DNA of 64,000 nucleotides from positions 3,453,451 to 3,517,450 of the forward strand of contig NZ_CP100355.1 in NCBI RefSeq assembly GCF_024204665.1, written 5' to 3'. Made by a program: the position numbers and the translations under genes. Positions 1 through 64,000 of this stretch are shown in pieces. This stretch comes from Natronosalvus rutilus. GTDB lineage: Archaea > Halobacteriota > Halobacteria > Halobacteriales > Natrialbaceae. The stretch's first letter is position 1. Each line of letters opens with the position of its first letter. The notes under the pieces were generated by a model. It made no database searches. It worked only from the letters and a program-made list of their open reading frames with translations, and had not been told where the DNA came from.

Positions 1-245
1 TCGTCCTCGACTTGCTCGAGGACCACGGCGTCGACGTGGCCGTTCCGGACGGCGCGTTCTACATGATGCTCCCCGTCGACGACGACGACCAGGCCTGGTG
101 TGAGGGCGCCATCGAGGACGCCCACGTCGCGACCGTCCCCGGCAGCGCCTTCGGAACGCCAGGGTACGCCCGCATCTCCTACGCGGCGAGCGAGGAGCGA
201 CTCGAGGAGGGAATCGAGCGGCTGGCGGCCGAAGGCTACCTCTGA
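1..245 (+). CDS. Class I/II pyridoxal-phosphate aminotransferase, C-terminal fragment
   Basis: The gene enters from the left edge, with the reading frame open from base 3, and ends in TGA at 243-245. The visible 80 or so residues look like the C-terminal small domain of an aspartate-type (fold type I) aminotransferase. The signature GSAFGTPGYARISYAAS is the region that carries the substrate-carboxylate-binding arginine in this family, preceded by a GAFYMMLP strand. The PLP-lysine region lies outside the window, so substrate specificity cannot be judged. The next gene starts 78 bases downstream on the same strand. Confidence 0.85.
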   Translation, partial: VLDLLEDHGVDVAVPDGAFYMMLPVDDDDQAWCEGAIEDAHVATVPGSAFGTPGYARISYAASEERLEEGIERLAAEGYL

Positions 246-323
246 TCGGCCTCGAGACGGCGCAGTCGCCACGTTTTTCAGCCACACACATAGTTTTATT
301 GATATTATCCCCGTAGCGGGAAT

Positions 324-620
324 ATGGTTCTCGAGAATCGTCGATCGCTGACAGCCGCACAGATCGCCGGCATCTACGCGGTCGTGAGCGGGCTGTGGGT
401 CGTCCTCACCGATCGGATCCTCGAGACGCTGTTTCCAACGATCGCGGCCATGGCCGTCGCACAGACGGCGAAAGGGCTCGTCTTCATCCTCCCTTCGACG
501 GCCATCATCTACGCCCTCGTCGCCCGGAGTCGGCGCGAACTCGAGGCTCGAGGCCCAGACTCGAGCGCTTCGGGACCTGACTCGAGCCGTTGCCCGAATC
601 CTGTAACCCGAACCCTGTAA
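324..620 (+). CDS. Small two-helix membrane protein resembling a sensor-kinase N-terminal module
   Basis: The protein has 98 residues and starts at ATG 324, shortly after an AT-rich stretch (cacatagttttattgatatt) that could hold the promoter. Two hydrophobic helices (about residues 12-30 and 45-67) are joined by a short loop containing GLWVVLTDRIL. That helix-loop-helix arrangement resembles the paired membrane segments at the N-terminus of many bacterial PAS or GGDEF sensor proteins (LWILFSDRLL type). No PAS, kinase or other output domain follows; a polar, Ser/Pro-rich tail ends inside a 14-bp tandem repeat. It may be a truncated sensor or a stand-alone membrane module. The resemblance is from memory of the family. 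Confidence 0.6.
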   Translation: MVLENRRSLTAAQIAGIYAVVSGLWVVLTDRILETLFPTIAAMAVAQTAKGLVFILPSTAIIYALVARSRRELEARGPDSSASGPDSSRCPNPVTRTL

Positions 621-634
621 CCTGAATCCCGCTA
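593..634. repeat. 14-bp tandem repeat, three copies, spanning two stop codons
   Basis: Units are 593-606 (cccgaatcctgtaa), 607-620 (cccgaaccctgtaa) and the more diverged 621-634 (cctgaatcccgcta). The TAA of the 98-residue membrane protein is the end of unit 2. The last three bases of unit 3 are the stop codon of the convergent ribL gene. The two genes are only 11 bases apart. Confidence 0.8.
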
Positions 635-1123
635 CCCGCGGCGTCGAAGAATCCGCTCGACGATCAATCTTGTCGACAGCAGTTCGTCGTTGTACTTCGG
701 CTCTCGCCCCGACGCACGCTCGACCGTGCAGTCGATGCCGCGGGACTCGAGTTCGGCTTCGATCGCCCCGGGGTCGTGGTGCTGGTCGTGACCCAGCGCG
801 ATCACGTCGGGGTCGAGTTCCTCGATTGGCCGGAAGATGTCCTCGCGATCACCGAGGATGGCCTCGTCGACCACCTCAAGGGCAGCGACCAGCTCCCGGC
901 GTTGCCGGGCAGCACAGATCGGCGCCTCCTTGTGGTCGACGTTCGTCGGCCGGGCGACGATGACGACGAGTTCGTCGCCCATCGCCCTGGCCTGCTCGAG
1001 GTAGTGGACGTGGCCGGGGTGAAGCAGGTCGAAGGTTCCCTGGGCGACGACGAGCGTCTCGTCGGATCGGCCCTCTCGTCCCCGGATTCGTGCCGTTCGG
1101 TCGGTGTCTCGCGTATCCGTCAT
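632..1123 (-). CDS. ribL: FAD synthase / archaeal cytidylyltransferase-like nucleotidyltransferase
   Basis: A 163-residue protein of the HxGH nucleotidyltransferase superfamily. [17 protein letters not shown] carries the HxGH motif at residues 35-38, and ALGHDQ and the C-terminal STRLI (about 150-154) match the archaeal RibL group. RibL transfers AMP from ATP to FMN to make FAD; the closest other option is glycerol-3-phosphate cytidylyltransferase, which shares the fold. The first 20 or so residues are polar and may be a haloarchaeal extension. It ends 11 bases from the convergent membrane protein and shares a strand with the JAMM gene upstream, from which a 9-bp repeat array separates it. 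Confidence 0.85.
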
Positions 1124-1179
1124 GGTAGTCTCTTACCGTCAGTCGTGTTACTGCCGTCACTTCTCGTCGCGTCCGCCGC

Positions 1180-1251
1180 GCTTGCGTCGCTCGCCGTGCT
1201 TGCCGTGCTCCCCGCGCTCGTATCGCTTACGTCGTTCGCATCGCTCATCCG
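1180..1251. repeat. 9-bp degenerate tandem repeat, about eight units, reaching a stop codon
   Basis: Consecutive nonamers read gcttgcgtc, gctcgccgt, gcttgccgt, gctccccgc, gctcgtatc, gcttacgtc, gttcgcatc, gctcatccg. The TGA of the JAMM protease (minus strand, 1245-1247) lies in the last unit, so the array extends downstream from that stop codon into the 121-base gap before ribL. On the minus strand the consensus is close to GACGCRAGC. Confidence 0.75.
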
Positions 1252-1742
1252 CGTAACTCCTCGTCGATGTCCGCCTGCGTGAAATCGAAGAACGACTCGC
1301 TGTCGGGCAAGTCGACGTCGATGACCTCGAGGTTCGTTCGCCGTCCCTGCGAGTCGAACGCCTTCCAGTCGTTCCGGCGGTAGGGCGCGCCGATGATGAC
1401 GTGTACGCTGCCCCGGCCGAACGTCTCGAGGTCGGCCTGGCTCGGCCGGATCACGCCGTTGGGGTGGGAGTGGACGCTGCCGAGGGCCTTCACGTCGTTC
1501 GGAATCGAACTGGTCTGAACGGTCGCGCTCACGCTGTTGGACTCGGTTCCGGGGATGATCAGCACGTCGGTGATGACCAGTCCCTCCCGGTCGAGACCCA
1601 GTTCCGTGGCCTCGGTCCCCCGGAGAAACCCCATGTACTCGTCGGGGTGGGCGGCCTCGGAGGACTCGAGGGCGAACTCGAGGGTCTCCTCGGCGATGCC
1701 GAGAATGTCGCTCGAGCGAAAGAGCGCGTCCAGCAGACCCAT
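1245..1742 (-). CDS. JAMM/MPN+ metalloprotease, probable desampylase-type isopeptidase
   Basis: The frame is open to 1859, but the conserved protein starts at ATG 1742 (MGLLDALFRSSDILGIAEE), giving 165 residues. The JAMM zinc site is complete: a glutamate near residue 35, then HSHPNGVIRPSQAD with His91, His93, Ser101 and Asp104. In haloarchaea, stand-alone JAMM proteins of this size (such as HvJAMM1 of Haloferax) cleave SAMP ubiquitin-like modifiers from target proteins. That substrate is inferred from the family, not visible here. It is upstream of ribL on the same strand but separated by a repeat array. Confidence 0.85.
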   Translation of the reverse strand: MGLLDALFRSSDILGIAEETLEFALESSEAAHPDEYMGFLRGTEATELGLDREGLVITDVLIIPGTESNSVSATVQTSSIPNDVKALGSVHSHPNGVIRPSQADLETFGRGSVHVIIGAPYRRNDWKAFDSQGRRTNLEVIDVDLPDSESFFDFTQADIDEELRG

Positions 1743-1890
1743 GCCCCTACGTCCGGCCCTGACGTTGCTAAACGTTCCGGAAGCCGACGCCCGGGGTCGG
1801 GGTCGGTGTTCCCGGCGGTCCGGACCGGGACCGGCCGTGGGTTCTGCGCCCGTACCCATCGAAAGCGCCCACAGATCGCCTTGGCAAGCG

Positions 1891-1896
1891 TTATAC
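1891..1896 (+). promoter_or_regulatory. Probable TATA box of the DHH phosphoesterase gene
   Basis: TTATAC lies 27-32 bases before ATG 1923, the expected spacing for a leaderless haloarchaeal transcript. No purine-rich ribosome binding site is seen between them. Confidence 0.5.
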
Positions 1897-1922
1897 GCGG
1901 CGAAACCAAACTACCGTCACCG

Positions 1923-3845
1923 ATGACACGTGACTCCGCCGGAGGTTCCGGCGATAGTAAAGACGGAAATGTTTCCGTCGTCTACGATCTCGCTCCCGAT
2001 TGCACCGCTTCGGACGTCGAACCCAACCGCCCGTATCTCGCCTCGATCAACGGCATCGTCGAATACGGCATTTTCGTCGATCTCTCGGAGAACGTCTCCG
2101 GCCTCGTCCACGAATCCGTCCTGGAGGGTACCTTCAGCGTCGGCCAGGAACTCGCCGTCGAACTTGAGGAAGTTCGCGACAACGGCGACATGGCCTTCCA
2201 GCCGGCCGACGTCGACCTGGAGGAGGACGACTACACGGTCGAACCCGTCGCCCACGACTATCCCCTGACCGGGACCGACCGCCTCGAGGCCAACGTCGGC
2301 GAGCAGGTCCACCTCGAGGGCGAAATCGTCCAGATCAAACAGACCGGCGGCCCGACGATCTTCCACATCGCCGACGAGTACGGCGTCGTCCCCTGTGCCG
2401 CCTTCGAGGAGGCCGGCGTTCGCGCCTATCCCTCCGTCGAGGTGGGCGACATCGTTCGCGTCACCGGGACCCCCGAAACCCGTGAGGAGAGCGTCCAGAT
2501 CGAGGTCGACGGCCTCTCGAAACTCGACGGCGAGGACGCGACCGAGGCCCGCGAGCGACTCGAGGCCGCCCTCGAGGAGCGCGCCCAGCCCCACGACGTC
2601 GACCCGCTCATCGAGTGGCCCGCGTTCGAGAAGCTCCGCCCGAACCTCATGGAGGTCGCGACCCTCCTCCGGCGAACCGTCCTTGAGGGACGACCCATCC
2701 GCGTCCGTCACCACGCCGACGGCGACGGCATGTGCGCGGCCGTCCCCCTCCAGCTGGCCCTCGAGAACTTCATCGCCGAGGTTCACCAGGACGAGAACGC
2801 GCCCCAGCACCTGATCAAGCGCCTGCCCGCGAAGGCGCCGTTCTACGAGATGGAAGACGCCACGCGCGACCTCAACTTCGCGCTCGAGGACCGCGAGCGA
2901 CACGGCCAGCAACTGCCCCTCGTACTCATGCTCGACAACGGCTCGACGGCCGAGGACGTGCCCGCCTACGAGACGCTGGCCCACTACGACATCCCTATCG
3001 TCGCCATCGACCACCACCACCCCGACCCCGACGCCGTCGGCGGCCTGCTCGACGCCCACGTCAACCCGTACCTTCACGACGAGGACTACCGGATCACGAC
3101 GGGCATGCTCTGCGTCGAACTCGCCCGGATGATCGACCCCGACCTCACCGACGACCTGCGACACGTCCCCGCCGTGGCCGGCGTCTCGGATCGATCGAAG
3201 GCCGACGCGATGGAACAGTACCTCGAACTCGCCGCCGAAAACGGCTACGACGAAGACCGTCTGCGAGACGTCAGCGAGGCCCTCGACTACGCCGCCTTCT
3301 GGCTCCGCTACAACTCCGGCGATCACCTGATCCAGGACGTCCTCGAACTCTCCGACGCCGACGAGGACCGTCACCGACGCCTGGTCACGTTCCTCGCCGA
3401 CCGCTCCCGCCGGGATGTCGACCGCCAGCTCAACGCCGCCATGAACCACGTCGAGCACGAGCGCCTCGACAGCGGCGTCCACCTCTACCGGATCGACGTC
3501 GAGAACCACGCCCACCGGTTCACCTACCCCGCCCCGGGCAAGACCACAGGCGAGATCCACGACCGCAAGATCCAGGAGACTGGCGATCCGGTCATCACGG
3601 TCGGCTACGGGCCCGACTTCGCCGTCCTGCGCAGCGACGGCGTCCGCCTCGACATTCCCCGGATGGTCTCGGAACTCGAGGCAGAGATCCCTGGTGGCGG
3701 CGTTTCCGGCGGCGGCCACCTCGTCGTCGGCTCGATCAAGTTCGTCAAGGGCAAGCGCCAAGACGTCATCGATGCCCTCGTCGAGAAGATGGCTGCCGCG
3801 GACATCGACGAGGCGCTCTCGAGTGCGGCGCCGCTCGAGAACTAG
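1923..3845 (+). CDS. DHH-family phosphoesterase (RecJ-like) with S1 and OB-fold domains
   Basis: The frame stays open upstream, but ATG 1923 behind a TATA box gives a sensible 640-residue protein. An S1-like RNA-binding domain (about 35-95: NGIVEYGIFVDL, GLVHES) is followed by an OB-fold (about 125-200). The DHH phosphoesterase domain carries RHHADGDGM (about 262-270) and AIDHHHPDPD (DHH at 363-365). A C-terminal DHHA1-type domain has GGGVSGGGH. These motifs bind two metals and hydrolyse phosphodiesters in RecJ, NrnA and related enzymes. The S1 domain hints at RNA or single-stranded nucleic acid, but the substrate is unknown. A second DHH-type gene lies at 24353. Confidence 0.85.
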   Translation: MTRDSAGGSGDSKDGNVSVVYDLAPDCTASDVEPNRPYLASINGIVEYGIFVDLSENVSGLVHESVLEGTFSVGQELAVELEEVRDNGDMAFQPADVDLEEDDYTVEPVAHDYPLTGTDRLEANVGEQVHLEGEIVQIKQTGGPTIFHIADEYGVVPCAAFEEAGVRAYPSVEVGDIVRVTGTPETREESVQIEVDGLSKLDGEDATEARERLEAALEERAQPHDVDPLIEWPAFEKLRPNLMEVATLLRRTVLEGRPIRVRHHADGDGMCAAVPLQLALENFIAEVHQDENAPQHLIKRLPAKAPFYEMEDATRDLNFALEDRERHGQQLPLVLMLDNGSTAEDVPAYETLAHYDIPIVAIDHHHPDPDAVGGLLDAHVNPYLHDEDYRITTGMLCVELARMIDPDLTDDLRHVPAVAGVSDRSKADAMEQYLELAAENGYDEDRLRDVSEALDYAAFWLRYNSGDHLIQDVLELSDADEDRHRRLVTFLADRSRRDVDRQLNAAMNHVEHERLDSGVHLYRIDVENHAHRFTYPAPGKTTGEIHDRKIQETGDPVITVGYGPDFAVLRSDGVRLDIPRMVSELEAEIPGGGVSGGGHLVVGSIKFVKGKRQDVIDALVEKMAAADIDEALSSAAPLEN

Positions 3846-4737
3846 TCAGAAGTAGATCCGCTCGTCGTCGACCGATTCCTCTTGTTTCCGCTGGCTCTCT
3901 CCACCCCGACCATCGAACGCGAGCCGATGCCAGCCCAGTACGCCCGCGGCGATCACACCGACGCCGACCGCACCGAGTAACTCGAGCGGGACGGGAAGCG
4001 GCGTCGTCTCCTCCCAGTCGGCCTCGAAGACGGCCGTGTAGTACGACGCGACCGACTCGCCGTGGAGGGCCAGGACGACTTCGCGATTGTTCCGGAGCGA
4101 GTTCCAGTTCCAGTTCAAACTCCCGAGAACGACCGTGTCGCCGTCGACGATCACTCCCTTCGCGTGAATCTTCTCGAATCGCTCGCCAGGTTCGACGAGT
4201 CGAGCCTCGAGTGGCAGGTCATCCCTCGCCGCGGCCGTCTCGAGTCGCTCGATTACCTGGCGATTGTCCGCCTCGTTGTACCAGCTGGCATCGAGGAGGA
4301 CGCGCACTTCGACGCCGCGTTCGGCCGCCTCGATCGTCGCCTCGAGGGCCGATGCGTCGTCGCCGATGCTGGCCTGGGTGACGTCGATCGACTCTTCGGC
4401 CCCCTCGAGCAACTCGAGGAGCCGACCCTCGGCGTTGTCCGGCGCGAGCAAGAGTTCGGCTCCCTCGAGGGCTACGGGTTCCGGTTCGTAGACGGTCGGG
4501 TAGGTCACAGTAGCTGGATCGGGCTCGACGAACGTCGCCGTCTCGTGGTGGTCAGCCCAGGAAGTGACGTCCCAGCCGTCCGCGTCGGCTCGGAAGACGG
4601 CCTCGAGGTCGCGGGCGAACGCACGGTTCTCGACGACGACACCCCAGCCGCGACTCGAGGCGCCGCCGAGTCCCGACGGCGACCAGTTCTCGGTGCTGAC
4701 GAGGACCGTTTCGTCGACGACGGCGTACTTGGGATGG
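3846..4737 (-). pseudogene. C-terminal part of a phospholipase-D-family gene split by the integrative element
   Basis: This fragment starts exactly in the first HKD motif: HPKYAVVDETVLVSTENW is read from the repeat at 4723-4737 onward. It contains the second HKD motif (HAKGVIVDGDTVVLGSLNWN) and ends with a membrane helix (about LELLGAVGVGVIAAGVLGW) and a charged tail. The open frame runs back to an ATG at 4745 supplied by the element, so a 299-residue remnant could be translated, without signal peptide or N-terminal lobe. The N-terminal half is at 19387-20444. Joining the two across one copy of the 15-bp repeat gives one in-frame gene of 1935 bases (644 residues). Confidence 0.9.
4723..4737. 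repeat. Left attachment site core (attL), 15-bp direct repeat
   Basis: GCGTACTTGGGATGG is identical to 19387-19401 and marks the left junction between the split phospholipase-D gene and the element. On the gene strand it encodes HPKYA of the HxKxxxxD catalytic motif. Sequence outside and inside the repeat differs between the two ends, as expected for site-specific recombination. Confidence 0.9.
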
Positions 4738-4802
4738 GGAAACATAGTATCTTGAGTAACTAATGAACAAAGGTTATGGTGATAGGCTTTGAATGACTAA
4801 TT

Positions 4803-5357
4803 ATGGCGAGAGTGAATCTTGAGGTGCAAAAAGAGACTAAAGAAGAATGGGAAAAAGCTGCGAAGAACGACCCAAATGCAGGTGGAAACCTTTCTGGGTT
4901 CGTTCGTTCCGCTGTAATGGCCAAAATCAACAATAATTCTGAATCACATGGGAAAGAGGATATTCACAAGGAAATAACTGAACTAAAGGACATGGTCGCC
5001 GATTTAACCCAATCGTTACAAACAACTAATGCCCGTCTCAGTGAACTTGAGACTGATATCAGAAGTGACCCCGAAATAGAGAAATTGGCTAACGAATTAT
5101 TCTCTCGACTTCCTACTGAACGTGAATTCGAGGAATGGCATGGAGGAAAGGGAGAGAAGCTAAAACTCGACCAACAGCCCGAAGAAAAAAGAACTATTGT
5201 GAAAGCTGAACGCGGTGGAGAACTCGACGCATTTACAGAAATACTTGACTGTAGCCCGCTTGAAATCCAAGATGCGATTAATTATCTTATGAAAAGCACT
5301 CCTCTCATCCAAGAGGCTGAAATAAGTGGTGAGACGCGGGTTTACAGGGAAAAATAG
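4803..5357 (+). CDS. Integrase-linked coiled-coil protein with possible ribbon-helix-helix N-terminus
   Basis: A 184-residue protein immediately upstream of the recombinase, with a 2-base gap. The N-terminus (MARVNLEVQKETKEEWEKAA, then GGNLSGFVRSAVMAKI) has the look of a ribbon-helix-helix DNA-binding unit: a short beta strand, then a helix with SGFVRSAV. A heptad-like coiled coil follows (about residues 50-95), then a C-terminal region with LDCSPLEIQDAINYLMKS that resembles a small winged helix. It is probably a DNA-binding partner or regulator of the integrase, such as an excision or directionality factor. Family membership is not certain. Confidence 0.7.
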   Translation: MARVNLEVQKETKEEWEKAAKNDPNAGGNLSGFVRSAVMAKINNNSESHGKEDIHKEITELKDMVADLTQSLQTTNARLSELETDIRSDPEIEKLANELFSRLPTEREFEEWHGGKGEKLKLDQQPEEKRTIVKAERGGELDAFTEILDCSPLEIQDAINYLMKSTPLIQEAEISGETRVYREK

Positions 5358-5359
5358 AT

Positions 5360-6349
5360 ATGCACGAGACCATTTCTTCGTTCCTTGAGACCAAGAAATC
5401 TGGTAATGATAACACGTATGCAAACACCAAAACCGCTGTTGGACATTTCACTCGATGGCTTGGTGAAACCGACCCCCGTGAAATTGATGCATTGGATATC
5501 GAAGAGTTCTGCCGGTGGCTTAAGAATAAAAATGGGCTAGCAGAAATCACTTGTATTAGATATGTGCGTTCTATTTCTAGCTATTACGAATACATTCAGA
5601 AGCGTCAAAATGGGCCGAGGAAGAGGGGTGAAATAGATAGAAGAAAAATTGTGTACGATAATCCTGTACACGAAGCTGATATCGCCGGTCAGTTCGATGC
5701 CTCAAGAGATACAAAGCGGTCAAAGGAACTAAGAAAGGACTACTTTGCGCTGTCACTTGGTGAAATGAAATTAATGGTTGAGAATGTTCCTGACCCAGTA
5801 TTTCGAAATCAACTGTTATTCAAAGTCATGGGACAAACCGGTTGTAGACCCGGTGAAATCACCGATATAAGACTCCAAGACGTAACCCAACCCGAACTAT
5901 GGGATAATAATAGAATTCGTATACGGGCTTCAAAGACTCAAAATAACCGAACAGTTAGATACAGTGACTCTTTAAAGTTTTATTTAACTCAATGGATTGA
6001 ACAGGGGGAAAGAGATAGATTCTATAAAGCCGGTGAAAGTGATTATTTGTTCCCAACTCATAAATCCGATTCAATTAGTTCTCGGCGTATACAAGAAATC
6101 ACACGCCAAACAGCTGAAAATGCAGGAATCCAGGAAAGGATATACACAGATTCTAAAGGTCATCCTCGATACAAAGTAACCGCTTATGCTTTCCGTCATG
6201 GCTTCGCTGAAAACATGGTTCTGCAAGGATGTGACTTGGCCAGACTGAAGAAACTGATGGGGCATACAGACATATCAATGACTCAGAAGTATCTCGACCC
6301 CAATGATGAAGCCCTGGATGAAACAATCCCATTTATTCCCGAGGTTTGA
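5360..6349 (+). CDS. Tyrosine recombinase / integrase of the element
   Basis: A 329-residue protein. The N-terminal SAM-like core-binding domain (about 1-85) is followed by the catalytic domain. Catalytic residues are visible: Arg163 (TGCRPGEITDIRL), Arg279 (AYAFRHGFAENM), His302 (MGHTDISMTQKYL) and the nucleophile Tyr311. The usual HxLR box reads YAFR, so the first histidine is replaced by tyrosine, a variation seen in many archaeal integrases. It presumably recombines the 15-bp cores at 4723 and 19387 for integration and excision. The gene follows the coiled-coil protein by 2 bases and starts 620 bases inside the left end. Confidence 0.93.
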   Translation: MHETISSFLETKKSGNDNTYANTKTAVGHFTRWLGETDPREIDALDIEEFCRWLKNKNGLAEITCIRYVRSISSYYEYIQKRQNGPRKRGEIDRRKIVYDNPVHEADIAGQFDASRDTKRSKELRKDYFALSLGEMKLMVENVPDPVFRNQLLFKVMGQTGCRPGEITDIRLQDVTQPELWDNNRIRIRASKTQNNRTVRYSDSLKFYLTQWIEQGERDRFYKAGESDYLFPTHKSDSISSRRIQEITRQTAENAGIQERIYTDSKGHPRYKVTAYAFRHGFAENMVLQGCDLARLKKLMGHTDISMTQKYLDPNDEALDETIPFIPEV

Positions 6350-6385
6350 GGCTTGTGGTAGGTAGAGATTGAGAAATCGGAGTTC

Positions 6386-6394
6386 GCCTTTTTT
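6386..6394 (+). terminator. Oligo-T terminator after the integrase gene
   Basis: A run of six T (6389-6394) lies 40 bases after the integrase stop and just before the convergent metallopeptidase stop at 6409. Archaeal RNA polymerase terminates at such T-tracts without needing a hairpin. Confidence 0.4.
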
Positions 6395-6408
6395 GTCCTA
6401 AGATAGTG

Positions 6409-7131
6409 TTATAGGTCCTCTTCACTGAAAACCAGCCTTACACTGTTCTCCTCAAGCCACTCTGCCTTCGTTTTGTAGTTAGGGATGTATTCCCCGACGA
6501 GTTGCCAAAACTCTCGGCCATGATGTTGTTCGGTCAAGTGCGCAAGTTCATGGACGACAAGGTAATTGACGACCTCGGGTGGGGCCATGATTAACCGCCA
6601 ATTCAAACTAATCGTTCCACTTGTTGAACAGCTGCCCCAGCGCGTTCGTTGATTACGAAGTTCGAGTTTCTCGTATTCTACGCCCATACGGTCTGCGTAG
6701 TGGTCAACCCGGTCGGTAAAGTAGTCTCGTGCCCGACTTCGATAGAAGTTCTCTAGTACCTGCTTGACTGACGACTGTTCAATAGCACTCTGACGTAGAC
6801 GAATCGAATCGTCGGTCACCACATGTTTTGAACGTGGTTCAATGACGAGTTTTCGGTCGTCACCGAGATAGGGAAATCGTTCGCCGGCATCAAAAGTTCG
6901 GTCGGGGACTTGTTCACGGTAAGTGTCGTAGGTTCGTTGCTTGTCCACAACCCATGCTGCATTATCCCTAAGCAACTCTGCTGGCTGCACTCCGTTAGAC
7001 TCCGGAACCACGACTGTGACCCCATGTATATCCACGTCAATTCGGGGTTCAGTGGCGTCAGGACTACGGCGTACTTCGTACTCAATAACGTTTCCCAACA
7101 GGTTGATTTCCCGGTGTTGGGTCTTAGCCAT
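6409..7131 (-). CDS. YgjP/DUF45-type zinc metallopeptidase-like protein of the Type I R-M operon
   Basis: A 240-residue protein ending the hsd operon; its ATG overlaps the hsdR stop by 8 bases. It carries RWGSCSTSGTISLNWRL and then HELAHLTEQHHGREFW, the HExxH zinc motif at 194-198 with a third histidine at about 204. This is the signature of the YgjP/DUF45 family (M48-like fold). Such genes are commonly found beside hsdR. Their role is unproven; proposed roles include proteolytic control of restriction, and E. coli YgjP has been linked to nucleotide hydrolysis. Overlap with hsdR implies co-translation. Confidence 0.85.
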   Translation of the reverse strand: MAKTQHREINLLGNVIEYEVRRSPDATEPRIDVDIHGVTVVVPESNGVQPAELLRDNAAWVVDKQRTYDTYREQVPDRTFDAGERFPYLGDDRKLVIEPRSKHVVTDDSIRLRQSAIEQSSVKQVLENFYRSRARDYFTDRVDHYADRMGVEYEKLELRNQRTRWGSCSTSGTISLNWRLIMAPPEVVNYLVVHELAHLTEQHHGREFWQLVGEYIPNYKTKAEWLEENSVRLVFSEEDL

Positions 7132-10099
7132 GGTTCTGAATCAGGTAGTCTCGAATCGCGTCTATGAATTCGTCGTCGTCTCGGATTAGGTAACCAAGGT
7201 CGTATTCCACAACCAGCACGTCTAGAAGGATACGTTCGATTTCAGCGATGGTTTGCTGGTTCGTCTTCCACCCGTTGTACCCACGGTCAACACGTTCTCG
7301 GAACTGGAAAACGATTTCTTCTGCTACCACTTCGGCTTCTTCCTCGGAATCAACTGCGTCCGGTGTCTCTTCGGTGAGATGAGTATAGATAGCGAACTCA
7401 GCATTGTCCATCCCTTGTTCTTCAGCTTCCTCTTCAACACCCAATATTCCCTCTTCGACCGATTTCAGGGCTTCAACAGCCTCGGGGTCGCTTATCTCAT
7501 CTCGCTGCCAGCGTTCGACTATGTCAGTGACGCGTTCACTGAGGCGTTTGTAGCGTGGGTTCTGGTTCTCTCGGGGATGAAGATGGTCGCGAGTAGCGTG
7601 GGCAATCTGTGACGCTTTCACACCCGGATTATCCAGCCCCTCGACGTCTTCGAGGTACTCTTCTCCGAGTTTGTATGTCGGGAAGTCACGCTTGATGTCG
7701 GTGATTTCGACGTTCTCGCTGATTATCTCGCGGGTCTTCTCGCGCATGTCCTCCTCGGGGCTATTGTCACCGGCAGTGGTCCGCTTGAACGCGACGTGAA
7801 TCCGACTCAGCCACTTGTAGTCACGTTCAATCCCTTCGTTGATGAGTCGCTTGTCCGGTGCAACGGACTCATAGAGGTTCTGAAGCCGCCGGAACCCCTG
7901 TTTGAATCTCCGACGTTCAGGATGAGTACTAACGCGTTCGACGGCTTCATAGGACGCCTCTTGGGTATCGTTTTTCGGTATCCCATCGAAGATGTCCAAT
8001 ACCGTCTCTAACTGGTCAACGAGGTCGTCGTAGAGGTCATCTTTATCGCGGGCAGCATAGGCTTTCGTCTCGGCGTCGTAGTCCAGTGCCTCGTCAATGT
8101 TCTCGAATACCCCTTGAAAGTCTACAATCTCGCCGTTCTCCTTCCCTTCGGCAGGTCGATTTGTCCGGGCGATAGCCTGCATGAGGTTGTGGTTTTTCAG
8201 ATTGCGGTCAAGATACATCGTCTTCAGAATCGGGGCGTCAAAGCCCGTCAGTAGCATGTTGTGGACGACCAGCAGTTTCGGGGTCTCCTCCTCGGCTTCC
8301 TCGTCAGTTTGCTTGAACGCCTTGATGATGCTGTCGCGTTCCTCGGGGTCTGTGTGGAATTGCTGAATCAGGTCAGGGTCATCCTTGGTCGCCGTATAGA
8401 GTACTTCGACGTCGTCCTTACCTCGATGGTCGATTAACCGTTCACCGTACATTGCTGCCGACCGCCGACTTGGCGTGACGACCATTCCCTTCCAGCCGTT
8501 CGGTGCAACGTGTTCATCGTAATGTTGGTCAATCTCTTCGACAACCCGGTCTACTCGAGGTTCGATTTCTGCAAGGGTAGTCGCGTTGACGTTTTCACGG
8601 ATGAGGTCACGTTTCTCGTTCGTACTTAGCCCGCGGAACTCGTGTTCGAACTCTTCGTCAAGGCCAGCCTCGTCAATCTCCCACTTCATCTCGTGACGAA
8701 GCGTGAAGTAGACTGGAAGAATCAGCCCGTCATCGATGCCCTGTTTGACTGAGTACCGGTGAAGATAGTCCTCACCTTCGGGTGAAAATTCGCGGAAGGT
8801 GTTTCGGTCCTCATAGCGTTCGCCCTCTCTGACCGGAGTTCCGGTGAAGCCGAAATGATAGCAGTCGGGAAGCGCAGCATCAAGACGACTGCCGAGGTCG
8901 GCTTCCATGAATCGGTGGGCTTCATCGGACATAACGATAACCTCGTCATTCCCCTGTACGTCCGGGTCTACGTCCTCGAACTTCTGGATGGTCGTGAGAA
9001 CGAGTTCACTTTGGCCGTCCTCAATAAGTTTCTGAAGATGTTTGATACTTTTGGCTTCAGTCCAGTGTTCTAGCGAGAGGTTGGCCAGCTGGTCCCGCAT
9101 TTGGCTGTTCAGCTTGTCCGTGTCCACGATGATGAACACCTGTGGGTTGCGGGCTACGTCCCGTGAGAGGAGATTCTGGGCCGCGTATAGCATTGTGAAG
9201 GACTTGCCTGACCCTTGAGTGTGCCAGATGAGACCCCGCTTGTGGACGTCCTCATGGACGCGGTGGAGAATCGCATTGACAGCGTAGTACTGCATGTAGC
9301 GCGGAACGATTTTCACGTCTCCGCCGGCACGCCGTTCGTAGAACACGAAGTTTTTCAGCAGGTCAAGTATGGTGTAGGGATTGCACAGTGCCATGATTGC
9401 CTGCATCATCTCATTGTCGTCCTCGTATTCTGGAGGCGCGTCGTTCCAAGGTTCGTAGAACTCCTTCGATGCACCTACTGCCCCGTAGCGGAGTTCCATT
9501 GTGTCGGCGGCAATGTTGAACAGTCCGGGGACGAACAGCCGTAGGACATTGTCTTCGTAGTCCAGCAGGTCGCTGACAGCATCATGCCAATCGTTGTCCT
9601 GTGCCCGACTCTTCAGTTCCATCGTCACTATCGGAATCCCGTTGACGAAAAGGTTCACGTCCGGACGGATGGTCTTCTCTCGAGAGACAGAGAACTGATT
9701 GACGGCGTGGAACCGGTTGTTCCCGGGGTTTTCGTGGTCAATCAGGTCAACGTAAATTGTTTCGGTCGAACCATCGTCGCGCTGTACAGAGAAGGTCTTG
9801 CCTTTGGTGAGTAGTTCGTGGAACGTGCGGTTCCCGTTCATTAAGTTCTCGACATCGAGGTCGCGCTTCAATGATGAAATGAACTTTTCGACGTTGTCCT
9901 CGGTCACCTCATCATTGAGTACGATGACCTGTTCTGTCAGAAGGTCCCAATAGACTACTTCGTTGCGTCGCCGGTCAAAAGCGTCATCAAGGATGTTTGC
10001 CCCTCGTCTCCCACCCTGTCCGTGGGTTTCCCATCCAATAGTGTCAAGCCACGATAGAAGCGAGAGTTCAACACCGCTTTCGGATGGGATTATCGTCAT
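7124..10099 (-). CDS. hsdR: Type I restriction endonuclease, R (translocase/nuclease) subunit
   Basis: Starting at ATG 10099 the protein has 991 residues, normal for HsdR. The N-terminal nuclease domain shows Asp147, Glu161 and Lys163 in RPDVNLFVNGIPIVTMELKS, the PD-(D/E)xK site. The SF2 helicase motor has Walker A TQGSGKS (294-300), SDEAH (DEAH at 392-395), FGFTGTP, and the later TGFDAP and QAIARTNRP motifs. HsdR cleaves DNA lacking the host methylation after ATP-driven translocation, in complex with HsdM and HsdS. Its ATG overlaps the stop of the upstream small membrane protein (TAATG), and its own end overlaps the metallopeptidase start. A frame extension to 10138 is not needed. Confidence 0.95.
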   Translation of the reverse strand: MTIIPSESGVELSLLSWLDTIGWETHGQGGRRGANILDDAFDRRRNEVVYWDLLTEQVIVLNDEVTEDNVEKFISSLKRDLDVENLMNGNRTFHELLTKGKTFSVQRDDGSTETIYVDLIDHENPGNNRFHAVNQFSVSREKTIRPDVNLFVNGIPIVTMELKSRAQDNDWHDAVSDLLDYEDNVLRLFVPGLFNIAADTMELRYGAVGASKEFYEPWNDAPPEYEDDNEMMQAIMALCNPYTILDLLKNFVFYERRAGGDVKIVPRYMQYYAVNAILHRVHEDVHKRGLIWHTQGSGKSFTMLYAAQNLLSRDVARNPQVFIIVDTDKLNSQMRDQLANLSLEHWTEAKSIKHLQKLIEDGQSELVLTTIQKFEDVDPDVQGNDEVIVMSDEAHRFMEADLGSRLDAALPDCYHFGFTGTPVREGERYEDRNTFREFSPEGEDYLHRYSVKQGIDDGLILPVYFTLRHEMKWEIDEAGLDEEFEHEFRGLSTNEKRDLIRENVNATTLAEIEPRVDRVVEEIDQHYDEHVAPNGWKGMVVTPSRRSAAMYGERLIDHRGKDDVEVLYTATKDDPDLIQQFHTDPEERDSIIKAFKQTDEEAEEETPKLLVVHNMLLTGFDAPILKTMYLDRNLKNHNLMQAIARTNRPAEGKENGEIVDFQGVFENIDEALDYDAETKAYAARDKDDLYDDLVDQLETVLDIFDGIPKNDTQEASYEAVERVSTHPERRRFKQGFRRLQNLYESVAPDKRLINEGIERDYKWLSRIHVAFKRTTAGDNSPEEDMREKTREIISENVEITDIKRDFPTYKLGEEYLEDVEGLDNPGVKASQIAHATRDHLHPRENQNPRYKRLSERVTDIVERWQRDEISDPEAVEALKSVEEGILGVEEEAEEQGMDNAEFAIYTHLTEETPDAVDSEEEAEVVAEEIVFQFRERVDRGYNGWKTNQQTIAEIERILLDVLVVEYDLGYLIRDDDEFIDAIRDYLIQNHG

Positions 10100-10434
10100 T
10101 AAAACCCCCTTGTTGCTGTCTCGTAGTTTGCTGTCCAAATGATTAGACCAATTAACACATACGCTAAGACTGTGATGACGGCTTTTACCGGTCTATCGAA
10201 CACCAATGCAACCAGTGGTATCATCGCGTTCACAAATTCCAAGATAACTATCCCTATCGTAGAGGCCAACTCCGAATTTGAACCTGAATACATTGGTGGG
10301 AGTATCTGTAAATACGTCAATAGAATATTGACGCCGAAAGCAAATGTCGAACCGGTGGCGTACATATTTCGCCATTGGCTTGGACCGGCGAGAAGATTTC
10401 CGATAGCGTAATTCAGACCTCGTTCACTAACCAT
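10099..10434 (-). CDS. Small three-helix membrane protein embedded in the Type I R-M operon
   Basis: A 111-residue protein from ATG 10434, which begins one base after the hsdS stop (TAGcATG). Its stop overlaps the hsdR start (TAATG). Three hydrophobic segments are visible: FAFGVNILLTYLQIL, STIGIVILEFVNAMIPLVALVF and AVITVLAYVLIGLIIW. No known domain is recognised. The tight coupling on both sides means it is made in step with the restriction enzyme. A membrane protein is not a standard part of Type I systems. It may anchor or regulate the complex, or simply be a linked unknown. A TTG at 10443 is an alternative start. Confidence 0.75.
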   Translation of the reverse strand: MVSERGLNYAIGNLLAGPSQWRNMYATGSTFAFGVNILLTYLQILPPMYSGSNSELASTIGIVILEFVNAMIPLVALVFDRPVKAVITVLAYVLIGLIIWTANYETATRGF

Positions 10435-10435
10435 G

Positions 10436-11809
10436 CTATGCAATTTCGCCGGCCACCTCTATGTTAGTGTCGGTTGTTCTGACTTTCCCCGCGAGGAGGT
10501 CTTGCATTAGTCCTTCTTTGAGATTTCTATATTGATTCTGAACTTTGATGTTCTCCGTTATACAATAGTCAATAGAACGAAGGTGTTCACCAATTTCTTT
10601 CTGTTCTTCTAAGGGGGGAACAGGAATAGTAACATTTTCTAGCACTGGTTTAATCACTTCAGTAAAGGTACTCCCCCACCCGAGACGGTTAAGATAGTCT
10701 TCCATTGTGGAAATACGATAATATAGGTACCAGGTGTCTAGTCTTTCTCCAGGAATCAAGTCTTTGAAGGCCCTACTGGTTGTTACCTCTACCTCATTCA
10801 CCGCACACAATCCAACAGTCGCTCTAGTAGTCAGAAGGACACTTTCAGGTGGGACAAGATTTGACGAGACTTCTTCCAAAGCGGCCTGAGTTACTGTTTG
10901 TTCAGTCTCAGCAATCGTTGGACCATCCAATGAACGAATATCTTCGGGAGTTGCCCATGGGATGTCACCTCCCCAATACTTATCTACACCAGTTGGGGGT
11001 TCTGTACGGCCAACAATCTCCGTGATATCGACCAATCTTTCAAGTGACCAATCTTTTGGAAGCTTTCCGAATATGGAATCGGTCTCTACCAATTCATGTT
11101 CACATACCCCGCGCTGTAGCAGATTCTGACCCAATCCTTTTTTTACTCGCCTATACCCCGATATGATTTCCTCGGTCTTCTGAATTACTTGGTCTACGGT
11201 GTAGAGTACAGCGGCAATTTCGCGCTGTTCTTTAAGAGGCGGCTGTGGCAAGAAAAACCGTTCCATTTGAGATTGGTTGATACTGGATTGACCCACAGCT
11301 GCCTTCGACATTCGGAAGAAAACATCTTGGGCCATCGGAGAATCATAGACATAGTAGGCAAAGAAGGGGTTGAACGCTTCCGAGGTGTATCGAATACGCA
11401 GGAGATTCATACCATGGTACAGCAGTTTTTCACCCCGATATATCGCGGTTTTTCCGATTTGTTCCCTACTATTGATATTACTGAAAAGTAAATCACCCGG
11501 CTTTAATTGGTCCTTGTTATAGGTTTGGTTATTCTCAATATACCCTACCTTTTCGTGGTTTACCACCCCATCAGCAATCGTTTCAATACGTGAGACTGGA
11601 ATACCATCGCCATCCTTATTTTGTGACTTAGATATGCCAGAACGAATATATTCGAGATGGTCTTCTGATTTTTCCCAAGTCCAGTCTTCGGGTAAATCGC
11701 CGAATGCAACGTGTTCTATATGCGCAGCTTGCGGTACGTTGGCAGTAGCCGATACACCCTCACTGTCATCATCTGCCACCGCTTCTAACGTTAGCTGGTC
11801 ATCACTCAT
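10436..11809 (-). CDS. hsdS: Type I restriction-modification specificity subunit
   Basis: A 457-residue protein with the duplicated HsdS plan. Target-recognition domain 1 starts at GDLPEDWTWEKSEDHLEYI and ends in the conserved FFLPQPPLKEQREIAAVLYT helix region. Domain 2 starts at GKLPKDWSLERLVDITEIV and ends in VTIPVPPLEEQKEIGEHL. The two half-sites recognise a bipartite DNA sequence and guide both methylation and cleavage; the target itself cannot be read from sequence. The start overlaps the hsdM end by 8 bases. The start at 11809 adds an acidic N-terminal leader of about 35 residues typical of halophiles. Confidence 0.95.
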   Translation of the reverse strand: MSDDQLTLEAVADDDSEGVSATANVPQAAHIEHVAFGDLPEDWTWEKSEDHLEYIRSGISKSQNKDGDGIPVSRIETIADGVVNHEKVGYIENNQTYNKDQLKPGDLLFSNINSREQIGKTAIYRGEKLLYHGMNLLRIRYTSEAFNPFFAYYVYDSPMAQDVFFRMSKAAVGQSSINQSQMERFFLPQPPLKEQREIAAVLYTVDQVIQKTEEIISGYRRVKKGLGQNLLQRGVCEHELVETDSIFGKLPKDWSLERLVDITEIVGRTEPPTGVDKYWGGDIPWATPEDIRSLDGPTIAETEQTVTQAALEEVSSNLVPPESVLLTTRATVGLCAVNEVEVTTSRAFKDLIPGERLDTWYLYYRISTMEDYLNRLGWGSTFTEVIKPVLENVTIPVPPLEEQKEIGEHLRSIDYCITENIKVQNQYRNLKEGLMQDLLAGKVRTTDTNIEVAGEIA

Positions 11810-13304
11810 AGTTTAGCACCTCCATGTGGCCGTCTATCCGCGTTTCAATCTCGTCTCGTTCAGCCTGGAGTTCACGTAGCTTCGCCAGTTCTTCTTCCAC
11901 GTCAACGTCTTCTTCGGGTTCAGCCGTATTAACGTACAGCGCGATGTTCAGGTTGTGGTCATTTTCCCGAATTTCGTCCAATGATACTGTCCGACTGACC
12001 CGTTCCTCAGTTGTCCACTCGCGGAAATTCTTAACGATGTGGTCAAGACCTTCGCCAGTGAGTTCATTCTGATTTGAGAGTTCCTCATAAAACGCTTCGT
12101 CGGCGGCGTGAATGAACTGCACTTCGGTCTCACGTTCGGTGGGCTTGTCGGTGTTCAGCACGAGGATAGCTGACGGAATTGAGTTGTTCTGAAAGAGGTT
12201 CTCGGGGAGGCCGATGATTGCTTCGACCAGGTCATTCTCCAGCATTGGCTTCCTATACCGCTGTTCATGCTTTCGGAACAGTACGCCGTGCGGGATGACG
12301 ATGGCCGCTTTCCCGCCAGTACCGTCCTTTTCGGGCTTCTTCAACTGCTTAGCCATATGCATGATGAACGCGTAGTCACCCCGGTCGGCACGCGGGAGTT
12401 TCTTGTGCCAATCAAAGCGGCTATACGGGTCGTCTTGGAGTTCACCTTTAGCCCAATCTGCGGAGAACGGGAAGTTGGCGAGAACTCGGTCAAACCGTGT
12501 GAGTTCGTTGGCGTCGTCGTCAGTGAATGCTGGATTCGATAGAGAATCCTCCCGTTCGATAGTACCCGTTAACCCGTGGATGGACAAGTTCATCCTCGCA
12601 ATTGCAGCAACATCGGGGTTGATTTCTTGCCCACTGAAGGTCAGTTTCGAGGGGTCGCCATTTTGGTCTTCACGATAATACCTTGCAGCCTCGATAAGCA
12701 TCCCACCAGAACCCACAGTCGGGTCGTGGAAGGTGTCACCATCTTCGAATTCATCCACGAGACGAACGCACAGACGGACGATGTGAGGCGGCGTAAAGAA
12801 CTGTCCACCGGACTTCCCCTCTTCTTCCGCGAAGTGGCGAACGAGGTCCATGTAGGCCTCTCCAAGCATGTCTGGTGGTACACTGTCACGGTCGAGGTCG
12901 TATCTGTTCAGATGTTCGACCAGCTTCCCGAGGCGGTCGTCGTTCAGCGCATCAGCGTCGATGTAATCGGCCCGAAAAACACCCTTCAATTCAGGGTTCT
13001 CCTCAACTAATGCATCGAAGGCTTCGTTCAGGGCTTGGTCAACGTTATCGCTGACCGACCGTAGGTCGTCCCACAGATAGCCTTCAGGGACAACGGGGAT
13101 ATCATAGAGATTCTTTCGACGGGCGAAATCCTCACCGTACTCTTCGACGTTTTCGGCATACTGCTTTTCGAACTCGTCGGAGGTGGATTTGTAGTAGACA
13201 AGTGGTAGAATATATTCCTTATAGTCGGTCGGGTCAACTGCATCTCGAATGATGTCCGCACATTTGAATAGGTGAGATTCCAGTTCGTCTAGCGAAATGG
13301 CCAT
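11802..13304 (-). CDS. hsdM: Type I restriction-modification N6-adenine methyltransferase subunit
   Basis: From ATG 13304 the protein has 500 residues; ATG 13331 is an alternative adding nine residues. The N-terminal helical domain is followed by the methyltransferase fold: GGQFFTPPHIVRL, SAM motif I as DPTVGSGGMLIEA, and catalytic motif IV as NFPF in place of the common NPPF. A C-terminal helical region (EEELAKLRELQAERDEIETRI) contacts HsdS. It methylates adenine in the target to protect the host. It is first in an operon whose members all overlap or abut (hsdM, hsdS, membrane protein, hsdR, metallopeptidase). Confidence 0.95.
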   Translation of the reverse strand: MAISLDELESHLFKCADIIRDAVDPTDYKEYILPLVYYKSTSDEFEKQYAENVEEYGEDFARRKNLYDIPVVPEGYLWDDLRSVSDNVDQALNEAFDALVEENPELKGVFRADYIDADALNDDRLGKLVEHLNRYDLDRDSVPPDMLGEAYMDLVRHFAEEEGKSGGQFFTPPHIVRLCVRLVDEFEDGDTFHDPTVGSGGMLIEAARYYREDQNGDPSKLTFSGQEINPDVAAIARMNLSIHGLTGTIEREDSLSNPAFTDDDANELTRFDRVLANFPFSADWAKGELQDDPYSRFDWHKKLPRADRGDYAFIMHMAKQLKKPEKDGTGGKAAIVIPHGVLFRKHEQRYRKPMLENDLVEAIIGLPENLFQNNSIPSAILVLNTDKPTERETEVQFIHAADEAFYEELSNQNELTGEGLDHIVKNFREWTTEERVSRTVSLDEIRENDHNLNIALYVNTAEPEEDVDVEEELAKLRELQAERDEIETRIDGHMEVLNYE

Positions 13305-13405
13305 GTCCAGTCTATCCCACTCACCTACCATATGTTCTACGGTAGGACTACGAGAGGTTCGAACAGGTGAGGAAAGGAATTAGCAAAACATTCTCCAAAA
13401 CCGTC

Positions 13406-13413
13406 TTTTATTA
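13406..13413 (+). promoter_or_regulatory. Probable TATA box of the small membrane protein gene at 13433
   Basis: TTTTATTA lies 20-27 bases before ATG 13433, fitting a leaderless transcript. The same 100-base divergent gap must hold the hsdM promoter on the other strand, but no single box stands out there. Confidence 0.45.
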
Positions 13414-13432
13414 TGATGTTATATGAGATTAC

Positions 13433-13738
13433 ATGTCGTCCAAAAATCCTTTCAGTATTCTCGTTTTGTTCCCCTACATTCTCGGGTCAACTGTTCACAC
13501 AGCCATGCAGCTTATCCTCTACTCACAGAATATCAGAACCTATGCGAACTGGGTCCTTGTAGAGGGTCAAACTGGAAACGACCAAACTGTGACACTCATT
13601 GAAGGAATTATCGACATTTGGCTTCCGGTTTATCTCAACCCACAACCTATCGATATCCTAATGGTATTGGGCCATTGGATATTGGGAATCTTTCTTTTGG
13701 TAATCATCCCGAATGGTTTTTGGGATAAGATTTCTTAG
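13433..13738 (+). CDS. Hypothetical small membrane protein, divergent from hsdM
   Basis: A 101-residue protein with two clear hydrophobic segments: NPFSILVLFPYILGSTVHTA near the start, and PIDILMVLGHWILGIFLLVI near the end, with a short polar loop between. It is transcribed away from the R-M operon from a shared intergenic region. No family is recognised and no function is proposed. Base composition matches the element rather than the host. Confidence 0.6.
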   Translation: MSSKNPFSILVLFPYILGSTVHTAMQLILYSQNIRTYANWVLVEGQTGNDQTVTLIEGIIDIWLPVYLNPQPIDILMVLGHWILGIFLLVIIPNGFWDKIS

Positions 13739-13903
13739 GAGTAGTCAGTCTTGGCATATCTTCTAATAACGACTACCGATGGGCGAAGAAATAGGTCCAG
13801 TGTCGAGGGAATAGTGCGGACTGATGAGACTCTGGACAAACTCTCCCCCTTTCAGGGTATTAATAATAATCTCCGAGATTAACCGGATTCCGTGACAACC
13901 CTT

Positions 13904-14083
13904 ATGGCCACTCCAATTGACGCCGATACAGCGCATGCCAACCTGAGTCAAGCCATTGGGATTCACCGCGGTCAAACCCGTTATGCCATTCTTTTTCCGT
14001 CCGACCCTGAGTCCAGACAGTCCATCCAAGAAGTAGTGAACGGGGTCCGCGGGGATATCGTTGCCCCATACTTAGCACCGTAA
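13904..14083 (+). CDS. Possible small protein, unknown
   Basis: From ATG 13904 (or GTG 13892) a 59-residue frame begins MATPIDADTAHANLSQAIGI and ends DIVAPYLAP. The composition is protein-like, with mixed acidic, hydrophobic and amide residues. No family is recognised and no clear promoter is seen. The opposite-strand frame at 13763-14029 is less protein-like. It may be real or a relic. Confidence 0.35.
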   Translation: MATPIDADTAHANLSQAIGIHRGQTRYAILFPSDPESRQSIQEVVNGVRGDIVAPYLAP

Positions 14084-14276
14084 CCTCCTACAAAGCCTCA
14101 TTCTCGCCAAGACGGATTTGTTATCGTGTTTCCACCGCGGTCTCGACGTGTCAACTTTGCGCCGTGCATGATACAGGGTATTCCCGTTGAACCTGTCCCC
14201 AGTCATATAGACAAGTACTGATTCCCCCTCTCAAGGGTGTCCTCAGGCGACTGGTTTGCACTACATCGACCCTCCC

Positions 14277-14467
14277 GCGTACCCTCCATTGGATACACTT
14301 TGTTCTTGTTCAGTTCTTCGGGTGGACTGCAGAACACCATGCACCGGGGTCGTTCCACAGCTGCTTGCTTATTAGAAGCTTAGACTAAGGGTATATAAGC
14401 AATCTGTTGCAGTGTATTACTAAAATTGGATGAAAGAAGTGGAACGACCCCGGTGCAGAGGGTACGC
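14277..14467. repeat. Nested inverted repeats around an AT-rich core in a gene-poor gap
   Basis: A perfect 19-bp inverted repeat (14340-14358, TGCACCGGGGTCGTTCCAC, against 14439-14457) flanks 80 bases of AT-rich DNA containing GTATATAAGC (14390-14399). A second perfect 10-bp inverted pair lies outside (14277-14286, GCGTACCCTC, against 14458-14467). On the right the two arms are contiguous; on the left 53 bases separate them. The stretch 14084-14384 holds no convincing gene. Possible readings are a cruciform or structured RNA, a protein-binding site, a small non-autonomous element, or an origin-like site. Confidence 0.75.
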
Positions 14468-14576
14468 TAGAATATTTTAGACCAATAGCAATAACTATTG
14501 CGCATATTGCTGTAGTGGTGTAGAGTATTTCTAAGACTACTGTACCAGCGAATAAATAGGAGGACCACACATTCAT
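14385..14576 (-). CDS. Possible small membrane protein coupled to the upstream gene
   Basis: ATG 14576 shares one base with the stop of the upstream gene (TGATG), which suggests translational coupling. The 63-residue product begins MNVWSSYLFAGTVVLEIL, continues as one long hydrophobic helix (to about IVIAIGLKY) and then changes character where the frame enters the inverted repeats at 14467. The last 25 or so residues are therefore encoded by repeat DNA, suggesting the original C-terminus was altered. No family is recognised. Confidence 0.45.
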   Translation of the reverse strand: MNVWSSYLFAGTVVLEILYTTTAICAIVIAIGLKYSSVPSAPGSFHFFHPILVIHCNRLLIYP

Positions 14577-15109
14577 CACATAATTATGTATATGGACACA
14601 AAGCCCCACAATAAAACAAGAACAGTGGTCCAATAGTGACTTCTTCTATCTGCTTGAGTTTTCACCCAATGTCGAAGTTTCACTAAGTTCAAGACCCGTT
14701 TTGTCTCGAAATTCGGTGAGTCAATAATTTTTTCAGTATCTCCATTTTCAAATTCAACTGCAACAATAGCCCGTTCGCCTTTAAAAACATCCTCTTCACT
14801 AATAGTTAAAGTACCTCCACCAGATTTTGGGTTTTTATGGATTAGTTCAATTTTTGTGGGTGTTTTAGAGATGTGGGTGTGTTCTCTTATTGTATGTGCC
14901 AACTCCGAGAACCCTCGTTCACCCTCTTCTAAGGTTGCAAAGTATTCTAATTTATCTCGGCCCTTGTCGATAGGTCTTTCCTGTTCAACTTCCCTAAGAT
15001 ATTCGATTCCAGACATCGAGTTTCGATAAAAGTATGAATATCGAGGATACCATAATGGTACAATTGCAATTAAGGCTGTGAGGATAACTCCAACTATTCG
15101 AAATCCCAT
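14576..15109 (-). CDS. Hypothetical protein with N- and C-terminal membrane helices
   Basis: The start ATG 15109 is preferred over GTG 15121 because a TATA-like box lies 25-33 bases upstream of it. The 177-residue protein has a first helix (FRIVGVILTALIAIVPLWY), a charged soluble middle of about 120 residues, and a last helix (YWTTVLVLLWGFVSIYIIM) that ends the protein. The middle contains ELAHTIREHTHISKTPTKIEL and GTLTISEEDVFKGERAIVAVE. No family is recognised. It appears to form a two-gene unit with the small membrane protein at 14385. Confidence 0.6.
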   Translation of the reverse strand: MGFRIVGVILTALIAIVPLWYPRYSYFYRNSMSGIEYLREVEQERPIDKGRDKLEYFATLEEGERGFSELAHTIREHTHISKTPTKIELIHKNPKSGGGTLTISEEDVFKGERAIVAVEFENGDTEKIIDSPNFETKRVLNLVKLRHWVKTQADRRSHYWTTVLVLLWGFVSIYIIM

Positions 15110-15133
15110 AGTGTTAACCACAATATCGTCCTT

Positions 15134-15142
15134 CTTATTTAT
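15134..15142 (-). promoter_or_regulatory. Probable TATA box for the gene starting at 15109
   Basis: On the minus strand this reads ATAAATAAG, 25-33 bases before ATG 15109, consistent with a leaderless transcript. Confidence 0.5.
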
Positions 15143-15189
15143 CGACGATAATGTTATTTTCTATACTCATTAATGGAACGGTAGATGTG

Positions 15190-15288
15190 TAGGGACCCTT
15201 AGAAATAATATAGGCTCTCTGCCACGAAATCTTTAGGCATGGGTCCCTATCACCCCTATCCTCACAAAACCCCCTTAAGGGGGGGGGG
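15190..15288. other. Non-coding stretch with a 9-bp inverted repeat and a C5TTAAG9 hairpin
   Basis: The 240-base gap 15122-15362 holds no gene. TAGGGACCC at 15190-15198 is the exact reverse complement of 15241-15249. A second structure is the palindrome CCCCCTTAAGGGGG at 15270-15283, extended by further G to 15288. It could be a transcript terminus or structured RNA; the direction is not clear. Confidence 0.5.
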
Positions 15289-15362
15289 TAGTCTCTTGAA
15301 AGCAAAACGCGAAACTAACACCAGTCATCAGCCAGTAATAACGAGGGACGTATAGAAGTTTA

Positions 15363-17063
15363 TTACTCGAAATCTTCCGCGATTACTTGATTATGATAAG
15401 CAAGATATTGAGGTCCAATCGCGTGGCCATCTTCTACTAAAAGTTCGTCACCATCGATTTCAGATTCGTAAAGATGGGATATTTCGTGGGTTTGAGGGTC
15501 TATCGTTAGCATCCCATTCTCGAGGTCGATGTGATGATTTGGGCATAGAACAACCGTATTTTCCGGTGTATCTGGTCCATCATCTCCAAGGGCCATTAGA
15601 TGGTGGACCTCGCTATATGCCGTGTCAGGCCCCTGTAGACGTCGTTCACCACAAACTTGGCATCGGTCATTGTATAATCGTTTAAGTTCTCGAACGAGGA
15701 CCTCATTCCGAACAACGTCGTCTCGAACCGTCTGTCGGCGTTCAGTTGATGTGTTTCCATCGGGTAAATCGACGACCTCGGCTTGAGAAGACGGTCTATC
15801 GTCCTCTGATGCCCTCGAGTGGCCGACGTCTGCCATGGGTTCTATTGGTTCCAATTCAAAGCGAATAGCACTCCGAGTTGTTCCCGTCGAATCAGGGAGT
15901 TCTTCCCGGAACCAGTCGGTGCAAACGTATTGTCCGACATACTCCACATCGCCATCACCAAGAGTCCTGAATAAGTGTAGTTCCCTATCGTCCGCACGAT
16001 GGTCTCTAATAGCTTTGTTGCCATGGTTGAAGGCCATGTCACCTTCAGTGCCTTCGCCGGTATACACTACCGTTCCATCCTCTTCTATCGTGTCTCTGTA
16101 TCCCTCATCGGTCTCGGAAAAGGACGTGAAGAGTAGCACAATAAGGGTATCACGGCAAGGTGAGATGCCACGTTGTCGTTGCCCCCCGAACTCGTCATGA
16201 AGGGTACTACGGTTGTAGGTCTCCCCACCATCGAACCGAGGTAGATACAGCCATTTCCCTAGTTCATCGTGTCGTCGTATTCGCCCCCATTTCCGGTCTG
16301 CAAGTCGCTGTTGGATGTCCCTCACTGCATGCTGCCACTCGGGTTGATTCTGGCCGTTCTCATGGGCTTCGTCGCATCGATAGGAGTCATCACATAGGTC
16401 GGGATACGTTGCCTTCACAGCCGGATAGATGTCTTCTGTGAGGTCCTGTAGACCGGCAGGTACACAATCCATCTCTGTTTCCAGCAATTGTCGTCGTAAC
16501 TTCTGAACGCGTTTTTCGTGGGTCATACCCCCCATCGTTTCAACTCGATTCGCCAACTTCCGTCCCTCTTCTGTTAAAGAAACCGAGTTCCCAGACCGTT
16601 CGACATAGCCGAGGACCTGTAGCCATTCCCGGTGACGAGTAGCGACCCCCGGAGAATCCATATTGATATCCTCAAATTCGGTCTTCAGAAGATGCATGAT
16701 ATCTTCGTCTGTCATAGGGCCTTCCAGCAGCTGTGATAGAATCGTGTTGAACCCTTTCACGTTCGACTGAAGCGCCTCATAGAGAACAGAGGAGGCAGAT
16801 GTCTCGAGGTACTGGTTTCCTCGCCAATCAATGGAGACCTCGTCATCACCCAGTTTGATTAGTTCGATGGCTTCCAAGAAGCCGAGGTGATGGTCTATCG
16901 CATCACGGCTAGTAGCTTTTGTATTAGATAGAATCCAATCTTTAGCCTCTGACCGAGTTACAGGGTCGCCTTGGACGAACAAAAGAAATCGCTGAAGTAA
17001 TTGAAGACGTCGGGTCGTCCCTCCATAGAAACGGTCGGTGGTTAGACGACGGTCGTCGGTCAT
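15363..17063 (-). CDS. Predicted modification-dependent endonuclease: winged helices, SRA-like domain, HNH
   Basis: A 566-residue protein. The first 180 or so residues look like two winged-helix units (TRSEAKDWILSNTKATSRDA; MTDEDIMHLLKTEFEDINM to LTEEGRKLANRVE). A middle region (about 275-400: GISPCRDTLIVLLF, YTGEGTEGDMAFNHGNKAI, LHLFRTLG, VEYVGQYVC) matches the YDG/SRA-like fold used by restriction enzymes to sense modified bases. The C-terminal HNH nuclease spans 468-511: CQVC, EVHHLMALGDDGPDTPENTV and LCPNHH. This order recalls Type IV (McrA-like) enzymes that cut modified DNA. The modification recognised is unknown. The SRA call is by eye; HNH is secure. Confidence 0.8.
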   Translation of the reverse strand: MTDDRRLTTDRFYGGTTRRLQLLQRFLLFVQGDPVTRSEAKDWILSNTKATSRDAIDHHLGFLEAIELIKLGDDEVSIDWRGNQYLETSASSVLYEALQSNVKGFNTILSQLLEGPMTDEDIMHLLKTEFEDINMDSPGVATRHREWLQVLGYVERSGNSVSLTEEGRKLANRVETMGGMTHEKRVQKLRRQLLETEMDCVPAGLQDLTEDIYPAVKATYPDLCDDSYRCDEAHENGQNQPEWQHAVRDIQQRLADRKWGRIRRHDELGKWLYLPRFDGGETYNRSTLHDEFGGQRQRGISPCRDTLIVLLFTSFSETDEGYRDTIEEDGTVVYTGEGTEGDMAFNHGNKAIRDHRADDRELHLFRTLGDGDVEYVGQYVCTDWFREELPDSTGTTRSAIRFELEPIEPMADVGHSRASEDDRPSSQAEVVDLPDGNTSTERRQTVRDDVVRNEVLVRELKRLYNDRCQVCGERRLQGPDTAYSEVHHLMALGDDGPDTPENTVVLCPNHHIDLENGMLTIDPQTHEISHLYESEIDGDELLVEDGHAIGPQYLAYHNQVIAEDFE

Positions 17064-17090
17064 TGAATATTAGTCAATTTATTTGAAAGA

Positions 17091-17100
17091 GGATAAATAT
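17091..17100 (-). promoter_or_regulatory. Probable TATA box of the HNH nuclease gene
   Basis: ATATTTATCC on the minus strand lies 28-37 bases before ATG 17063, giving a nearly leaderless transcript. It supports independent transcription of the nuclease. Confidence 0.5.
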
Positions 17101-17213
17101 AGTCTTTCAAGCTATCACTCTATGTGGAATGAAAGGGCTAAGGCGGTACTATATAGATAAATTTGTGAGGAAGGCACCAACGTGACCTATTTTGGTTAGT
17201 GCTAATTCTGTAT

Positions 17214-18467
17214 TTAATCTTCACCCGTCGAAAGTTCTGCATCCCTTCTAGAAGTGAATAACCACCATTTAGAGAAGGTGTCTTTAAGTTTTAATACGGA
17301 ATTTATTTTAGCAGAATTTTCACCATTTATATTGTCATCATGAACACAATATAACTCACTTCCAGCAATCTGTTTAATTGACCCTTGGCCAATTTCTTCT
17401 ACAATACGTTCAAATTTCGAGTTAGCGAAGGTCTCCGGGATAGGAATCTTAATTTTGGATAAATATGAATGGATTTCTAACTTAAGAATGAGTGATTCAT
17501 TCTCTCGATAAACATCATTAATAGGGACAAGAGAGATTTTTGATGAACTTTGTGTTCGCGCTACCTTCAGCCGTTCATATCCTATCAAGTATTTCTCGGG
17601 AATAGATGAAGCGTATTCTTCAACCTGTTCAATACCTCTAGAAAGAGGACTGTCAGCATACGGATGATACATTAGTGTGCCAGCCCCCATATGAATACCA
17701 CCTGCACCTTCATACGATGGCTTAATATCTATAATCTCATTTTTGAGTGGTTCCAACTCACCTGTAAATGGACTGCCCGTATCAGTATGCAACTCTTCCA
17801 ACTCTTTATATCCCCTAAAATCAGGTTCTAATTCTAATTTGAAATACTTCCCACTTACTAATTCAATCCGAAAATGAACAACGCCATCATCTGTAGCACC
17901 TACAGCACGAATGGGTGCTTTTACTACCTCATTATTATGGAATTTTTGACTGAGGTTGTATGCCTTCATGACCTCTTCCGAGATAGTTGTATCCATTTCA
18001 GAGATATCCTGTTCTTCGATAGTGTCACGTATCCTGTCCTCTGGTTTTACGTGGTAATACTCTAACATAGGGGCATTCAAAACTACTATTTCGTTTGGGT
18101 TGTCACCCCTGAACTTAATGCTGACAGATTCATTAACAAGAGGAAGGAGGTCACCCGTGAATGGAACACCAAGGCTGTAGTGCAAATTTTCAAGTATATT
18201 ATATTCCATATGTATTGCACCAAGGCTAAAGATGAAATCGCCTTGGCCCGGCATTGTGATTTTTATCAACACAGAATTGCTATGGATTGGCTTTTTATGG
18301 ACGCCTATCGAAGATATATACCCCTCAACATATCTATTTTCTTTTAGAATTTTTTCTTCTAGGTATTCCTCTTCTAACTCATCAAGCCCATTGCTTGACT
18401 CTGAATTCATACTATAGTCAAGATGAGAACCCATCATATATAACCTATCTTGGGAATCTCGTTTCAT
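17214..18467 (-). CDS. Unknown protein with a repeated domain, in the mobile element
   Basis: From ATG 18467 the product has 417 residues; TTG 18503 is a possible earlier start (TATA-like GGAATAAATC is near 18519-18528). Two copies of one domain are clear. Copy 1 has LIKITMPGQGDFIFSLG and HYSLGVPFTGDLLPLVNES. Copy 2 has FRIELVSGKYFKLELEP and HTDTGSPFTGELEPLKNEI. The shared core is xxGxPFTGxLxPLxNE, and a third, weaker copy may follow (LILKLEIHSYLSKIKIPIPE). No membrane helix, catalytic motif or known family is recognised. It sits between the HNH nuclease and the element's right end, so a defence-related role is possible but unsupported. Confidence 0.6.
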   Translation of the reverse strand: MKRDSQDRLYMMGSHLDYSMNSESSNGLDELEEEYLEEKILKENRYVEGYISSIGVHKKPIHSNSVLIKITMPGQGDFIFSLGAIHMEYNILENLHYSLGVPFTGDLLPLVNESVSIKFRGDNPNEIVVLNAPMLEYYHVKPEDRIRDTIEEQDISEMDTTISEEVMKAYNLSQKFHNNEVVKAPIRAVGATDDGVVHFRIELVSGKYFKLELEPDFRGYKELEELHTDTGSPFTGELEPLKNEIIDIKPSYEGAGGIHMGAGTLMYHPYADSPLSRGIEQVEEYASSIPEKYLIGYERLKVARTQSSSKISLVPINDVYRENESLILKLEIHSYLSKIKIPIPETFANSKFERIVEEIGQGSIKQIAGSELYCVHDDNINGENSAKINSVLKLKDTFSKWWLFTSRRDAELSTGED

Positions 18468-18724
18468 ACACAATGGGTAATCATCCTCCAGGCAAATATG
18501 CAAAAGTGAACACGGGTTCTGATTTATTCCGGAACGATAGCTGTTGATTTACACTCGGGAAATGGGGTCCTTGTCCCGTATGTCTCATTGAGTTAATTCA
18601 CTGATAGGGGTATGACTCGAATCTAGCTTTGACCTCTCACCGGTATACTACTGGCCTGAATCGGTGAGTTCGTTCTAAACTGCCAGTGAGTATATATAGT
18701 ATTGTTACAATTGAAATTGTAGAC

Positions 18725-19138
18725 ATGACAGAAAGTAAATTTGAAGAGAAAGAATCGGAGACAGAAAACTCACCATCGAATAAATTCTGTTCAACATGTG
18801 GGACAGAGATAGAGGCAGGGACAAAGTTCTGTCCGGATTGTGGTACAGCACAAGAAGGTGAACCAAATGCAGAGAAAGCCATTAAGCAAAAAGAGGGAAC
18901 CAAAATATCGTTCTCTAAAATAACAGCGTACTTTTTTGGAGGGGCAGGTCTCGTACTGGGGCTATTGTTTCTTGCGACTGGACCGGCCTCTGCTGGTTTC
19001 TTCCTCGGCATAGCAGGAGTTATTGGATTTCCCAAAAGCCGGAATCAGGTGGAAGAAAAGCTTGGTATAAAACTCAGTAAGTGGGTTGCTACGGCCCTCT
19101 TTTTGGTCTTCTGGATGACTGGTGCTGCACTTCTATAA
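18725..19138 (+). CDS. Zinc-ribbon membrane protein
   Basis: A 137-residue protein from ATG 18725. An acidic start is followed by a double-CxxC zinc ribbon (FCSTCGTEIEAGTKFCPDCG, about residues 22-41), a basic linker, and about three hydrophobic segments (ITAYFFGGAGLVLGLLFLAT, AGFFLGIAGVIGF, WVATALFLVFWMTGAALL). Zinc-ribbon plus membrane-anchor proteins of this size are widespread in haloarchaea without known function. It is the rightmost gene of the element. Confidence 0.65.
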   Translation: MTESKFEEKESETENSPSNKFCSTCGTEIEAGTKFCPDCGTAQEGEPNAEKAIKQKEGTKISFSKITAYFFGGAGLVLGLLFLATGPASAGFFLGIAGVIGFPKSRNQVEEKLGIKLSKWVATALFLVFWMTGAALL

Positions 19139-19386
19139 CGAAATTTTGCCTTTCAGTCGGTCGGTACCCTTAGCCAACCTCTGCCTCTCCGCGCGAATAC
19201 CCGTGAAAAGGGGTAAAACCACAACGGCTTTTAAATACTTTATAGCTTATTGAAGTTCTTCTACTAGTTAGTATGATGAAGAATAAACTTGATTGAAATT
19301 CTCACTGATACAGTTTTCCCCATGCGACATGGGTTTGGTATCCATATCCAACTCCGATATTATGTGTATTCTTTATACACTGAAGT
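19139..19386. other. Right terminal non-coding region of the element
   Basis: No convincing gene is seen. An AT-rich patch, TTTTAAATACTTTATAG near 19230, looks like a TATA box but only very short frames follow. The region probably holds recombinase arm-binding or excision sites near attR; none can be identified by eye. Confidence 0.4.
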
Positions 19387-19401
19387 GCGTACTTGGGATG
19401 G
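19387..19401. repeat. Right attachment site core (attR), 15-bp direct repeat
   Basis: GCGTACTTGGGATGG, identical to 4723-4737. To its right the host phospholipase-D gene resumes; to its left is element DNA. Combining the left host side, one core and the right host side restores an open reading frame, which strongly supports this as the recombination point. Confidence 0.9.
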
Positions 19402-20444
19402 TGATACCGGTACCGTGCCCCCGACCCGCCGAGAGCGTACACGTCGGCGCCCTGGCTCTCGAGTTCGGAGAGGAGTTCGTCGGTACGCTCTGAGGCGCCG
19501 CCGACGGGTCCCGCCTCGACGAGAATCTCGACGTCCACGTCGCGCTCGAGGGCGTCCTCGAGCGCCGTCGCGACTTCCGGGGACGTGAACGTGTAGCCGG
19601 CGAGGCTAATTCGGTCCTCGGCGGCCGCTATTCGGTCGCGGGCGACGTCGGGTGCGTCCGGCAAGACGAACGCGGTTCCCCCCGTCTCACCGTAGGTGGC
19701 GACCAGGAGGCAGGTCGCGCCGCGAGGCCACCACGCGTCCTGGCCTGGAGTCGTGGATACGTCAGCCGCGTTCGATCCCGACCGGTACCAGACCCTTGCC
19801 GTTCGCGCCCGGTCGTAGGTGACTTCGTCGACGAGCGTCCCGTCCTGGAGTACTCGGAGGGTGTCCCCGTCGGCCGCCAGCCGGAGGTGTCCCTCGAGTT
19901 CGAGCACCTCGAGGGTCGTCATCGACGCCGTCTCGTCGGGGTCCATCGAGAGCGCGACCGGACCCGAGACCGTCGCGTTCGGAATCGCAGCCGTCGTGTG
20001 ACCGTCGGTTATCGTCCAGCTCTCAAGTTGAGTTCGTTCCGGCACCTCAAGGACGAAGAACTCGCCGACGTTACCGCGGGTCGTCGGGTTCGGGTAGACG
20101 GCCGTGACGTGTAGTTCAGTTCGGGATTCGCTCTTGGAGGTCTCTTCCGCATCGGAGAGACGCCCATCGCCGGGAAATGCCGTTGCCGCCCGAACCGGAC
20201 AGTCCCGGCTGTCGTCGCGTACGTCCTGCGACGGGGTTCCCGTGAATCCTCCCGAGAACGCCCCGGACATCTCGAGTCGGCCGTCACTCGAGTCGACGAG
20301 GAGGTGACGGTGGCTCGCCGACGAGTCGACGCTGGCGCTGGCGGTTCCGACGGTGCCGACGGTTCCAATGGTTCCGACGGTGACGGCACCTACCGAGGTA
20401 GCGAGAAGCGCGATCACGAGGAGGACGACCAGGACGGGGCGCAC
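19387..20444 (-). pseudogene. N-terminal part of the split secreted phospholipase-D-family gene
   Basis: ATG 20444 opens with a signal peptide (MRPVLVVLLVIALLATSVGA). A beta-rich domain follows around residues 115-220 (TAVYPNPTTRGNVGEFFVLE, then LRVLQDGTLVDEVTYDRA), resembling a lamin-tail domain. The first half of a PLD domain then runs to ARYRYHHPKYA, where the gene is cut. Beyond the junction the frame continues 28 codons into the element and stops at 19302, giving a 380-residue truncated product without a complete HKD site. The intact protein would be an exported, C-terminally anchored enzyme with two HKD motifs, probably acting on extracellular nucleic acid or phospholipid. The substrate is inference. 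Confidence 0.88.
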
Positions 20445-20528
20445 GGTCGGCTCTGGCCGCGCGTTCGTATATAAACTCTCGTCCCACGGTGACGGCGAAA
20501 AAGGATCGAACGGGGTCGCGTCTCGGTC

Positions 20529-21782
20529 TCAGGCTGTCGGCTCGAGCGCCGGCCCCGCCTTCTCGGCTTCGGCCTGCACGAGGTAGGCGCGGTCGTCGTC
20601 GTACTCGATGAGCGCCTCGAGGGCGTCTTCGGTGCCGATCCGGTTGAGCGCCCAGGCGGCGGAAGCGCGGACGGTGTCGTCGTCGTCCTCTTCGAGGACG
20701 TCCGCCAGCGGAGAGATCGCTCGGGTGTCACCGATCAGACCGAGGGCGCGTGCGGCGGCGCTTCGAATCTCGCCGTTCTCGGCGACGAGTTGATCCGCGA
20801 GGGGCTGGACAGCGTCTTCGGCGCCGATTTCGCCCAGGGCCTTGAACGTCACCTTCTGGAGCAGCGGGTTCGAGTCGTTGTCGACGTAGTCGACGAGCGT
20901 CTCGACGACCTCCTCGTCGGCGACGCCGATCTTGCCGATGATGGTGATTGCATCCTGGTCGCGACGGGTCGCCCGCTGGAGCATGGGCTCGAGGGCTTCC
21001 TCGGGGCCCATTCGCTCGAGAGCCTCGAGGGCGTGTTCCTCCATGAAGTCCGAGTCGAACGTCTCCAGGGACAGCAAGATCATGTCGACGTTGTGTTGCT
21101 TCTCGTGAACCTTGAGGGCGTGCCACTCCGGCGGGTAGTCCTTGACGTGCTCGAGGACGTCGTAGAACCCCTGGGCGCGGAGTTGCTGACGAATCGAGAG
21201 GTCCTCCCAGGCCTGAGCGCCGTCGATTCCGTCGGTGAGCGCCTCGGTGGCCTCGAGCAGGGCCGCGATGTCGTCGGCGTCGTCGTCAGGATCGAGGTCG
21301 GCTTCCTCGACGGCGGCGCCGGCGTTCTCGAGTGTGGCGGTCAGCCTGGCGACGGTGTCCTCGCCGTTGCCGTCGGTGAGGGTCAGGTTCGTCTCGAGAA
21401 CCTCGTTGACGTCGGCGACGAAGGTTTCGACGACGTCGACCAGTTCGGACTCGCCCTGCTCGGTCCATCGAGTCTCGGCGATTTCGCCCTTCGCGTCGTC
21501 GATTTCGGCGACGACGTCCTCGGCGTAGGGGCCTCGAGCGTCCTCGAGGTCGCTGGCGAGTGCGTCGAGGTCGTCTTCGAGGGATTCGTCTTCCTCGTCT
21601 TCCTCCTCGAGGTCGGCCGCTTCGACGTCCGCCTCCAGGTCGGTGAGTGCCGCCTCGACCTCGTCGAGATCGGACTCGGTTTCGGCGTCCTCGAGGGCGG
21701 CCTCGACCGACTCGAGGCGCTCGCGGAGTGATTCGACGGTGAGTTCGTGTTCGTCGGCCGTTTCGGACTCCTCGTCGCTCAT
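20529..21782 (-). CDS. HEAT-repeat protein with long acidic N-terminus
   Basis: A 417-residue protein. The first 190 or so residues are extremely acidic and likely helical (EELD-rich, with EEEDEEDESLEDD). From about residue 230 HEAT-type helical pairs appear: EEHALEALERMGPEEALEPML, DQDAITIIGKIGVADEEVV, LLQKVTFKALGEIGAEDAV, EIRSAAARALGLIGDTRAI, TVRASAAWALNRIGTEDAL. Such solenoids mediate protein-protein contacts; no partner is evident. It ends 84 bases from the start of the split phospholipase-D gene on the same strand. Confidence 0.85.
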   Translation of the reverse strand: MSDEESETADEHELTVESLRERLESVEAALEDAETESDLDEVEAALTDLEADVEAADLEEEDEEDESLEDDLDALASDLEDARGPYAEDVVAEIDDAKGEIAETRWTEQGESELVDVVETFVADVNEVLETNLTLTDGNGEDTVARLTATLENAGAAVEEADLDPDDDADDIAALLEATEALTDGIDGAQAWEDLSIRQQLRAQGFYDVLEHVKDYPPEWHALKVHEKQHNVDMILLSLETFDSDFMEEHALEALERMGPEEALEPMLQRATRRDQDAITIIGKIGVADEEVVETLVDYVDNDSNPLLQKVTFKALGEIGAEDAVQPLADQLVAENGEIRSAAARALGLIGDTRAISPLADVLEEDDDDTVRASAAWALNRIGTEDALEALIEYDDDRAYLVQAEAEKAGPALEPTA

Positions 21783-21946
21783 GGAACCACCCGGTGACCC
21801 GTCGACGTGCGGTGACGCAGTTCCGTCTTCATACCGGAGAATCGTGTCAGGATGCTCCTAAGCGTTTCCATCTGGCCACGGAGTGTGCCACGCGAGGCAC
21901 GATTCTGAGAGGGGATCGGTTCGCACCCGTTCGAACTCGGCGTCGG

Positions 21947-22678
21947 CTACTCCACGCCAGCGGCGCGTTCCTCGAGCGGAGTGGTTTCCTCGCGCCAGTA
22001 GAACCACGGACTCAGCGTCATGTAGGCGATGCCGAGCGTGAGCAGGGCGTAGGGGAACGTCCGGCCCGCGGCGTTCGGGACAAGCATGGCCATCGCGTGC
22101 ACGACGCCCATGATGAGCGCGTCTCGAGCCAGCAGGTCGGGGTACCGAATCCGCGAAACCATCAGGTAACAGAACGCGCCGGTGATGGCGAGGACGAGCC
22201 AGGGGTCGTCGACTGGGTAACCCGCGAGGATCGCCGCACCCATGATCGTCGCCGCGAGCGTCGTCTGGATGCCCTCGGTGTAGTCGTCGGCCGTGTCGTA
22301 GGCCGTGTAGAGGCCCAGGCGGGCGACGGCCATCGCGACGAACAGCGCACAGACGGCGGTAACGACCCCGAGTTCGACGGACACCGCTTCGAAGCCGATT
22401 CCGAGCCCGTCGCTGACGACGACGAACGCGAGCACGGCGGGCGCGATGGCGAAGGAGGCCACGTCCGCCAGCGAGTCGAGGTAGGGGCCGGCCGCCGTCC
22501 CGCCGTACCGGCGCGCGAGAATGCCGTCGAGTCCGTCGGCGATCGCCGCGAGCAGGATCAATCGGGCGGCGAGACGAATGTCGACGAACGCGACGACGAC
22601 GGCGACGAATCCGAGGCCCGCGTTGGCGATGGTCACTGCGTCGGCGATTCCGAGTCGGCCGACGAACCGGGGCAGCAT
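21947..22678 (-). CDS. pssA: CDP-alcohol phosphatidyltransferase, probable archaetidylserine synthase
   Basis: From ATG 22678 (MLPRFVGRLGIADAVTIAN) the protein has 243 residues and six or more hydrophobic helices. The CDP-alcohol phosphotransferase motif is at residues 48-72: DGLDGILARRYGG followed by LDSLAD, supplying the metal-binding aspartates. The order and size fit type II phosphatidylserine synthases, which in archaea join CDP-archaeol to serine in the membrane. The call of serine rather than another alcohol comes from family resemblance. It is divergent from the halocyanin gene, whose ATG lies 107 bases away. Confidence 0.85.
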   Translation of the reverse strand: MLPRFVGRLGIADAVTIANAGLGFVAVVVAFVDIRLAARLILLAAIADGLDGILARRYGGTAAGPYLDSLADVASFAIAPAVLAFVVVSDGLGIGFEAVSVELGVVTAVCALFVAMAVARLGLYTAYDTADDYTEGIQTTLAATIMGAAILAGYPVDDPWLVLAITGAFCYLMVSRIRYPDLLARDALIMGVVHAMAMLVPNAAGRTFPYALLTLGIAYMTLSPWFYWREETTPLEERAAGVE

Positions 22679-22784
22679 ACACCCGGGTTCGACCGGCAGC
22701 GCTCTTACTTGTTTCCGTTTTGCCCGATTCCAGCACAGCGGGAGCAACCGAGCGGGTTATGTCTCGCCTGTCCGAACGTCCGGT

Positions 22785-23219
22785 ATGCACCGGCGCGTTT
22801 ACCTCGCCACGGCTGGCAGCGCGGCCCTGGCGGGGCTCGCGGGCTGTACGGTCGTCGGGGACGTTGGCGAGCAGGTCTTCGGCGAATCCGAGTACGACAT
22901 CGGGATGACCCGGAACGAGTTCCTCCCAGCCGAGTACGAGACGACCGTCGGCGAACCCGTCGTCTGGAAGAACACGAGCGAGTCGATCCACACCATCACC
23001 GCGATCGAGGGGAGGTTGCCCGACGGCGCCGAGTACTTCGCGACCGGCGGCCACGACGATCAAGAATCGGCCGAGGACGCCTGGCACGACGATCACGGCG
23101 GCGCAATCGACATCCGTGACACGTTCGAGTACACGTTCGAGGTTCCCGGCACTTATCACTACATCTGCGTTCCACACGTCGGCGGCGGCATGGTCGGCCG
23201 CGTCGTCGTCACCGAGTGA
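22785..23219 (+). CDS. Halocyanin-like blue copper lipoprotein
   Basis: A 144-residue protein. The N-terminus has a twin-arginine start (HRRVYLATAG) and a lipobox ending in Cys21 (LAGLAGC), so a Tat-exported, lipid-anchored protein is expected. The plastocyanin fold carries copper ligands His69 (SIHTI), Cys128, His131 and Met136 (YICVPHVGGGM). Halocyanins shuttle electrons at the outer face of the haloarchaeal membrane. An insertion rich in His and Asp (GGHDDQESAEDAWHDDHGG) lies between the first ligand and the CxxH site. ATG 22785 is chosen because the signal peptide begins there. Confidence 0.92.
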   Translation: MHRRVYLATAGSAALAGLAGCTVVGDVGEQVFGESEYDIGMTRNEFLPAEYETTVGEPVVWKNTSESIHTITAIEGRLPDGAEYFATGGHDDQESAEDAWHDDHGGAIDIRDTFEYTFEVPGTYHYICVPHVGGGMVGRVVVTE

Positions 23220-23299
23220 GTCGCGACTCGGCGGCGCGTTTTTCGAGGTCGTTTCGAGAAACTCGATAATACTGAGGCACTCGAAGCGATCGAAGACTC

Positions 23300-23371
23300 G
23301 AGGAAATCGAAGTGATCGAAGAGACCGAAGAACTCGAGGAACCTGAGGAACCCGCGGAACTCGAAGAACCC
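23300..23371. repeat. 9-bp tandem repeat, eight units, between convergent genes
   Basis: Units read gaggaaatc, gaagtgatc, gaagagacc, gaagaactc, gaggaacct, gaggaaccc, gcggaactc, gaagaaccc. They lie between the halocyanin stop (23219) and the eS1 stop (23431). On the plus strand they would encode EEI-EVI-EET-EEL-EEP-type residues, but no start or gene context supports translation. Confidence 0.75.
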
Positions 23372-23430
23372 ACCTCTCAACCCACGCACCGCTATACCCG
23401 AAGCGCTCGAAAAATCGATCGACAGGGAGT

Positions 23431-24072
23431 CTACTCGTCGACGGCGACGTCTTCTTCGTCGACGTCGACCGCGGTCGCCTCCTCCTCGGCGACTTCCTCA
23501 GGGTGGGCCTCGAGCGTCGTCTTCTGGATCTCGACGCGTCGAAGCGGGTAGATCGTCTTCGACTCGCCGTAGATCGCCGAGGAGAGCCGTCCCTCGACGA
23601 TGCTGTCGATGAGTTCCTCGAAGGTCCGGTCGGCAGCGGCTTCCTCGACCATCTGGACCATCTGCTGGCGGATGGCCTTCTCCTGGCTCGCGTCGGCCTT
23701 CTTCGTGGTGAAGGCGACCGGCTGGATCTGGAGGCGGTAGTCGTCGGTCGTCAGGACCGTGACGTAGGCCTCAATCTTCGAGGCGCCACGGCGGACTAGC
23801 GAGCGCAGGTAGTCGCGAGCCAGCGAGTGCTCTTTGAACTCCGTGTACGCGGCGTCGCTACCGACGTCGTTCACCTGGAAGGTGAGCTTGGTGTTGTTCT
23901 CGCTGGCGTTGTTCGTGAGTTCGCCGAGCGTCGTTTCGATGGTTCGGTCGTAGACCTGTTCGGGTTCGTCGGCGGGGGTCTCGCCGAGCTCCGCCCGGTC
24001 GAACTGCTCCGGGGCGAGCACGGTGTACCACCGCTTCTCCTGTTTCGCGCGTGAAACTGATCGTTCGCTCAT
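23431..24072 (-). CDS. rps3ae: Small-subunit ribosomal protein eS1 (S3Ae)
   Basis: A 213-residue protein starting MSERSVSRAKQEKRWYTVLAP, with the family's GASKIEAYVTVLTTDDYRLQ and TIYPLRRVEIQKTTLE blocks and an acidic tail. It is a core component of the archaeal 30S subunit. Its ATG overlaps the pcc1 stop by four bases (ATGA), making it the last gene of the rps15-recJ-pcc1-rps3ae operon. Confidence 0.95.
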   Translation of the reverse strand: MSERSVSRAKQEKRWYTVLAPEQFDRAELGETPADEPEQVYDRTIETTLGELTNNASENNTKLTFQVNDVGSDAAYTEFKEHSLARDYLRSLVRRGASKIEAYVTVLTTDDYRLQIQPVAFTTKKADASQEKAIRQQMVQMVEEAAADRTFEELIDSIVEGRLSSAIYGESKTIYPLRRVEIQKTTLEAHPEEVAEEEATAVDVDEEDVAVDE

Positions 24073-24356
24073 TGTGTGTTGATATCTGTGTCGTTCGTTC
24101 GTCCGTGCTGTGCTACTGTCGCGACGGACGTCGCGACATCCAGGTTGACGACGTAATCGTCGACAGTCGAGTGGAGCCCACCCGTCGTCTCGCGTTCGAT
24201 TCGCGTGACGATGGCCGTCGACCCGTCGTCAGCCGACTCTAGTCGCGTCGCCATCTCCGACGTGTTGTCCGGAGCGATGGCCGCCGCAATCGTCGCTGAG
24301 TCGGCCTCCATTCGCGCCCGAATCGTCGCTCGTCGCGTCGCGTTCGGCTCCGTCAT
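24069..24356 (-). CDS. pcc1: KEOPS complex subunit Pcc1
   Basis: A 95-residue protein with the Pcc1 pattern: an N-terminal strand (RRATIRARM), a helix (ADSATIAAAIAPDN) and the strand IVTRIERETTGGLHSTVDDYV leading to a helix. Pcc1 is the dimerising subunit of KEOPS, which makes the t6A modification at position 37 of ANN-decoding tRNAs. It overlaps both neighbours by four bases (ATGA at each end), so it is translated with the RecJ-like protein and eS1. Confidence 0.88.
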   Translation of the reverse strand: MTEPNATRRATIRARMEADSATIAAAIAPDNTSEMATRLESADDGSTAIVTRIERETTGGLHSTVDDYVVNLDVATSVATVAQHGRTNDTDINTQ

Positions 24357-25639
24357 AGGTGCTCCCTCACTGCCGCGATGACCGTCTCGTTGTCCTGCTC
24401 GCGGTCGCCGTATCGCAGCGTTCCACCACGCCGACCCACGTCGTACACCGCGCCGATCTCGAGGTCGCGAGCGATGGCCTCGAGCGTCGGCCCGAAGCCG
24501 CTGGCGTCTCGCGTCGCGAGCGCTGCTTCCTCGTCTCCGAGCGCGAGTACTGCAGGCTCGGGTGATCGGTAGGCGAGCACGAGGCGGGCCGCCGGTCGGA
24601 CCGGCGCGTCACCGACGTCGACGACGAACAGGCCGTCGTACCGACCCGTCGACGCGTCGTCGATAGCCGCGTGGACGCGTCGTCCACAGGTCCGCCAGGC
24701 CTCGAGCGCGGGCTTTCTGGCCTCGTGGCCCATCGCGAGGGCCACGCCGGTTCCGGCCTCGAGCGCTGCCGTCGCCTCGAGGACGTCAGCGTAGCCCTCG
24801 AGCGTGGCGAACGGCCGGCCGTCGGTGATCGCGTACGGGCGGAGAAACCGCCCGATCGCCGTCGCGGCGTGCTCGCTCGCGTCGTCGTCGCTCACGACGT
24901 CGAGGGCGACGACCGAGCCGATCGTTCGGTGGGTGTTTGGGTCCGGGTCCGAGTCTGGGTCCAGATCGATAGCGTCGCCGTTACCATCGTTGTCGTCACC
25001 ATCGCCGGTGACGTCGACGTCGATCCCGAGCCCCTCGAGCGCGTCAGCCACGGCGCCCTCGTCACCCGACCAGGGTGCGAGACAGCCCATCGACGCGGTG
25101 AGACCGTCGACGACGTCCGCAGTCGGAACGCCGACACCGGGTCGTCGCTCCAGTCGGCCGCTCTCGAGGGCCGATTCGAGCACCCACTCGGACTCGCCGG
25201 CACCGGGTTCGATTCCGGCCGCGATCGATCCGGCGAGAGTGAGCACGGGGTCGGGCGAGCCCTCGAGGTCGCAGGCGAGTTCGGCCGCGGCGAGTGTCGC
25301 CGGGCGGGTCTCGGTTTCGAGGGAGACGACGTCCGCGACGTCGGCGTCGGTGTCGGTATCGCTGCCAGCGTCGTGCGGACCGATCGCGACCGACACCGTT
25401 CCCGGCGTGCGATCGTCGCTCGGCTGCAGGCGCGCCGTCCGATCGCCGATCGTCTTGCCGACCGTCACCTGGAACGGCGTCTCGCAGTCGGTGAGGGTTC
25501 TGGCGAGAAGGCCGGCCGCGGCCAGTCCGTCGCCGTCCGCCCGCGTGACAATGCGGACGAAGTCGGCACTCTCGAGACGCTCGAGCGTCGGTGCCGGCGA
25601 GGCGGACGAATCGACCGTGGCGCGACCTTCCATCGTCAT
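24353..25639 (-). CDS. RecJ-like DHH-superfamily protein in the ribosomal-KEOPS operon
   Basis: A 428-residue protein. The first DHH motif is recognisable as VTRADGDGLAAAGLLARTL (about residues 32-50), but a classical DHH triplet further on is not evident. A low-complexity acidic insert (DGDDNDGNGDAIDLDPDSD) sits in the middle. Such genes are regularly placed between rps15 and pcc1 in haloarchaea and are annotated as RecJ-family exonucleases, related to the archaeal GINS-associated RecJ/Cdc45 group. Nuclease activity is uncertain given the incomplete motifs. It abuts the rps15 stop and overlaps pcc1 by four bases. Confidence 0.8.
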   Translation of the reverse strand: MTMEGRATVDSSASPAPTLERLESADFVRIVTRADGDGLAAAGLLARTLTDCETPFQVTVGKTIGDRTARLQPSDDRTPGTVSVAIGPHDAGSDTDTDADVADVVSLETETRPATLAAAELACDLEGSPDPVLTLAGSIAAGIEPGAGESEWVLESALESGRLERRPGVGVPTADVVDGLTASMGCLAPWSGDEGAVADALEGLGIDVDVTGDGDDNDGNGDAIDLDPDSDPDPNTHRTIGSVVALDVVSDDDASEHAATAIGRFLRPYAITDGRPFATLEGYADVLEATAALEAGTGVALAMGHEARKPALEAWRTCGRRVHAAIDDASTGRYDGLFVVDVGDAPVRPAARLVLAYRSPEPAVLALGDEEAALATRDASGFGPTLEAIARDLEIGAVYDVGRRGGTLRYGDREQDNETVIAAVREHL

Positions 25640-26107
25640 CTACTCCTCGAGCAGTTCGACGGCCGCGTCGTAGGAGTACGCGAAGTCGGGGTCGATCTCC
25701 GTCCCGCGGTAGTACGAGACGAGGCGTCGAACCTTCGACTCGGTGTTCTGCAGGGCGCGCTTGTTCTGGGCGTCCTGGGGGTTCGCTTCGACGTGCTCGC
25801 GCAGTCGAATCGCTCGCTCCATCAGGTTGTGGAGATCCTCGGGGAGGTCGCTTTTCGCGTCGTTCTCCTCAAGGATCTCGGTGACCTTCTTGCCGGTCGC
25901 CAGTTTGACGTCCGGGATCGGCGTCCCCGTGACGCCCTCGTCGCGAAGTTTGAGGCCGATCTGACTCGGATCGTGCCCCTGCTCTGCCAGTTCGACGACG
26001 CGAGATTCGATCTTCTCGGCGTCGACGTCGCTCCACTCCGGTGGTTCGTCTGCCGCTGGCTTGTCCGAACCGGACGTGCCACGGCGGCGGGTGTGCATTC
26101 GTGCCAT
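25640..26107 (-). CDS. rps15: Small-subunit ribosomal protein uS15
   Basis: A 155-residue protein from ATG 26107 (MARMHTRRRGTSGSDKP). The archaeal N-terminal extension is followed by the S15 core: DLPEDLHNLMERAIRLREHV, NPQDAQNKRALQNTESKVRRL and VSYYRG. It binds 16S rRNA in the 30S platform. It heads the operon that continues into the RecJ-like gene with no spacer. Confidence 0.95.
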   Translation of the reverse strand: MARMHTRRRGTSGSDKPAADEPPEWSDVDAEKIESRVVELAEQGHDPSQIGLKLRDEGVTGTPIPDVKLATGKKVTEILEENDAKSDLPEDLHNLMERAIRLREHVEANPQDAQNKRALQNTESKVRRLVSYYRGTEIDPDFAYSYDAAVELLEE

Positions 26108-26318
26108 TGGTCGAGGATAGGAACCGCACTGACCGCGAGGCGTACCGTTGCAACTGTCAGCTCTCGCTGGATGCACTTCCGCAATCCCGAGTCACCCGAC
26201 AACTGCGGGGTGACGAAGTCAGATTTGCGGCCGCGCGCTTCCCACCTCATCCTTCTCGGTTGGAGGCAAAAACGTTGCGACCTGCGTCTCGCAGTGTCTG
26301 AACTCGGCGGTGCTCCGG

Positions 26319-27224
26319 TCAGGCCGGGGCCGCCGGGCGGTCCCGTGCTTTCGTTTCGTCCTCCGCGTCGACCCGCCCGAGCAACTCGCGAAACTTCTCG
26401 GAGCGCGCTTCGATCCGCGCCCGCGTCTTCGCGTCCGGCGAGTGATTCCGCGACTCGAGCAGGAACGTCGTGATGACGGCGGTCTTCACCCACGGTTTGA
26501 GCAGCCCGGTGTAGATGGTCAACACGATGGCCCCGACGACGAGCCAGCCGGCGAACTCGACCGTCGTCGAGAGGCCACCGAACGCACCCGCCAGGGGCGT
26601 GAGCGCCAGGAGGAGCGCCGCCGTGACCGCGTACATTCCCACCACGATGAGGAGCGTCGAGCCCAGGACGGACTTCCAGGTCTTGGCGTACAACACCAGT
26701 CCGTCGCCCGCGGCCTGCCAGCGGTTGTCCTCCTCGGTGACAAACAGGTGGGCGACGATCGCCTCGTCGATGTACGTCGCTGCGAGCGCCAGGGCCCGCC
26801 CCAGGAGTTCCACGAACTGCTCGAGCACTCCCTAGACGACCTGGTCGACGGCAAACAGGGCGCTGGCTTCGGTGAAGTTCGCTTTGACCTGCTCGATCCC
26901 GTAAGTGACCTGGTTCGGCGGAACCTCGCCCGTTTCGATCACGTGGGCGATGACGGCGATGTGTCCCGCCTTGACCATGTAGAGGACGTATCTGACTAGG
27001 AGCCGCCAGGCCTTCACGAATAGCGCGAGCGCGACCAGGAAGCCCACGATGGCGATCCAGCCCGAGATGGTCCCCGTGTCGACGAACGTGTAGGCCATCC
27101 AGCCGATGGCGCCGAAGTAGAGGAGCGATGCGATACCGAGTGCGAGCCCGATGCCCAGCCGAAGGAGGACGAACGGAAACGTCCGGAGGTAGATGCCCAT
27201 TGCCCGCCTGAAGTGTAGTTTCAT
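26319..27224 (-). pseudogene. Multi-pass membrane protein gene interrupted by an in-frame TAG
   Basis: Two frames, 27224-26832 (130 residues, MKLHFRRAMGIYLRTFPFVL... ending ALFAVDQVV) and 26828-26319 (from GVLEQFVELLG), lie in the same reading frame, separated only by TAG (26832-26834) and one GGA codon. Reading through gives a 301-codon membrane protein with about five hydrophobic segments and a charged tail. A CAG to TAG change (glutamine to stop) is the simplest explanation; a GTG at 26828 could restart translation. A TATA box precedes the intact start. No characterised family is recognised. Sequencing error cannot be excluded. Confidence 0.7.
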
Positions 27225-27248
27225 ACACCGGCTCTGGCTTCGGCATGG

Positions 27249-27256
27249 TATTTAAA
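27249..27256 (-). promoter_or_regulatory. TATA box of the interrupted membrane protein gene
   Basis: TTTAAATA on the minus strand lies 25-32 bases before ATG 27224. The spacing implies a leaderless transcript and supports that start. Confidence 0.55.
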
Positions 27257-27353
27257 CTCGAGGAGCGGGTGGGTTTGGTTTGTCGGATGGAGGAGGGCTC
27301 GAGCGCCCGAAAACCATGTGCCAGCGTAGCGTCCCTGCGGAGAATTCGAGGGG

Positions 27354-27359
27354 TTTATC
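27354..27359 (+). promoter_or_regulatory. Possible TATA box of tRNA-Ala
   Basis: TTTATC lies 33-38 bases before the first base of the tRNA, in an otherwise GC-rich stretch. Confidence 0.4.
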
Positions 27360-27391
27360 TATGCCCGCCGGAAAGCAGAAGGTGCGTAGGA

Positions 27392-27463
27392 GGGCTTGTA
27401 GATCAGCGGTAGATCACTCCCTTGGCATGGGAGAGGCCCCGGGTTCAAATCCCGGCAAGTCCA
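27392..27463 (+). tRNA. tRNA-Ala (anticodon GGC)
   Basis: The 72-base cloverleaf closes fully. Acceptor GGGCTTG pairs with CAAGTCC, the anticodon stem is CTCCC/GGGAG around loop TTGGCAT, and the T stem is CCGGG/CCCGG around TTCAAAT. The anticodon GGC reads GCC/GCU alanine codons. The acceptor stem carries G3:U70, the universal alanine identity pair. The discriminator is A, no CCA is encoded, and no intron is present. A patch of unrecognised genes follows immediately. Confidence 0.96.
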
Positions 27464-27569
27464 TGTGTGAATTTTCAGGTCGTTAAATCCTGAATTGCTT
27501 TTCCTCTTGGGTCGCGTACACAATACTCGAACTAAGAATCAATTGCACTCTTCGTCCAGATGTTGGCTA

Positions 27570-27914
27570 CTACTTCCAGCCAGCCAATTCTTGCAGGTCA
27601 CCATCTAAGAGTTCCTCACGACGTTCCTGTAGGAATGATAGTGCCGCTTCGATATCGTGGTCTGCACCAATCCTTTGCCACATGTACGTCCCGGTCCCAC
27701 TTGCTACCTGGGTACCGAATTCCCGTTCCATCCCTTCCCTCACCTCGCTAGATGGGATTCCTTTCCAGGATTCTGGAAGATAGGGATCATCCGATTTCCT
27801 GGGAACGACTTTATTCAGAGCACAGTAATCCATAGCCATCTGTGTCTTCTCTCCTGCCTCGCGATAATCCGTGATCCGTTTTGGCATATCTGAGCAAATC
27901 ACCTTTTGATACAT
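27570..27914 (-). CDS. Hypothetical protein beside tRNA-Ala
   Basis: From ATG 27914 (MYQKVICSDMPKRITDYREAG) the frame gives 114 residues; ATG 27887 is also possible, and the open frame extends to 28019. The sequence looks globular (MAMDYCALNKVVPRKSDDPY; AALSFLQERREELL). It lies in DNA that is less GC-rich than the surrounding genes. No family is recognised. Position next to a tRNA suggests the remains of an integrated element, but no duplicated tRNA end was found. Confidence 0.45.
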   Translation of the reverse strand: MYQKVICSDMPKRITDYREAGEKTQMAMDYCALNKVVPRKSDDPYLPESWKGIPSSEVREGMEREFGTQVASGTGTYMWQRIGADHDIEAALSFLQERREELLDGDLQELAGWK

Positions 27915-27980
27915 AATATTTGGTGAATAATGGTGTAGAACTGAAGATAGTGGACCGAGTATTAGTCCGTCTCTAGTCGA

Positions 27981-28013
27981 GCTCGAGGAAGCCCTTTTTA
28001 GGGGCCCTCGAGC
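27981..28013. other. Stem-loop with GCTCGAGG/CCTCGAGC arms
   Basis: GCTCGAGG (27981-27988) pairs with CCTCGAGC (28006-28013), and inside it GCCC pairs with GGGC around a T-rich loop. It lies upstream of the hypothetical gene on the minus strand and about 85 bases before the one on the plus strand. It could be a transcript end or regulatory RNA structure; no neighbour fixes its orientation. Confidence 0.45.
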
Positions 28014-28098
28014 CAACACGCCACGAACCCAGTTAGAACACTGACAGTAGATTGACAGTCCAAAAACTCTATGCGATGAGAAACCGAGTGGACGCTAA

Positions 28099-28551
28099 AT
28101 GGTGTCACATCATGCAGCGTGGGAGGATACTGAGGACGGCTACAAAAATGGGGAGATAGGTGTCTTCGTTACCCCCACATACGTCGTTTCGAAAGAGGGG
28201 GTGAACTACGCTCGAGAAAGCGACACGGGGGCAAACGCAAACGTATACTCGGTTTCGTTCCGGACGGGAATCGAATCGGGGTACGAAAGACGCAAATCGC
28301 TCGTGGATTTCAAAGACCCGCGGACGGCGTGGGAGTACGCGAACCTCGCCACCCATTACATCGAACACGCTAACATCGCCGAGTTCGCCGTGTTGGAACT
28401 ACAGGGTCGAGGGACGCCGACGGACCAGAACTGGATCCCAGACGGGGTCGTTGCAGACATGGCTGCTGAAGAAGTGATGCGAAAGATGCTCGGCCGCCAC
28501 GAATCCCAGCTAGACGACGCGCTCGAGCGTGTATCTGCGGCGATCTCGTAG
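28099..28551 (+). CDS. Hypothetical protein, unknown family
   Basis: A 150-residue acidic protein from ATG 28099. It reads as globular: IGVFVTPTYVVSKEGVNYA, then DPRTAWEYANLATHYIEHAN, and a helical end. The second half has host-like composition while the upstream DNA does not. No motif or family is recognised. The following 28552-28763 holds no gene I can support. Confidence 0.5.
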   Translation: MVSHHAAWEDTEDGYKNGEIGVFVTPTYVVSKEGVNYARESDTGANANVYSVSFRTGIESGYERRKSLVDFKDPRTAWEYANLATHYIEHANIAEFAVLELQGRGTPTDQNWIPDGVVADMAAEEVMRKMLGRHESQLDDALERVSAAIS

Positions 28552-28763
28552 CCGCATCTGATCTATCTTCGCTGCTACCGTTTCAAGGGCGTCGGTCCAC
28601 GTGGTGAAACGGATTTGGCCAGAAGCGTCCCGCCAGAACCACGCCACATCACACCCCCTCGAGCCCGACGACGGCTGAAATACCGCCCTGGACGCGAAAT
28701 CGGAAAGCCAGCTCTCGCGCCGGTTGCTCTCGAGAAGTCCCCGACCCCCGTAAAATCCCCCAG

Positions 28764-29198
28764 TTACTCGTTCAGGTGCGACCGGTACCCCTTGGGCTCG
28801 AAGCCGCGCCGACAGATGACGCGCTTTCGCCCGACCGTGATCGCACTGACCTGATTGTCGTCTTCCATCTCCTCGACGACTCTCGACAGATGTGATTCCT
28901 TCCATCCCGTTTCCTCGAGGATGGTCGTTTCGTCGACGCGCCCGCCGCGTTTGACGAGGAGGCGAAGAACTTTGTCCTCGTCGGCGATTTCGCGATCGCT
29001 GGCGCCGTACTCGACCTGTTCGGCGTAACTCAACGTCTCCTTGTTCTCTCGAGCGGCCGGTCCTGTGGTCGGTTCCTCGGGGGTCGCATCGGGATCGGAG
29101 GGCGTCCCGGAAGCCGACTGGCCGTCGACCGATTCAGCGTCGGCAGTCTCCGATCCGAAGAGGGACGAAAGACGGTCTCGAAGTGAATTGAATACCAT
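28764..29198 (-). CDS. Winged-helix DNA-binding protein
   Basis: From ATG 29198 (MVFNSLRDRLSSLFG) the protein has 144 residues. A disordered acidic, Ser/Pro-rich linker (about 20-60) leads to a winged helix-turn-helix: DEDKVLRLLVKRGGRVDETT, ILEETGWKESHLSRVVEEM, then a wing with ITVGRKRVICRRGFEPKGY. The short N-terminal amphipathic segment may contact a membrane or another protein. It resembles haloarchaeal MarR/IclR-like regulators of unknown target. Confidence 0.75.
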   Translation of the reverse strand: MVFNSLRDRLSSLFGSETADAESVDGQSASGTPSDPDATPEEPTTGPAARENKETLSYAEQVEYGASDREIADEDKVLRLLVKRGGRVDETTILEETGWKESHLSRVVEEMEDDNQVSAITVGRKRVICRRGFEPKGYRSHLNE

Positions 29199-29355
29199 TT
29201 GTGTAATCACCAGCCTCGGTTGACATCGCTGATAGGATGTGCTCCTACCTTTCTCTTGTGCTCGCAGTATTATATGTGTCCGGTGTCGAGTCGGTTCTCG
29301 AGAATTGCATCGAATCCAACAGCTTTGCTAACCCCAATTCGGCGATCAGCCCGCG

Positions 29356-29586
29356 TCACAGTTCGGCCCGGACCGCTCTGACGATCTCGTCGACGTCGAA
29401 CGACTCCTCGCTGACGTCGAAGACCACCGCGTCGTCGACGCAAACGACGAACACCCCGTGGTCGCCGACGGTGAGCGTCGCCGACTCGAGTTCGCCGCCG
29501 AACGATCGCATGACGGCCGCCTGGACGTCGAGTGCCCGGTCGAGGAAGCCACAGGGGTGACAGTACTCGATCTCGAGGGAGGTCAT
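29356..29586 (-). CDS. Rdx/SelW-family thioredoxin-like protein
   Basis: A 76-residue protein with the CxxC motif of the Rdx (selenoprotein W/T/H-related) family at Cys9-Cys12 (IEYCHPCGFLDRALDVQ), then a beta-alpha-beta core ending FDVDEIVRAVRAEL. Both positions are cysteine codons, so this is the non-seleno form. Members are presumed redox proteins; substrates are unknown. It stands alone between the winged-helix gene and surE. Confidence 0.82.
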   Translation of the reverse strand: MTSLEIEYCHPCGFLDRALDVQAAVMRSFGGELESATLTVGDHGVFVVCVDDAVVFDVSEESFDVDEIVRAVRAEL

Positions 29587-29636
29587 GTCACAACTGGCGA
29601 CCCGGATACGGAAAGTGGTGGCGGCCCTAGGTGATC

Positions 29637-30521
29637 TCAGAACTCCGGACGCGAACGTCCCTCGAGTCGGCCGTAGGAGGACACGAGATCCGATAGCGAG
29701 TCGTGGTCGGCGACCGTGTGCGGGGCCGTCAGCGGGGAGACGCTGATTCGACCCTCGGCGACGGCCCGTCGGTCGGTCCCCTCGGGGTCGGGGATGACGT
29801 CGGGGTCCATGTCCTCCCAGACGCGGTCGTGGAGGGTGACGCCCGTCTCGTGGCGACTCGCGTCCATCTCGTAGCGTTTCGACGGGCGTGTGAGCTCGAG
29901 CGGGGCGAGGTCGACGCTCTCGGTCGCGCCGTCGGGCATCGGCGCGTTGACGTTGAGGTACGCGGCCGTCTCGAAGACGCCGGACTCGAGGGCGCGCTCG
30001 GCGAGGTAACGGGTCGCGTCGGCGGCGAGGACGTAGTCCTCGGTGGTCGTCTCGACGTCGGTGAACGCGAGGTCGCCGGTAGGGATGTACATCGACGTGG
30101 CGATTGCGGGTACGTCGAAGAACGCGGCCTCGACGGCGGCGCTGACGGTGCCCGAGCGCCCGAGGACGTACTCGCCGAGGTTGGCGCCCTCGTTACACCC
30201 TGATACGACGAGGTCGGGGTCGGTCGGGCAGAGTTCCGAGAGGCCGGCGACGACGCAGTCGGCGGGCGTGCCGTGGACGGCGTAGCCGAGGTCGTGTTCC
30301 TCGACGTCGACGTCGTTCGAGAGGGCGCGGCCGATCGCGCTCTGGTCGGTGGCTGGAGAGACCGTCGTCACGGTTCCGAGGGCGGAGAGTTCATCGTACA
30401 GCGCCCGGAGGCCGGGGCTGTCGATCCCGTCGTCGTTCGTCAGCAGGATCTCGAGGCCGTCGTCGTCCCGATCCCGATCCCAGTCTCGATCTCGGTTGCG
30501 CCCGCGCTCGCGCTCGCTCAT
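29637..30521 (-). CDS. surE: 5'/3'-nucleotidase SurE
   Basis: From ATG 30521 (MSERERGRNRDRDWD) the product has 294 residues; ATG 30527 is equally possible. After an Arg/Asp-rich leader the SurE core begins LEILLTNDDGIDSPG, with the DD metal pair and the downstream SGCNEGANLGEYVLGRSGTV block that completes the site. SurE dephosphorylates nucleoside 5'- and 3'-monophosphates. The long upstream frame (to 30734) overlaps the methyltransferase and is rejected. Four neighbours (surE, methyltransferase, tyrA, M24 peptidase) share this strand. Confidence 0.92.
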   Translation of the reverse strand: MSERERGRNRDRDWDRDRDDDGLEILLTNDDGIDSPGLRALYDELSALGTVTTVSPATDQSAIGRALSNDVDVEEHDLGYAVHGTPADCVVAGLSELCPTDPDLVVSGCNEGANLGEYVLGRSGTVSAAVEAAFFDVPAIATSMYIPTGDLAFTDVETTTEDYVLAADATRYLAERALESGVFETAAYLNVNAPMPDGATESVDLAPLELTRPSKRYEMDASRHETGVTLHDRVWEDMDPDVIPDPEGTDRRAVAEGRISVSPLTAPHTVADHDSLSDLVSSYGRLEGRSRPEF

Positions 30522-30592
30522 ACCCATCCGTTGGCGTCGTGGTCGAAAAGTGCTCCGTTTGGGGAACGTTGGGCCTCTCGGTTCGACCCTGT

Positions 30593-30637
30593 CAGCCGAT
30601 TCAGCCAGTTCAACTGATTCGACTGATTCACCCGATC
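30593..30637. repeat. 9-bp tandem repeat, five units, containing a stop codon
   Basis: Units read cagccgatt, cagccagtt, caactgatt, cgactgatt, cacccgatc. The TGA of the Rsm22-like gene (minus strand, 30628-30630) begins the array. Further units repeat TGA in the same reading frame (near 30613, 30604 and 30595 on the minus strand), giving back-up stop codons. Confidence 0.7.
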
Positions 30638-32136
30638 CGATCGACGATCGTCTCCTCGTCGACGACGAGGTTGTACGCGCCCTCGTCGTCGTTCCAGAGG
30701 ACGAGCACGTTCTCGAACGCGAGTACGTCACCATACTCGGCCTCGAGCAGGGGCCGATTAAGCGCGGTCTCGTTCGTCACGACGGCGTAGTGGTCGACGG
30801 CCTCGCTGCCGTCGCTGATCTTGAAAATCGGGTTCGGTTTCCGGCCATCTGCATCGCGCCCTCGGCCACCGCCGTCCCCTCCACGGGCCTCGCTCAGGGA
30901 GTGGCTGAGTTTCGCGGCCGTCAGGTCGATTCGGTTCGTGACGTGGCGTTCCATCTCGGCCATCTTCGCCCGCCCGCTCCCCTCGAGCCCGATAGCGATC
31001 CGTCGGGTTCCGTCCCGCCGGAGAATCGAATAGGAGAACTGGACGTCGACGTTGACGAACTCGCCGGGGTCGGCGCCCTTCCCAGCCTGGTCGAGCTTTC
31101 GCTGGAACGACGGCACCTCGAGGTCCGGGTGGACGTCGAACGACCAGCCCCGATCCGTAGGCGATTCGCCGCCCCACAGCCGAACGGTCGGTCCGTAGAC
31201 GGTGACGCCGTCGGCCTCGAGGGTTCGCTCGAGTTCCCGGAGTTCGATGCTGGCGTTCTTGTCGGCGGGCGCCATCGCCACTAGCGAGCCATCGGGTGCG
31301 AGCCACTCGAGCGTCCGTCGAAGGACGGCTTCGGGGTCCTCGAGTTCGCTGAGGACGTTACAGGCGAGCACGAGGTCGAACGCGGGGTCCGCGTCGTCCG
31401 CGTCGTCTGCGTCGGAGTCGCGACTATCGTCCAGGGACCCCGGATCGAATGCCTCGACGGTCGTCCGATGGATCGTCGCGTGGACGTTTTGCCCCGTCTC
31501 CTCGAGCAACGCCTCGAGCACGTCGGCGCCCTCACCCGGTTCGACGGCGTGGTAGTCCACCAGCGAATCGTCGGGGAGGAACTCGAACAGTCCCAGCGCG
31601 GGGCCGCCGACGCCGGCCCCGACGTCGAGCACGCGCAACCGTCGCTCGAGCAGCCCTCGTTCGGCGAGGTCGTCCAGGGCGTACTGGATCGCCGCGTAGT
31701 AGGCCGGCAGGTGGTAGATGGCGTAGCCGGCGGCGACGTCCTCGTCGTAGGAGACCGACCGTCGCTCGAGGTACTGGGACTTCATGCGCCGGATCGTCGA
31801 CCGGAGGAGCGAACCCGAGGGGCCCTCGTGCCAGTCCACGCCGTAGCGGTCGACTAGGTCCTCCTCGAGACGGGTGACGTACCGCTCGGGCAGTCGATGA
31901 ACGGGGTCGCTGGTGGCCGCCGACCGCGGCGGCACCGGTTCGTCGCTCACGGGGGCGAACGTCCCGTCCTCGCGCTCGACGAGGCCGAGATCTAAGGCCT
32001 CCTCGCGGAGGATCTGGGCGACGACGGCCGGGTGTGGTTCGCCCTCAACGTAGCTGCTGATCTCCTCGGGATCGATCGGCCGGACCTGGCGCAGGTACTT
32101 CGCGTTCGACCGGATGGCTTCGCGCTGGTCGGTCAC
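30628..32136 (-). CDS. SAM-dependent methyltransferase, Rsm22-like
   Basis: A 502-residue protein. An N-terminal helical domain (MTDQREAIRSNAKYLRQVRP; EEISSYVEGEPHPAVVAQIL) precedes a Rossmann methyltransferase with motif I RVLDVGAGVGGPALG (about 168-182) and a later VLACNVLSELED block. A C-terminal beta-rich region follows. This layout fits the Rsm22 family, linked to small ribosomal subunit assembly in mitochondria and conserved in haloarchaea. The family name is from memory. The start codon overlaps the tyrA stop by four bases, so they are co-translated. Confidence 0.75.
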   Translation of the reverse strand: MTDQREAIRSNAKYLRQVRPIDPEEISSYVEGEPHPAVVAQILREEALDLGLVEREDGTFAPVSDEPVPPRSAATSDPVHRLPERYVTRLEEDLVDRYGVDWHEGPSGSLLRSTIRRMKSQYLERRSVSYDEDVAAGYAIYHLPAYYAAIQYALDDLAERGLLERRLRVLDVGAGVGGPALGLFEFLPDDSLVDYHAVEPGEGADVLEALLEETGQNVHATIHRTTVEAFDPGSLDDSRDSDADDADDADPAFDLVLACNVLSELEDPEAVLRRTLEWLAPDGSLVAMAPADKNASIELRELERTLEADGVTVYGPTVRLWGGESPTDRGWSFDVHPDLEVPSFQRKLDQAGKGADPGEFVNVDVQFSYSILRRDGTRRIAIGLEGSGRAKMAEMERHVTNRIDLTAAKLSHSLSEARGGDGGGRGRDADGRKPNPIFKISDGSEAVDHYAVVTNETALNRPLLEAEYGDVLAFENVLVLWNDDEGAYNLVVDEETIVDRIG

Positions 32137-32984
32137 TCGCGCTCACCTCCGTTCGCATTCTCGGCGGTGTTTTGGACGCTCGTTTCGCCGTCGTCCGTGA
32201 TGTCCGTTTCACCATCGTCGGGTCGGTCTCGAGCACTCCATTGGTCCGCCGCCTCGTCGTACAGCGCCTCGAACGCCTCGTCGTTGGCGTCGGCGATCGC
32301 TCGAGCGGCCTCGGCGACGGCGTCGGCCCCGTCGAACGTTCGCTGGACGTCCGCGTACACGCGAGGGCTACCCCCGGTGACGTAGGTCGCGAGTCGCTCG
32401 AGGTCGTCGTAAATCGGCGTCTGGAACCCCTCGGGGACGCGTTCGGCCGCGAGCGCGAACGACAGGACCGCGGCGTGAGCCGCCGCCTGGACGGACTCCA
32501 TCGCCCGGTCGTGTTCCTCGGGCGTGGTCTCGACGAGTCGGTTGCCCGCCGACTCGAGCGCCGACAGCAGCGAGTCGGTGACCGGCCCCTCTCGGGCGCG
32601 AACCGTCGCGATCGACCCTGGCGCGCGCTCGGGGGCGAACAGCGGGTGGAGACTCGCTTGCTCGAGGTTGTCGGCGTGGGCCGCCATCGCCTCGATCGGG
32701 GTCGCCATCACCCCGGTGACGTCGAGGACGGCGCGTTCGGCCCGCCTCGCGTGGCGCTCGACCGCTTCCTCGACGCGACCCATGGGGACGGCTACGCAGA
32801 CGGCGTCGTAGGTCGTCGTTCCATCCAGGTCGGCGGTGGTGCCGCCCACGGTTTCGGCGGCCCGCTCGGCGGCATTCTCGTCGACGTCGGCGAACGCCAG
32901 CGTCGCGTCGACGGACGGATCGTCGGCTATCGCTTCCCCGAACCACGTTCCCATCGCGCCGGCGCCGACGATCAGAACCTCCAT
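32133..32984 (-). CDS. tyrA: Prephenate (or arogenate) dehydrogenase
   Basis: A 283-residue protein. The N-terminal NAD(P) Rossmann motif is MEVLIVGAGAMGTWFGEAIA. A VLDVTGVMATPIEAM block and SLHPLFAPERAPGS (conserved HPxF) follow. The helical C-terminal domain contains ESVQAAAHAAVLSFALAAER. TyrA oxidatively decarboxylates prephenate toward tyrosine. The C-terminal 45 or so residues are acidic and low in complexity. It overlaps the downstream methyltransferase start (ATGA). Confidence 0.9.
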   Translation of the reverse strand: MEVLIVGAGAMGTWFGEAIADDPSVDATLAFADVDENAAERAAETVGGTTADLDGTTTYDAVCVAVPMGRVEEAVERHARRAERAVLDVTGVMATPIEAMAAHADNLEQASLHPLFAPERAPGSIATVRAREGPVTDSLLSALESAGNRLVETTPEEHDRAMESVQAAAHAAVLSFALAAERVPEGFQTPIYDDLERLATYVTGGSPRVYADVQRTFDGADAVAEAARAIADANDEAFEALYDEAADQWSARDRPDDGETDITDDGETSVQNTAENANGGERE

Positions 32985-33040
32985 TGGGGACCGCTACCCG
33001 TCGCCGGCGCAAAAACGGTTCGGTGGGCGGCGGCGCCCCG

Positions 33041-33100
33041 TCGCTCGAGTCGGTGCGGGGCGCGATCGATTCGCTCGAGTCGGTTCGGCACGCACCGACT
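33041..33100. repeat. 30-bp imperfect direct repeat, two copies
   Basis: TCGCTCGAGTCGGT at 33041 recurs at 33071 with a matching CGG/GCGC-type continuation. It lies in the gap between the tyrA start and the M24 peptidase stop. Confidence 0.5.
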
Positions 33101-33127
33101 TACTTGGCTGGGTCGGCGCGCACCACC

Positions 33128-34351
33128 TCACTCGGTTGATTCGGCCTGTGCCCACTCGCTCGGTTCAGCGCGAACCGACGGCTCGAGGTCGATCGGATAG
33201 TCGGTGAGGTTCTCGTAGCCGTCCTCGATGACGACGACGAGGTCCTCGATACGAACGCCGCCGACCGCAGGGTCGTAGATGCCGGGTTCGACCGTGACGA
33301 CGTGGCCGACCTCGAGTTCCTCGCCCGACGGCGAGAGACTCGGCGATTCGTGGATGTCGAGGCCGACACCGTGGCCGGTGCTGTGGATGAATCCCGTCTC
33401 GGTGCCGGGATCGCTCCGAAAGGTGGCGTAGCCGGCGTCCTCGATGACGTCGCAGACGGCGTCGTGGACGACCGCGCCGGTCGCGCCGGGTTCGATCGCC
33501 TCGAGGCCGGCCTCGAAGGCCTCGTGGGTGACCTCGTAGCGACGCCGCATCTCGTCGGTCGGGTCGCCCCGACAGAACGTCCTGGTCATGTCGCCGAAGT
33601 ACTTCGTCTCCTTGTCGCGCGGGAAGATGTCGATCACGATCAACTCGTTCGCCTCGAGCGGGCCGCTCCCGCGGTCGTGGGGGTCGGCGCCGTGTTCGCC
33701 GCACGCGACGATGGTCTCGTCGAGCGAACAGCCGTTTCGCAGGAGCGCGACCTCGATCTCCTCGGTGACGCGCTCGCTGGTCAGCGGTTCGCCCTCGTGG
33801 TGGAGGACGCCGTCCTCGACGTCGGCCCCGGCGATCAGGCTCTCGGCGACGGCCATCGCCGCCTGGTTCGCTCGCTGCGTGCGGTGGACGTGCTCGATCT
33901 CCTCGTCGTGTTTGACCGAGCGAAGCTCGCCGACGATTCCGTCGGACTCGACGGTCACCTCGAGGCCGCGGTCGCGGAGGCCGTCGGCCGTCCCGGTTGG
34001 AAAGCTGCGCGGGACGGCGACCGAGGCGACCCCCCGATCCTCGAGGAACTGCTCCAGGACGCGAAGGAATCCCTCGTAGCGGCCGTGCTCGGCGATGAGT
34101 TCCTGGGAGTCGTACGTCGCGTGCCGGGTGACGGTGTCGGCTCCCGACTCCTTGACGGCCCGGCCGTACTCGAGGCCCGAGACGAGCAGGTGGATCTCGC
34201 CGTCGGGGGTGACGAGCGTCTGGTAGGCGTCGGGCGCCGAGAATCCGGAGACGTAGCGCTGGTCGGAATCGGTCGCGTCGTCGTCGATGAGGTAGGCGTC
34301 GAGTTCCTCGGCAACGAGGAAGTCCGTGAGTGGTGACAGATCGATCTCCAT
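33128..34351 (-). CDS. M24-family metallopeptidase (Xaa-Pro dipeptidase-like)
   Basis: From ATG 34351 (MEIDLSPLTDFLVAEELDAY) the protein has 407 residues. A creatinase-type N-terminal domain (about 1-170) is followed by the pita-bread domain with all five metal ligands. Two aspartates are in ELIVIDIFPR and FGDMTRTF, a histidine is in HSTGHGVGLDIHE, and two glutamates are in VTVEPGIYD and GVRIEDLVVV. It probably removes an amino acid in front of proline from short peptides in the cytoplasm. It is on the same strand as the E1-alpha gene but 180 bases downstream. Confidence 0.92.
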   Translation of the reverse strand: MEIDLSPLTDFLVAEELDAYLIDDDATDSDQRYVSGFSAPDAYQTLVTPDGEIHLLVSGLEYGRAVKESGADTVTRHATYDSQELIAEHGRYEGFLRVLEQFLEDRGVASVAVPRSFPTGTADGLRDRGLEVTVESDGIVGELRSVKHDEEIEHVHRTQRANQAAMAVAESLIAGADVEDGVLHHEGEPLTSERVTEEIEVALLRNGCSLDETIVACGEHGADPHDRGSGPLEANELIVIDIFPRDKETKYFGDMTRTFCRGDPTDEMRRRYEVTHEAFEAGLEAIEPGATGAVVHDAVCDVIEDAGYATFRSDPGTETGFIHSTGHGVGLDIHESPSLSPSGEELEVGHVVTVEPGIYDPAVGGVRIEDLVVVIEDGYENLTDYPIDLEPSVRAEPSEWAQAESTE

Positions 34352-34530
34352 GCCAGAGCGTGGGCGTGCCGCGCTAATAATTATCGGGAAAGCGGAACAG
34401 TGCGAAGGCTCGAGTGCCGCTGACGATACTGCGGGGTCGAATCGATAGGCGCGTCGCGATTTCGGAAAAACGCTCGAGGATTGGCGACAGCGACGAACGG
34501 CGACACGCCGGAAAACGGCCCGGAACCGGC

Positions 34531-35610
34531 TCAGTGTCCGAGCGACGGGTCGTCGGGAAGCTGTCGTCGCTGACGGGCGTAGCGGGGGTGCTCGCCCGCG
34601 TACACGTGGTCGAACATCGTCTCGGCGTCGGGGTCGGACTCGGATTCGGCCGTCTCGACTGCCGACTGGACACGCTCCTCGGCCCGCTCGCGAACGGCCT
34701 GCTCGTCCTCGTCGGACCAGCCGACGGTCGACTCGAGGTACTCGCGGGTGCGCTCGAGAGGGTCGGTCCACTCGTCGGCTTCGTCCTCGTCCCGGTAGAC
34801 GTCGGGGTCGTCGGTGGTCGTGTGCGGTCCGCGACGGTAGGTGACGGCCTCGATGAGGGTCGCGCCGCCGCCGTTCCGCGCACGCTCGAGGGCCTCGTTC
34901 ACGACGTCGTAGACGGCCAGGACGTCGTTGCCGTCGACGCGAACGCCCTCGATGCCGTACGCGTCGGCCTTCTGGGCGATGGTGGCACTCGCCGTCTGGC
35001 GCTCCCGTGGCACCGAGATGGCGTAGCCGTTGTTCTGACAGAAGAAGACGGTCGGCGCCTCGAAGACGCCCGCGAAGTTGAGGGCCTCGTGGAAGTCGCC
35101 CTCGCTCGTGGCGCCGTCGCCCAGGCTGGCCATCGAGACGACGTCGTCGCCCTTGAGATTCGAGGCCATGCCCATGCCGACAGCGTGTGGGAGCTGGGTT
35201 GCGATGGGGATGGTGATCGGGAACGTCCGGAGGTCCGCCTCGTCCTGGCGGTCGACGTAGTTCCCTCGCCCCATCAGGTGACGGATGACCTCCGAGAGCG
35301 GGAGGCCACGCGAGAGATACATCGCGTGATCGCGGTAGGTCGGAAAGAGGTAGTCCTCGTCGCGAAGCGCCATCGCGGCGCCAATCTGGGCAGCCTCCTG
35401 GCCCTGCATGGGGGCATAAGTGCCGATCCGTCCCTGGCGGTGGAGACTGATCGCTTTCTCGTCGAATGTTCGGGCGAGTACCTGTGTCTCGTAGAGTTCG
35501 AGGAGCGTCTCCTCGGAGTGGGTGAGGGGGTACTGCGGGCCCTCGTCCTCGTCGGCATCGGCTTCGAGTTCCGGCAACACACGAACGATTTCATCGACGT
35601 GACTGGCCAT
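34531..35610 (-). CDS. 2-oxoacid (pyruvate/branched-chain) dehydrogenase E1 component, alpha subunit
   Basis: From ATG 35610 the protein has 359 residues; TTG 35622 is an in-frame alternative. The thiamine-diphosphate motif is intact: GDGATSEGDFHEALNFAGVF and CQNNGYAISVPR. Upstream are RTFDEKAISLHRQGRIG and TYRDHAMYLSRG, and RRGPHTTTDDPDVYR follows, as in E1-alpha chains. E1 normally works as alpha2beta2 with E2 and E3. No E1-beta, E2 or lipoyl gene lies within 10 kb, so its partner must be elsewhere or absent. Substrate cannot be decided. Confidence 0.88.
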   Translation of the reverse strand: MASHVDEIVRVLPELEADADEDEGPQYPLTHSEETLLELYETQVLARTFDEKAISLHRQGRIGTYAPMQGQEAAQIGAAMALRDEDYLFPTYRDHAMYLSRGLPLSEVIRHLMGRGNYVDRQDEADLRTFPITIPIATQLPHAVGMGMASNLKGDDVVSMASLGDGATSEGDFHEALNFAGVFEAPTVFFCQNNGYAISVPRERQTASATIAQKADAYGIEGVRVDGNDVLAVYDVVNEALERARNGGGATLIEAVTYRRGPHTTTDDPDVYRDEDEADEWTDPLERTREYLESTVGWSDEDEQAVRERAEERVQSAVETAESESDPDAETMFDHVYAGEHPRYARQRRQLPDDPSLGH

Positions 35611-35650
35611 AGTAGATTCCAACGGTCTATCGGGTAAGATGCCGTACTAG

Positions 35651-35660
35651 CTAATAAATG
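35651..35660 (-). promoter_or_regulatory. Probable TATA box of the E1-alpha gene
   Basis: CATTTATTAG on the minus strand lies 41-50 bases before ATG 35610, allowing a short leader. The divergent 222-base gap also serves the M28 peptidase at 35833, for which no clear box was found. Confidence 0.4.
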
Positions 35661-35832
35661 ATGGGCATTACCCCAATATGGTGAAGATGATTCATCGCTA
35701 CTTAAACCACTACAACGATTCGTCGAGAATTGTCCGTAGATTCGGGCAATTTTTGACGATCCGTCGACCCCGGCTCGTTCCCGACGGCCGGATCCCTAAC
35801 AGTTAGGCTATCAGGCCGACCTACTCCGGCAC

Positions 35833-37143
35833 ATGTCCACGTGGATCGGCGACGTATTCACCAGTGATCGCGGCTGGAACCACCTCGAGGCCCTCGTCGA
35901 CGTCGGCAACCGTATGACCGGTTCGCCGGGCGAACGCGAGGCGGCGGAACTGACGCGCGACGCGCTGGAAGCCGCTGGCGCCCGGAACGCAAGACTCGAA
36001 TCTTTCGCGATCCAGGGCTGGGAACGCGACTCGAGTGCAATTCGAGCGGGCGACCTGGAACTCGAGTGCATCGCGCTTCCCCGCAGCCCCTCGGCGTCGG
36101 CGACGGCCCCGCTGGTCGACCTCGAGTACGGCCTCCCTGAGCAGTTCGAGGACGTAGACCTCGAGGGCACGGTCGTTATGGTTCGAAGCGACATCCCGGA
36201 CTACTACGATCGATACGTCCACCGGCGGGAGAAATACTACCACGCGGTCGAGAACGGGGCGGCCGGATTCGTCTACCGCAACCACGTCGAGGGGTGTCTT
36301 CCACCCACGGGAAGCGTCGGGACGCCCGAAAACCCCGTCGGCGAGATTCCGGCCGTCGGCGTCTCGAGCGAGGTTGGCGCCAGGCTGGCCCGGCGGTTCG
36401 ACGGCGAGGAGATCGAGGTCGCCGTCGAGGCGACAATCGAGGACGCCGACAGCCAGAACGTCCACGCCGAACTCGGTCCCGAGACCGACGAGCGCGTGCT
36501 CGTCACGAGCCACGTCGACGCCCACGACATCGCGGAAGGAGCCCTGGACAACGGCGCCGGCACCGCGATGATGGTCGAACTCGCGAACGCCCTCGCCGCC
36601 CGCGAGGACGACCTCGAGACGCGCGTCGAGTTCGTCGCCTACGGCGCCGAGGAGGTCGGCCTCGTCGGCTCAGCACACCACGCCGACACTGCCGATCGCG
36701 ATCGGATCAAGGCTATCGTCAACAATGACGGCGTAGTCCGCGGGCGGACGCTCTCGCTGACGACTCACGGCTTCGACGCCCTCGAGGACGTCGCCGACGA
36801 GGTGTCAGACCGCTTTGGCCATCCTATCGAGACCATCCCCAAGCTGGGGCCCCACAGCGACCACTGGCCGTTCGTTCGGTGGGGCGTCCCCGGCACCCAC
36901 GTGATGAGCACGTCCGACGAGGTCGGTCGCGGCTGGGGCCACACCTTCGCCGACACGTTCGAGAAACTCGAGAAGCGCGACCTCCTCGAACAGGCCATCC
37001 TCCTCACCGAGTACGTCGTCAGGCTCGCGAGCGACGACGTGACCACCGAGCCGAAGTCGACCGACGAGATCGTCGAGCGACTCGAGGCCGAGGACCTCGC
37101 CGAGGGAATGCGGATCACCGGCGACTGGCCCTACGACGAGTGA
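35833..37143 (+). CDS. M28-family zinc aminopeptidase with PA-type insert
   Basis: A 436-residue protein. The N-terminal part (RMTGSPGEREAAELTRDALE) is followed by a protease-associated-like insert (about 110-190: TVVMVRSDIPDYY, GAAGFVYRNH). The di-zinc site is readable: His in TSHVDAHDI, Asp in ALDNGAGTAMMVELA, the Glu pair in FVAYGAEEVGL, Asp/Asn in VNNDGVV, and the last His near GHTFADTFEKL. No signal peptide is seen, so a cytoplasmic peptidase is likely. It is divergent from the E1-alpha gene. Confidence 0.9.
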   Translation: MSTWIGDVFTSDRGWNHLEALVDVGNRMTGSPGEREAAELTRDALEAAGARNARLESFAIQGWERDSSAIRAGDLELECIALPRSPSASATAPLVDLEYGLPEQFEDVDLEGTVVMVRSDIPDYYDRYVHRREKYYHAVENGAAGFVYRNHVEGCLPPTGSVGTPENPVGEIPAVGVSSEVGARLARRFDGEEIEVAVEATIEDADSQNVHAELGPETDERVLVTSHVDAHDIAEGALDNGAGTAMMVELANALAAREDDLETRVEFVAYGAEEVGLVGSAHHADTADRDRIKAIVNNDGVVRGRTLSLTTHGFDALEDVADEVSDRFGHPIETIPKLGPHSDHWPFVRWGVPGTHVMSTSDEVGRGWGHTFADTFEKLEKRDLLEQAILLTEYVVRLASDDVTTEPKSTDEIVERLEAEDLAEGMRITGDWPYDE

Positions 37144-37252
37144 CGACAGCGGTGGTGTGACCACCGACACACTCAGCGACGGGGACGGCGGCGAGTGCGG
37201 CGGCGGCGCTCGGAACCGCACGTTTTTGGTCGATCACCGGGAACAGAGTCGT

Positions 37253-38134
37253 ATGGACGAGGACGGGTTGACGCTGGGCGACGCGCCCCGAATCGGGATC
37301 GTCGCCGACGACGTGACGGGTGATTCGACTCGAACGGCCGGCTCCGGCACGCTCGCTAGTGGGGACGGAGCGACGGACGAGAACGCAGGTGCAGGGGCTA
37401 GCGAACGCAAGGAGGCACTCGAAGACGCACTCACCGCGCTCGACGGCGATTTCGAGATCGTCACCGGTACGCCAGACGAGGTTCGCGACGCCGCTCCGGA
37501 CCTCGTCGTCGCGGTCGGTGACCGCGCGCTGTCGTCGCTCGCCAGGCTCGAGAACGCCGTCGACGCGCCGATCCTCCCCGTGTCGACCAGCGCCGGGGTC
37601 GCTCCGGTCGCCCTGACCGACCTCCAGGAGGCCATCGACGCCCTCGGTCGCGGCGACGCGACGATTACGCGCCATCCACTGGTCTCGGTCGTCGCCGACG
37701 ATTCGGTCGTCTCGAGGGCCGTCTTCGACGTCTCGCTCGTCACCGACGAACCGGCCCAGATCTCGGAGTACAGCGTCCACAGCCGCGGGAGCACGCTCGC
37801 GGCGTTCCGCGCGGATGGCGTGGTCGCGGCGACGCCGGCCGGGAGCCACGCCTACGCGGCCGCCGCCTCCGGCCCCTCGCTGTCGGCGGCCGTGGACGCC
37901 CTCTCGGTGGTCCCGATCGCCCCGTTCACGACCCGGACGCGCCACTGGGTGGTGCCCGACGACGATCTCACGCTCGCCGTTGAGCGTGACGAGGTCGACG
38001 TCTTGCTCTGCGTCGACGACCGCTGTCTCGAGACGATCAGCGTCGGTGCGTCTGTCTCGATCCAGGCCGATCCCGAACGCGCGCTCGCCTGTCTCGAGAC
38101 GCCGGTGAGTCGCGGGCCGTTCGACGGACGGTGA
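37253..38134 (+). CDS. NAD kinase-like protein with degenerate nucleotide site
   Basis: From ATG 37253 (MDEDGLTLGDAPRIGIVADD) the protein has 293 residues. The fold signature of NAD kinase is visible in the C-terminal half: GVVAATPAGSHAYAAAASGP corresponds to the family's STPTGSTAYxxSAGGP, followed by VVPIAPFTTRTRHWVVP. However, the essential GGDGT motif is replaced (LVVAVGDRALSSLARL) and the following PVxxGxLGFL strand reads PVSTSAGVAP. It is probably a non-catalytic or divergent paralogue of the cell's true NAD kinase. A low-complexity Ala/Gly/Ser stretch follows the first strand. Confidence 0.75.
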   Translation: MDEDGLTLGDAPRIGIVADDVTGDSTRTAGSGTLASGDGATDENAGAGASERKEALEDALTALDGDFEIVTGTPDEVRDAAPDLVVAVGDRALSSLARLENAVDAPILPVSTSAGVAPVALTDLQEAIDALGRGDATITRHPLVSVVADDSVVSRAVFDVSLVTDEPAQISEYSVHSRGSTLAAFRADGVVAATPAGSHAYAAAASGPSLSAAVDALSVVPIAPFTTRTRHWVVPDDDLTLAVERDEVDVLLCVDDRCLETISVGASVSIQADPERALACLETPVSRGPFDGR

Positions 38135-38378
38135 ATTGAGGATCGTTCGAGAGGCAGCGAATGGGAATTCGTTCGAGGGTCACTCGAGGTCTCGCGAGAA
38201 TCGGTGGGCCAGTTGGCTCCGAAGGCCGAACGGCTACCACACATTGGTTCTGACGGCACCTATCCTGCCAAACCTTCCGTAGCGACCTCACACCGACCGT
38301 TTTCGCCACTCGAGCGCTCTCGAGCGGCCGCGCACGACATTGGAAAAATTCTAATGCACGAACCACCGTGTTTCGAGT

Positions 38379-38837
38379 ATGTTATCACCAGCGCTGCTCG
38401 GCCCGGTCGACGTCCTCGCCGAGGAGGTCGTCGGCGGCGTCATGCTCATCGAGTTCGTTCTGCTCGGGCTCGTCGTCGCGAATCTGTTCGTTCGCGTGCT
38501 CGCCCACCATCGAACCGTCTCCGCCGCCCGGGACGACGGTCCCGAAGCCGTCTCGAGGCCGATTATCCTCGACGTCTCGTCGTTCCTGATCGTCCTCGGT
38601 GGGTTCTACTACATCACGGTCGACCTCCACCCCGGGATCATCTTCACCTCGCTCGCCATCACCCTGCTCATCGCAGACTTCTTCGAGTTCGAGGCGCGTC
38701 TGGTCGAAGCCCGCCAGGAGCTGGCATTCGAGCGGCCCAAGGCTGCGATGGCCGCCTCGGCTGTCGCCCTCGCGTACATCGCCTACCAGTCGCTGTTCTT
38801 CCTGCTCAGCCCGTTTTGGGACTCGGTCGCCTGGTAA
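38379..38837 (+). CDS. Haloarchaeal four-helix membrane protein
   Basis: A 152-residue protein with four hydrophobic segments: VMLIEFVLLGLVVANLFVRV, IILDVSSFLIVLGGFYYI, GIIFTSLAITLLIADFFEF and MAASAVALAYIAYQSLFFLL. It resembles a conserved haloarchaeal DUF family of unknown function. It is preceded by AT-rich ggaaaaattctaatgcac about 35 bases upstream. The preceding gap 38135-38378 holds no other feature. Confidence 0.7.
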   Translation: MLSPALLGPVDVLAEEVVGGVMLIEFVLLGLVVANLFVRVLAHHRTVSAARDDGPEAVSRPIILDVSSFLIVLGGFYYITVDLHPGIIFTSLAITLLIADFFEFEARLVEARQELAFERPKAAMAASAVALAYIAYQSLFFLLSPFWDSVAW

Positions 38838-38985
38838 GCCGTAACCCCGTCCTGGAATCGGTAACTGCGTGCCGATTCTTCCCTCGATTCGCCATCGACG
38901 AGCGCCTGGTTTCGCGGTTCCCCGTTCTCGGTAGGTCCGCTTCGAGTAGCCGGAGAGTACTCGAATATCGCACGGCTCCCAGTGC

Positions 38986-39085
38986 CTCGTTCAGAGACCG
39001 TTCTCGGCATCTCGCTCAGAGAATGTTCCCGGTACCTCGCTCAGAAACGGCTCTCGGCACCTCGTTAAGAACCCCTTCCCCGTCT
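38986..39085. repeat. 25-bp tandem repeat, about four units, at the 3' end of the PPS gene
   Basis: Units start at 38986, 39011, 39036 and 39061 (ctcgttcagagaccgttctc, ctcgctcagagaatgttccc and so on). The gene's own stop region at 39086-39103 (cctcagaaaccgctccgg) resembles a further copy. On the minus strand each unit carries the TTCTGAG or similar stop-codon context found at the true stop of the phosphopantothenate synthetase gene. The array looks like repeated duplication of that 3' end. Confidence 0.75.
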
Positions 39086-39089
39086 CTCC

Positions 39090-39866
39090 TCAGAAACCGC
39101 TCCGGATCCGCGCTTCGGCGGCCTCGAGCGCCGCTTGCGCGTCGAAGTTGGTGACGATGGCCTCGAGTGTCGCCTCGTCGGCGTCGGCCAGCTCCCGCGC
39201 GTGGGCGGTGATATTCGGCACCGCCCGGACGATGTTGTCCACGATCGGGACGTCCGCCACGCGCGGAGATCGCGAGAGCGGGTTCAGGTCGATGACGATC
39301 TCCGTCTTCCCCATCGCCTCGAGCGCTTCCGCCCGGTCCCCGTCCTCGAGCGGGACGAGGACCACGTCGGCCGCGTAGATCCCGTCGGCGTCGACCTTCG
39401 CGCGCTCGTGCTCGAGACCCGGGATGAGGGCGTCCGCCTCGATCCCCTTGACGTCCTCGGCGCCGTGCTTGCGGAGGTGGCTGGCGATGGCGTCGATGCG
39501 TTCGGGCGTCCGGTTGAAGAGGTTGACCTCGAGATCGGCGTCGACGGCGTCGGCGAGCGCGACCATCTCGGCGGGGACGAGCGCGGCGACGTTGCCGTTG
39601 ATCGAGAGCACTGGTCGGTCGGCCAGCAGGAGGTGGGCTGCGGCCGCTCGTTCGGCGTCGTCGGCGCTCGGGGTCGTCTCCTCGCCCAGGAGGTAGTCGA
39701 ACGCGCTTCCGCGGCCCTCGGCGTGCATCCCCTGGAGGTGGGTGATGCCCTTCTCGACGCCGCGTTCGATTCGGTGCCGGGTCACCAGGTCGGTGTACCG
39801 GGGGTGATCTGCGGGGATCTCCGACTCGTCTTCGACCTCCGCCGGGACGGTCTCGTGGTCGCTCAC
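39090..39866 (-). CDS. 4-phosphopantoate--beta-alanine ligase (archaeal phosphopantothenate synthetase)
   Basis: GTG 39866 is taken as start (SDHETVPAEVEDESEIPADH), giving 258 residues; the frame extends to ATG 39980 but that part is Arg/Pro-rich and unlikely. Conserved blocks include HPRYTDLVTRHRIERGVEKG, LGEETTPSADDAERAAAAHL, LSINGNVAALVPAEMV, NLFNRTPERI and IDLNPLSRSPR. The enzyme joins 4-phosphopantoate to beta-alanine using ATP, the archaeal route to CoA that replaces PanC/PanK. Pantoate kinase, the preceding step, lies at 44519. Confidence 0.9.
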   Translation of the reverse strand: MSDHETVPAEVEDESEIPADHPRYTDLVTRHRIERGVEKGITHLQGMHAEGRGSAFDYLLGEETTPSADDAERAAAAHLLLADRPVLSINGNVAALVPAEMVALADAVDADLEVNLFNRTPERIDAIASHLRKHGAEDVKGIEADALIPGLEHERAKVDADGIYAADVVLVPLEDGDRAEALEAMGKTEIVIDLNPLSRSPRVADVPIVDNIVRAVPNITAHARELADADEATLEAIVTNFDAQAALEAAEARIRSGF

Positions 39867-40009
39867 ACCGGTCACCTCGAGTGGGTCGGACAAAAACGAC
39901 GCGATTGCGGGTCTCGAGTGGGACCGATACCGCCACGGACGCCGGCCCAGACCGGGCGAACGGTGAACGGAGGCCACCATTTATGCCGCCCTGCGCCGTC
40001 TCGAGGCAC

Positions 40010-40975
40010 ATGCGCGCCGTACAACTCGAAACCCACGGTGGACCGGACGTCCTCGAAGTAGTCGACGCCGACCGCCCCGACCCGGGGAGCGACGAACTCC
40101 TCCTCGAGGTCGCCGCAGCGGGCATCAACCCCGTCGACACCTACTTCCGGGACGGGTCCTACGAGCCAGTTTCCCTGCCGTTTACGCCCGGCGTGGACGT
40201 CTCGGGAACCGTCGTCGAGACCGGCGACGCCGTCGAGGGCTTCGAACCGGGCGACCGGGTCTTCGGGACCGGGATCGGCAACGCGACGGCCCAAGGGAGC
40301 TACGCCGAGTACGCCACGATTCCGACCGATCGGGTCGTTCACCTGCCCGACGGCGTCGACGCCACGCAGGCGGGCGCAGCCGGCGTCGCCACCGTTACCG
40401 CCTGGCGGGCACTGATCGACCACGCTGCCCTCGACCCCGCCGACTACTGCCTCGTCCACGGCGGCTCCGGCGGCGTCGGCCACGCCGCCGTCCAGATCGC
40501 TGCCGCGGTGAGCGCCCGCGTCCTCACGACTGCGAGCCCCGACTACCACGACGCCCTGGCCGACCTCGGCGCCGAGACGGTCCTCGATTACGGTCGGGAG
40601 GACCTTGCCGATGCCGTCCTCGAGGCCAGCGACGGCGGCGTCGACGCGATTCTCGACCACCGCCTCGACGACTACCTCCAGTTCGACGCCGACGTGGCGG
40701 CGACCGGAGCGCGGGTGGTCGGCATCGGCGAAAACAGCCCCGACCCCGGCTTCACGAACGACGGCGCTGCCCGTTCGAAGGACGTCAACTACCAGTTCAT
40801 GAGCATGTTCAATACGCCCGACCTCCGCGTGCCACTTCGCGGGGTCGCGCACCTCCTCGAGACGGACAACCTGTCGATCGAGATCGCCGAGACGTACGGA
40901 CTCGAGGAGGCCGGCGAGGCCCAGCGTGCCGTGATGGAAGACAGTGTGTTCGGGAAACTCGTGATCGAACCGTAA
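40010..40975 (+). CDS. NADPH:quinone reductase-type oxidoreductase (MDR family, zinc-free)
   Basis: From ATG 40010 (MRAVQLETHGGPDVLEVVDA) the protein has 321 residues. The GroES-like domain (FTPGVDVSGTVVETG, FEPGDRVFG) lacks zinc-binding cysteines. The Rossmann domain has LVHGGSGGVGHAAVQIA (GGSGGVG at 151-157) for NADPH. This matches quinone oxidoreductases of the medium-chain family. The convergent DUF1508-module gene ends 160 bases downstream; the gap contains TCTCGGTTT-like repeated motifs but no gene. A longer upstream frame overlaps the ligase gene and is not used. Confidence 0.9.
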   Translation: MRAVQLETHGGPDVLEVVDADRPDPGSDELLLEVAAAGINPVDTYFRDGSYEPVSLPFTPGVDVSGTVVETGDAVEGFEPGDRVFGTGIGNATAQGSYAEYATIPTDRVVHLPDGVDATQAGAAGVATVTAWRALIDHAALDPADYCLVHGGSGGVGHAAVQIAAAVSARVLTTASPDYHDALADLGAETVLDYGREDLADAVLEASDGGVDAILDHRLDDYLQFDADVAATGARVVGIGENSPDPGFTNDGAARSKDVNYQFMSMFNTPDLRVPLRGVAHLLETDNLSIEIAETYGLEEAGEAQRAVMEDSVFGKLVIEP

Positions 40976-41136
40976 GCTATTGTTCGTTCTCGCTCTCGGT
41001 TTTGCGCTCGAGAGACTCGTTCTCGGTTTCGTACTCGATTTCGATCTCGGCTGAGGGACGCGTTTCCCTCGAGCGAACCGAACGCTCCGGACGACGAGTT
41101 CGCCAGTAAAACTAAATCCGCGTCAACGACCGGCGA

Positions 41137-44061
41137 TCACTCGGTGAACGTGATCCAGCCTTCGGGTGCGTGCGATTTCACCGCCATCATCGCCTCGCGG
41201 GCATCGGTCCGGTGCTCGTAGCTCTGGGTGCTCTCGGCCAGCACGTCGCCGTAGGTGTCGATCAGCCGCCAGACCCAGCCGTCCTCCGCGCGGTGGAGTT
41301 CGAAGGAGACGCTGTCGATCTCGAGGATGCTCGCGTTCGCGATCAGCCCGCGGACGTCCTCGAGTGCCGCCTGGGCGGACTCGCTCGAGGCGTGGCCCTC
41401 CGACCCGACCGCGACGGTGCGTCCGTTCTCGTCGATCAGCCGCCAGCGCCACCGTCCGTCCTCGTCGGCGAACAGTTCGAAGGAGGCGACGTCGAAGTCG
41501 ACGCGACCGGCGATGGGTGCCCGTCGCCTGACCTCGTCGACGACAGCCATCGCGTCCGCCTTGGTGCGCTCGGTTTCAACGGCGCTCGCGAGTACCTCCC
41601 GGTCGGAGTCGATGAGTTCCCAGGCCCAGCCGCCGTCGTCGGTCAGCCGGATGGCCGCCGTGTCGATGGTGAAGATCGGCGCGTCGGCCGCTCGTGCTTT
41701 CAGACCCTTGACGGCGGACATCACGCGACCCCGCGAGTCGTACGTCCGGGTGGCGTCGGTGACGGTCGTCCGCTCGCGGTCGAGGAGCCGCCAGCGCCAC
41801 TCGCCGCTCCCGCTCCCGTACAGCTGGACGGAGACGTCGCCGATCGTCGTGGGCTGGCCGTTCGCCGCCGTCTCGCGGACGTCGTCGATGGCGCGCTCGA
41901 GTTCGTCGCGGGTCGAGGTCTCTTCGGCGGACACGGCGACGGTTTCGCCCGATGGAAGCACGAATCGCCACTGCCAGTCCTGGTCGGCGTAGGTCTGGAA
42001 GATGGCGTCGTCCATGGTCCGGATGCTCGAGTCGAGGTGGGCGAGCAGGCGTTCCATGGCTTCTTTGGCCGCCGCCCGCGTCGGGTGGCTGGCCGGATCC
42101 TCCGCGACCATCTTGCCGGCCTCGTCGATCAGCCGCCAGCCCCACTCGCCGTCCTCGGTGAAGATTTCGAAGGCAGCCGTATCGATCTCGAGGAGCTCGG
42201 CCTCGGGCGCCTGCTCTTTGAGCGTCATCATGGCCTCCGCGGCGTCCCCGCGGGAGGTGTGTTCCTCGCCGGAGTCGGCGAGCACGTTGCCGTCCTCGTC
42301 GATCAGCCGCCAGCGCCACTCGCCGGAATCGGCCTCGTAGACCTGGAACGCGGCGTTCTCGAACTCGATGAGATCGGCCTCGCTGGCCTGCTGGCGGACG
42401 CGTTCGATGGCGTCCTCGGCAGCGTCCTCGCCGAGGTGGGCCTCGGTGCTGGCCGCGATGACTTCCCGATCCTCCGTGACGAGGCGCCAGTGCCAGTCCT
42501 GAGTCACTGCCGGCTCGTCGGTACCGGTCGATTCGTCGTTCGCCTCGGCGTCGTCGATGCCGTCGGTGACGTCGACGCCGTCAGCGTCGTCTGCGTCGAC
42601 GGGTTTCAGTTCGCCGCCGTCCGCGGCGGCCATCCGGTGGGAGGGATAGATCTCGTACTCGGCGTCGTCGATCTCCACTACGGACGCGGCCGTCGCGTGG
42701 CCGGCGAACGCGGTGGTCTCCTCGGTGGTCGCCGATTCGCTTCCGTGGGTCGATGGGTTGCGGGCAACGACGTGTTCGTTCTCGTCGACCAGTCGCCAGT
42801 TCCAGCCGTCTTCGGCCTCGGTCTCGTAGCACTCGTAGGTCGGGTCGCTCGCGACGGTCACCGACGCCGACTCGAGTTCCGAGAGGAGCGCCTCGACGCT
42901 GTCCTCCGCGGCGCGCCTGGTCTCGAAGTCGGTCGTCGCCCGGGCCAGTTCCTCGTCGGCCTCGTCGACGAACCGCCAGGTCCAGCCGTCGGCCTCCTCG
43001 AGGAGTTCGACGCCGACGTGGTCGACGTCGAGCAGTCGCGCCCGGTCGAACCGCTCGGCGAACGTCTGGGCGGCCGCCTCGGCCCGGTCCATCGATGCGT
43101 AGCCCTCCTCGCTCTCGGCCAGCGGGCGCCGGTCGTCGTCGAGCAATTGCCAGTACCACTGGTCGCGCCGTTCGGTGTAGGTGAAGGCTGCCCCCTCGAT
43201 CTCGATCACGTCCGCGCCCGGGCCGCGGTCCTTGAGGAAACTCACCGACTGTTCGGCGTCGTCGCGTCGGTCGAACTCGCTCGCGCAGGTCCCCACGACG
43301 CTCCCGTCGTCTCGGGCCAGCGTCCACTGCCAGGTTCCCTCGCGGTCCTCGTGGAGGCGAAACGCCGAGGTCGTCAGCTCCATCAGGCCCGCCGACCCGA
43401 TCTGGGACTTGACGTTCTCGATGCCCGACTCCGTCTCCGGACGGGTGACCGCGCTGGTCACGCTCTCGGCGAGCGCCTCGAGGTGGAGCACGTGCCACTT
43501 CCAGTCGCCTTCCTCGTCGCGGAAGACGGCGAACTGGGCGCCCTCGAGGGAGTCCCCGGTCATAATCGGGGGCTCCTCGGTCGCGCCTTCTTCCGCGACG
43601 AACATCCCCTTTCGACCGGTGACGATGGGGACGAGCGCGGTTACGCCGGCGATGATCGCGACGCCGGTCGCGTAGAGCGCGACGACCTCGACCGTCAGTT
43701 CGGCGCCGTGATCGTACCAGTGGGTGGGGTAGACGACTCCGAAGGAAACGGCGCCGGCGAGGGCGACGATCAGTCCGACGACGCTGGCCTGTATCCCCCG
43801 TCTCCGGACGGGTAACAGGAGGACGATGCCGAAGAGGCAGAGCGCGAGCCCCGTCGCGGCCGATACGCCGGAAATCCTGAACTGGAGGAACGATTCCTCG
43901 CCCGCGTAGCCGATGACGAAAACGACGACGCCCACGGCCCCGATGAGATAGCCGGCGATGAACACCCAGAATCCGTACACGTCCTTCGTCGAATCCGGCT
44001 CGCCGACGTAGTGTTCGTACAGTCGAAACAAATTTTGGTGAAAGTCACTGAGAGACGACAT
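41137..44061 (-). CDS. Membrane protein with about thirteen tandem DUF1508-like modules
   Basis: From ATG 44061 (MSSLSDFHQNLFRLYEHYVG) the protein has 974 residues. The first 150 or so contain four hydrophobic helices. The rest is a string of modules of about 55-65 residues, each with an aromatic core such as GEWRWRLIDEDGNVLADSGE, followed by a helix (SRGDAAEAMMTLKEQAPEAE). Copies are centred near GDWKWHVL, GTWQWTLA, DQWYWQLL, DGWTWRFV, DGWNWRLV, DWHWRLV, EWRWRLI, EWGWRLI, DWQWRFV, EWRWRLL, GWAWELI, RWRWRLI and GWVWRLI. This is the YegP/DUF1508 pattern, normally found in one or two copies. An acidic linker interrupts module six. Location and function are unknown. Confidence 0.82.
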   Translation of the reverse strand: MSSLSDFHQNLFRLYEHYVGEPDSTKDVYGFWVFIAGYLIGAVGVVVFVIGYAGEESFLQFRISGVSAATGLALCLFGIVLLLPVRRRGIQASVVGLIVALAGAVSFGVVYPTHWYDHGAELTVEVVALYATGVAIIAGVTALVPIVTGRKGMFVAEEGATEEPPIMTGDSLEGAQFAVFRDEEGDWKWHVLHLEALAESVTSAVTRPETESGIENVKSQIGSAGLMELTTSAFRLHEDREGTWQWTLARDDGSVVGTCASEFDRRDDAEQSVSFLKDRGPGADVIEIEGAAFTYTERRDQWYWQLLDDDRRPLAESEEGYASMDRAEAAAQTFAERFDRARLLDVDHVGVELLEEADGWTWRFVDEADEELARATTDFETRRAAEDSVEALLSELESASVTVASDPTYECYETEAEDGWNWRLVDENEHVVARNPSTHGSESATTEETTAFAGHATAASVVEIDDAEYEIYPSHRMAAADGGELKPVDADDADGVDVTDGIDDAEANDESTGTDEPAVTQDWHWRLVTEDREVIAASTEAHLGEDAAEDAIERVRQQASEADLIEFENAAFQVYEADSGEWRWRLIDEDGNVLADSGEEHTSRGDAAEAMMTLKEQAPEAELLEIDTAAFEIFTEDGEWGWRLIDEAGKMVAEDPASHPTRAAAKEAMERLLAHLDSSIRTMDDAIFQTYADQDWQWRFVLPSGETVAVSAEETSTRDELERAIDDVRETAANGQPTTIGDVSVQLYGSGSGEWRWRLLDRERTTVTDATRTYDSRGRVMSAVKGLKARAADAPIFTIDTAAIRLTDDGGWAWELIDSDREVLASAVETERTKADAMAVVDEVRRRAPIAGRVDFDVASFELFADEDGRWRWRLIDENGRTVAVGSEGHASSESAQAALEDVRGLIANASILEIDSVSFELHRAEDGWVWRLIDTYGDVLAESTQSYEHRTDAREAMMAVKSHAPEGWITFTE

Positions 44062-44518
44062 TCTGAAACTCGAGTGCATCACCACACTCAACCATAATAA
44101 ACTTCTGGCTACCAATAATTAGAATTACATATTCGGAAACCGGCGGACGACGCGGCCCTAGACGGTTCGAAACCAGTTGGTCACCGATTCGGTCGGGGCC
44201 GTCACGGCGACCGGAGACGCCACAGACGTCGCGGTCGGAACCGCATCGTCGAACGACGCGACCGCACGAACGATGCGGTTCGACCGGGCGAGTCCCGTCG
44301 ATCACGGCCTCGAGCACCGGCGGCAGTACCGGGAAACTGATAACTCGAACTGATACTTAAGCAGGTGTCGCTTCTCTCGGCCGTTCCAGCGAAAGGCGAT
44401 TTGGCTCCGATGGGCGACGTACCCGAGGCTCGAGACGGTATCGATGAACGGAATCCCTCTCGAGATAAGACCAGAGAACGTAACCCCACCTCGAGACGCC
44501 TTCAGTGACCGAGCTCCG
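44062..44518. other. 457-base gap with a 12-bp-stem hairpin
   Basis: No gene is supported here. GAACCGCATCGT (44238-44249) pairs perfectly with ACGATGCGGTTC (44270-44281) around a 20-base loop. The left part of the gap is AT-rich and contains the promoter of the modular membrane protein. Antisense frames in the right part are shadows of GC-rich DNA. Confidence 0.5.
44092..44101 (-). promoter_or_regulatory. Probable TATA box of the DUF1508-module gene
   Basis: TTTATTATGG on the minus strand lies 31-40 bases before ATG 44061, within an AT-rich patch. Confidence 0.5.
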
Positions 44519-45346
44519 TCACTTCAACACGGCACCGGCCGAGTGGGTCCCACACACCGACGGCTCGTAGCCCGCATCCGACAGACCCGTGCCGAGCGCG
44601 AACACCGTATTGCCGAGCATCGCCATCGACGCCTGGCCCTCGACGTCCGCGACGGCCTCGAGCACGTCCCGTACCTCGTCGGTGAGCAATCCTGCCTCGC
44701 GGGCGAACCGGCGAGAGGCGTAGATGAACGACGTGAGCGTCGGTTCGTCGACGACCAGCGAGAGCGCCTCTTGCCCGGCCGCCGACAGTACCTCCGTGTC
44801 GCCCGTAATGACGTCAGCCGTCGACAGCCCACCGAACGAGAGGTATTCTACGCGTGCCCGTGCGGGGATCGCGTCCAGAACGTTGTGGGCTGGCGCGCCC
44901 GGTTCGAGCCGAATTGGAATCCCTCCGTGGGCCTGGGCGACGACGTCGCCGAGTCCAGTCCCGGCCTGGACCTCCGCACCGTGGGCGAGCGTCACCAGTT
45001 CGTTGTACGAGAGGCGTCGATCGAAAACGTGATTGGCGGCCAGCGCCGCACCCAGTGCCGTCGCCCCGGAGATGCCGAATCCGGATCCGAGCGGGAGCGA
45101 GGCCTCGACGTCGACTCGTGCCGGCGCCTCGAGCGTCTCGAGTACCGTGTAGACGGGGTCGATGTCGACGCGCTCGCCCTCGAGGGAGATGGCTGGTTCG
45201 TCGGCCCGCGTCACCGTCACGTCGACGCCGTCGGTCAGCGTCAGCCCCGCGCCTCGAGAGCCGGCTTTCGTCGGGTCGTCGTCCGGGTGGGCGCTGAAAA
45301 ACCCGGTGATGTGGCCGGGAACGAACGCCGTCGCCTCCTCGCGCAT
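44519..45346 (-). CDS. Pantoate kinase (archaeal GHMP kinase)
   Basis: From ATG 45346 (MREEATAFVPGHITGFFSAH) the protein has 275 residues. The N-terminal FVPGHITGFF and the GHMP ATP-binding loop LPLGSGFGISGATALGAALA (about 84-103) are typical of archaeal pantoate kinase, as are GAEVQAGTGLGDVVAQAHGG and the C-terminal GTHSAGAV. It phosphorylates pantoate for the ligase at 39090, the two-step archaeal CoA entry. The frame extension to 45685 is antisense to the next gene and not used. Confidence 0.92.
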   Translation of the reverse strand: MREEATAFVPGHITGFFSAHPDDDPTKAGSRGAGLTLTDGVDVTVTRADEPAISLEGERVDIDPVYTVLETLEAPARVDVEASLPLGSGFGISGATALGAALAANHVFDRRLSYNELVTLAHGAEVQAGTGLGDVVAQAHGGIPIRLEPGAPAHNVLDAIPARARVEYLSFGGLSTADVITGDTEVLSAAGQEALSLVVDEPTLTSFIYASRRFAREAGLLTDEVRDVLEAVADVEGQASMAMLGNTVFALGTGLSDAGYEPSVCGTHSAGAVLK

Positions 45347-45572
45347 ACGGTCGTCGTTTCGGCCCGGCGGATATAACGTTGAAGATTCTGCCCAACAGGG
45401 GCCGTTCCGGCAAACACATGGGCGTGGCTTTTCCGTCCCGAGCGCCCAGTACCGGTACGACGACTGGGTGAGTCGCCTCGCTTCCGGGGGAAACGTCGCC
45501 GCGACCGAGCCTGACATTCGTACCTCGAGCTCCGAACCTCGAACCGGGCGACCCGTCCAGCCACCCCTCACG

Positions 45573-46958
45573 ATGGTCACGAACACGAAGACCGACAATT
45601 TTGGCGCGTTCTTCAGACGGTATACGAAGACCTGGGTCCACGCCGTCGCGACGGCCGGATTGACCGCCTTCGGTACACTGACCATCTACTACCGCGGGTT
45701 CGCCGTCCTGGCGCTCGCCAGTTATGTCGTTCCACCGATTGCGCTCTACGTCGCTCGCGGACGCCGATCCGGGGCCGTGACCGCGACTGACGACGAGGTG
45801 TCTCGATCGAGGGCGAAAACCGACCCGCGTGCCGACCGGCCCGAACCGGGCTCGAGCGGCGGAAACACACAGTCGACACGGGCGGTTGAAACGAACTCGG
45901 GGACGGGGACGTCTACCGGTGCCAGTTCGGACGCTGACGAGTACACGAACGCAGATGCCGATTCGGACACTGACACCGACATGAACAGCGCTGTGGATAC
46001 TGACGCCGATACGGACAGCAACGCAGACACTGACGCCGATGGCACCTCGAGCCGTCCCGAGAAGGCAAACTGGACCACCGTCGACAGCCCGACAGACGCC
46101 ACCCTCTGCGACGTCGCCGTCGGCACGGGCGCCGTCGCTGTCGGAACCGGCGGCACGGTCCTCCTGGCCACCGACGACGGGTGGGAAGCAGTCCTCGAGC
46201 ACGGTCCCGCCGGCCAGGATCAGGACCTCTACGGCGTCGACGTGACGGACGACGGCGGCGTAGCCTGGATCGCCGGCGACGGCGGCGCGGTCGCCCGCCT
46301 CGAGATGGCAACCGGGCGCCACACGGACTTCTCCGCCCCGGACGACCGGACCGACAACTTGACCGGCCTGGCCGCTGCGGGCGCGACCGGCGACGAGACC
46401 GTCCTCCTGATCACCGGGTCGGGAGCGGTCGTCAGGGGCCGATACCGGGACGGCGACCTCGCGTGGGCTGAACCCGTCACGCCCGGCAGCGGCTCGAGCC
46501 TGTCCGGCGTGACTTTGCGCGACGCCGAGACCGGGTTCTGCTGTGACACCAACGACGGCGTGTTTCGGACCGACGACGGCGGCCGCACGTTCGACGCGAT
46601 CGGCATCGACGGATCGGAGGGGACGTTGACCGACGTCGTGGCGGGCAACGGTGAGGGCGAGGGAGAGGAAACAGCATGCCACGCGAGCACCGACGCCGGC
46701 TTCGTCTACCGATACGAGGAGCCCCCGTCCACGTGGACGCCCGACCGCGTCGGCGACGACGCGATCACGGCCATCGCTCGAGCAGGGAGCCACCTCGTGG
46801 CGATCAACGATCAGGGCGGCGTCTACGATCGTCCCGACCTCACGGCCGACTGGGAGCACGTCGTGACCGGCGCGAGCGGCCCCCTCTACGGTGTCGCGAT
46901 CGGTGCTGGCCGGGCAGTTGCCGTCGGAGAAGGTGGGACTGTGCTCGAGCGGCAGTGA
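45573..46958 (+). CDS. Membrane-anchored beta-propeller (YCF48/sortilin-like) protein
   Basis: From ATG 45573 (MVTNTKTDNFGAFFRRYTKT) the protein has 461 residues. One or two N-terminal helices (VHAVATAGLTAFGTLTIYY, GFAVLALASYVVPPIALYV) are followed by a long Ser/Asp/Thr linker with DADSDTDTDMNSAVDTDADT-type repeats. A C-terminal domain of repeated blades follows (AVAVGTGGTVLLATDDGWEA, VAWIAGDGGAVARLE, GFCCDTNDGVFRTDDGGRTF, AVAVGEGGTVLERQ). The TDDGGxTF motif is typical of photosynthesis-assembly-like or BNR-type propellers. It may face outside or inside; the linker suggests a spacer. Function unknown. Confidence 0.75.
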   Translation: MVTNTKTDNFGAFFRRYTKTWVHAVATAGLTAFGTLTIYYRGFAVLALASYVVPPIALYVARGRRSGAVTATDDEVSRSRAKTDPRADRPEPGSSGGNTQSTRAVETNSGTGTSTGASSDADEYTNADADSDTDTDMNSAVDTDADTDSNADTDADGTSSRPEKANWTTVDSPTDATLCDVAVGTGAVAVGTGGTVLLATDDGWEAVLEHGPAGQDQDLYGVDVTDDGGVAWIAGDGGAVARLEMATGRHTDFSAPDDRTDNLTGLAAAGATGDETVLLITGSGAVVRGRYRDGDLAWAEPVTPGSGSSLSGVTLRDAETGFCCDTNDGVFRTDDGGRTFDAIGIDGSEGTLTDVVAGNGEGEGEETACHASTDAGFVYRYEEPPSTWTPDRVGDDAITAIARAGSHLVAINDQGGVYDRPDLTADWEHVVTGASGPLYGVAIGAGRAVAVGEGGTVLERQ

Positions 46959-47133
46959 CCGGTTCCAGTTCCTGCTCGAAACGCCGGAGACGAAGCCTCG
47001 AGGACCGAATCCTGAGAGGATGGGCCAATTTCTGAGAGGAGAAGTCACGATCTCGCGCGCGTCGAGACACCTCGCTCGTAGCGGTGGACGGTGACAATCT
47101 CGATATGCAAAGTACCGCTCGACTGACTTCGGC

Positions 47134-47306
47134 GAGCCCGTACGGGCTCAGCCGCTGTCGGTCCGGCGAGACGTCGCTTCGCTCGTCTCGCTGGCTCCCA
47201 GGTCTTCGTCCTACGGCGACAGACGCTGCCGGTCTCGTGGGAATAACGCAGGATCTTTGATCCTGCGAACACCCACTCGCCGGACTTCGACCTCGCCTAT
47301 GGCGAG
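47134..47306. repeat. Hairpin cluster and partial duplication of the aspS 3' end
   Basis: The 338-base convergent gap 46959-47296 contains no gene. It holds the perfect palindrome GAGCCCGTACGGGCTC (47134-47149), the stem GCGAGAC/GTCTCGC (47166-47172 with 47185-47191), the stem CGCAGGATC/GATCCTGCG with a TTT loop (47247-47267), and CTCGCC/GGCGAG across the aspS stop (47292-47306). Bases 47211-47250 repeat 47297-47336 with 33 of 40 identities, duplicating the last codons ([11 protein letters not shown]) and stop of aspS. Confidence 0.75.
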
Positions 47307-48601
47307 AGTCGCTGTCGGTCTCGTGGGAACAGCACAGCCTCTCGAATGTTCTCGAGCCCCAGCATCGTCATGACCAGGCGCTCGCCACCGAGGCCGAACC
47401 CGGCGTGGGGCGGCATGCCGTACTTGAACATCTTCGTGTAGTACTCGAACTGGTCGGGGTCGAGGCCCTGCTGTTCGAATCCGGCGACGAGTTCCTCGTA
47501 GCGGTGCTCGCGCTGACCACCCGATACCAGCTCCATGTCGGGGTGCATCAGGTCGAACCCGGTCGAGAGCTGTTCGTCGTCCTCGTGGTCCATGATGTAG
47601 AACGGCTTGATCTCGCTGGGCCAGTCGGTGATAAAGTAGTGGCCGCCGACGTCCGCCCCCAGGGCCTTCTCGCCCTCGGTCGGGAGGTCGTCGCCCCAGA
47701 CCAGCTGCTCGTCGAGTTCGCCCGTCGCGTTGATCCGCTCGATGGCCTCCTCGTAGGTGAGTCGCGGGAAGTCGCCCTCCGGCAGGTCGAACTCGTCGGC
47801 GAGGTCCAGCGCCTCGAGCTGGTCGGCACAGTTCGCCGAGACGGCCTCGTAGGCCGCCTTGACGACGCCCTCGACAACGTCCATCGCGTCGGTGTGGTCG
47901 CAAAAGGCCCCCTCGAAGTCGATCGAGGTCGCCTCGTTGAGGTGCCGGGGCGTGTTGTGCTCCTCGGCACGGAAGATCGGCCCGATCTCGAAGACGCGCT
48001 CGAGGTTGGAGCCGGCCATCAGCTGTTTGAACAGCTGCGGGCTCTGGTTCATGAACGCCTCCTCGCCGAAGTACGTGATGGGGAAGAGTTCGGTGCCGCC
48101 CTCGGTCCCGGTGGCGACGATCTTCGGCGTCGTGATCTCCGTACAGCCGACCTCGCGGAAGTGCTCGCGGGCGGCCCGCAGAATCTCGGCGCGGATCTCG
48201 AAAATTGCCTGCACGTCGTCCTTGCGGAGGTCGAGCGTTCGGTTGTCGAGTCGCGTCGAGAGCTCCGCGTCGACCTTCTCGGAGGGATCGAGCGGGAGCT
48301 GTGGGTCGGCGGGTGCGACGACCTCGAGGTTCTCGGGGGTAATCTCGACGCCCGTTGGCGCGCGGGGTTCCTCGGCGACCTCGCCGGTGACGCTGATGAC
48401 GCTCTCGCGGGCGACGTCGAGGCCGGTCTCGACGAGGTCCTCGTTCATCTCGTCCTTCTCGAACTTAACCTGGATCTTGCCCGAGGTGTCCCGGAGGATC
48501 AGGAAGGCGATTCCGCCGAGGTCGCGTACCTCGTGGACCCAGCCGGCGACCGTCACGTGGTCGCCTGGCTCGGCGTCTGCCGTGTAGGTTCGGTCCTGCA
48601 T
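47297..48601 (-). CDS. aspS: Aspartyl-tRNA synthetase, archaeal type, probably non-discriminating
   Basis: From ATG 48601 ([20 protein letters not shown]) the protein has 434 residues. The OB-fold anticodon domain ([18 protein letters not shown]) is followed by class II motifs: motif 2 [20 protein letters not shown], and motif 3 [16 protein letters not shown]. In archaeal AspRS the residue after GWV distinguishes discriminating (Trp) from non-discriminating (His) enzymes. Here His23 (GWVHEV) points to the non-discriminating kind that also charges tRNA-Asn for amidation. This is based on recalled literature and one residue. The longer frame upstream is not conserved-looking. Confidence 0.93.
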
Positions 48602-48713
48602 ACCCACCGATTCTCGTAGCCGGGACTTAAGCGCAATCTTTCGTGCTCGAGTCGGAAACGAGACTCTGCCCGTTCTCATTTTTGACACTCCCGCTCGTAC
48701 CGGAAGACACTGT

Positions 48714-49196
48714 ATGCCAACGATCAACGAATCCGACCTCGAGTGGACCGAGTACGACCGTGGCGACGCACGATTCCGACGGAAACAGCTCTCGGAAGCC
48801 GCCGACGCCACCGACCTCGGCTGTAGCCTCTACGAACTCCCGGCGGGCGAGCGCTCGTGGCCGTACCACTACCACACCGGCAACGAGGAGGCGCTGTTCG
48901 TCCTGGACGGCGAAGGGACGCTCCGGTGTGAAGACGGGCCCGTTCCGCTCGAGACCGGCGACTTCACGGCGTTTCCGGCGAGCGGAGCGGGCGGCCATCG
49001 GATCGTCAACGACGGCGACGAACCGCTCCGGTACCTGCTATTCTCGACGATGAACGAGCCGGACGTGACGGTCTATCCAGAAATGGGAAAGATCGGCGTC
49101 TACGCCGGCTCGCCGCCCGGCGGGCGCGACGAACGGTCGGTCCACGGCTACTACCGGCTCGAGGACGAGGTCGAGTACTGGGACGAGGACGCCTAA
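48714..49196 (+). CDS. Cupin-domain protein
   Basis: A 160-residue protein. The two cupin motifs are present: motif 1 as [24 protein letters not shown] (split here by the first metal histidines [10 protein letters not shown]), and motif 2 around [20 protein letters not shown]. It is a single beta-barrel with a likely metal site; sugar isomerase, dioxygenase or sensor roles are all possible. Its start is 112 bases from the divergent aspS start. Confidence 0.85.
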
Positions 49197-49222
49197 CGCG
49201 CCGCCAGCGGACCCCAGGTGGG

Positions 49223-50569
49223 CTACCGCTCCCGAATCGTCATCGGGATCTCTTTCCTGGGCCGCGCCGTGATCGTCGCCATCAGGTCTAGTTCTGTGCC
49301 GGGAACCAGCTCGAGATGGTGGCGCTGATAGATCGTCGCCAATACGAGCCGCGCTTCGAGCATCGCAAATCGATCGCCGATACAGCGCCGTGGTCCGGCG
49401 GAGAACGGGAAGTAGGCCAGTTTCGGTAACGCAGATCGCATCTCGTCAGTCCAGCGGTCGGGTCGGAACGCCAGCGGATCGTCGTACCACCGCGGGTCCC
49501 GGTGAACGACCCACTGGTGCATCTGGACGGTCGCCCCCGGCGGAATCTCGTAGCCGCCGACCAGGTCCGGCTTGACCGCCTCGCGGACGATACTCGGGAC
49601 CGGCGGGTACAGCCGCATCGACTCCTCGACGACGCGCTCGGTGTAGGTCAGGTCCTCGAGATCGGCCATCGTCGGCGGTTCGCCCTCCAGGACGGTCCCG
49701 AGTTCCTCGACCAGCCGTCGCTCCACGGTGGGGTGAGTCGAGAGTAAGTACGCCGTGAAGGTCAGCGAGAGCGCGGTCGTCTCGTGGCCCGCGAGCAGGA
49801 GGGTCGTCACCTCGTCGCGGATCTGCTCGTCCGAGAGTCGGTCGCCGCCCTCGGTCTCCACCTTGAGCAGTTTCGAGATGACGTCGCTCTCGGTCGCGTT
49901 CGCCCGCCGTTCGTCGATGAGGTCGTAGATCAGCGAATCGAGGCGCTCGCGTGCGCGCTCGATCCGCCGTCTCGAGGGCGTCGGGATTCCCGGCGGCAGG
50001 ATGTAGTGTGAGAGGGTCTCGGAGGCCAGCATGAAGTCGTCGAGTGCCGAGGAGACGACGCCGAGACGTTCGTCGATGCCGACGCCGAAGAGCGCCCGAG
50101 CGACGATCCTGAGCGTGAGCGTCGACATCTCCTCGTGGAACGGGACTGTCTCGCCGTCGGTCCAGAAATCGGTCGTCTCGAGGCCGATGTCGGTCATCAT
50201 CGTCGCGTACTCCCGGATCCGGTCCGGGTGAAACGCCGGCTGGAGGAGGTGACGGTTGCGTCGCCAGACCGCGCCCTCGCTGTTGAGGATTCCGTTGCCG
50301 GTGATCGGTCGGAGGGTGTTCTGGAACAGGCTTCCCTTGACGTAGTGCTGGTTGTTCGCGACCAGGACGTGCTCGATGTAGTCGGGGTGGTTGAGCTGGT
50401 AGACGGGGCCGATGGGGTCGTCCCAGGAGACGATGTCCCCGTACTCGCGGGCCGTCTCGGTCATGAACTCGTAGGGTCGACGGAGGAAGGAGAGCTGTGT
50501 CCCGACGTAGGGGAGGCCGTCGGGGCCGGGCGGTCGTCTGCGGTCGGTCGAGTGTGTCGATGGGGCCAT
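49223..50569 (-). CDS. Cytochrome P450
   Basis: A 448-residue soluble P450. Signature motifs are intact: I-helix LLLAGHETTALSL, K-helix ExxR in VVEESMRLYPPVPS, PERF-like FRPDRW, and the heme loop FSAGPRRCIGDRF with Cys396 as the iron ligand. No membrane anchor is seen. Substrate is unknown; haloarchaeal P450s of this type may act on carotenoids or lipids. A GATAAAAGG box about 40 bases before the start on the minus strand may be its promoter. Its start is 95 bases from the stop of the GGGP synthase gene, which precedes it on the same strand. Confidence 0.95.
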   Translation of the reverse strand: MAPSTHSTDRRRPPGPDGLPYVGTQLSFLRRPYEFMTETAREYGDIVSWDDPIGPVYQLNHPDYIEHVLVANNQHYVKGSLFQNTLRPITGNGILNSEGAVWRRNRHLLQPAFHPDRIREYATMMTDIGLETTDFWTDGETVPFHEEMSTLTLRIVARALFGVGIDERLGVVSSALDDFMLASETLSHYILPPGIPTPSRRRIERARERLDSLIYDLIDERRANATESDVISKLLKVETEGGDRLSDEQIRDEVTTLLLAGHETTALSLTFTAYLLSTHPTVERRLVEELGTVLEGEPPTMADLEDLTYTERVVEESMRLYPPVPSIVREAVKPDLVGGYEIPPGATVQMHQWVVHRDPRWYDDPLAFRPDRWTDEMRSALPKLAYFPFSAGPRRCIGDRFAMLEARLVLATIYQRHHLELVPGTELDLMATITARPRKEIPMTIRER

Positions 50570-50664
50570 ACGGTAGTTAGGAAGGCTGACGGGTTACCTT
50601 TTATCGTCCAGGCGTCGCGCGAGGTCGAGAGCGGATGGACTCGAGGGCGATCGCCGTCCGCCGA

Positions 50665-51366
50665 TCAGGCGTCGTTAGCCGCTTTCACCGTCTCGCGAAC
50701 CGCGTCCACGCCCTCGTCGTGTGCGAGGTTGCCGACGACGATCACGTCCGCGTGGGTGGCCATCCGGTGTGCCGAATCGTAGTCGTGGATGCCGCCGCCG
50801 TAGAACAGCGCCGACTCCTTGAGGCTCTCCGCGGCCGCCTCGACGACCGACTCCTCGCCGTAGGTGCCCGAGTACTCGACGTAGACGATCTCCTGGCCGA
50901 ACATCTGCTCGGCGATGGTGGCGTAGGCGGCCACGTCGTCCGCTGCGAGGTCGCAGTCGGCCTCCGTCAGCGTCGCCACGTCCGCCTCGGGGTTCATGAC
51001 GATGTAGGCCTCCATGTACGTTCGATCCCACTCGAGGTCGCCCTCCAGGCGGACCCACTCCTTGTGGGCGCCGGTGATCCAGAATGGCGACCCGGCGTTG
51101 AACACGGTTGGGATGAGGTAGCCCTCGAGGCCGTCGTTCTCGACGACGACGCTCGGGTTCGAGGGCTCCTGGTAGAGCGGCACGTCGTGCTCGGCGCAGG
51201 CCTCGATGACGGCCGTCATGTTCTCTTCGGTCATCCCCATCGTCCCGCCGACCTCGATGGCGTCGGTGCCGGTCGCACAGAGGTCGCCGTAGGTCACGCC
51301 CTCGGGCAAGTCCTTGTCGGGGTCGAGTTTGAGGATGTGGTTCCAGTCCGCCCAGGGTGCAGTCAT
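50665..51366 (-). CDS. Geranylgeranylglyceryl phosphate synthase
   Basis: From ATG 51366 ([20 protein letters not shown]) the protein has 233 residues. A TIM-barrel prenyltransferase with conserved [74 protein letters not shown] and ADVIVVGN (phosphate-binding) motifs. It forms the first ether bond of archaeal membrane lipids from glycerol-1-phosphate and geranylgeranyl diphosphate. The longer frame to 51588 is not used. Confidence 0.94.
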
Positions 51367-51619
51367 ACCGACCCGTTTCTCGGTCTCGAGCAAAAGTTCT
51401 GCGAATCGCCGGTTCTCACACTGGATCGCTCGAGTTCGCCTGCTGTCGGCCACGATCGAAAGACGTCGCGAGGGTATTGCGTGATCGCGCCAGACGTGGA
51501 ACGTCCTCGAGTGAGTACGGGCTCGATGACCACTCGAGGCACGGATTTTAGTATAGATATCATAGTAACTACTGATACGATAGTTCATCTTCCATACTTC
51601 TCTCGAGAACGGCGCTCCG

Positions 51620-52081
51620 TCAACCGTTCCCGGTCGCCCGTCCGGTTATCGCGTCGATTTCGAGTTCGACGATCGTAATCTCGATCTCGTCGATCGCTTC
51701 GTCGAACACACGTATGGGCGAGAAGTTCCGGTTGATCTGCGCCGTATCGAACCGGTCGCGTTCCGACGCCGGGACCTCGCTAAGTTGGCCGGTAACGAGG
51801 ACGCTCCAGGAGTCGATCTCTCGCGGGTTGTCGGTCGTCTTCGTCCCGTAAACGACGTAACACGCCGTCTCGGTCGCTTCCAGAAACGCCCGTTTCTCGC
51901 TCCCTTCGGTTACCCCGAGACGGAAGTAGAGGGCTTCGCCGTCGTAGTGATGAGCCACTGGAAACGCGTAGCTTTCGTTCCCCCTCGAGAGTGCGAGCAC
52001 GCCTGTTTCGGTTTCCCGGAGTCGCGCCTCGAGTGCGTCCGCATCCATCCCGAAGGTGTAAGCGTAGTCGATGTGGTCCAT
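51620..52081 (-). CDS. Pyridoxamine-5'-phosphate oxidase-like flavin-binding protein
   Basis: From ATG 52081 ([20 protein letters not shown]) the protein has 153 residues. The split-barrel pattern is clear: [50 protein letters not shown] and [15 protein letters not shown]. Such proteins bind FMN, F420 or heme, and many are general stress or sensor proteins. The gene ends in a 253-base gap before GGGP synthase that holds nothing recognisable apart from AT-rich DNA near 51545-51600. Confidence 0.82.
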
Positions 52082-52199
52082 GGTCGGGAGACGCGTTGCC
52101 GGTCGTCTTCGTGAACGAACGACGAGTGAGGCTAAAGCTATTCGTGCAGGCGACCGTGAACCACACCTCGAGCAGACTTTCGGTGAGCGGACTTCAAAC

Positions 52200-52904
52200 T
52201 CATCCGATCGACTCGAGTGCCTCCAGAATTTCCCCGACCAGGTCGGGATCGTACGTCCAGAACCCGAGGAACCCCGACTCGCGTTCGCGGGCCACGAGCG
52301 CACACGCCTGCATCGGGTCCTCGCCGCCGTCGTACGCCAGACACCAGAACGGTTCGAGGACGCCTTCTTCGTCCCGGTGGTAGCGTACGTTCTCGAGCAA
52401 CGGCGGCTCCCAGTCCGGGCGGCCGTAGACGTGAATGTCGAGGTCGGTTTCCTCGCCGAGTCGTCGGTAAAGCGGCACCTGCTGTTCGAAGGCCGACAGC
52501 CGCTGGAAGCCGACGCGAACCGTTCCACGGCCGACTCGGAAGGCCCGGTCCTCGATTTCGCGGCTGGTCGCCAGCAGCTGTCGGCGATCGAGGGCGGTAA
52601 ACAGCGTCTCCTCAAGCACCTCGAGGAGTGCGCGGTACCCCTCGGACAGGCCCGTCCGATCCGTCGGGCGAATTACCGGCGGCGCGAGCAGTTCCTCTAG
52701 GGTTTCGAGGCTGACCGCACCGACGAAGGTCGGTCCGTCGTGAATGGTGACGAACGGCGGCGGCCCGCGAGGCGGCAGCCGCCGGGTGATGACCGTCGCG
52801 TTTCGCGCGGCGAGTCGGTCCGAAAGATCCGTCGAGTCAGCGTGGCTGTAGACAGTGAGCCACTTACGCCCTTCTTCGACCGCTTCGATGTAGGTATCGA
52901 GCAT
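52200..52904 (-). CDS. DICT-type sensory domain protein
   Basis: A 234-residue protein starting MLDTYIEAVEEGRKWLTVYS. The order LTVYSHADSTDLSDRLAARN, then a helix-rich middle (EGYRALLEVLEETLFTALDR), then VPLYRRLGEETDLDIHVYGR, ends in ALVARERESGFLGFWTYDPD. It fits the DICT sensory domain seen near haloarchaeal and cyanobacterial signalling proteins. Its ligand is unknown. The DUF7344 winged-helix gene lies 69 bases upstream on the same strand, so the two probably form a sensor-regulator unit. Confidence 0.75.
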   Translation of the reverse strand: MLDTYIEAVEEGRKWLTVYSHADSTDLSDRLAARNATVITRRLPPRGPPPFVTIHDGPTFVGAVSLETLEELLAPPVIRPTDRTGLSEGYRALLEVLEETLFTALDRRQLLATSREIEDRAFRVGRGTVRVGFQRLSAFEQQVPLYRRLGEETDLDIHVYGRPDWEPPLLENVRYHRDEEGVLEPFWCLAYDGGEDPMQACALVARERESGFLGFWTYDPDLVGEILEALESIG

Positions 52905-52973
52905 GGGCCGTCGATGTAGTGGTGGTGGGTTCCGAAACCGGTCGCTCGAGGTGCGACGGTGGCATTCCGACGA

Positions 52974-53348
52974 CTACGCGGTCTCGACTTCGATCGCGCG
53001 ACGGACGAGCGCCTTCGCCGGCTCCGGAACGGTCACGAGCGAGATCTCCCCGCTCTCGCTATCGTACGCTACCAGCCCGGCCTCCGAGAGCAGGGGGAGG
53101 TGCCTGTGGACCAGCGAGAGTTCGTGCTGGCGACGTCGGTCGGGAGCGACCATCGTTTCGGTCGTCGTCTCCCACCCGGCGAGGACGTCCGCCAGTTCGT
53201 CGACCGAACACTCCTCGCGCTCGAGCAGGTAGTAGAGCACGCGTCGACGGGGGCGTTCGACGAGGGCTCGATAGAACGAATCGCTGGCCAGTAGCGGTGC
53301 CGTTTCGACGTAGTCTTCCTCGTCTATCGCGGGTTCGTCTTCGGGCAT
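52974..53348 (-). CDS. DUF7344-type winged-helix regulator
   Basis: A 124-residue acidic protein. SFYRALVERPRRRVLYYLLE starts a winged helix (EECSVDELADVLAGWE; ELSLVHRHLPLLSEAGLVAY), with the wing ISLVTVPEPAKALVRRA. This is the haloarchaeal DUF7344/HTH pattern found next to DICT proteins and other sensors. It is likely a transcription factor acting with the DICT protein downstream. Confidence 0.82.
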   Translation of the reverse strand: MPEDEPAIDEEDYVETAPLLASDSFYRALVERPRRRVLYYLLEREECSVDELADVLAGWETTTETMVAPDRRRQHELSLVHRHLPLLSEAGLVAYDSESGEISLVTVPEPAKALVRRAIEVETA

Positions 53349-53737
53349 GTATTCACCGGCATCGTGTGCGAGCGTGGATCAGTGTTCGACCGTTATTCAC
53401 CAGGTTGTTCTGTGGACGCCAGGGATCGCGTGGCCTGTTAACACGCGGATATTACAGACGACACGCAATAAGCGATTTCCCCGCCACACGTGACGTTCTC
53501 GGTCGGACACGTAAACGAGACACGTAAATAATACTGGAACGCGCGCAGGACCCGAAACCGACCTCGAGAAGGGGTACGACGGCTCATTCCCTACCGATTC
53601 GTGGGTGAGAATAGAAGGGGGCCGTCAGTTCGACGCTTTCGTTCGGTCAGATGAACCGCTAGTGCTCTCCAGGGCGTCGCCTGCCGAGAAACCGGTACTC
53701 GAATCCGGTTTCGTCCAGCATTCAGGTCTGGAACAGC
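53349..53737. other. 389-base intergenic region
   Basis: It lies between the DUF7344 gene start and the aldehyde dehydrogenase stop, both on the minus strand. A direct repeat of CACGTAAA (near 53509 and 53522) and the AT-rich ACGTAAATAATACTGG may belong to a promoter. No gene or RNA is recognised. Confidence 0.4.
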
Positions 53738-55273
53738 CTAGTCGTCCTGGGTCGTGATGTCCGCCGAGAGCCCCTGGGCCATCTGGATCTCTTTCGAGTT
53801 GTTCAGCGTCCAGGCAGTGCGCTCGGTGACGGCCTCGATAGCCTCGCGAGCGGAGGGGTAGCCGTTTCCGGATTTCTTCACGCCACCGAAGGGGAGCTGG
53901 ACCTCCGCACCGATACACGGTAGGTTGGCGTACGCCAGCCCGATTTCGGCGCGGTCGCGGAAGTAGTTGATCTGCCGGTAGTCCTCGGAGATGATCGCGC
54001 CCGCAAGTCCGTAGGGCGTGTCGTTGTGGATCTCGACGGCCTCCTCGATGTCACCCGAGTACTTCAGCAGGGCGACGTGGGGACCGAAACACTCCTCTTT
54101 CAGACAGCGCAGGTCAGTGTCGTACTCGATCTCGTAGACGAACGGGCCGACCCAGTTCCCGTCCTCGTGACCGTCGGGAATCTCGTCGGCCTCGAGGTCG
54201 GCGCGGTCGACCAGGACCTCGGCGCCCTCCTTCTCCGCCAACTCGTTGTGTTTGTGGATCTTCTCGACGTGCTCCGGTTCGATCGCCGGGCCCATGAACG
54301 TGTTCTCGTCGAGCGGGTCGCCGACGGCGACGCTCTCTGCGAGTTCGACGTAGCGCTCCTTGAACTCGTCGTAGACCTCCTCGTGGACGATCAGGCGCTC
54401 ACTCGAGACGCAGCGCTGGCCGGTGGTCTTGAAACTCGACATGACCGCCGAGTGGACGGCAATGTCGAGGTCGGCGTTTTCGGTGATGACGATGCCGTTC
54501 TTCCCGCCCATCTCGCAGGCCGCGAGTTTGCCGGGTTCGCCGCCGACCTTGCCGGCGATCTCGTGGCCGACCTCGGCGGAGCCAGTAAAGAGGACGGTGT
54601 CGACCCGGGAGTCGTCGACGATCGAGGCCCCGGCGTCGCCGAAGCCCTGCACCATGTTGAAGACGCCCTCGGGGACGCCGGCGTCTTCCATCATCTCGGC
54701 GATGATCTGGCCGCACCACGGCGTCTGCTCGGCGGGCTTCCAGACGACGGTGTTGCCTTCGACCAGCGCGATGGCCATGTGCCAGAACGGGATGGCGACC
54801 GGGAAGTTCCACGGGGTGATGCAACCGATGACGCCCCGCGGCTTGCGGCGCATGTAGGCGTCCTTCGCGCCGACTTCGCTCGGGACGACGTCCCCGTGCG
54901 GGTGACGAGCGTTGCCCGCGGCCCACTCGACCATGTGGTAGGCCTCGACGACGTCTGCACGCCCCTCGGAGATTTCCTTGCCGCACTCTTTCGTGACGAT
55001 CTCGGCGAGTTCGTCGGTCCGGTCGCGCATTTCGTGGTAGATGTCCCAGAGGTACTCCGCGCGGTCGATGTAGGAGAGTTCCCGCCACTCGTCAAACGCC
55101 TCGTCGGCGGCCTTGAGCGCGGCGTCGACATCGGCCTCGGTTCCGCGGTGGAACTCGGCGAGCGTCTCGCCCGTCGCCGGGTTCTGACTCTCGAAGGTGT
55201 CGTCGCCGGCCCCGTCGGTCCACTCGCCACCGACGTAGTGGCCGTACGTCTGCGAAGGATCGTCTTGACTCAT
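53738..55273 (-). CDS. NAD(P)-dependent aldehyde dehydrogenase
   Basis: From ATG 55273 (MSQDDPSQTYGHYVGGEWTD) the protein has 511 residues. Catalytic features of the ALDH superfamily are present: PWNFP oxyanion asparagine (Asn156), the cofactor loop FTGSAEVGHEIAG, general base Glu254 (CEMGGKNG) and nucleophile Cys288 (TTGQRCVSS). A later EECFGPHVALLKY and FGGVKKSGNGYPS follow. The sequence style is close to alpha-aminoadipate semialdehyde or succinate-semialdehyde-type enzymes. Substrate is not determined. It is monocistronic by context. Confidence 0.93.
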   Translation of the reverse strand: MSQDDPSQTYGHYVGGEWTDGAGDDTFESQNPATGETLAEFHRGTEADVDAALKAADEAFDEWRELSYIDRAEYLWDIYHEMRDRTDELAEIVTKECGKEISEGRADVVEAYHMVEWAAGNARHPHGDVVPSEVGAKDAYMRRKPRGVIGCITPWNFPVAIPFWHMAIALVEGNTVVWKPAEQTPWCGQIIAEMMEDAGVPEGVFNMVQGFGDAGASIVDDSRVDTVLFTGSAEVGHEIAGKVGGEPGKLAACEMGGKNGIVITENADLDIAVHSAVMSSFKTTGQRCVSSERLIVHEEVYDEFKERYVELAESVAVGDPLDENTFMGPAIEPEHVEKIHKHNELAEKEGAEVLVDRADLEADEIPDGHEDGNWVGPFVYEIEYDTDLRCLKEECFGPHVALLKYSGDIEEAVEIHNDTPYGLAGAIISEDYRQINYFRDRAEIGLAYANLPCIGAEVQLPFGGVKKSGNGYPSAREAIEAVTERTAWTLNNSKEIQMAQGLSADITTQDD

Positions 55274-55455
55274 GTTCGGCAATATTTTCGCCGAGCGGTA
55301 TGAAAAAGCCTGCTACTCGAGGCGGGCGATCGAGTGTGCGTCGAGGCCGCCGACTTCGGGTGGTTGGTACTTGGTGGTCGCTCACCGACGGCTCTCGAGC
55401 AGCGGAATCCGGCTAAAACAAATCCCGGGCGGCGGAACCCTGCCAGGACGGATCG

Positions 55456-56274
55456 TCAGCTATCACCGGGATAGCCGATGTCGGCGACCTTCTCGACTTC
55501 GCTTCGCAACTGCGTCGAGTCGAACTCGTGATCCGGGCGCAACCTGACGAAGTCGAGGAAGGACCGCGCCGACAGCAGCGTCTCCGCGTCGTAAACGCCC
55601 GCGGCCGCGGAGACGGCCGCTCGAGCCCCGATTCGCGGCTCGAGCATCGCGAGCGCACACGCGAGGTCGTACGCCCTCGTCTCGCGAACCCGGCCCTCGT
55701 TCACGCTCGTCGCGTCGATGAAGTAGAGGTCCCCCTCGAGCAGGAGGACGTTCTCCGCCCGGAGGTCGCCGTGGGCGAGTCCGTGGTCGTGGAGCGTCCG
55801 GAGCATCTCGAAGAGCGTCGAGGAGACGTCGCGGAACTCGTCGTCCGTGAGTTCGTCGAGCGTTCGAAAGTCGGGGAGGTACTCGAGGACGAGGACGCCG
55901 AGGCCGTTCACCTCGAAGGCGTCGATCGGACGCGGCGCGTTGAGACCGATCTCGCGCATTCGCCGGGTCGCCTCGAACTCGTGTTCGACCATCTCGCGGG
56001 GTGTCTCGAATCGGTCGAAAAAGCCCTCCGTTCCCGAGGAGAACGCGCCGACGTTGCGCCCGGTGGTCAGCAGTCCGTGGACGAGGGCGTTCTGTCGCGA
56101 GACGATTTTGACGAAGTACTCGTCGTCGAGTACGCACGGCGTCGAGAGCCAGTTGTCGGCCTCGAAGAAGTCGACGCGAACGTCCTCGAGGTCGTATCGG
56201 TCCGCCAGGGTTCGGACGACTCGCTCGAGTCGATCCCACTCGACCGTACCGCGAGCGAGCTGGCGGATGTCCAT
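55456..56274 (-). CDS. RIO-like atypical serine/threonine kinase
   Basis: From ATG 56274 (MDIRQLARGTVEWDRLERVV) the protein has 272 residues. The kinase core is visible: YFVKIVSRQNALVHG (lysine of the beta3 strand), EFEATRRMREIGLNAPRPID, the catalytic loop LAHGDLRAENVLLLEGDLYF and the metal-binding FIDATSV. The compact HGDL...FID arrangement fits RIO or lipopolysaccharide-kinase-like families rather than eukaryotic-type kinases. Targets are unknown. Confidence 0.8.
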   Translation of the reverse strand: MDIRQLARGTVEWDRLERVVRTLADRYDLEDVRVDFFEADNWLSTPCVLDDEYFVKIVSRQNALVHGLLTTGRNVGAFSSGTEGFFDRFETPREMVEHEFEATRRMREIGLNAPRPIDAFEVNGLGVLVLEYLPDFRTLDELTDDEFRDVSSTLFEMLRTLHDHGLAHGDLRAENVLLLEGDLYFIDATSVNEGRVRETRAYDLACALAMLEPRIGARAAVSAAAGVYDAETLLSARSFLDFVRLRPDHEFDSTQLRSEVEKVADIGYPGDS

Positions 56275-56636
56275 ACCGGTGGTACAGACGCGACGGTCAT
56301 AAATGCCTCCCGGCCCCGGCGGTCCATTGCCGGATTCGGGTGGCCTGGCCCGGGCCCGCGCCAGCACTCGACGACCGCTCCGCCGAGACCGGACTCGGGG
56401 GCCGTATCGTCGGTGGCGCACGTAGACCGCTCGAGGCGAAGGAGGCTACCACGGCGACTGCTTCGGGCGGGCCGGGTGCAAGCGGGATCGCCGACCGAAA
56501 CGACGCCGATGCGATCGTGAGAGGGCCAAACACACGTCCCTTGCCCGTCCACCACTCTCAGTTCGCTGTGAGACCGGATTATGCCGCCTCGATGACGGCA
56601 CTATTTTACAGTCCCAACACGTAGCTCCAGAAAACC
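56275..56636. other. 362-base divergent intergenic region
   Basis: It separates the RIO-like kinase (minus) and the membrane protein at 56637 (plus). CTATTTTACAG near 56600-56610 sits about 27-37 bases before ATG 56637 and may be its TATA box. No other gene or RNA is seen. Confidence 0.4.
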
Positions 56637-57812
56637 ATGTACGCAATCGACGACCTCGGCGACGCAATCGACGTCACGCGGGACCGACTGACGCCGATCG
56701 ACGCCGGCACGTGGCTCAAATTGGCCCTGATCCTCTTTTTCATCGGTGGGGCTACCTTCGGTGGACCGGGAGCACCCTCGACCGGCACGGACACCGCGCC
56801 GGAGGGGGCGACTGGCACCGACATCGACTCCCTCGCGGACCTCGAGGCCGAGTACGAGTCGCAGGTCACCGACGGTCCTCTGTTCGAGACGGTGCTGTAC
56901 GCCGTCGCTGCCCTCGTCGTCGGTCTGTTCCTCCTCTGGCTCCTCTACGTGCTGGTGGGGTCGATCATGGAGTTCGTCTTCATCGAATCGCTCCGGACGG
57001 AGGCCGTCGAGGTCAGGCGGTACACACGGAGCCACCTCGGGGACGGCCTGCGACTGTTCGGCTTTCGTCTCGCGTTGTTGCTCGCGCTGCTCGTTCCCCT
57101 CGTCGTCCCAATCGTGTATGTGGTGGCGAGCGTGACCGAGTTCTCGGCGGGCCTCGCCGCCCTCGGCGCCCTGTACGTCTTCGGCGCGATCGTCCTGGGG
57201 CTCGCGTACGCACTCGTCAACCGCTTCACCACGATCTTCGTCACCCAGATCATGGTGCTCGAGGACCGCGGGGTGCTCGCCGCCTGGAGTCGGTTCCTGC
57301 CGACGCTCCGCTCGAACCTGGCGGAGTACGCGGTCTACGTGATCCTCGTGTGGATCTTGCAGCTCGTGGTGAGCTTCGGCTACGGGATCCTGGCCGCCAT
57401 CGTCGCCGTGGTCGTCGCGATTCCGTTCGTGGTCGTCGGGGCAATCTTCGTCGTCGTCGGCGGCCCGGCCATCTACCTCGCGGTCCTGGTCGGAATCGTC
57501 GGCCTCCTCTGTATCTTCCTGGCCGCGCTTTTGCTCCGCGTCCCCATCGATTCGTACTTCCGGTACTACGGCTTCCTCCTGCTCGGCGACACGAGCCCGG
57601 ACCTCGATCTGATCCCGGAGCGGCGAAACGCGGTTCGGACGGGCGGGCCCGTCGGCCCCGGCTCCGGCTCGAGTGGCGGATCCGACGGCGACGATTGGAA
57701 CGACTCGAGTGCCTGGGACGACGATGCGAACGGCGACGACGACGGCTGGCGATTCGACAGCGGAAGTGACGACGACGAGGATCGGGACCAGGATCAGGAT
57801 CGCGGCTGGTAA
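56637..57812 (+). CDS. Multi-pass haloarchaeal membrane protein with acidic tail
   Basis: A 391-residue protein. At least six hydrophobic segments are visible, including LKLALILFFIGGATF, VLYAVAALVVGLFLLWLLYV, LALLLALLVPLVVPIVYVVA, AALGALYVFGAIVLGLAYAL, YAVYVILVWILQLVVSFGY and AIVAVVVAIPFVVVGAIFVV. The tail is a hydrophilic Gly/Ser/Asp-rich string (DDWNDSSAWDDDANGDDDG). It resembles a conserved haloarchaeal DUF (DUF7544-like) of unknown role. It lies 65 bases upstream of the acyl-CoA dehydrogenase, which has its own TATA box. Confidence 0.75.
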   Translation: MYAIDDLGDAIDVTRDRLTPIDAGTWLKLALILFFIGGATFGGPGAPSTGTDTAPEGATGTDIDSLADLEAEYESQVTDGPLFETVLYAVAALVVGLFLLWLLYVLVGSIMEFVFIESLRTEAVEVRRYTRSHLGDGLRLFGFRLALLLALLVPLVVPIVYVVASVTEFSAGLAALGALYVFGAIVLGLAYALVNRFTTIFVTQIMVLEDRGVLAAWSRFLPTLRSNLAEYAVYVILVWILQLVVSFGYGILAAIVAVVVAIPFVVVGAIFVVVGGPAIYLAVLVGIVGLLCIFLAALLLRVPIDSYFRYYGFLLLGDTSPDLDLIPERRNAVRTGGPVGPGSGSSGGSDGDDWNDSSAWDDDANGDDDGWRFDSGSDDDEDRDQDQDRGW

Positions 57813-57848
57813 CCCCTGACATCCGCCGACCGGCTGGTCTTCGGAGCG

Positions 57849-57855
57849 TTTATTT
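57849..57855 (+). promoter_or_regulatory. Probable TATA box of the acyl-CoA dehydrogenase gene
   Basis: TTTATTT lies 23-29 bases before ATG 57878 in a GC-rich setting, fitting a leaderless transcript and supporting that start. Confidence 0.55.
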
Positions 57856-57877
57856 CACCGGTCGGCAAGTATTGCGC

Positions 57878-59020
57878 ATGGAGTTCGATCTGCCCGACGA
57901 GCACCGGATGATCCGGGACACCGTCCGGGAGTTCTGCGAGGAGGAAATCGAGCCGATCGCCCAGGAGATCGAGGACGAACACCGGTTCCCCGAGGAAATC
58001 TTCGCCCAGCTCGGCGAACTCGACGTGATGGGCGTCCCCATCTCCGAGGAGTACGGCGGCCTCGGCGGCGACACGCTGATGTACGCCGTGGTCGCCGAGG
58101 AACTCGGCCGGGTGTCGGGCTCGGTCGCGCTCTCCTACGTTGCCCACACCTCGCTCGCCTCGAAGCCGCTCGAGCTGTTCGGCACTGAGGAGCAAAAAGA
58201 GCGCTGGCTCCGCCCGCTCGCCGAAGGCGAGTACCTCGGTGGCTGGGCGCTCACCGAACCCGGGAGTGGCTCAGACGCGTCGGACATGGACACTCGAGCC
58301 GTAAAAGAGGGCGACGAGTGGGTGCTCAACGGCACCAAACAGTTCATCACGAACGCAAACGTCGCGGGCTCGGTGCTCGTGAAGGCCGTCACCGACCCCG
58401 AGGCGGGCTACGATGGCATCTCGACGTTCATCGTCGACCCCGAGACGGACGACGGCTTCGAGGTGACGACGGTGTGGGACAAGATGGGGCTCAACGCCTC
58501 CCCCACTTGCGAGATCTCCCTCGACGACGTTCGCGTCCCCGAGGATCGGCTCCTGGGGGAGGTCGGTGAGGGCTGGAACCAGACGAAGAAGACCCTCGAC
58601 GGCGGCCGAATCTCCATCGCGGCCATCTCGACGGGGCTCGCCCAGGGTGCCTACGAGCACGCCCACGCCTACAGCAAAGAGCGCGAGCAATTCGGCAAAC
58701 CGATCTGTAAGTTCGACGCGATCCGGGACAAACTCGTGGACATGCACCGCAAGACCGAGCGTGCCCGGCTGTTGGCTCACAAGGCCGCCTGTCGGTACGA
58801 CAACGGGCAGTCGGTGACGAAGGAGTCGGCCCTCGCCAAACTCGACGCCAGCGAGGCGGCCCGGAAGGTCGCCGAGGACGCCGTCCAGGTGCTGGGCGGC
58901 TACGGCTACACGACGGACTTCGCACCCCAGCGCTTCTACCGCGACGCGAAACTGATGGAGATCGGCGAGGGTACGAGCGAGATTCAGCACCTCGTGATCG
59001 GCCGCGAACTCGGGCTGTAG
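57878..59020 (+). CDS. Acyl-CoA dehydrogenase
   Basis: From ATG 57878 (MEFDLPDEHRMIRDTVREFC) the protein has 380 residues, the usual size. FAD- and substrate-binding blocks include WALTEPGSGSDASDM, TKQFITNANVA and DKMGLNASPT, and the C-terminal helical domain has REQFGKPICKFDAIRDKLVD, LGGYGYTTDF and YRDAKLMEIGEGTSEIQ. Glu364 in that last block is the expected catalytic base. It introduces the alpha-beta double bond of acyl-CoAs using FAD; chain-length preference cannot be read. No electron-transfer flavoprotein gene is adjacent. Confidence 0.95.
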   Translation: MEFDLPDEHRMIRDTVREFCEEEIEPIAQEIEDEHRFPEEIFAQLGELDVMGVPISEEYGGLGGDTLMYAVVAEELGRVSGSVALSYVAHTSLASKPLELFGTEEQKERWLRPLAEGEYLGGWALTEPGSGSDASDMDTRAVKEGDEWVLNGTKQFITNANVAGSVLVKAVTDPEAGYDGISTFIVDPETDDGFEVTTVWDKMGLNASPTCEISLDDVRVPEDRLLGEVGEGWNQTKKTLDGGRISIAAISTGLAQGAYEHAHAYSKEREQFGKPICKFDAIRDKLVDMHRKTERARLLAHKAACRYDNGQSVTKESALAKLDASEAARKVAEDAVQVLGGYGYTTDFAPQRFYRDAKLMEIGEGTSEIQHLVIGRELGL

Positions 59021-59208
59021 AACGCTCGAGCATCGAGGTCGTTCGGTGCCGGCGAATTCGTTCTCGATCGGGCAGTCGTCCGCCACGAAAAACACGTTTC
59101 ACCAAAGGTAACGATCTATTGTCGAGGTTTGCGGTGCGAGGAAGCGAGTCGACCGTTCACTATTCAGACAGTCTGATGGATGTGAGACGAGCACACGAAA
59201 CGGAGGCG

Positions 59209-59217
59209 TATATAAAA
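59209..59217 (+). promoter_or_regulatory. Strong TATA box in a gene-poor gap
   Basis: TATATAAAA is the best TATA box in the GC-rich part of the window. It predicts transcription starting near 59240, where an ATG opens a 32-codon frame. The next recognised gene is 290 bases further on. Confidence 0.65.
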
Positions 59218-59240
59218 TCTTCAAATCGACACACGTTGGG

Positions 59241-59339
59241 ATGTTGAACCGAACTTTCTACTGGACGGATGCCGGGAAATCGCCCGACTTAGTGGACTTC
59301 GTAGCCATCTCCACCGCGAGAACCGATACACCACCATAA
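59241..59339 (+). CDS. Possible leaderless small protein, 32 residues
   Basis: ATG 59241 lies 24-32 bases after the strong TATA box, the normal distance for a leaderless haloarchaeal gene. The product begins MLNRTFYWTDAGKSPDLVDF and ends in TAA 59337-59339. It has no cysteines or membrane helix and no recognised family. The transcript could instead be a regulatory RNA or a long leader for the zinc-ribbon gene at 59531. Confidence 0.4.
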   Translation: MLNRTFYWTDAGKSPDLVDFVAISTARTDTPP

Positions 59340-59530
59340 ACCATACATGTAATTGTTTGGACTCGAACCGCTCGTCTCACGACTCGAGATCGGCAGAAGG
59401 GTGTGGGTCAATCCCGTACACACACTCACCTCTGTGAACGCGCACGTCCGTTCAATTTCGCCTCGCTGGCCTCCTTTAAGTGAAATTGGTGCTTAACTCG
59501 ATTTCCCGGAGAGTGAAACAGGGATCATGT

Positions 59531-59866
59531 ATGAATTGTGTGATATGTGGGAATGAGGCAGGGTACAACAGGGCTGCGATCGATCTATACAGCGGCGCAG
59601 AAATCGGTCGGCTGTGTATGAACTGTGAGAAAGACGAGTTCGGCAAGACGCTCCAGTACGCGAACCGCCGAGACGGCAACGAGTGCGAACTCTGTCGACG
59701 CGACGGCCAGATCTCCCTCCCTCGATATCTCTCCCAGATAGAGACCCGGGATCAGTCGCTGGTCTCGACGAGCGTACTCGAGGACGGCGACGTCCCGTGT
59801 CTCTGTGACGAACACTTCCACGAACTGACGCGGACGCCGGCTCGTCGGACGGTGGTCGGCCCATGA
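59531..59866 (+). CDS. Small protein with paired CxxC zinc-binding motifs
   Basis: The start ATG 59531 (MNCVICGNEAGYNRAAIDLY) is chosen because the zinc motifs begin there; the frame is open from 59480. The 111-residue product has CVIC, LCMNCEKDEFG, CELCRRDGQ and PCLCDEHFHEL, enough for two treble-clef or ribbon zinc sites. Similar HNH-less zinc proteins are common in haloarchaeal accessory regions. It overlaps the next gene by four bases (ATGA), forming a two-gene unit with a winged-helix regulator. Confidence 0.75.
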   Translation: MNCVICGNEAGYNRAAIDLYSGAEIGRLCMNCEKDEFGKTLQYANRRDGNECELCRRDGQISLPRYLSQIETRDQSLVSTSVLEDGDVPCLCDEHFHELTRTPARRTVVGP

Positions 59867-60147
59867 CGATCGCCGTCAGGAAGCAGGGCGAGTGGATGTC
59901 GAAGAACGACGAGCGAATGCTCGAGTTGCTCTGTATGGCCGAACGGTGCCGCCCTCGAGACGTTCGAGACGAACTGAACGACCTCGGAATCGCGCTCCGC
60001 CTCGACTACGTCGACAAGCGACTCGAGACGCTCGAGGACGCCGGACTGGTCGTTTCCGACGCGATGCGGTATCGGATTACCGATCGCGGGCGAGCGTACC
60101 TTCTCGGGGAGTTCGACGCAGCGTCGGTCCGTTCACCACGACCGTAG
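59863..60147 (+). CDS. PhiH1-repressor-like winged-helix protein
   Basis: A 94-residue protein beginning MTIAVRKQGEWMSKNDERML. The RKxGEWMxxxDERxLE opening followed by RPRDVRDELNDLGIALRLDY, VDKRLETLEDAGLVVSDA and a short wing (MRYRITDRGRAYLLGEF) is the pattern of haloarchaeal regulators related to the repressor of halovirus phiH1. Coupling to the zinc protein by ATGA suggests they act together. It may be a relic of a provirus or a co-opted regulator. Confidence 0.75.
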   Translation: MTIAVRKQGEWMSKNDERMLELLCMAERCRPRDVRDELNDLGIALRLDYVDKRLETLEDAGLVVSDAMRYRITDRGRAYLLGEFDAASVRSPRP

Positions 60148-60259
60148 TGGTGTCGAACGAAACCCTTTCTGAGCCGGCAACGGTATTAACCTGAATCTCG
60201 AGCAGCGACGCCGATCGAGTAACTCGAGGGCTATCCGAATCCAGGCCACACACGATGAC

Positions 60260-61306
60260 TCACAGCCCAGGGCGCCGCCGTCGTCGCCGCTCCTCGAGCA
60301 GTGTCTTCGATCGTTTGCCGGGACCCCCCTCGATGGGCCAGCCACGGGTCCGCCACGCGGGCGGTTCAGGCTCGACGTGCGAACAGCGACTGCTACACTC
60401 CGCCGCCGTCTGACAGCAGCCCTTCGCTGCACACCACGGCAGAAACTGGCCCGCCGAGCGCAACTCGAAGTGGCGGCAGTCGGGGCGCATCGTGTCGGCG
60501 AACGACCGCCAGCCGCGTTCGTACGCGCGTTCGGCAATCTCGAGTCGTTTTCGCGCCTTGACTTCGGGATCGACGTACTCGAACTGCGCCGGCGACGCGT
60601 CTCGCGGACCGCCCGCGGGTCGCTCCAGGATGCGCGTTCCCGGCCCGTCGACGTCGAGGCGCCGGGGATACCACGCGACCTCACTTTCGAGCGAGTCGGG
60701 ATCGAGGGTCAGGATGCCCGCCTCGACCGGCAGGCGTTCGAGCAGGGCCGGTTCGATCCGTTCGCCCGTTTTTCGCGTGGCCACCCACACTTCATCGGCC
60801 AGTGCCATCGCCACGTCGTACTCGAGTTGCGGGCGCAGGGCGCGTGCGGCGCTCGCGTCCAGGTCCGGCTTGTTCTCGATGGCGACGATCCGGCGGACCC
60901 ACTCGCGGTAGGGCCACTTGCGTCGTATCTCGATGCGGTTGCCGTTCCGGCGGGTCTCGAGAACGCCGCGGTCGTCGGCCTCGTGGATCGACTCGCGGAC
61001 GTAGCGCCATGGATAGCCGGGGTCGGGGAGGCAGTCGCGGTAGTACGTCCACTCCTCGGGCGCGTTTCGGACGACGTGGAGCAGATCCCCGTCGAGGCGT
61101 TTTTCGCCGAACTTCGCCCGATGACGGAGCGCGTCGGGGTCGCACTCTAGGACGATGGTGTCCCAGCGACGCCGCTTGGTGCCGAGTTGCCGGGCGACCA
61201 GGATGGCGGCGTCGCTCGAGTCGAGTGGCCACTCGCGTTCGGCCCAGCGGCAAGTTCGCAGTTCGAAGTGGAACTCGCTCTCACTCTCGGTCCCGGCCCG
61301 GTTCAC
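60260..61306 (-). CDS. DUF5787-like protein, candidate PD-(D/E)xK nuclease with cysteine cluster
   Basis: A 348-residue protein. The centre has VRRIVAIENKPDLD with Glu144 and Lys146, matching the ExK of PD-(D/E)xK nucleases, and an upstream acidic candidate in WDTIVLECDPDAL. A lone cysteine near the start (Cys19, FELRTCRWAEREW) pairs in layout with a C-terminal cluster (Cys277, 292, 297, 298, 304, 308). One N-terminal and several C-terminal cysteines around such a core recall Cas4/AddB-type iron-sulfur nucleases. The C-terminus ends in a very basic stretch (EERRRRRRPGL). I associate the family with haloarchaeal DUF5787; the nuclease reading is inference. Confidence 0.7.
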   Translation of the reverse strand: MNRAGTESESEFHFELRTCRWAEREWPLDSSDAAILVARQLGTKRRRWDTIVLECDPDALRHRAKFGEKRLDGDLLHVVRNAPEEWTYYRDCLPDPGYPWRYVRESIHEADDRGVLETRRNGNRIEIRRKWPYREWVRRIVAIENKPDLDASAARALRPQLEYDVAMALADEVWVATRKTGERIEPALLERLPVEAGILTLDPDSLESEVAWYPRRLDVDGPGTRILERPAGGPRDASPAQFEYVDPEVKARKRLEIAERAYERGWRSFADTMRPDCRHFELRSAGQFLPWCAAKGCCQTAAECSSRCSHVEPEPPAWRTRGWPIEGGPGKRSKTLLEERRRRRRPGL

Positions 61307-61388
61307 GGCCGTCGTTGGGGGCCGAGGATCAAAAACGCTCGTTACTCGAGCCGTGACTGGCAGACACCGGGATCCCGGACGAACTCGA

Positions 61389-61426
61389 TGCTGAACGACT
61401 CTCTGAGTGCTGAACGATTTTCGGAG
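61389..61426. repeat. 19-bp direct repeat, two copies
   Basis: TGCTGAACGACTCTCTGAG (61389-61407) is followed directly by TGCTGAACGATTTTCGGAG (61408-61426), in the gap between the Nudix stop and the DUF5787-like start. Confidence 0.7.
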
Positions 61427-61476
61427 ACGGCGCGACCGCTCTCCGGAACCAGCTCTCGATGGCGTCTCGGCGAGAC

Positions 61477-61914
61477 CTAAATCTCGCCGTCCTCCTCGAG
61501 GTCGTCGAGATAGACGTGGGCCTGCTCTAGGATCTCGCGGGGCCCGTCCTGGGTGACCGTGTTGACCGCCTGCTCGTAGTCACGCCACTGGAGGTCCCGG
61601 TGTTCCCTCGAGAGTTCCGCACTCGCTTCGAACGACTTCGCGACGAAGAGGTGGACGGTCTTGTGGATCGTCTTCCCATTCGCCTCGAAGACGTAGTCGT
61701 AGTCCTCGCGGAAGCCGTCGAGTAGTCTGAACTGTTCGATACCTGCCTCTTCCTTGATTTCGCGGATCGCCGTCTGCTGTAGTTCTTCCTCTCCCTCGAC
61801 ACCGCCCTTCGGAAACTCCCAGTCGCCCGGGCGGCTCTTGAGTAGAAGATACTCGCGCCGGCCCCGCGTGTCGCGGAAGAGGATCGCGCCTGCGCTCGTA
61901 GCTTCGACTGCCAT
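61477..61914 (-). CDS. Nudix hydrolase, probable diadenosine tetraphosphatase-type
   Basis: A 145-residue protein with a complete Nudix box at residues 37-59 (Gly37, Glu43, Arg51, Glu52, Glu55, Glu56; GGVEGEEELQQTAIREIKEE). The preceding YLLLKSRPGDWEFPKG and the later HLFVAKSFEASAELSREH match the bis(5'-nucleosyl)-tetraphosphatase subgroup. It hydrolyses nucleoside diphosphate-linked compounds. Its promoter region is the divergent gap to the uS10 paralogue (110 bases). Confidence 0.92.
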   Translation of the reverse strand: MAVEATSAGAILFRDTRGRREYLLLKSRPGDWEFPKGGVEGEEELQQTAIREIKEEAGIEQFRLLDGFREDYDYVFEANGKTIHKTVHLFVAKSFEASAELSREHRDLQWRDYEQAVNTVTQDGPREILEQAHVYLDDLEEDGEI

Positions 61915-62024
61915 TGCCAGAAATAGCAGGCCGGACGTTAAGAGAATATCGGACTGTTCGTATCCGGTGAACGCGACTCAGCACCTTTTTCTGTCCCCGT
62001 CGTGGATTAGGGCACAATACAACT

Positions 62025-62363
62025 ATGACCTTCGTCACCCGTCTCAGACTCCAGAGTGGGGACCGAGCCGCCCTGGACGGCATCGTCGAGGACATCAAGG
62101 CGACCGCCGAGAAGAAAGGAGCCGCGCTGAAGGGGCCACACTCCCATCCGCCGGAAAAGTACACCGTTCCACAGCACCGCCGACTCCACGCGGACGACGA
62201 CCGCCGCTTCTCCGCGTGGACGTACACCGTCTTCACCCGCGAACTCGAGATTCACGGCCACGACAACCTCGCCCGGAATATCGCCTCGCAGAATTTCCCC
62301 GATTCGGTTCACATCGAGGCCGAAGTCGAGCAGGTTCGGGGCGTCGGTCAGGGCCGGAGCTAA
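62025..62363 (+). CDS. uS10/mL48-family ribosomal protein paralogue
   Basis: A 112-residue protein: MTFVTRLRLQSGDRAALDGI, VEDIKATAEKKGAALKGPHS, HPPEKYTVPQHRRL and FTRELEIHGHDNLARNIA. This is the S10 fold with its GPxxLP-like loop altered (GPHSHPPEKY). It is distinct from the canonical uS10, which in haloarchaea lies beside tef1a. The role of this stand-alone copy is unknown. It may bind RNA or an alternative ribosome. Confidence 0.8.
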   Translation: MTFVTRLRLQSGDRAALDGIVEDIKATAEKKGAALKGPHSHPPEKYTVPQHRRLHADDDRRFSAWTYTVFTRELEIHGHDNLARNIASQNFPDSVHIEAEVEQVRGVGQGRS

Positions 62364-62481
62364 GCGTCGTCTTCGCCGGTTCCGATGGGATTCGTCGCGG
62401 TCTCGCCGTCGCTCTGACTCTGACTCACACGCACATCGCCGCTTTCATCAATTCTTTTTCCGTTCCCGAGAAGGAAGCCGT

Positions 62482-63753
62482 GTGCACGACGACGAACTCG
62501 TCTCGCTCCGTCGAGACCTCCACCGAAAACCCGAACCCGCCTGGCGGGAATTTTACACCACCGCGCGAATCGTCGAGGCCCTCGAGAGCCTCGAGGCCGA
62601 CCTGGACCTGTACGTGGGCCCCGAAGCCATCAACGGCGACCATCGCCTGGCGCTACCCGAGGATAGCGAGATCGACGCCTGGTACGAACAGGCCCGCAAG
62701 TACGACGTCGACCCCGACGTTCTGGCCTCGCTCGAAGGCGGCTACACGGGCGCCGTCGCGGTCCTCGAGAAAGGCGAGAGCCCGACGGTCGGCCTCCGGG
62801 TCGACATCGACGGCCTCCCACGGATCGAAGCCGATGGCGAAGATCACGAACCCGCAGCCGAAGGGTTCCGGTCCGAACACGAGGCCATGCACGCCTGCGG
62901 GCACGACTCCCACGCGACCGTCGGCATCGGCGTCATCGACGCCATCGCGGACAGCGACTTTCAGGGAACGCTAAAGGTGTTCTTCCAGCCCGCCGAGGAG
63001 GTCATCGGCGGTGGGAAGGCGATGGCGAAGAGCGACCACCTCGCGGACGTCGACTACCTGCTGGCGATGCACGTCGGCCTCGACCACCCGACCGGCGAAA
63101 TCGTCGCCGGCATCGACGGCTTCCTCGCCGTTTCCCACCTCGAGGCGACGTTCTACGGCGAACCGGCCCACGCGGGCGCTCGTCCGGAGGAAGGGCGCAA
63201 CGCGAATCAGGCGCTCGCGACGGCCGTCCAGAACCTGTACGCGATTCCGCGCCACTCAGACGGGGAGACGCGGGTCAACGCCGGCGTCATCGAAGGTGGC
63301 TCCGCGGCGAACATCATCGCCGAGGAGGCCCGCCTGGTCGCGGAGGTGCGCGGCGAGACGACCGAACTCATGGAGTACATGCGCGAGAAGGGCACGCGGG
63401 TGCTCAGGTCCGCAGCCGAGATGCACGACTGCGACCTCGAGGTCGAACTCGGTGCCGAGGCACCGAGCGCGACGAGCGATGCGGAACTCGCCGACGTCGT
63501 CGCGGAGGTGGCGAGCGCGACCGACGGCGTCGAGCGGGTCCTCGAGCGCGACAAACTCGGCGGGAGCGAGGACGCCACCTTCCTGATGCGGGAGGTCCAG
63601 CAACACGGCGGGCTGGCGTGTTACGTCGGCGTCGGCACGGATCACCCCGGCGGCCACCACACCTCGACGTTCGACGTCGACGAGGCGAGTCTGCGTCACG
63701 GCGTCGACGTCCTGACGGGGACGATCGAACGGGTGAGCCTCGAGCGGCCCTGA
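62482..63753 (+). CDS. M20-family amidohydrolase
   Basis: GTG 62482 is the start in frame (HDDELVSLRRDLHRKPEPAW), giving 423 residues. Binuclear metal residues are visible: GLRVDIDGLP (104-113), MHACGHDSH (Cys139, His141), QPAEEV (Glu172-173), the dimerisation domain around FYGEPAHAGARPEEGRNA, and a final H in HHTSTFDVD. The family hydrolyses N-acyl amino acids or related amides. The exact substrate is unknown; one AbgB/hippurate-hydrolase-like reading is plausible. An insert (GPEAINGDHRLALPEDSEID) precedes the first metal strand. Confidence 0.9.
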   Translation: MHDDELVSLRRDLHRKPEPAWREFYTTARIVEALESLEADLDLYVGPEAINGDHRLALPEDSEIDAWYEQARKYDVDPDVLASLEGGYTGAVAVLEKGESPTVGLRVDIDGLPRIEADGEDHEPAAEGFRSEHEAMHACGHDSHATVGIGVIDAIADSDFQGTLKVFFQPAEEVIGGGKAMAKSDHLADVDYLLAMHVGLDHPTGEIVAGIDGFLAVSHLEATFYGEPAHAGARPEEGRNANQALATAVQNLYAIPRHSDGETRVNAGVIEGGSAANIIAEEARLVAEVRGETTELMEYMREKGTRVLRSAAEMHDCDLEVELGAEAPSATSDAELADVVAEVASATDGVERVLERDKLGGSEDATFLMREVQQHGGLACYVGVGTDHPGGHHTSTFDVDEASLRHGVDVLTGTIERVSLERP

Positions 63754-63826
63754 ACGACTGGGTGAACGCGTCAGAGACTTCCAGCGACCAGCGATTTTAC
63801 AACCCTCGTGTGAGAACGGGAGAGCG

Positions 63827-64000
63827 ATGGAAGACGTTCTGTGGTACGTCCTCGCGAGTTCCCGCGGGGGTCCGACGCGCGTCCGGATCCTCAGGGCACT
63901 CGAGGAGCGACCGCGGAACGCCAACCAGCTCGCGACCGAACTCGAGCTGGACTACACGACGATTCGACATCACCTGGACGTCCTGATGGAGAACAACGTC
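63827..64000 (+). CDS. ArsR-type winged-helix regulator, N-terminal fragment
   Basis: The gene starts at ATG 63827 and runs off the window. The visible 58 residues begin MEDVLWYVLASSRGGPTRVR and continue through PRNANQLATELELDYTTIRH to HLDVLMENNV, a standard winged-helix DNA-binding unit of the ArsR/MarR kind that haloarchaea use in many regulators. The C-terminal part is missing. Confidence 0.8.
   Translation, partial: MEDVLWYVLASSRGGPTRVRILRALEERPRNANQLATELELDYTTIRHHLDVLMENNV

What the first reader, a model, noticed from the sequence alone, without database searches (positions are those of the whole stretch)
4723..19401. Integrative element inserted precisely in the HKD catalytic motif of a secreted PLD-family gene
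The 15-bp direct repeats at both ends encode HPKYA of the first HxKxxxxD motif. Removing the element with one repeat joins two half-genes in frame (1058 + 877 = 1935 bases, 644 codons plus stop), restoring HPKYAVVDE. Archaeal integrases usually target tRNA genes; this one appears to exploit another conserved coding sequence, a catalytic motif shared by many PLD proteins. Insertion removes a host surface enzyme and excision would restore it, so the element could act as a reversible switch.
Basis: partly seen in the sequence, partly recalled or inferred. Interest (0 to 1): 0.85.

Follow-up and report, generated by a model that had tools for sequence, protein, structure and literature searches.

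The report
Integration hotspot inside archaeal PLD gene
A 14.7-kb mobile island carrying DNA-restriction genes sits in the first catalytic motif of an enzyme gene that almost every salt-loving archaeon has, and the same gene is split at its two catalytic motifs in nine other genomes, so it is a favoured landing site for mobile, often defence-carrying, DNA.

Summary
A 14,664-bp, AT-rich element (4738-19401) lies between two perfect 15-bp repeats inside a PLD gene. Removing it with one repeat gives an in-frame 644-codon gene. Relatives carry that gene uninterrupted (89% identity over all 644 residues in one congener), and 343 of 345 good genomes of the order have it. The element carries a tyrosine recombinase, an accessory protein and a type I restriction-modification system.

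The insertion is not a one-off. The same gene is split at the same HKD motif in two genomes of other families, and beside the second HKD motif (GSLNWN) in seven more, by several dissimilar integrase lineages. Four of the other elements also carry defence genes. Three fragmented assemblies have contigs ending exactly at the second site; in two the contigs overlap there, as expected of mixed occupied and empty sites.

So: a site-specific integrative defence island in a recurrent, gene-breaking hotspot. Integration into archaeal coding genes was known, mostly at gene ends. Repeated convergence on two catalytic motifs of one core gene appears new. The reversible-switch idea is possible but unsupported for this copy.

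The parts
4723..4737 (.). att direct repeat, integrase-proximal copy (GCGTACTTGGGATGG)
   Evidence: exact match to 19387-19401, only two copies in window and genome
19387..19401 (.). att direct repeat, distal copy
4738..19401 (.). integrated element, 14,664 bp including one repeat copy
   Evidence: removal restores a 644-codon frame; low GC
19387..20444 (-). 5' half of the PLD gene (leader, N-terminal region, first half of PLD domain 1)
   Evidence: PLDc_2 6.1e-08; residues 1-353 of the joined protein; the ORF reads on into the element to 19302
3846..4737 (-). 3' half of the PLD gene (HKD1 onward, HKD2, C-terminal hydrophobic stretch); ORF starts at an ATG at 4745 in the element
   Evidence: PLDc_2 5.6e-28, PLDc 1.4e-07
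4803..5357 (+). 184-aa accessory protein of the integration pair (coiled-coil stretch, DNA-binding-like N-terminal motif by inspection)
   Evidence: homologous small gene just upstream of the integrase in at least 14 of 15 relatives; function inferred
5360..6349 (+). tyrosine recombinase (integrase), 329 aa
   Evidence: Phage_integrase 1.2e-27, SAM-like 3e-07; R163, K192, R279, H302, Y311 conserved; PDB best match XerA
6409..7131 (-). YgjP-like metallopeptidase
   Evidence: PF01863 4.1e-57
7124..10138 (-). HsdR, type I restriction subunit
   Evidence: HSDR_N 6.2e-38, SWI2_SNF2 1.6e-56; REase_I 6.1e-121
10436..11809 (-). HsdS, type I specificity subunit
   Evidence: Methylase_S 9.7e-40
11802..13331 (-). 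HsdM, type I methyltransferase
   Evidence: N6_Mtase 3.9e-80
14576..15121 (-). unknown ORF, 181 aa
   Evidence: no Pfam match
15363..17063 (-). HNH-nuclease-domain protein, weakly like type IV restriction enzymes
   Evidence: HNH_2 1.2e-05; mREase_IV 9.5e-12
17214..18503 (-). unknown ORF, 429 aa
   Evidence: no Pfam or PADLOC match
18686..19138 (+). zinc-ribbon protein with hydrophobic C-terminal part
   Evidence: Zn_Ribbon_1 1.7e-09

Best explanation
This is an integrative genomic (defence) island. Its tyrosine recombinase (5360-6349), probably helped by the protein encoded just before it (4803-5357), recombined a circular element with a 15-bp attB made of the codons HPKYA in the first HKD motif of a single-copy, near-universal haloarchaeal PLD gene. 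That left a 15-bp direct repeat and split the gene. Shown by sequence: boundaries, repeat, in-frame empty site, intact relatives, integrase with its active-site residues, type I RM cargo, and repeated use of the same gene by other elements. Inferred: that a circular intermediate and this integrase did it; that integrases converge here because the motif DNA is unusually conserved and the gene is nearly everywhere yet tolerates loss; that the split gene is non-functional while the element sits there; and that the element can excise and restore it.
For: Exact 15-bp repeat and in-frame 644-codon join; core unique in the genome; low-GC interior; Phage_integrase plus SAM-like domains with R163, K192, R279, H302, Y311 conserved; closest PDB match XerA. 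HsdR/HsdS/HsdM. PLD gene matched in 123/125 family genomes and 343/345 good genomes of the order, and in 96/96 and 137/137 good genomes in deeper surveys of two families. Same gene split at HKD1 in G236 (shared core CACCATCCCAA, joined frame open across the site) and G488 (halves 15 kb apart), and at GSLNWN in G112, G401, G334, G400, G492, G431, G150. attB 15-mer ranks 4th of 1,918 windows for DNA conservation in 30 family genes. The accessory-plus-integrase pair recurs in at least 14 of 15 integrase relatives; one relative lies at the 3' end of a TRAM-domain gene with a 17-bp repeat beside the same pair.
Against: No reads, attP circle or empty strain of the same species was available, so activity is inferred. 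The usual HxxR histidine of the integrase reads Y276; a relative has the same Y, but it could lower activity. The nearest relatives of this integrase found are about 41% identical or less, so its att specificity cannot be shown from several elements with the same enzyme.
Confidence: 0.9

Rival explanations
1. Reversible switch: the element excises at appreciable frequency or on a cue, restoring the PLD enzyme, so that insertion regulates a host surface function.
For: Exact repeat and in-frame join; both halves keep intact frames and ordinary dN/dS (0.20 and 0.18 against G113); integrase and accessory gene intact; at the second att site contigs of three fragmented assemblies end at the att core, two with exact 121- and 141-bp overlaps, as if occupied and empty sites coexist.
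Against: A recent, one-way insertion explains the intact halves equally well. No excised circle or empty allele seen for this copy. The occupied branch was not found in the G471 bin. Benefit or regulation is untested.
Confidence: 0.2
2. Dead insertion: the element is fixed, its integrase no longer works, and the PLD halves are pseudogenes on the way to loss.
For: Y276 replaces the usual box-II histidine; the gene is decayed or missing in a few other genomes, so its loss is tolerated.
Against: No stops or frameshifts in either half, the integrase or the hsd genes; a relative (L033) has the same Y at that place.
Confidence: 0.25
3. Chance: the repeat is coincidental and the two PLD fragments are separate genes or an assembly artefact.
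For: None found; only the general fact that assemblies can be wrong.
Against: Unique 15-bp repeat exactly at both ends of a low-GC block, in-frame join, uninterrupted relatives, and the same site used in two other genomes.
Confidence: 0.02

Closest known systems
Archaeal integrated elements in protein-coding genes (Thaumarchaeota, PMC6563490; review PMC8371274 section 19, including halovirus BJ1 in an HMG-CoA reductase gene)
   Same: Tyrosine-recombinase elements flanked by short att repeats in coding genes; one gene reused by unrelated elements was seen there too.
   Different: The 14 thaumarchaeal cases lie in 3'-distal regions of genes; here the insertion is mid-gene in a catalytic motif, splits the gene, and the hotspot has two motif sites used across several haloarchaeal families.
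SNJ2-type integrases of haloarchaeal pleolipoviruses (PMC8371274 section 13)
   Same: Haloarchaeal tyrosine recombinase with short att and small accessory proteins (coiled coil, DNA-binding) encoded beside it.
   Different: SNJ2 uses a tRNA gene with a 13-bp att and two small accessory proteins; here one 184-aa protein and a coding target. A tblastn of the phage records with the window integrase listed no halovirus.
Gene-splitting prophages such as Sa3 in S. aureus hlb (PMC6597384, PMC9694928)
   Same: Works-like resemblance: integration within a secreted-enzyme gene inactivates it, and excision would restore it.
   Different: Here a haloarchaeal island without recognised virus genes; excision not shown; unrelated target gene.
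dusA-integrated genomic islands (PMC4482086)
   Same: Many islands with tyrosine integrases share one conserved coding gene as a target.
   Different: dusA islands share one integrase family and use the 5' end of the gene; here dissimilar integrases use two internal catalytic motifs and break the gene.

Membership tests
Tyrosine-recombinase integrative element (genomic island) | Flanking direct repeats (attL/attR) whose collapse gives an intact target | tested here: met
   15-bp repeats, in-frame 644-codon join
Tyrosine-recombinase integrative element (genomic island) | Own tyrosine recombinase with catalytic residues, near one end | tested here: met
   5360-6349 about 620 bp from the left repeat; R, K, R, H, Y conserved, one usual H reads Y
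Tyrosine-recombinase integrative element (genomic island) | Empty site in relatives | tested here: met
   uninterrupted gene in congeners and across the family
Tyrosine-recombinase integrative element (genomic island) | Demonstrated excision or circular form | not testable with these tools
   no reads available
Provirus | Capsid, portal, terminase or other virion genes | tested here: not met
   none among the main ORFs in Pfam; PHROGs was not scanned
Integrative conjugative or mobilizable element | Relaxase, type IV secretion or replication genes | tested here: not met
   none recognised in Pfam; a novel transfer gene among the unknowns is not excluded
Type I restriction-modification system (cargo) | HsdR, HsdM and HsdS together | tested here: met
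Regulatory gene-splitting element (switch) | Regulated precise excision restoring the gene | not testable with these tools
   only indirect signs at the second site in other assemblies

The most novel reading that the evidence does not exclude
The haloarchaeal PLD gene is a dedicated, reversible integration hotspot: dissimilar islands, often carrying defence genes, repeatedly use its two catalytic motifs as attB and excise often enough that populations are mixtures of PLD-plus, island-free cells and PLD-minus, island-bearing cells, an archaeal counterpart of gene-splitting regulatory elements.
Probability: 0.25. Interest if true: 0.85.

Novelty: new variant of a known kind. Interest (0 to 1): 0.62.

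Why it matters
Archaeal integrases of several lineages converge on catalytic-motif DNA of one near-universal enzyme gene and break it, rather than landing harmlessly at gene ends or in tRNA genes. That gives a concrete site for tracking mobile islands across haloarchaea, a natural set of knock-outs of a core gene whose role is unknown, and a testable case of a trade-off between losing that enzyme and gaining restriction systems.

Tried and rejected
Close relatives of the integrase in viral contigs, plasmids, phages and the genome-contig collection: none close; an alignment query had no stretch conserved enough. PLD next to the window integrase's relatives: none. Automatic repeats for the other integrase relatives were mostly chance matches; only G285 (TRAM gene 3' end) and probably G252 (start codon of a gene after MCM) convinced me; the G078 repeat was rejected because the host gene there is intact. 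G116 first looked like another split gene, but its two contigs overlap by 121 bp. Apparent splits in G479 and G520 are frameshifts; G055, G161, G176, G223, G286 and G363 look like frameshifts, deletions or decay; G345 is a contig break away from both sites. G112-type integrase in viral contigs and plasmids: none; only distant phage matches. The structure model of the accessory protein was too poor to use (mean pLDDT 58). The occupied branch of the G471 contig break was not in the bin.

Full report
CHECK OF THE OBSERVATION. The repeat GCGTACTTGGGATGG is exact at 4723-4737 and 19387-19401, has only these two copies in the window and only these two exact copies in the 4.31-Mb genome; the other hits there have two mismatches. 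Joining the flanks with one copy removes 14,664 bp and leaves 1,935 nt in frame, 644 codons plus stop, reading YRYHHPKYAVVDE. The interior has roughly 40-53% GC against about 65% outside. The only tRNA gene in the window is far away, at 27392. The coordinates and arithmetic in the finding are correct.

IS THE GENE REALLY INTERRUPTED? Yes. In the same genus, G113 has one open frame matching residues 1-644 at 89% identity; G117, G111, G114 and G115 also have single frames. In all, 123 of 125 genomes of the family match the 3' half, and 380 of 392 sampled genomes of the order match the joined protein (343 of 345 good-quality ones). The joined protein matches the PLD-like domain PF13091 twice. Both halves are free of stops and frameshifts, and dN/dS between the window gene and G113 (0.20 for the 5' half, 0.18 for the 3' half) is like that between other pairs, so the insertion looks recent relative to species divergence. 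The 3' fragment has an ATG just inside the element (MFPHPKYA..., 299 aa with both HKD motifs), but it lacks the leader and the first half of domain 1; I infer that it does not make a normal enzyme.

THE ELEMENT. Next to the left att lies a two-gene pair. The 184-aa protein shares a short N-terminal motif with its relatives and has a coiled-coil stretch; its fold is unconfirmed, since the single-sequence model was poor. The 329-aa integrase is a tyrosine recombinase (Phage_integrase 1.2e-27, SAM-like 3e-07) with R163, K192, R279, H302 and Y311 conserved and Y276 where a histidine is usual. Cargo: a YgjP-like metallopeptidase, HsdR, HsdS and HsdM of a type I system, an HNH protein weakly like type IV enzymes, a zinc-ribbon protein and unknowns. 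No virion, replication or conjugation genes were recognised in Pfam.

WHAT THE INTEGRASE FAMILY DOES ELSEWHERE. The relatives found are at most about 41% identical. At least 14 of 15 examined have the same kind of accessory gene just upstream. None of those searched lies next to this PLD gene. Where the att could be read, the target is a coding gene whose reading frame is kept: G285 has a 17-bp repeat at the stop codon of a TRAM-domain gene flanking a 9.6-kb, 40%-GC element, and G252 probably has a 15-bp repeat over the start codon of a gene following MCM (gene names there are my reading of the sequence). The window insertion differs by falling in mid-gene.

THE LARGER FINDING: A HOTSPOT. I surveyed about 500 genomes for split copies of the PLD gene and read the loci. 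Two sites emerged. Site 1, HKD1 (HHPKYA): the window; G236 (MAG QS_4_69_34, another family), where the halves lie on two contigs with an 11-bp shared core CACCATCCCAA that overlaps the window core by nine bases, with a 387-aa integrase on one contig and HsdM on the other; and G488 (a third family), where the halves are 15 kb apart in one contig with an integrase-domain gene at the edge and an imperfect repeat CACCA(T/C)CCG. Site 2, GSLNWN just after HKD2: G112, in the same genus as the window (21,031-bp element, 10-bp repeat TGAACTGGAA, 650-aa joined frame); G401, G334, G400 and G492, with integrases 46-52% identical to that of G112 starting close after the break; G431, with both parts 9 kb apart and a different integrase; and G150, with a divergent integrase. 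Window and G236 integrases are only about 20% identical, and the G112 type barely aligns with the window type. In G401, G334, G400, G492 and G150 the 3' part of the gene was not located, so loss of that part together with the insertion cannot be excluded there. G236 and G150 are incomplete assemblies.

CARGO ELSEWHERE. G112: a type IIG-like enzyme, an Mrr-like nuclease and a protein matching PDC-S58 and Cas13-ApeA models. G236: HsdM, then an HsdS-like start by reading, plus a secreted-type thermonuclease. G334: a DpdJ-like helicase and a PD-(D/E)XK nuclease. G488: a TIR-domain protein and a D5-like primase. G431: a D5-like primase and no defence gene among those scanned. Defence cargo is therefore common but not shown for every element, and such genes are common in genomic islands generally (established knowledge).

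WHY HERE? The site-1 15-mer ranks 4th of 1,918 windows of the gene for consensus conservation among 30 family sequences (18th by identity to the window), and site 2 is at the 94th percentile for 12-bp windows. The gene is near-universal and single-copy in this genome, yet it also decays in a few genomes. Conserved DNA plus a gene that tolerates loss is my inferred reason; the motif is conserved because it is catalytic. I did not measure how often other core genes are split, so the excess over background is unquantified.

SIGNS OF REVERSIBILITY. In G116 and G471 two contigs overlap exactly by 121 and 141 bp, and one of each pair ends at AA(C/T)TGGAAC of site 2 (G116 two bases later); in G496 the contig ends at CTCAACTGGAA. 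That is what an assembler does at a branch, as expected if occupied and empty sites coexist. The occupied branch was not found in the G471 bin, and other causes of a branch are possible. Nothing comparable exists for the window copy.

COMPARISON WITH THE KNOWN. The archaeal review PMC8371274 (section 19) lists coding-gene targets, including HMG-CoA reductase for halovirus BJ1, and notes that recombination there was untested. In Thaumarchaeota 14 of 68 elements used coding genes, at their 3'-distal regions, and one gene was used by two unrelated elements (PMC6563490). In bacteria, Sa3 prophages split a secreted-enzyme gene and excise (PMC6597384; abstract); the window resembles that in anatomy, not in demonstrated activity. 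I found no report of this PLD gene as a target in the papers searched, which covers open-licence papers only.

VERDICT. Real, correctly delimited, and one case of a broader pattern. New variant of a known kind. Interest 0.62 for the recurrent, convergent, gene-breaking use of catalytic motifs; the switch hypothesis remains open.

Noticed in passing
L083/L084 (G236), L148 (G488), L054/L055 (G112), L133, L135, L136, L144, L134, L151: The same PLD gene is split by other elements at HKD1 or at GSLNWN after HKD2 in nine further genomes.
   Followed up: yes
L056/L057 (G116), L137/L138 (G471), L147 (G496): Contigs of three fragmented assemblies end at the GSLNWN att core; in two the neighbouring contigs overlap by exactly 121 and 141 bp, as at an assembly branch.
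   Followed up: partly
L054/L055 versus L133, L135, L136, L144: Elements with G112-type integrases lie in opposite orientations in the PLD gene: the integrase borders the 3' half in G112 but the 5' half in G401, G334, G400 and G492.
   Followed up: no
L084:10595-11953 (+): The G236 element carries a lipoprotein-like thermonuclease (SNase plus Excalibur) right beside the broken PLD gene, possibly replacing an extracellular nuclease.
   Followed up: no
L101:8858-18456: A 9.6-kb element with a related accessory-integrase pair sits at the stop codon of a TRAM-domain gene, with a 17-bp repeat that restores the stop.
   Followed up: partly
window 26001-29000: A local drop in GC (0.56-0.59) around tRNA-Ala at 27392-27463, possibly another mobile region.
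   Followed up: no
window 15363-17063 (-): 566-aa HNH protein with weak, below-cutoff similarity to type IV and phosphorothioate-DNA restriction enzymes.
   Followed up: no
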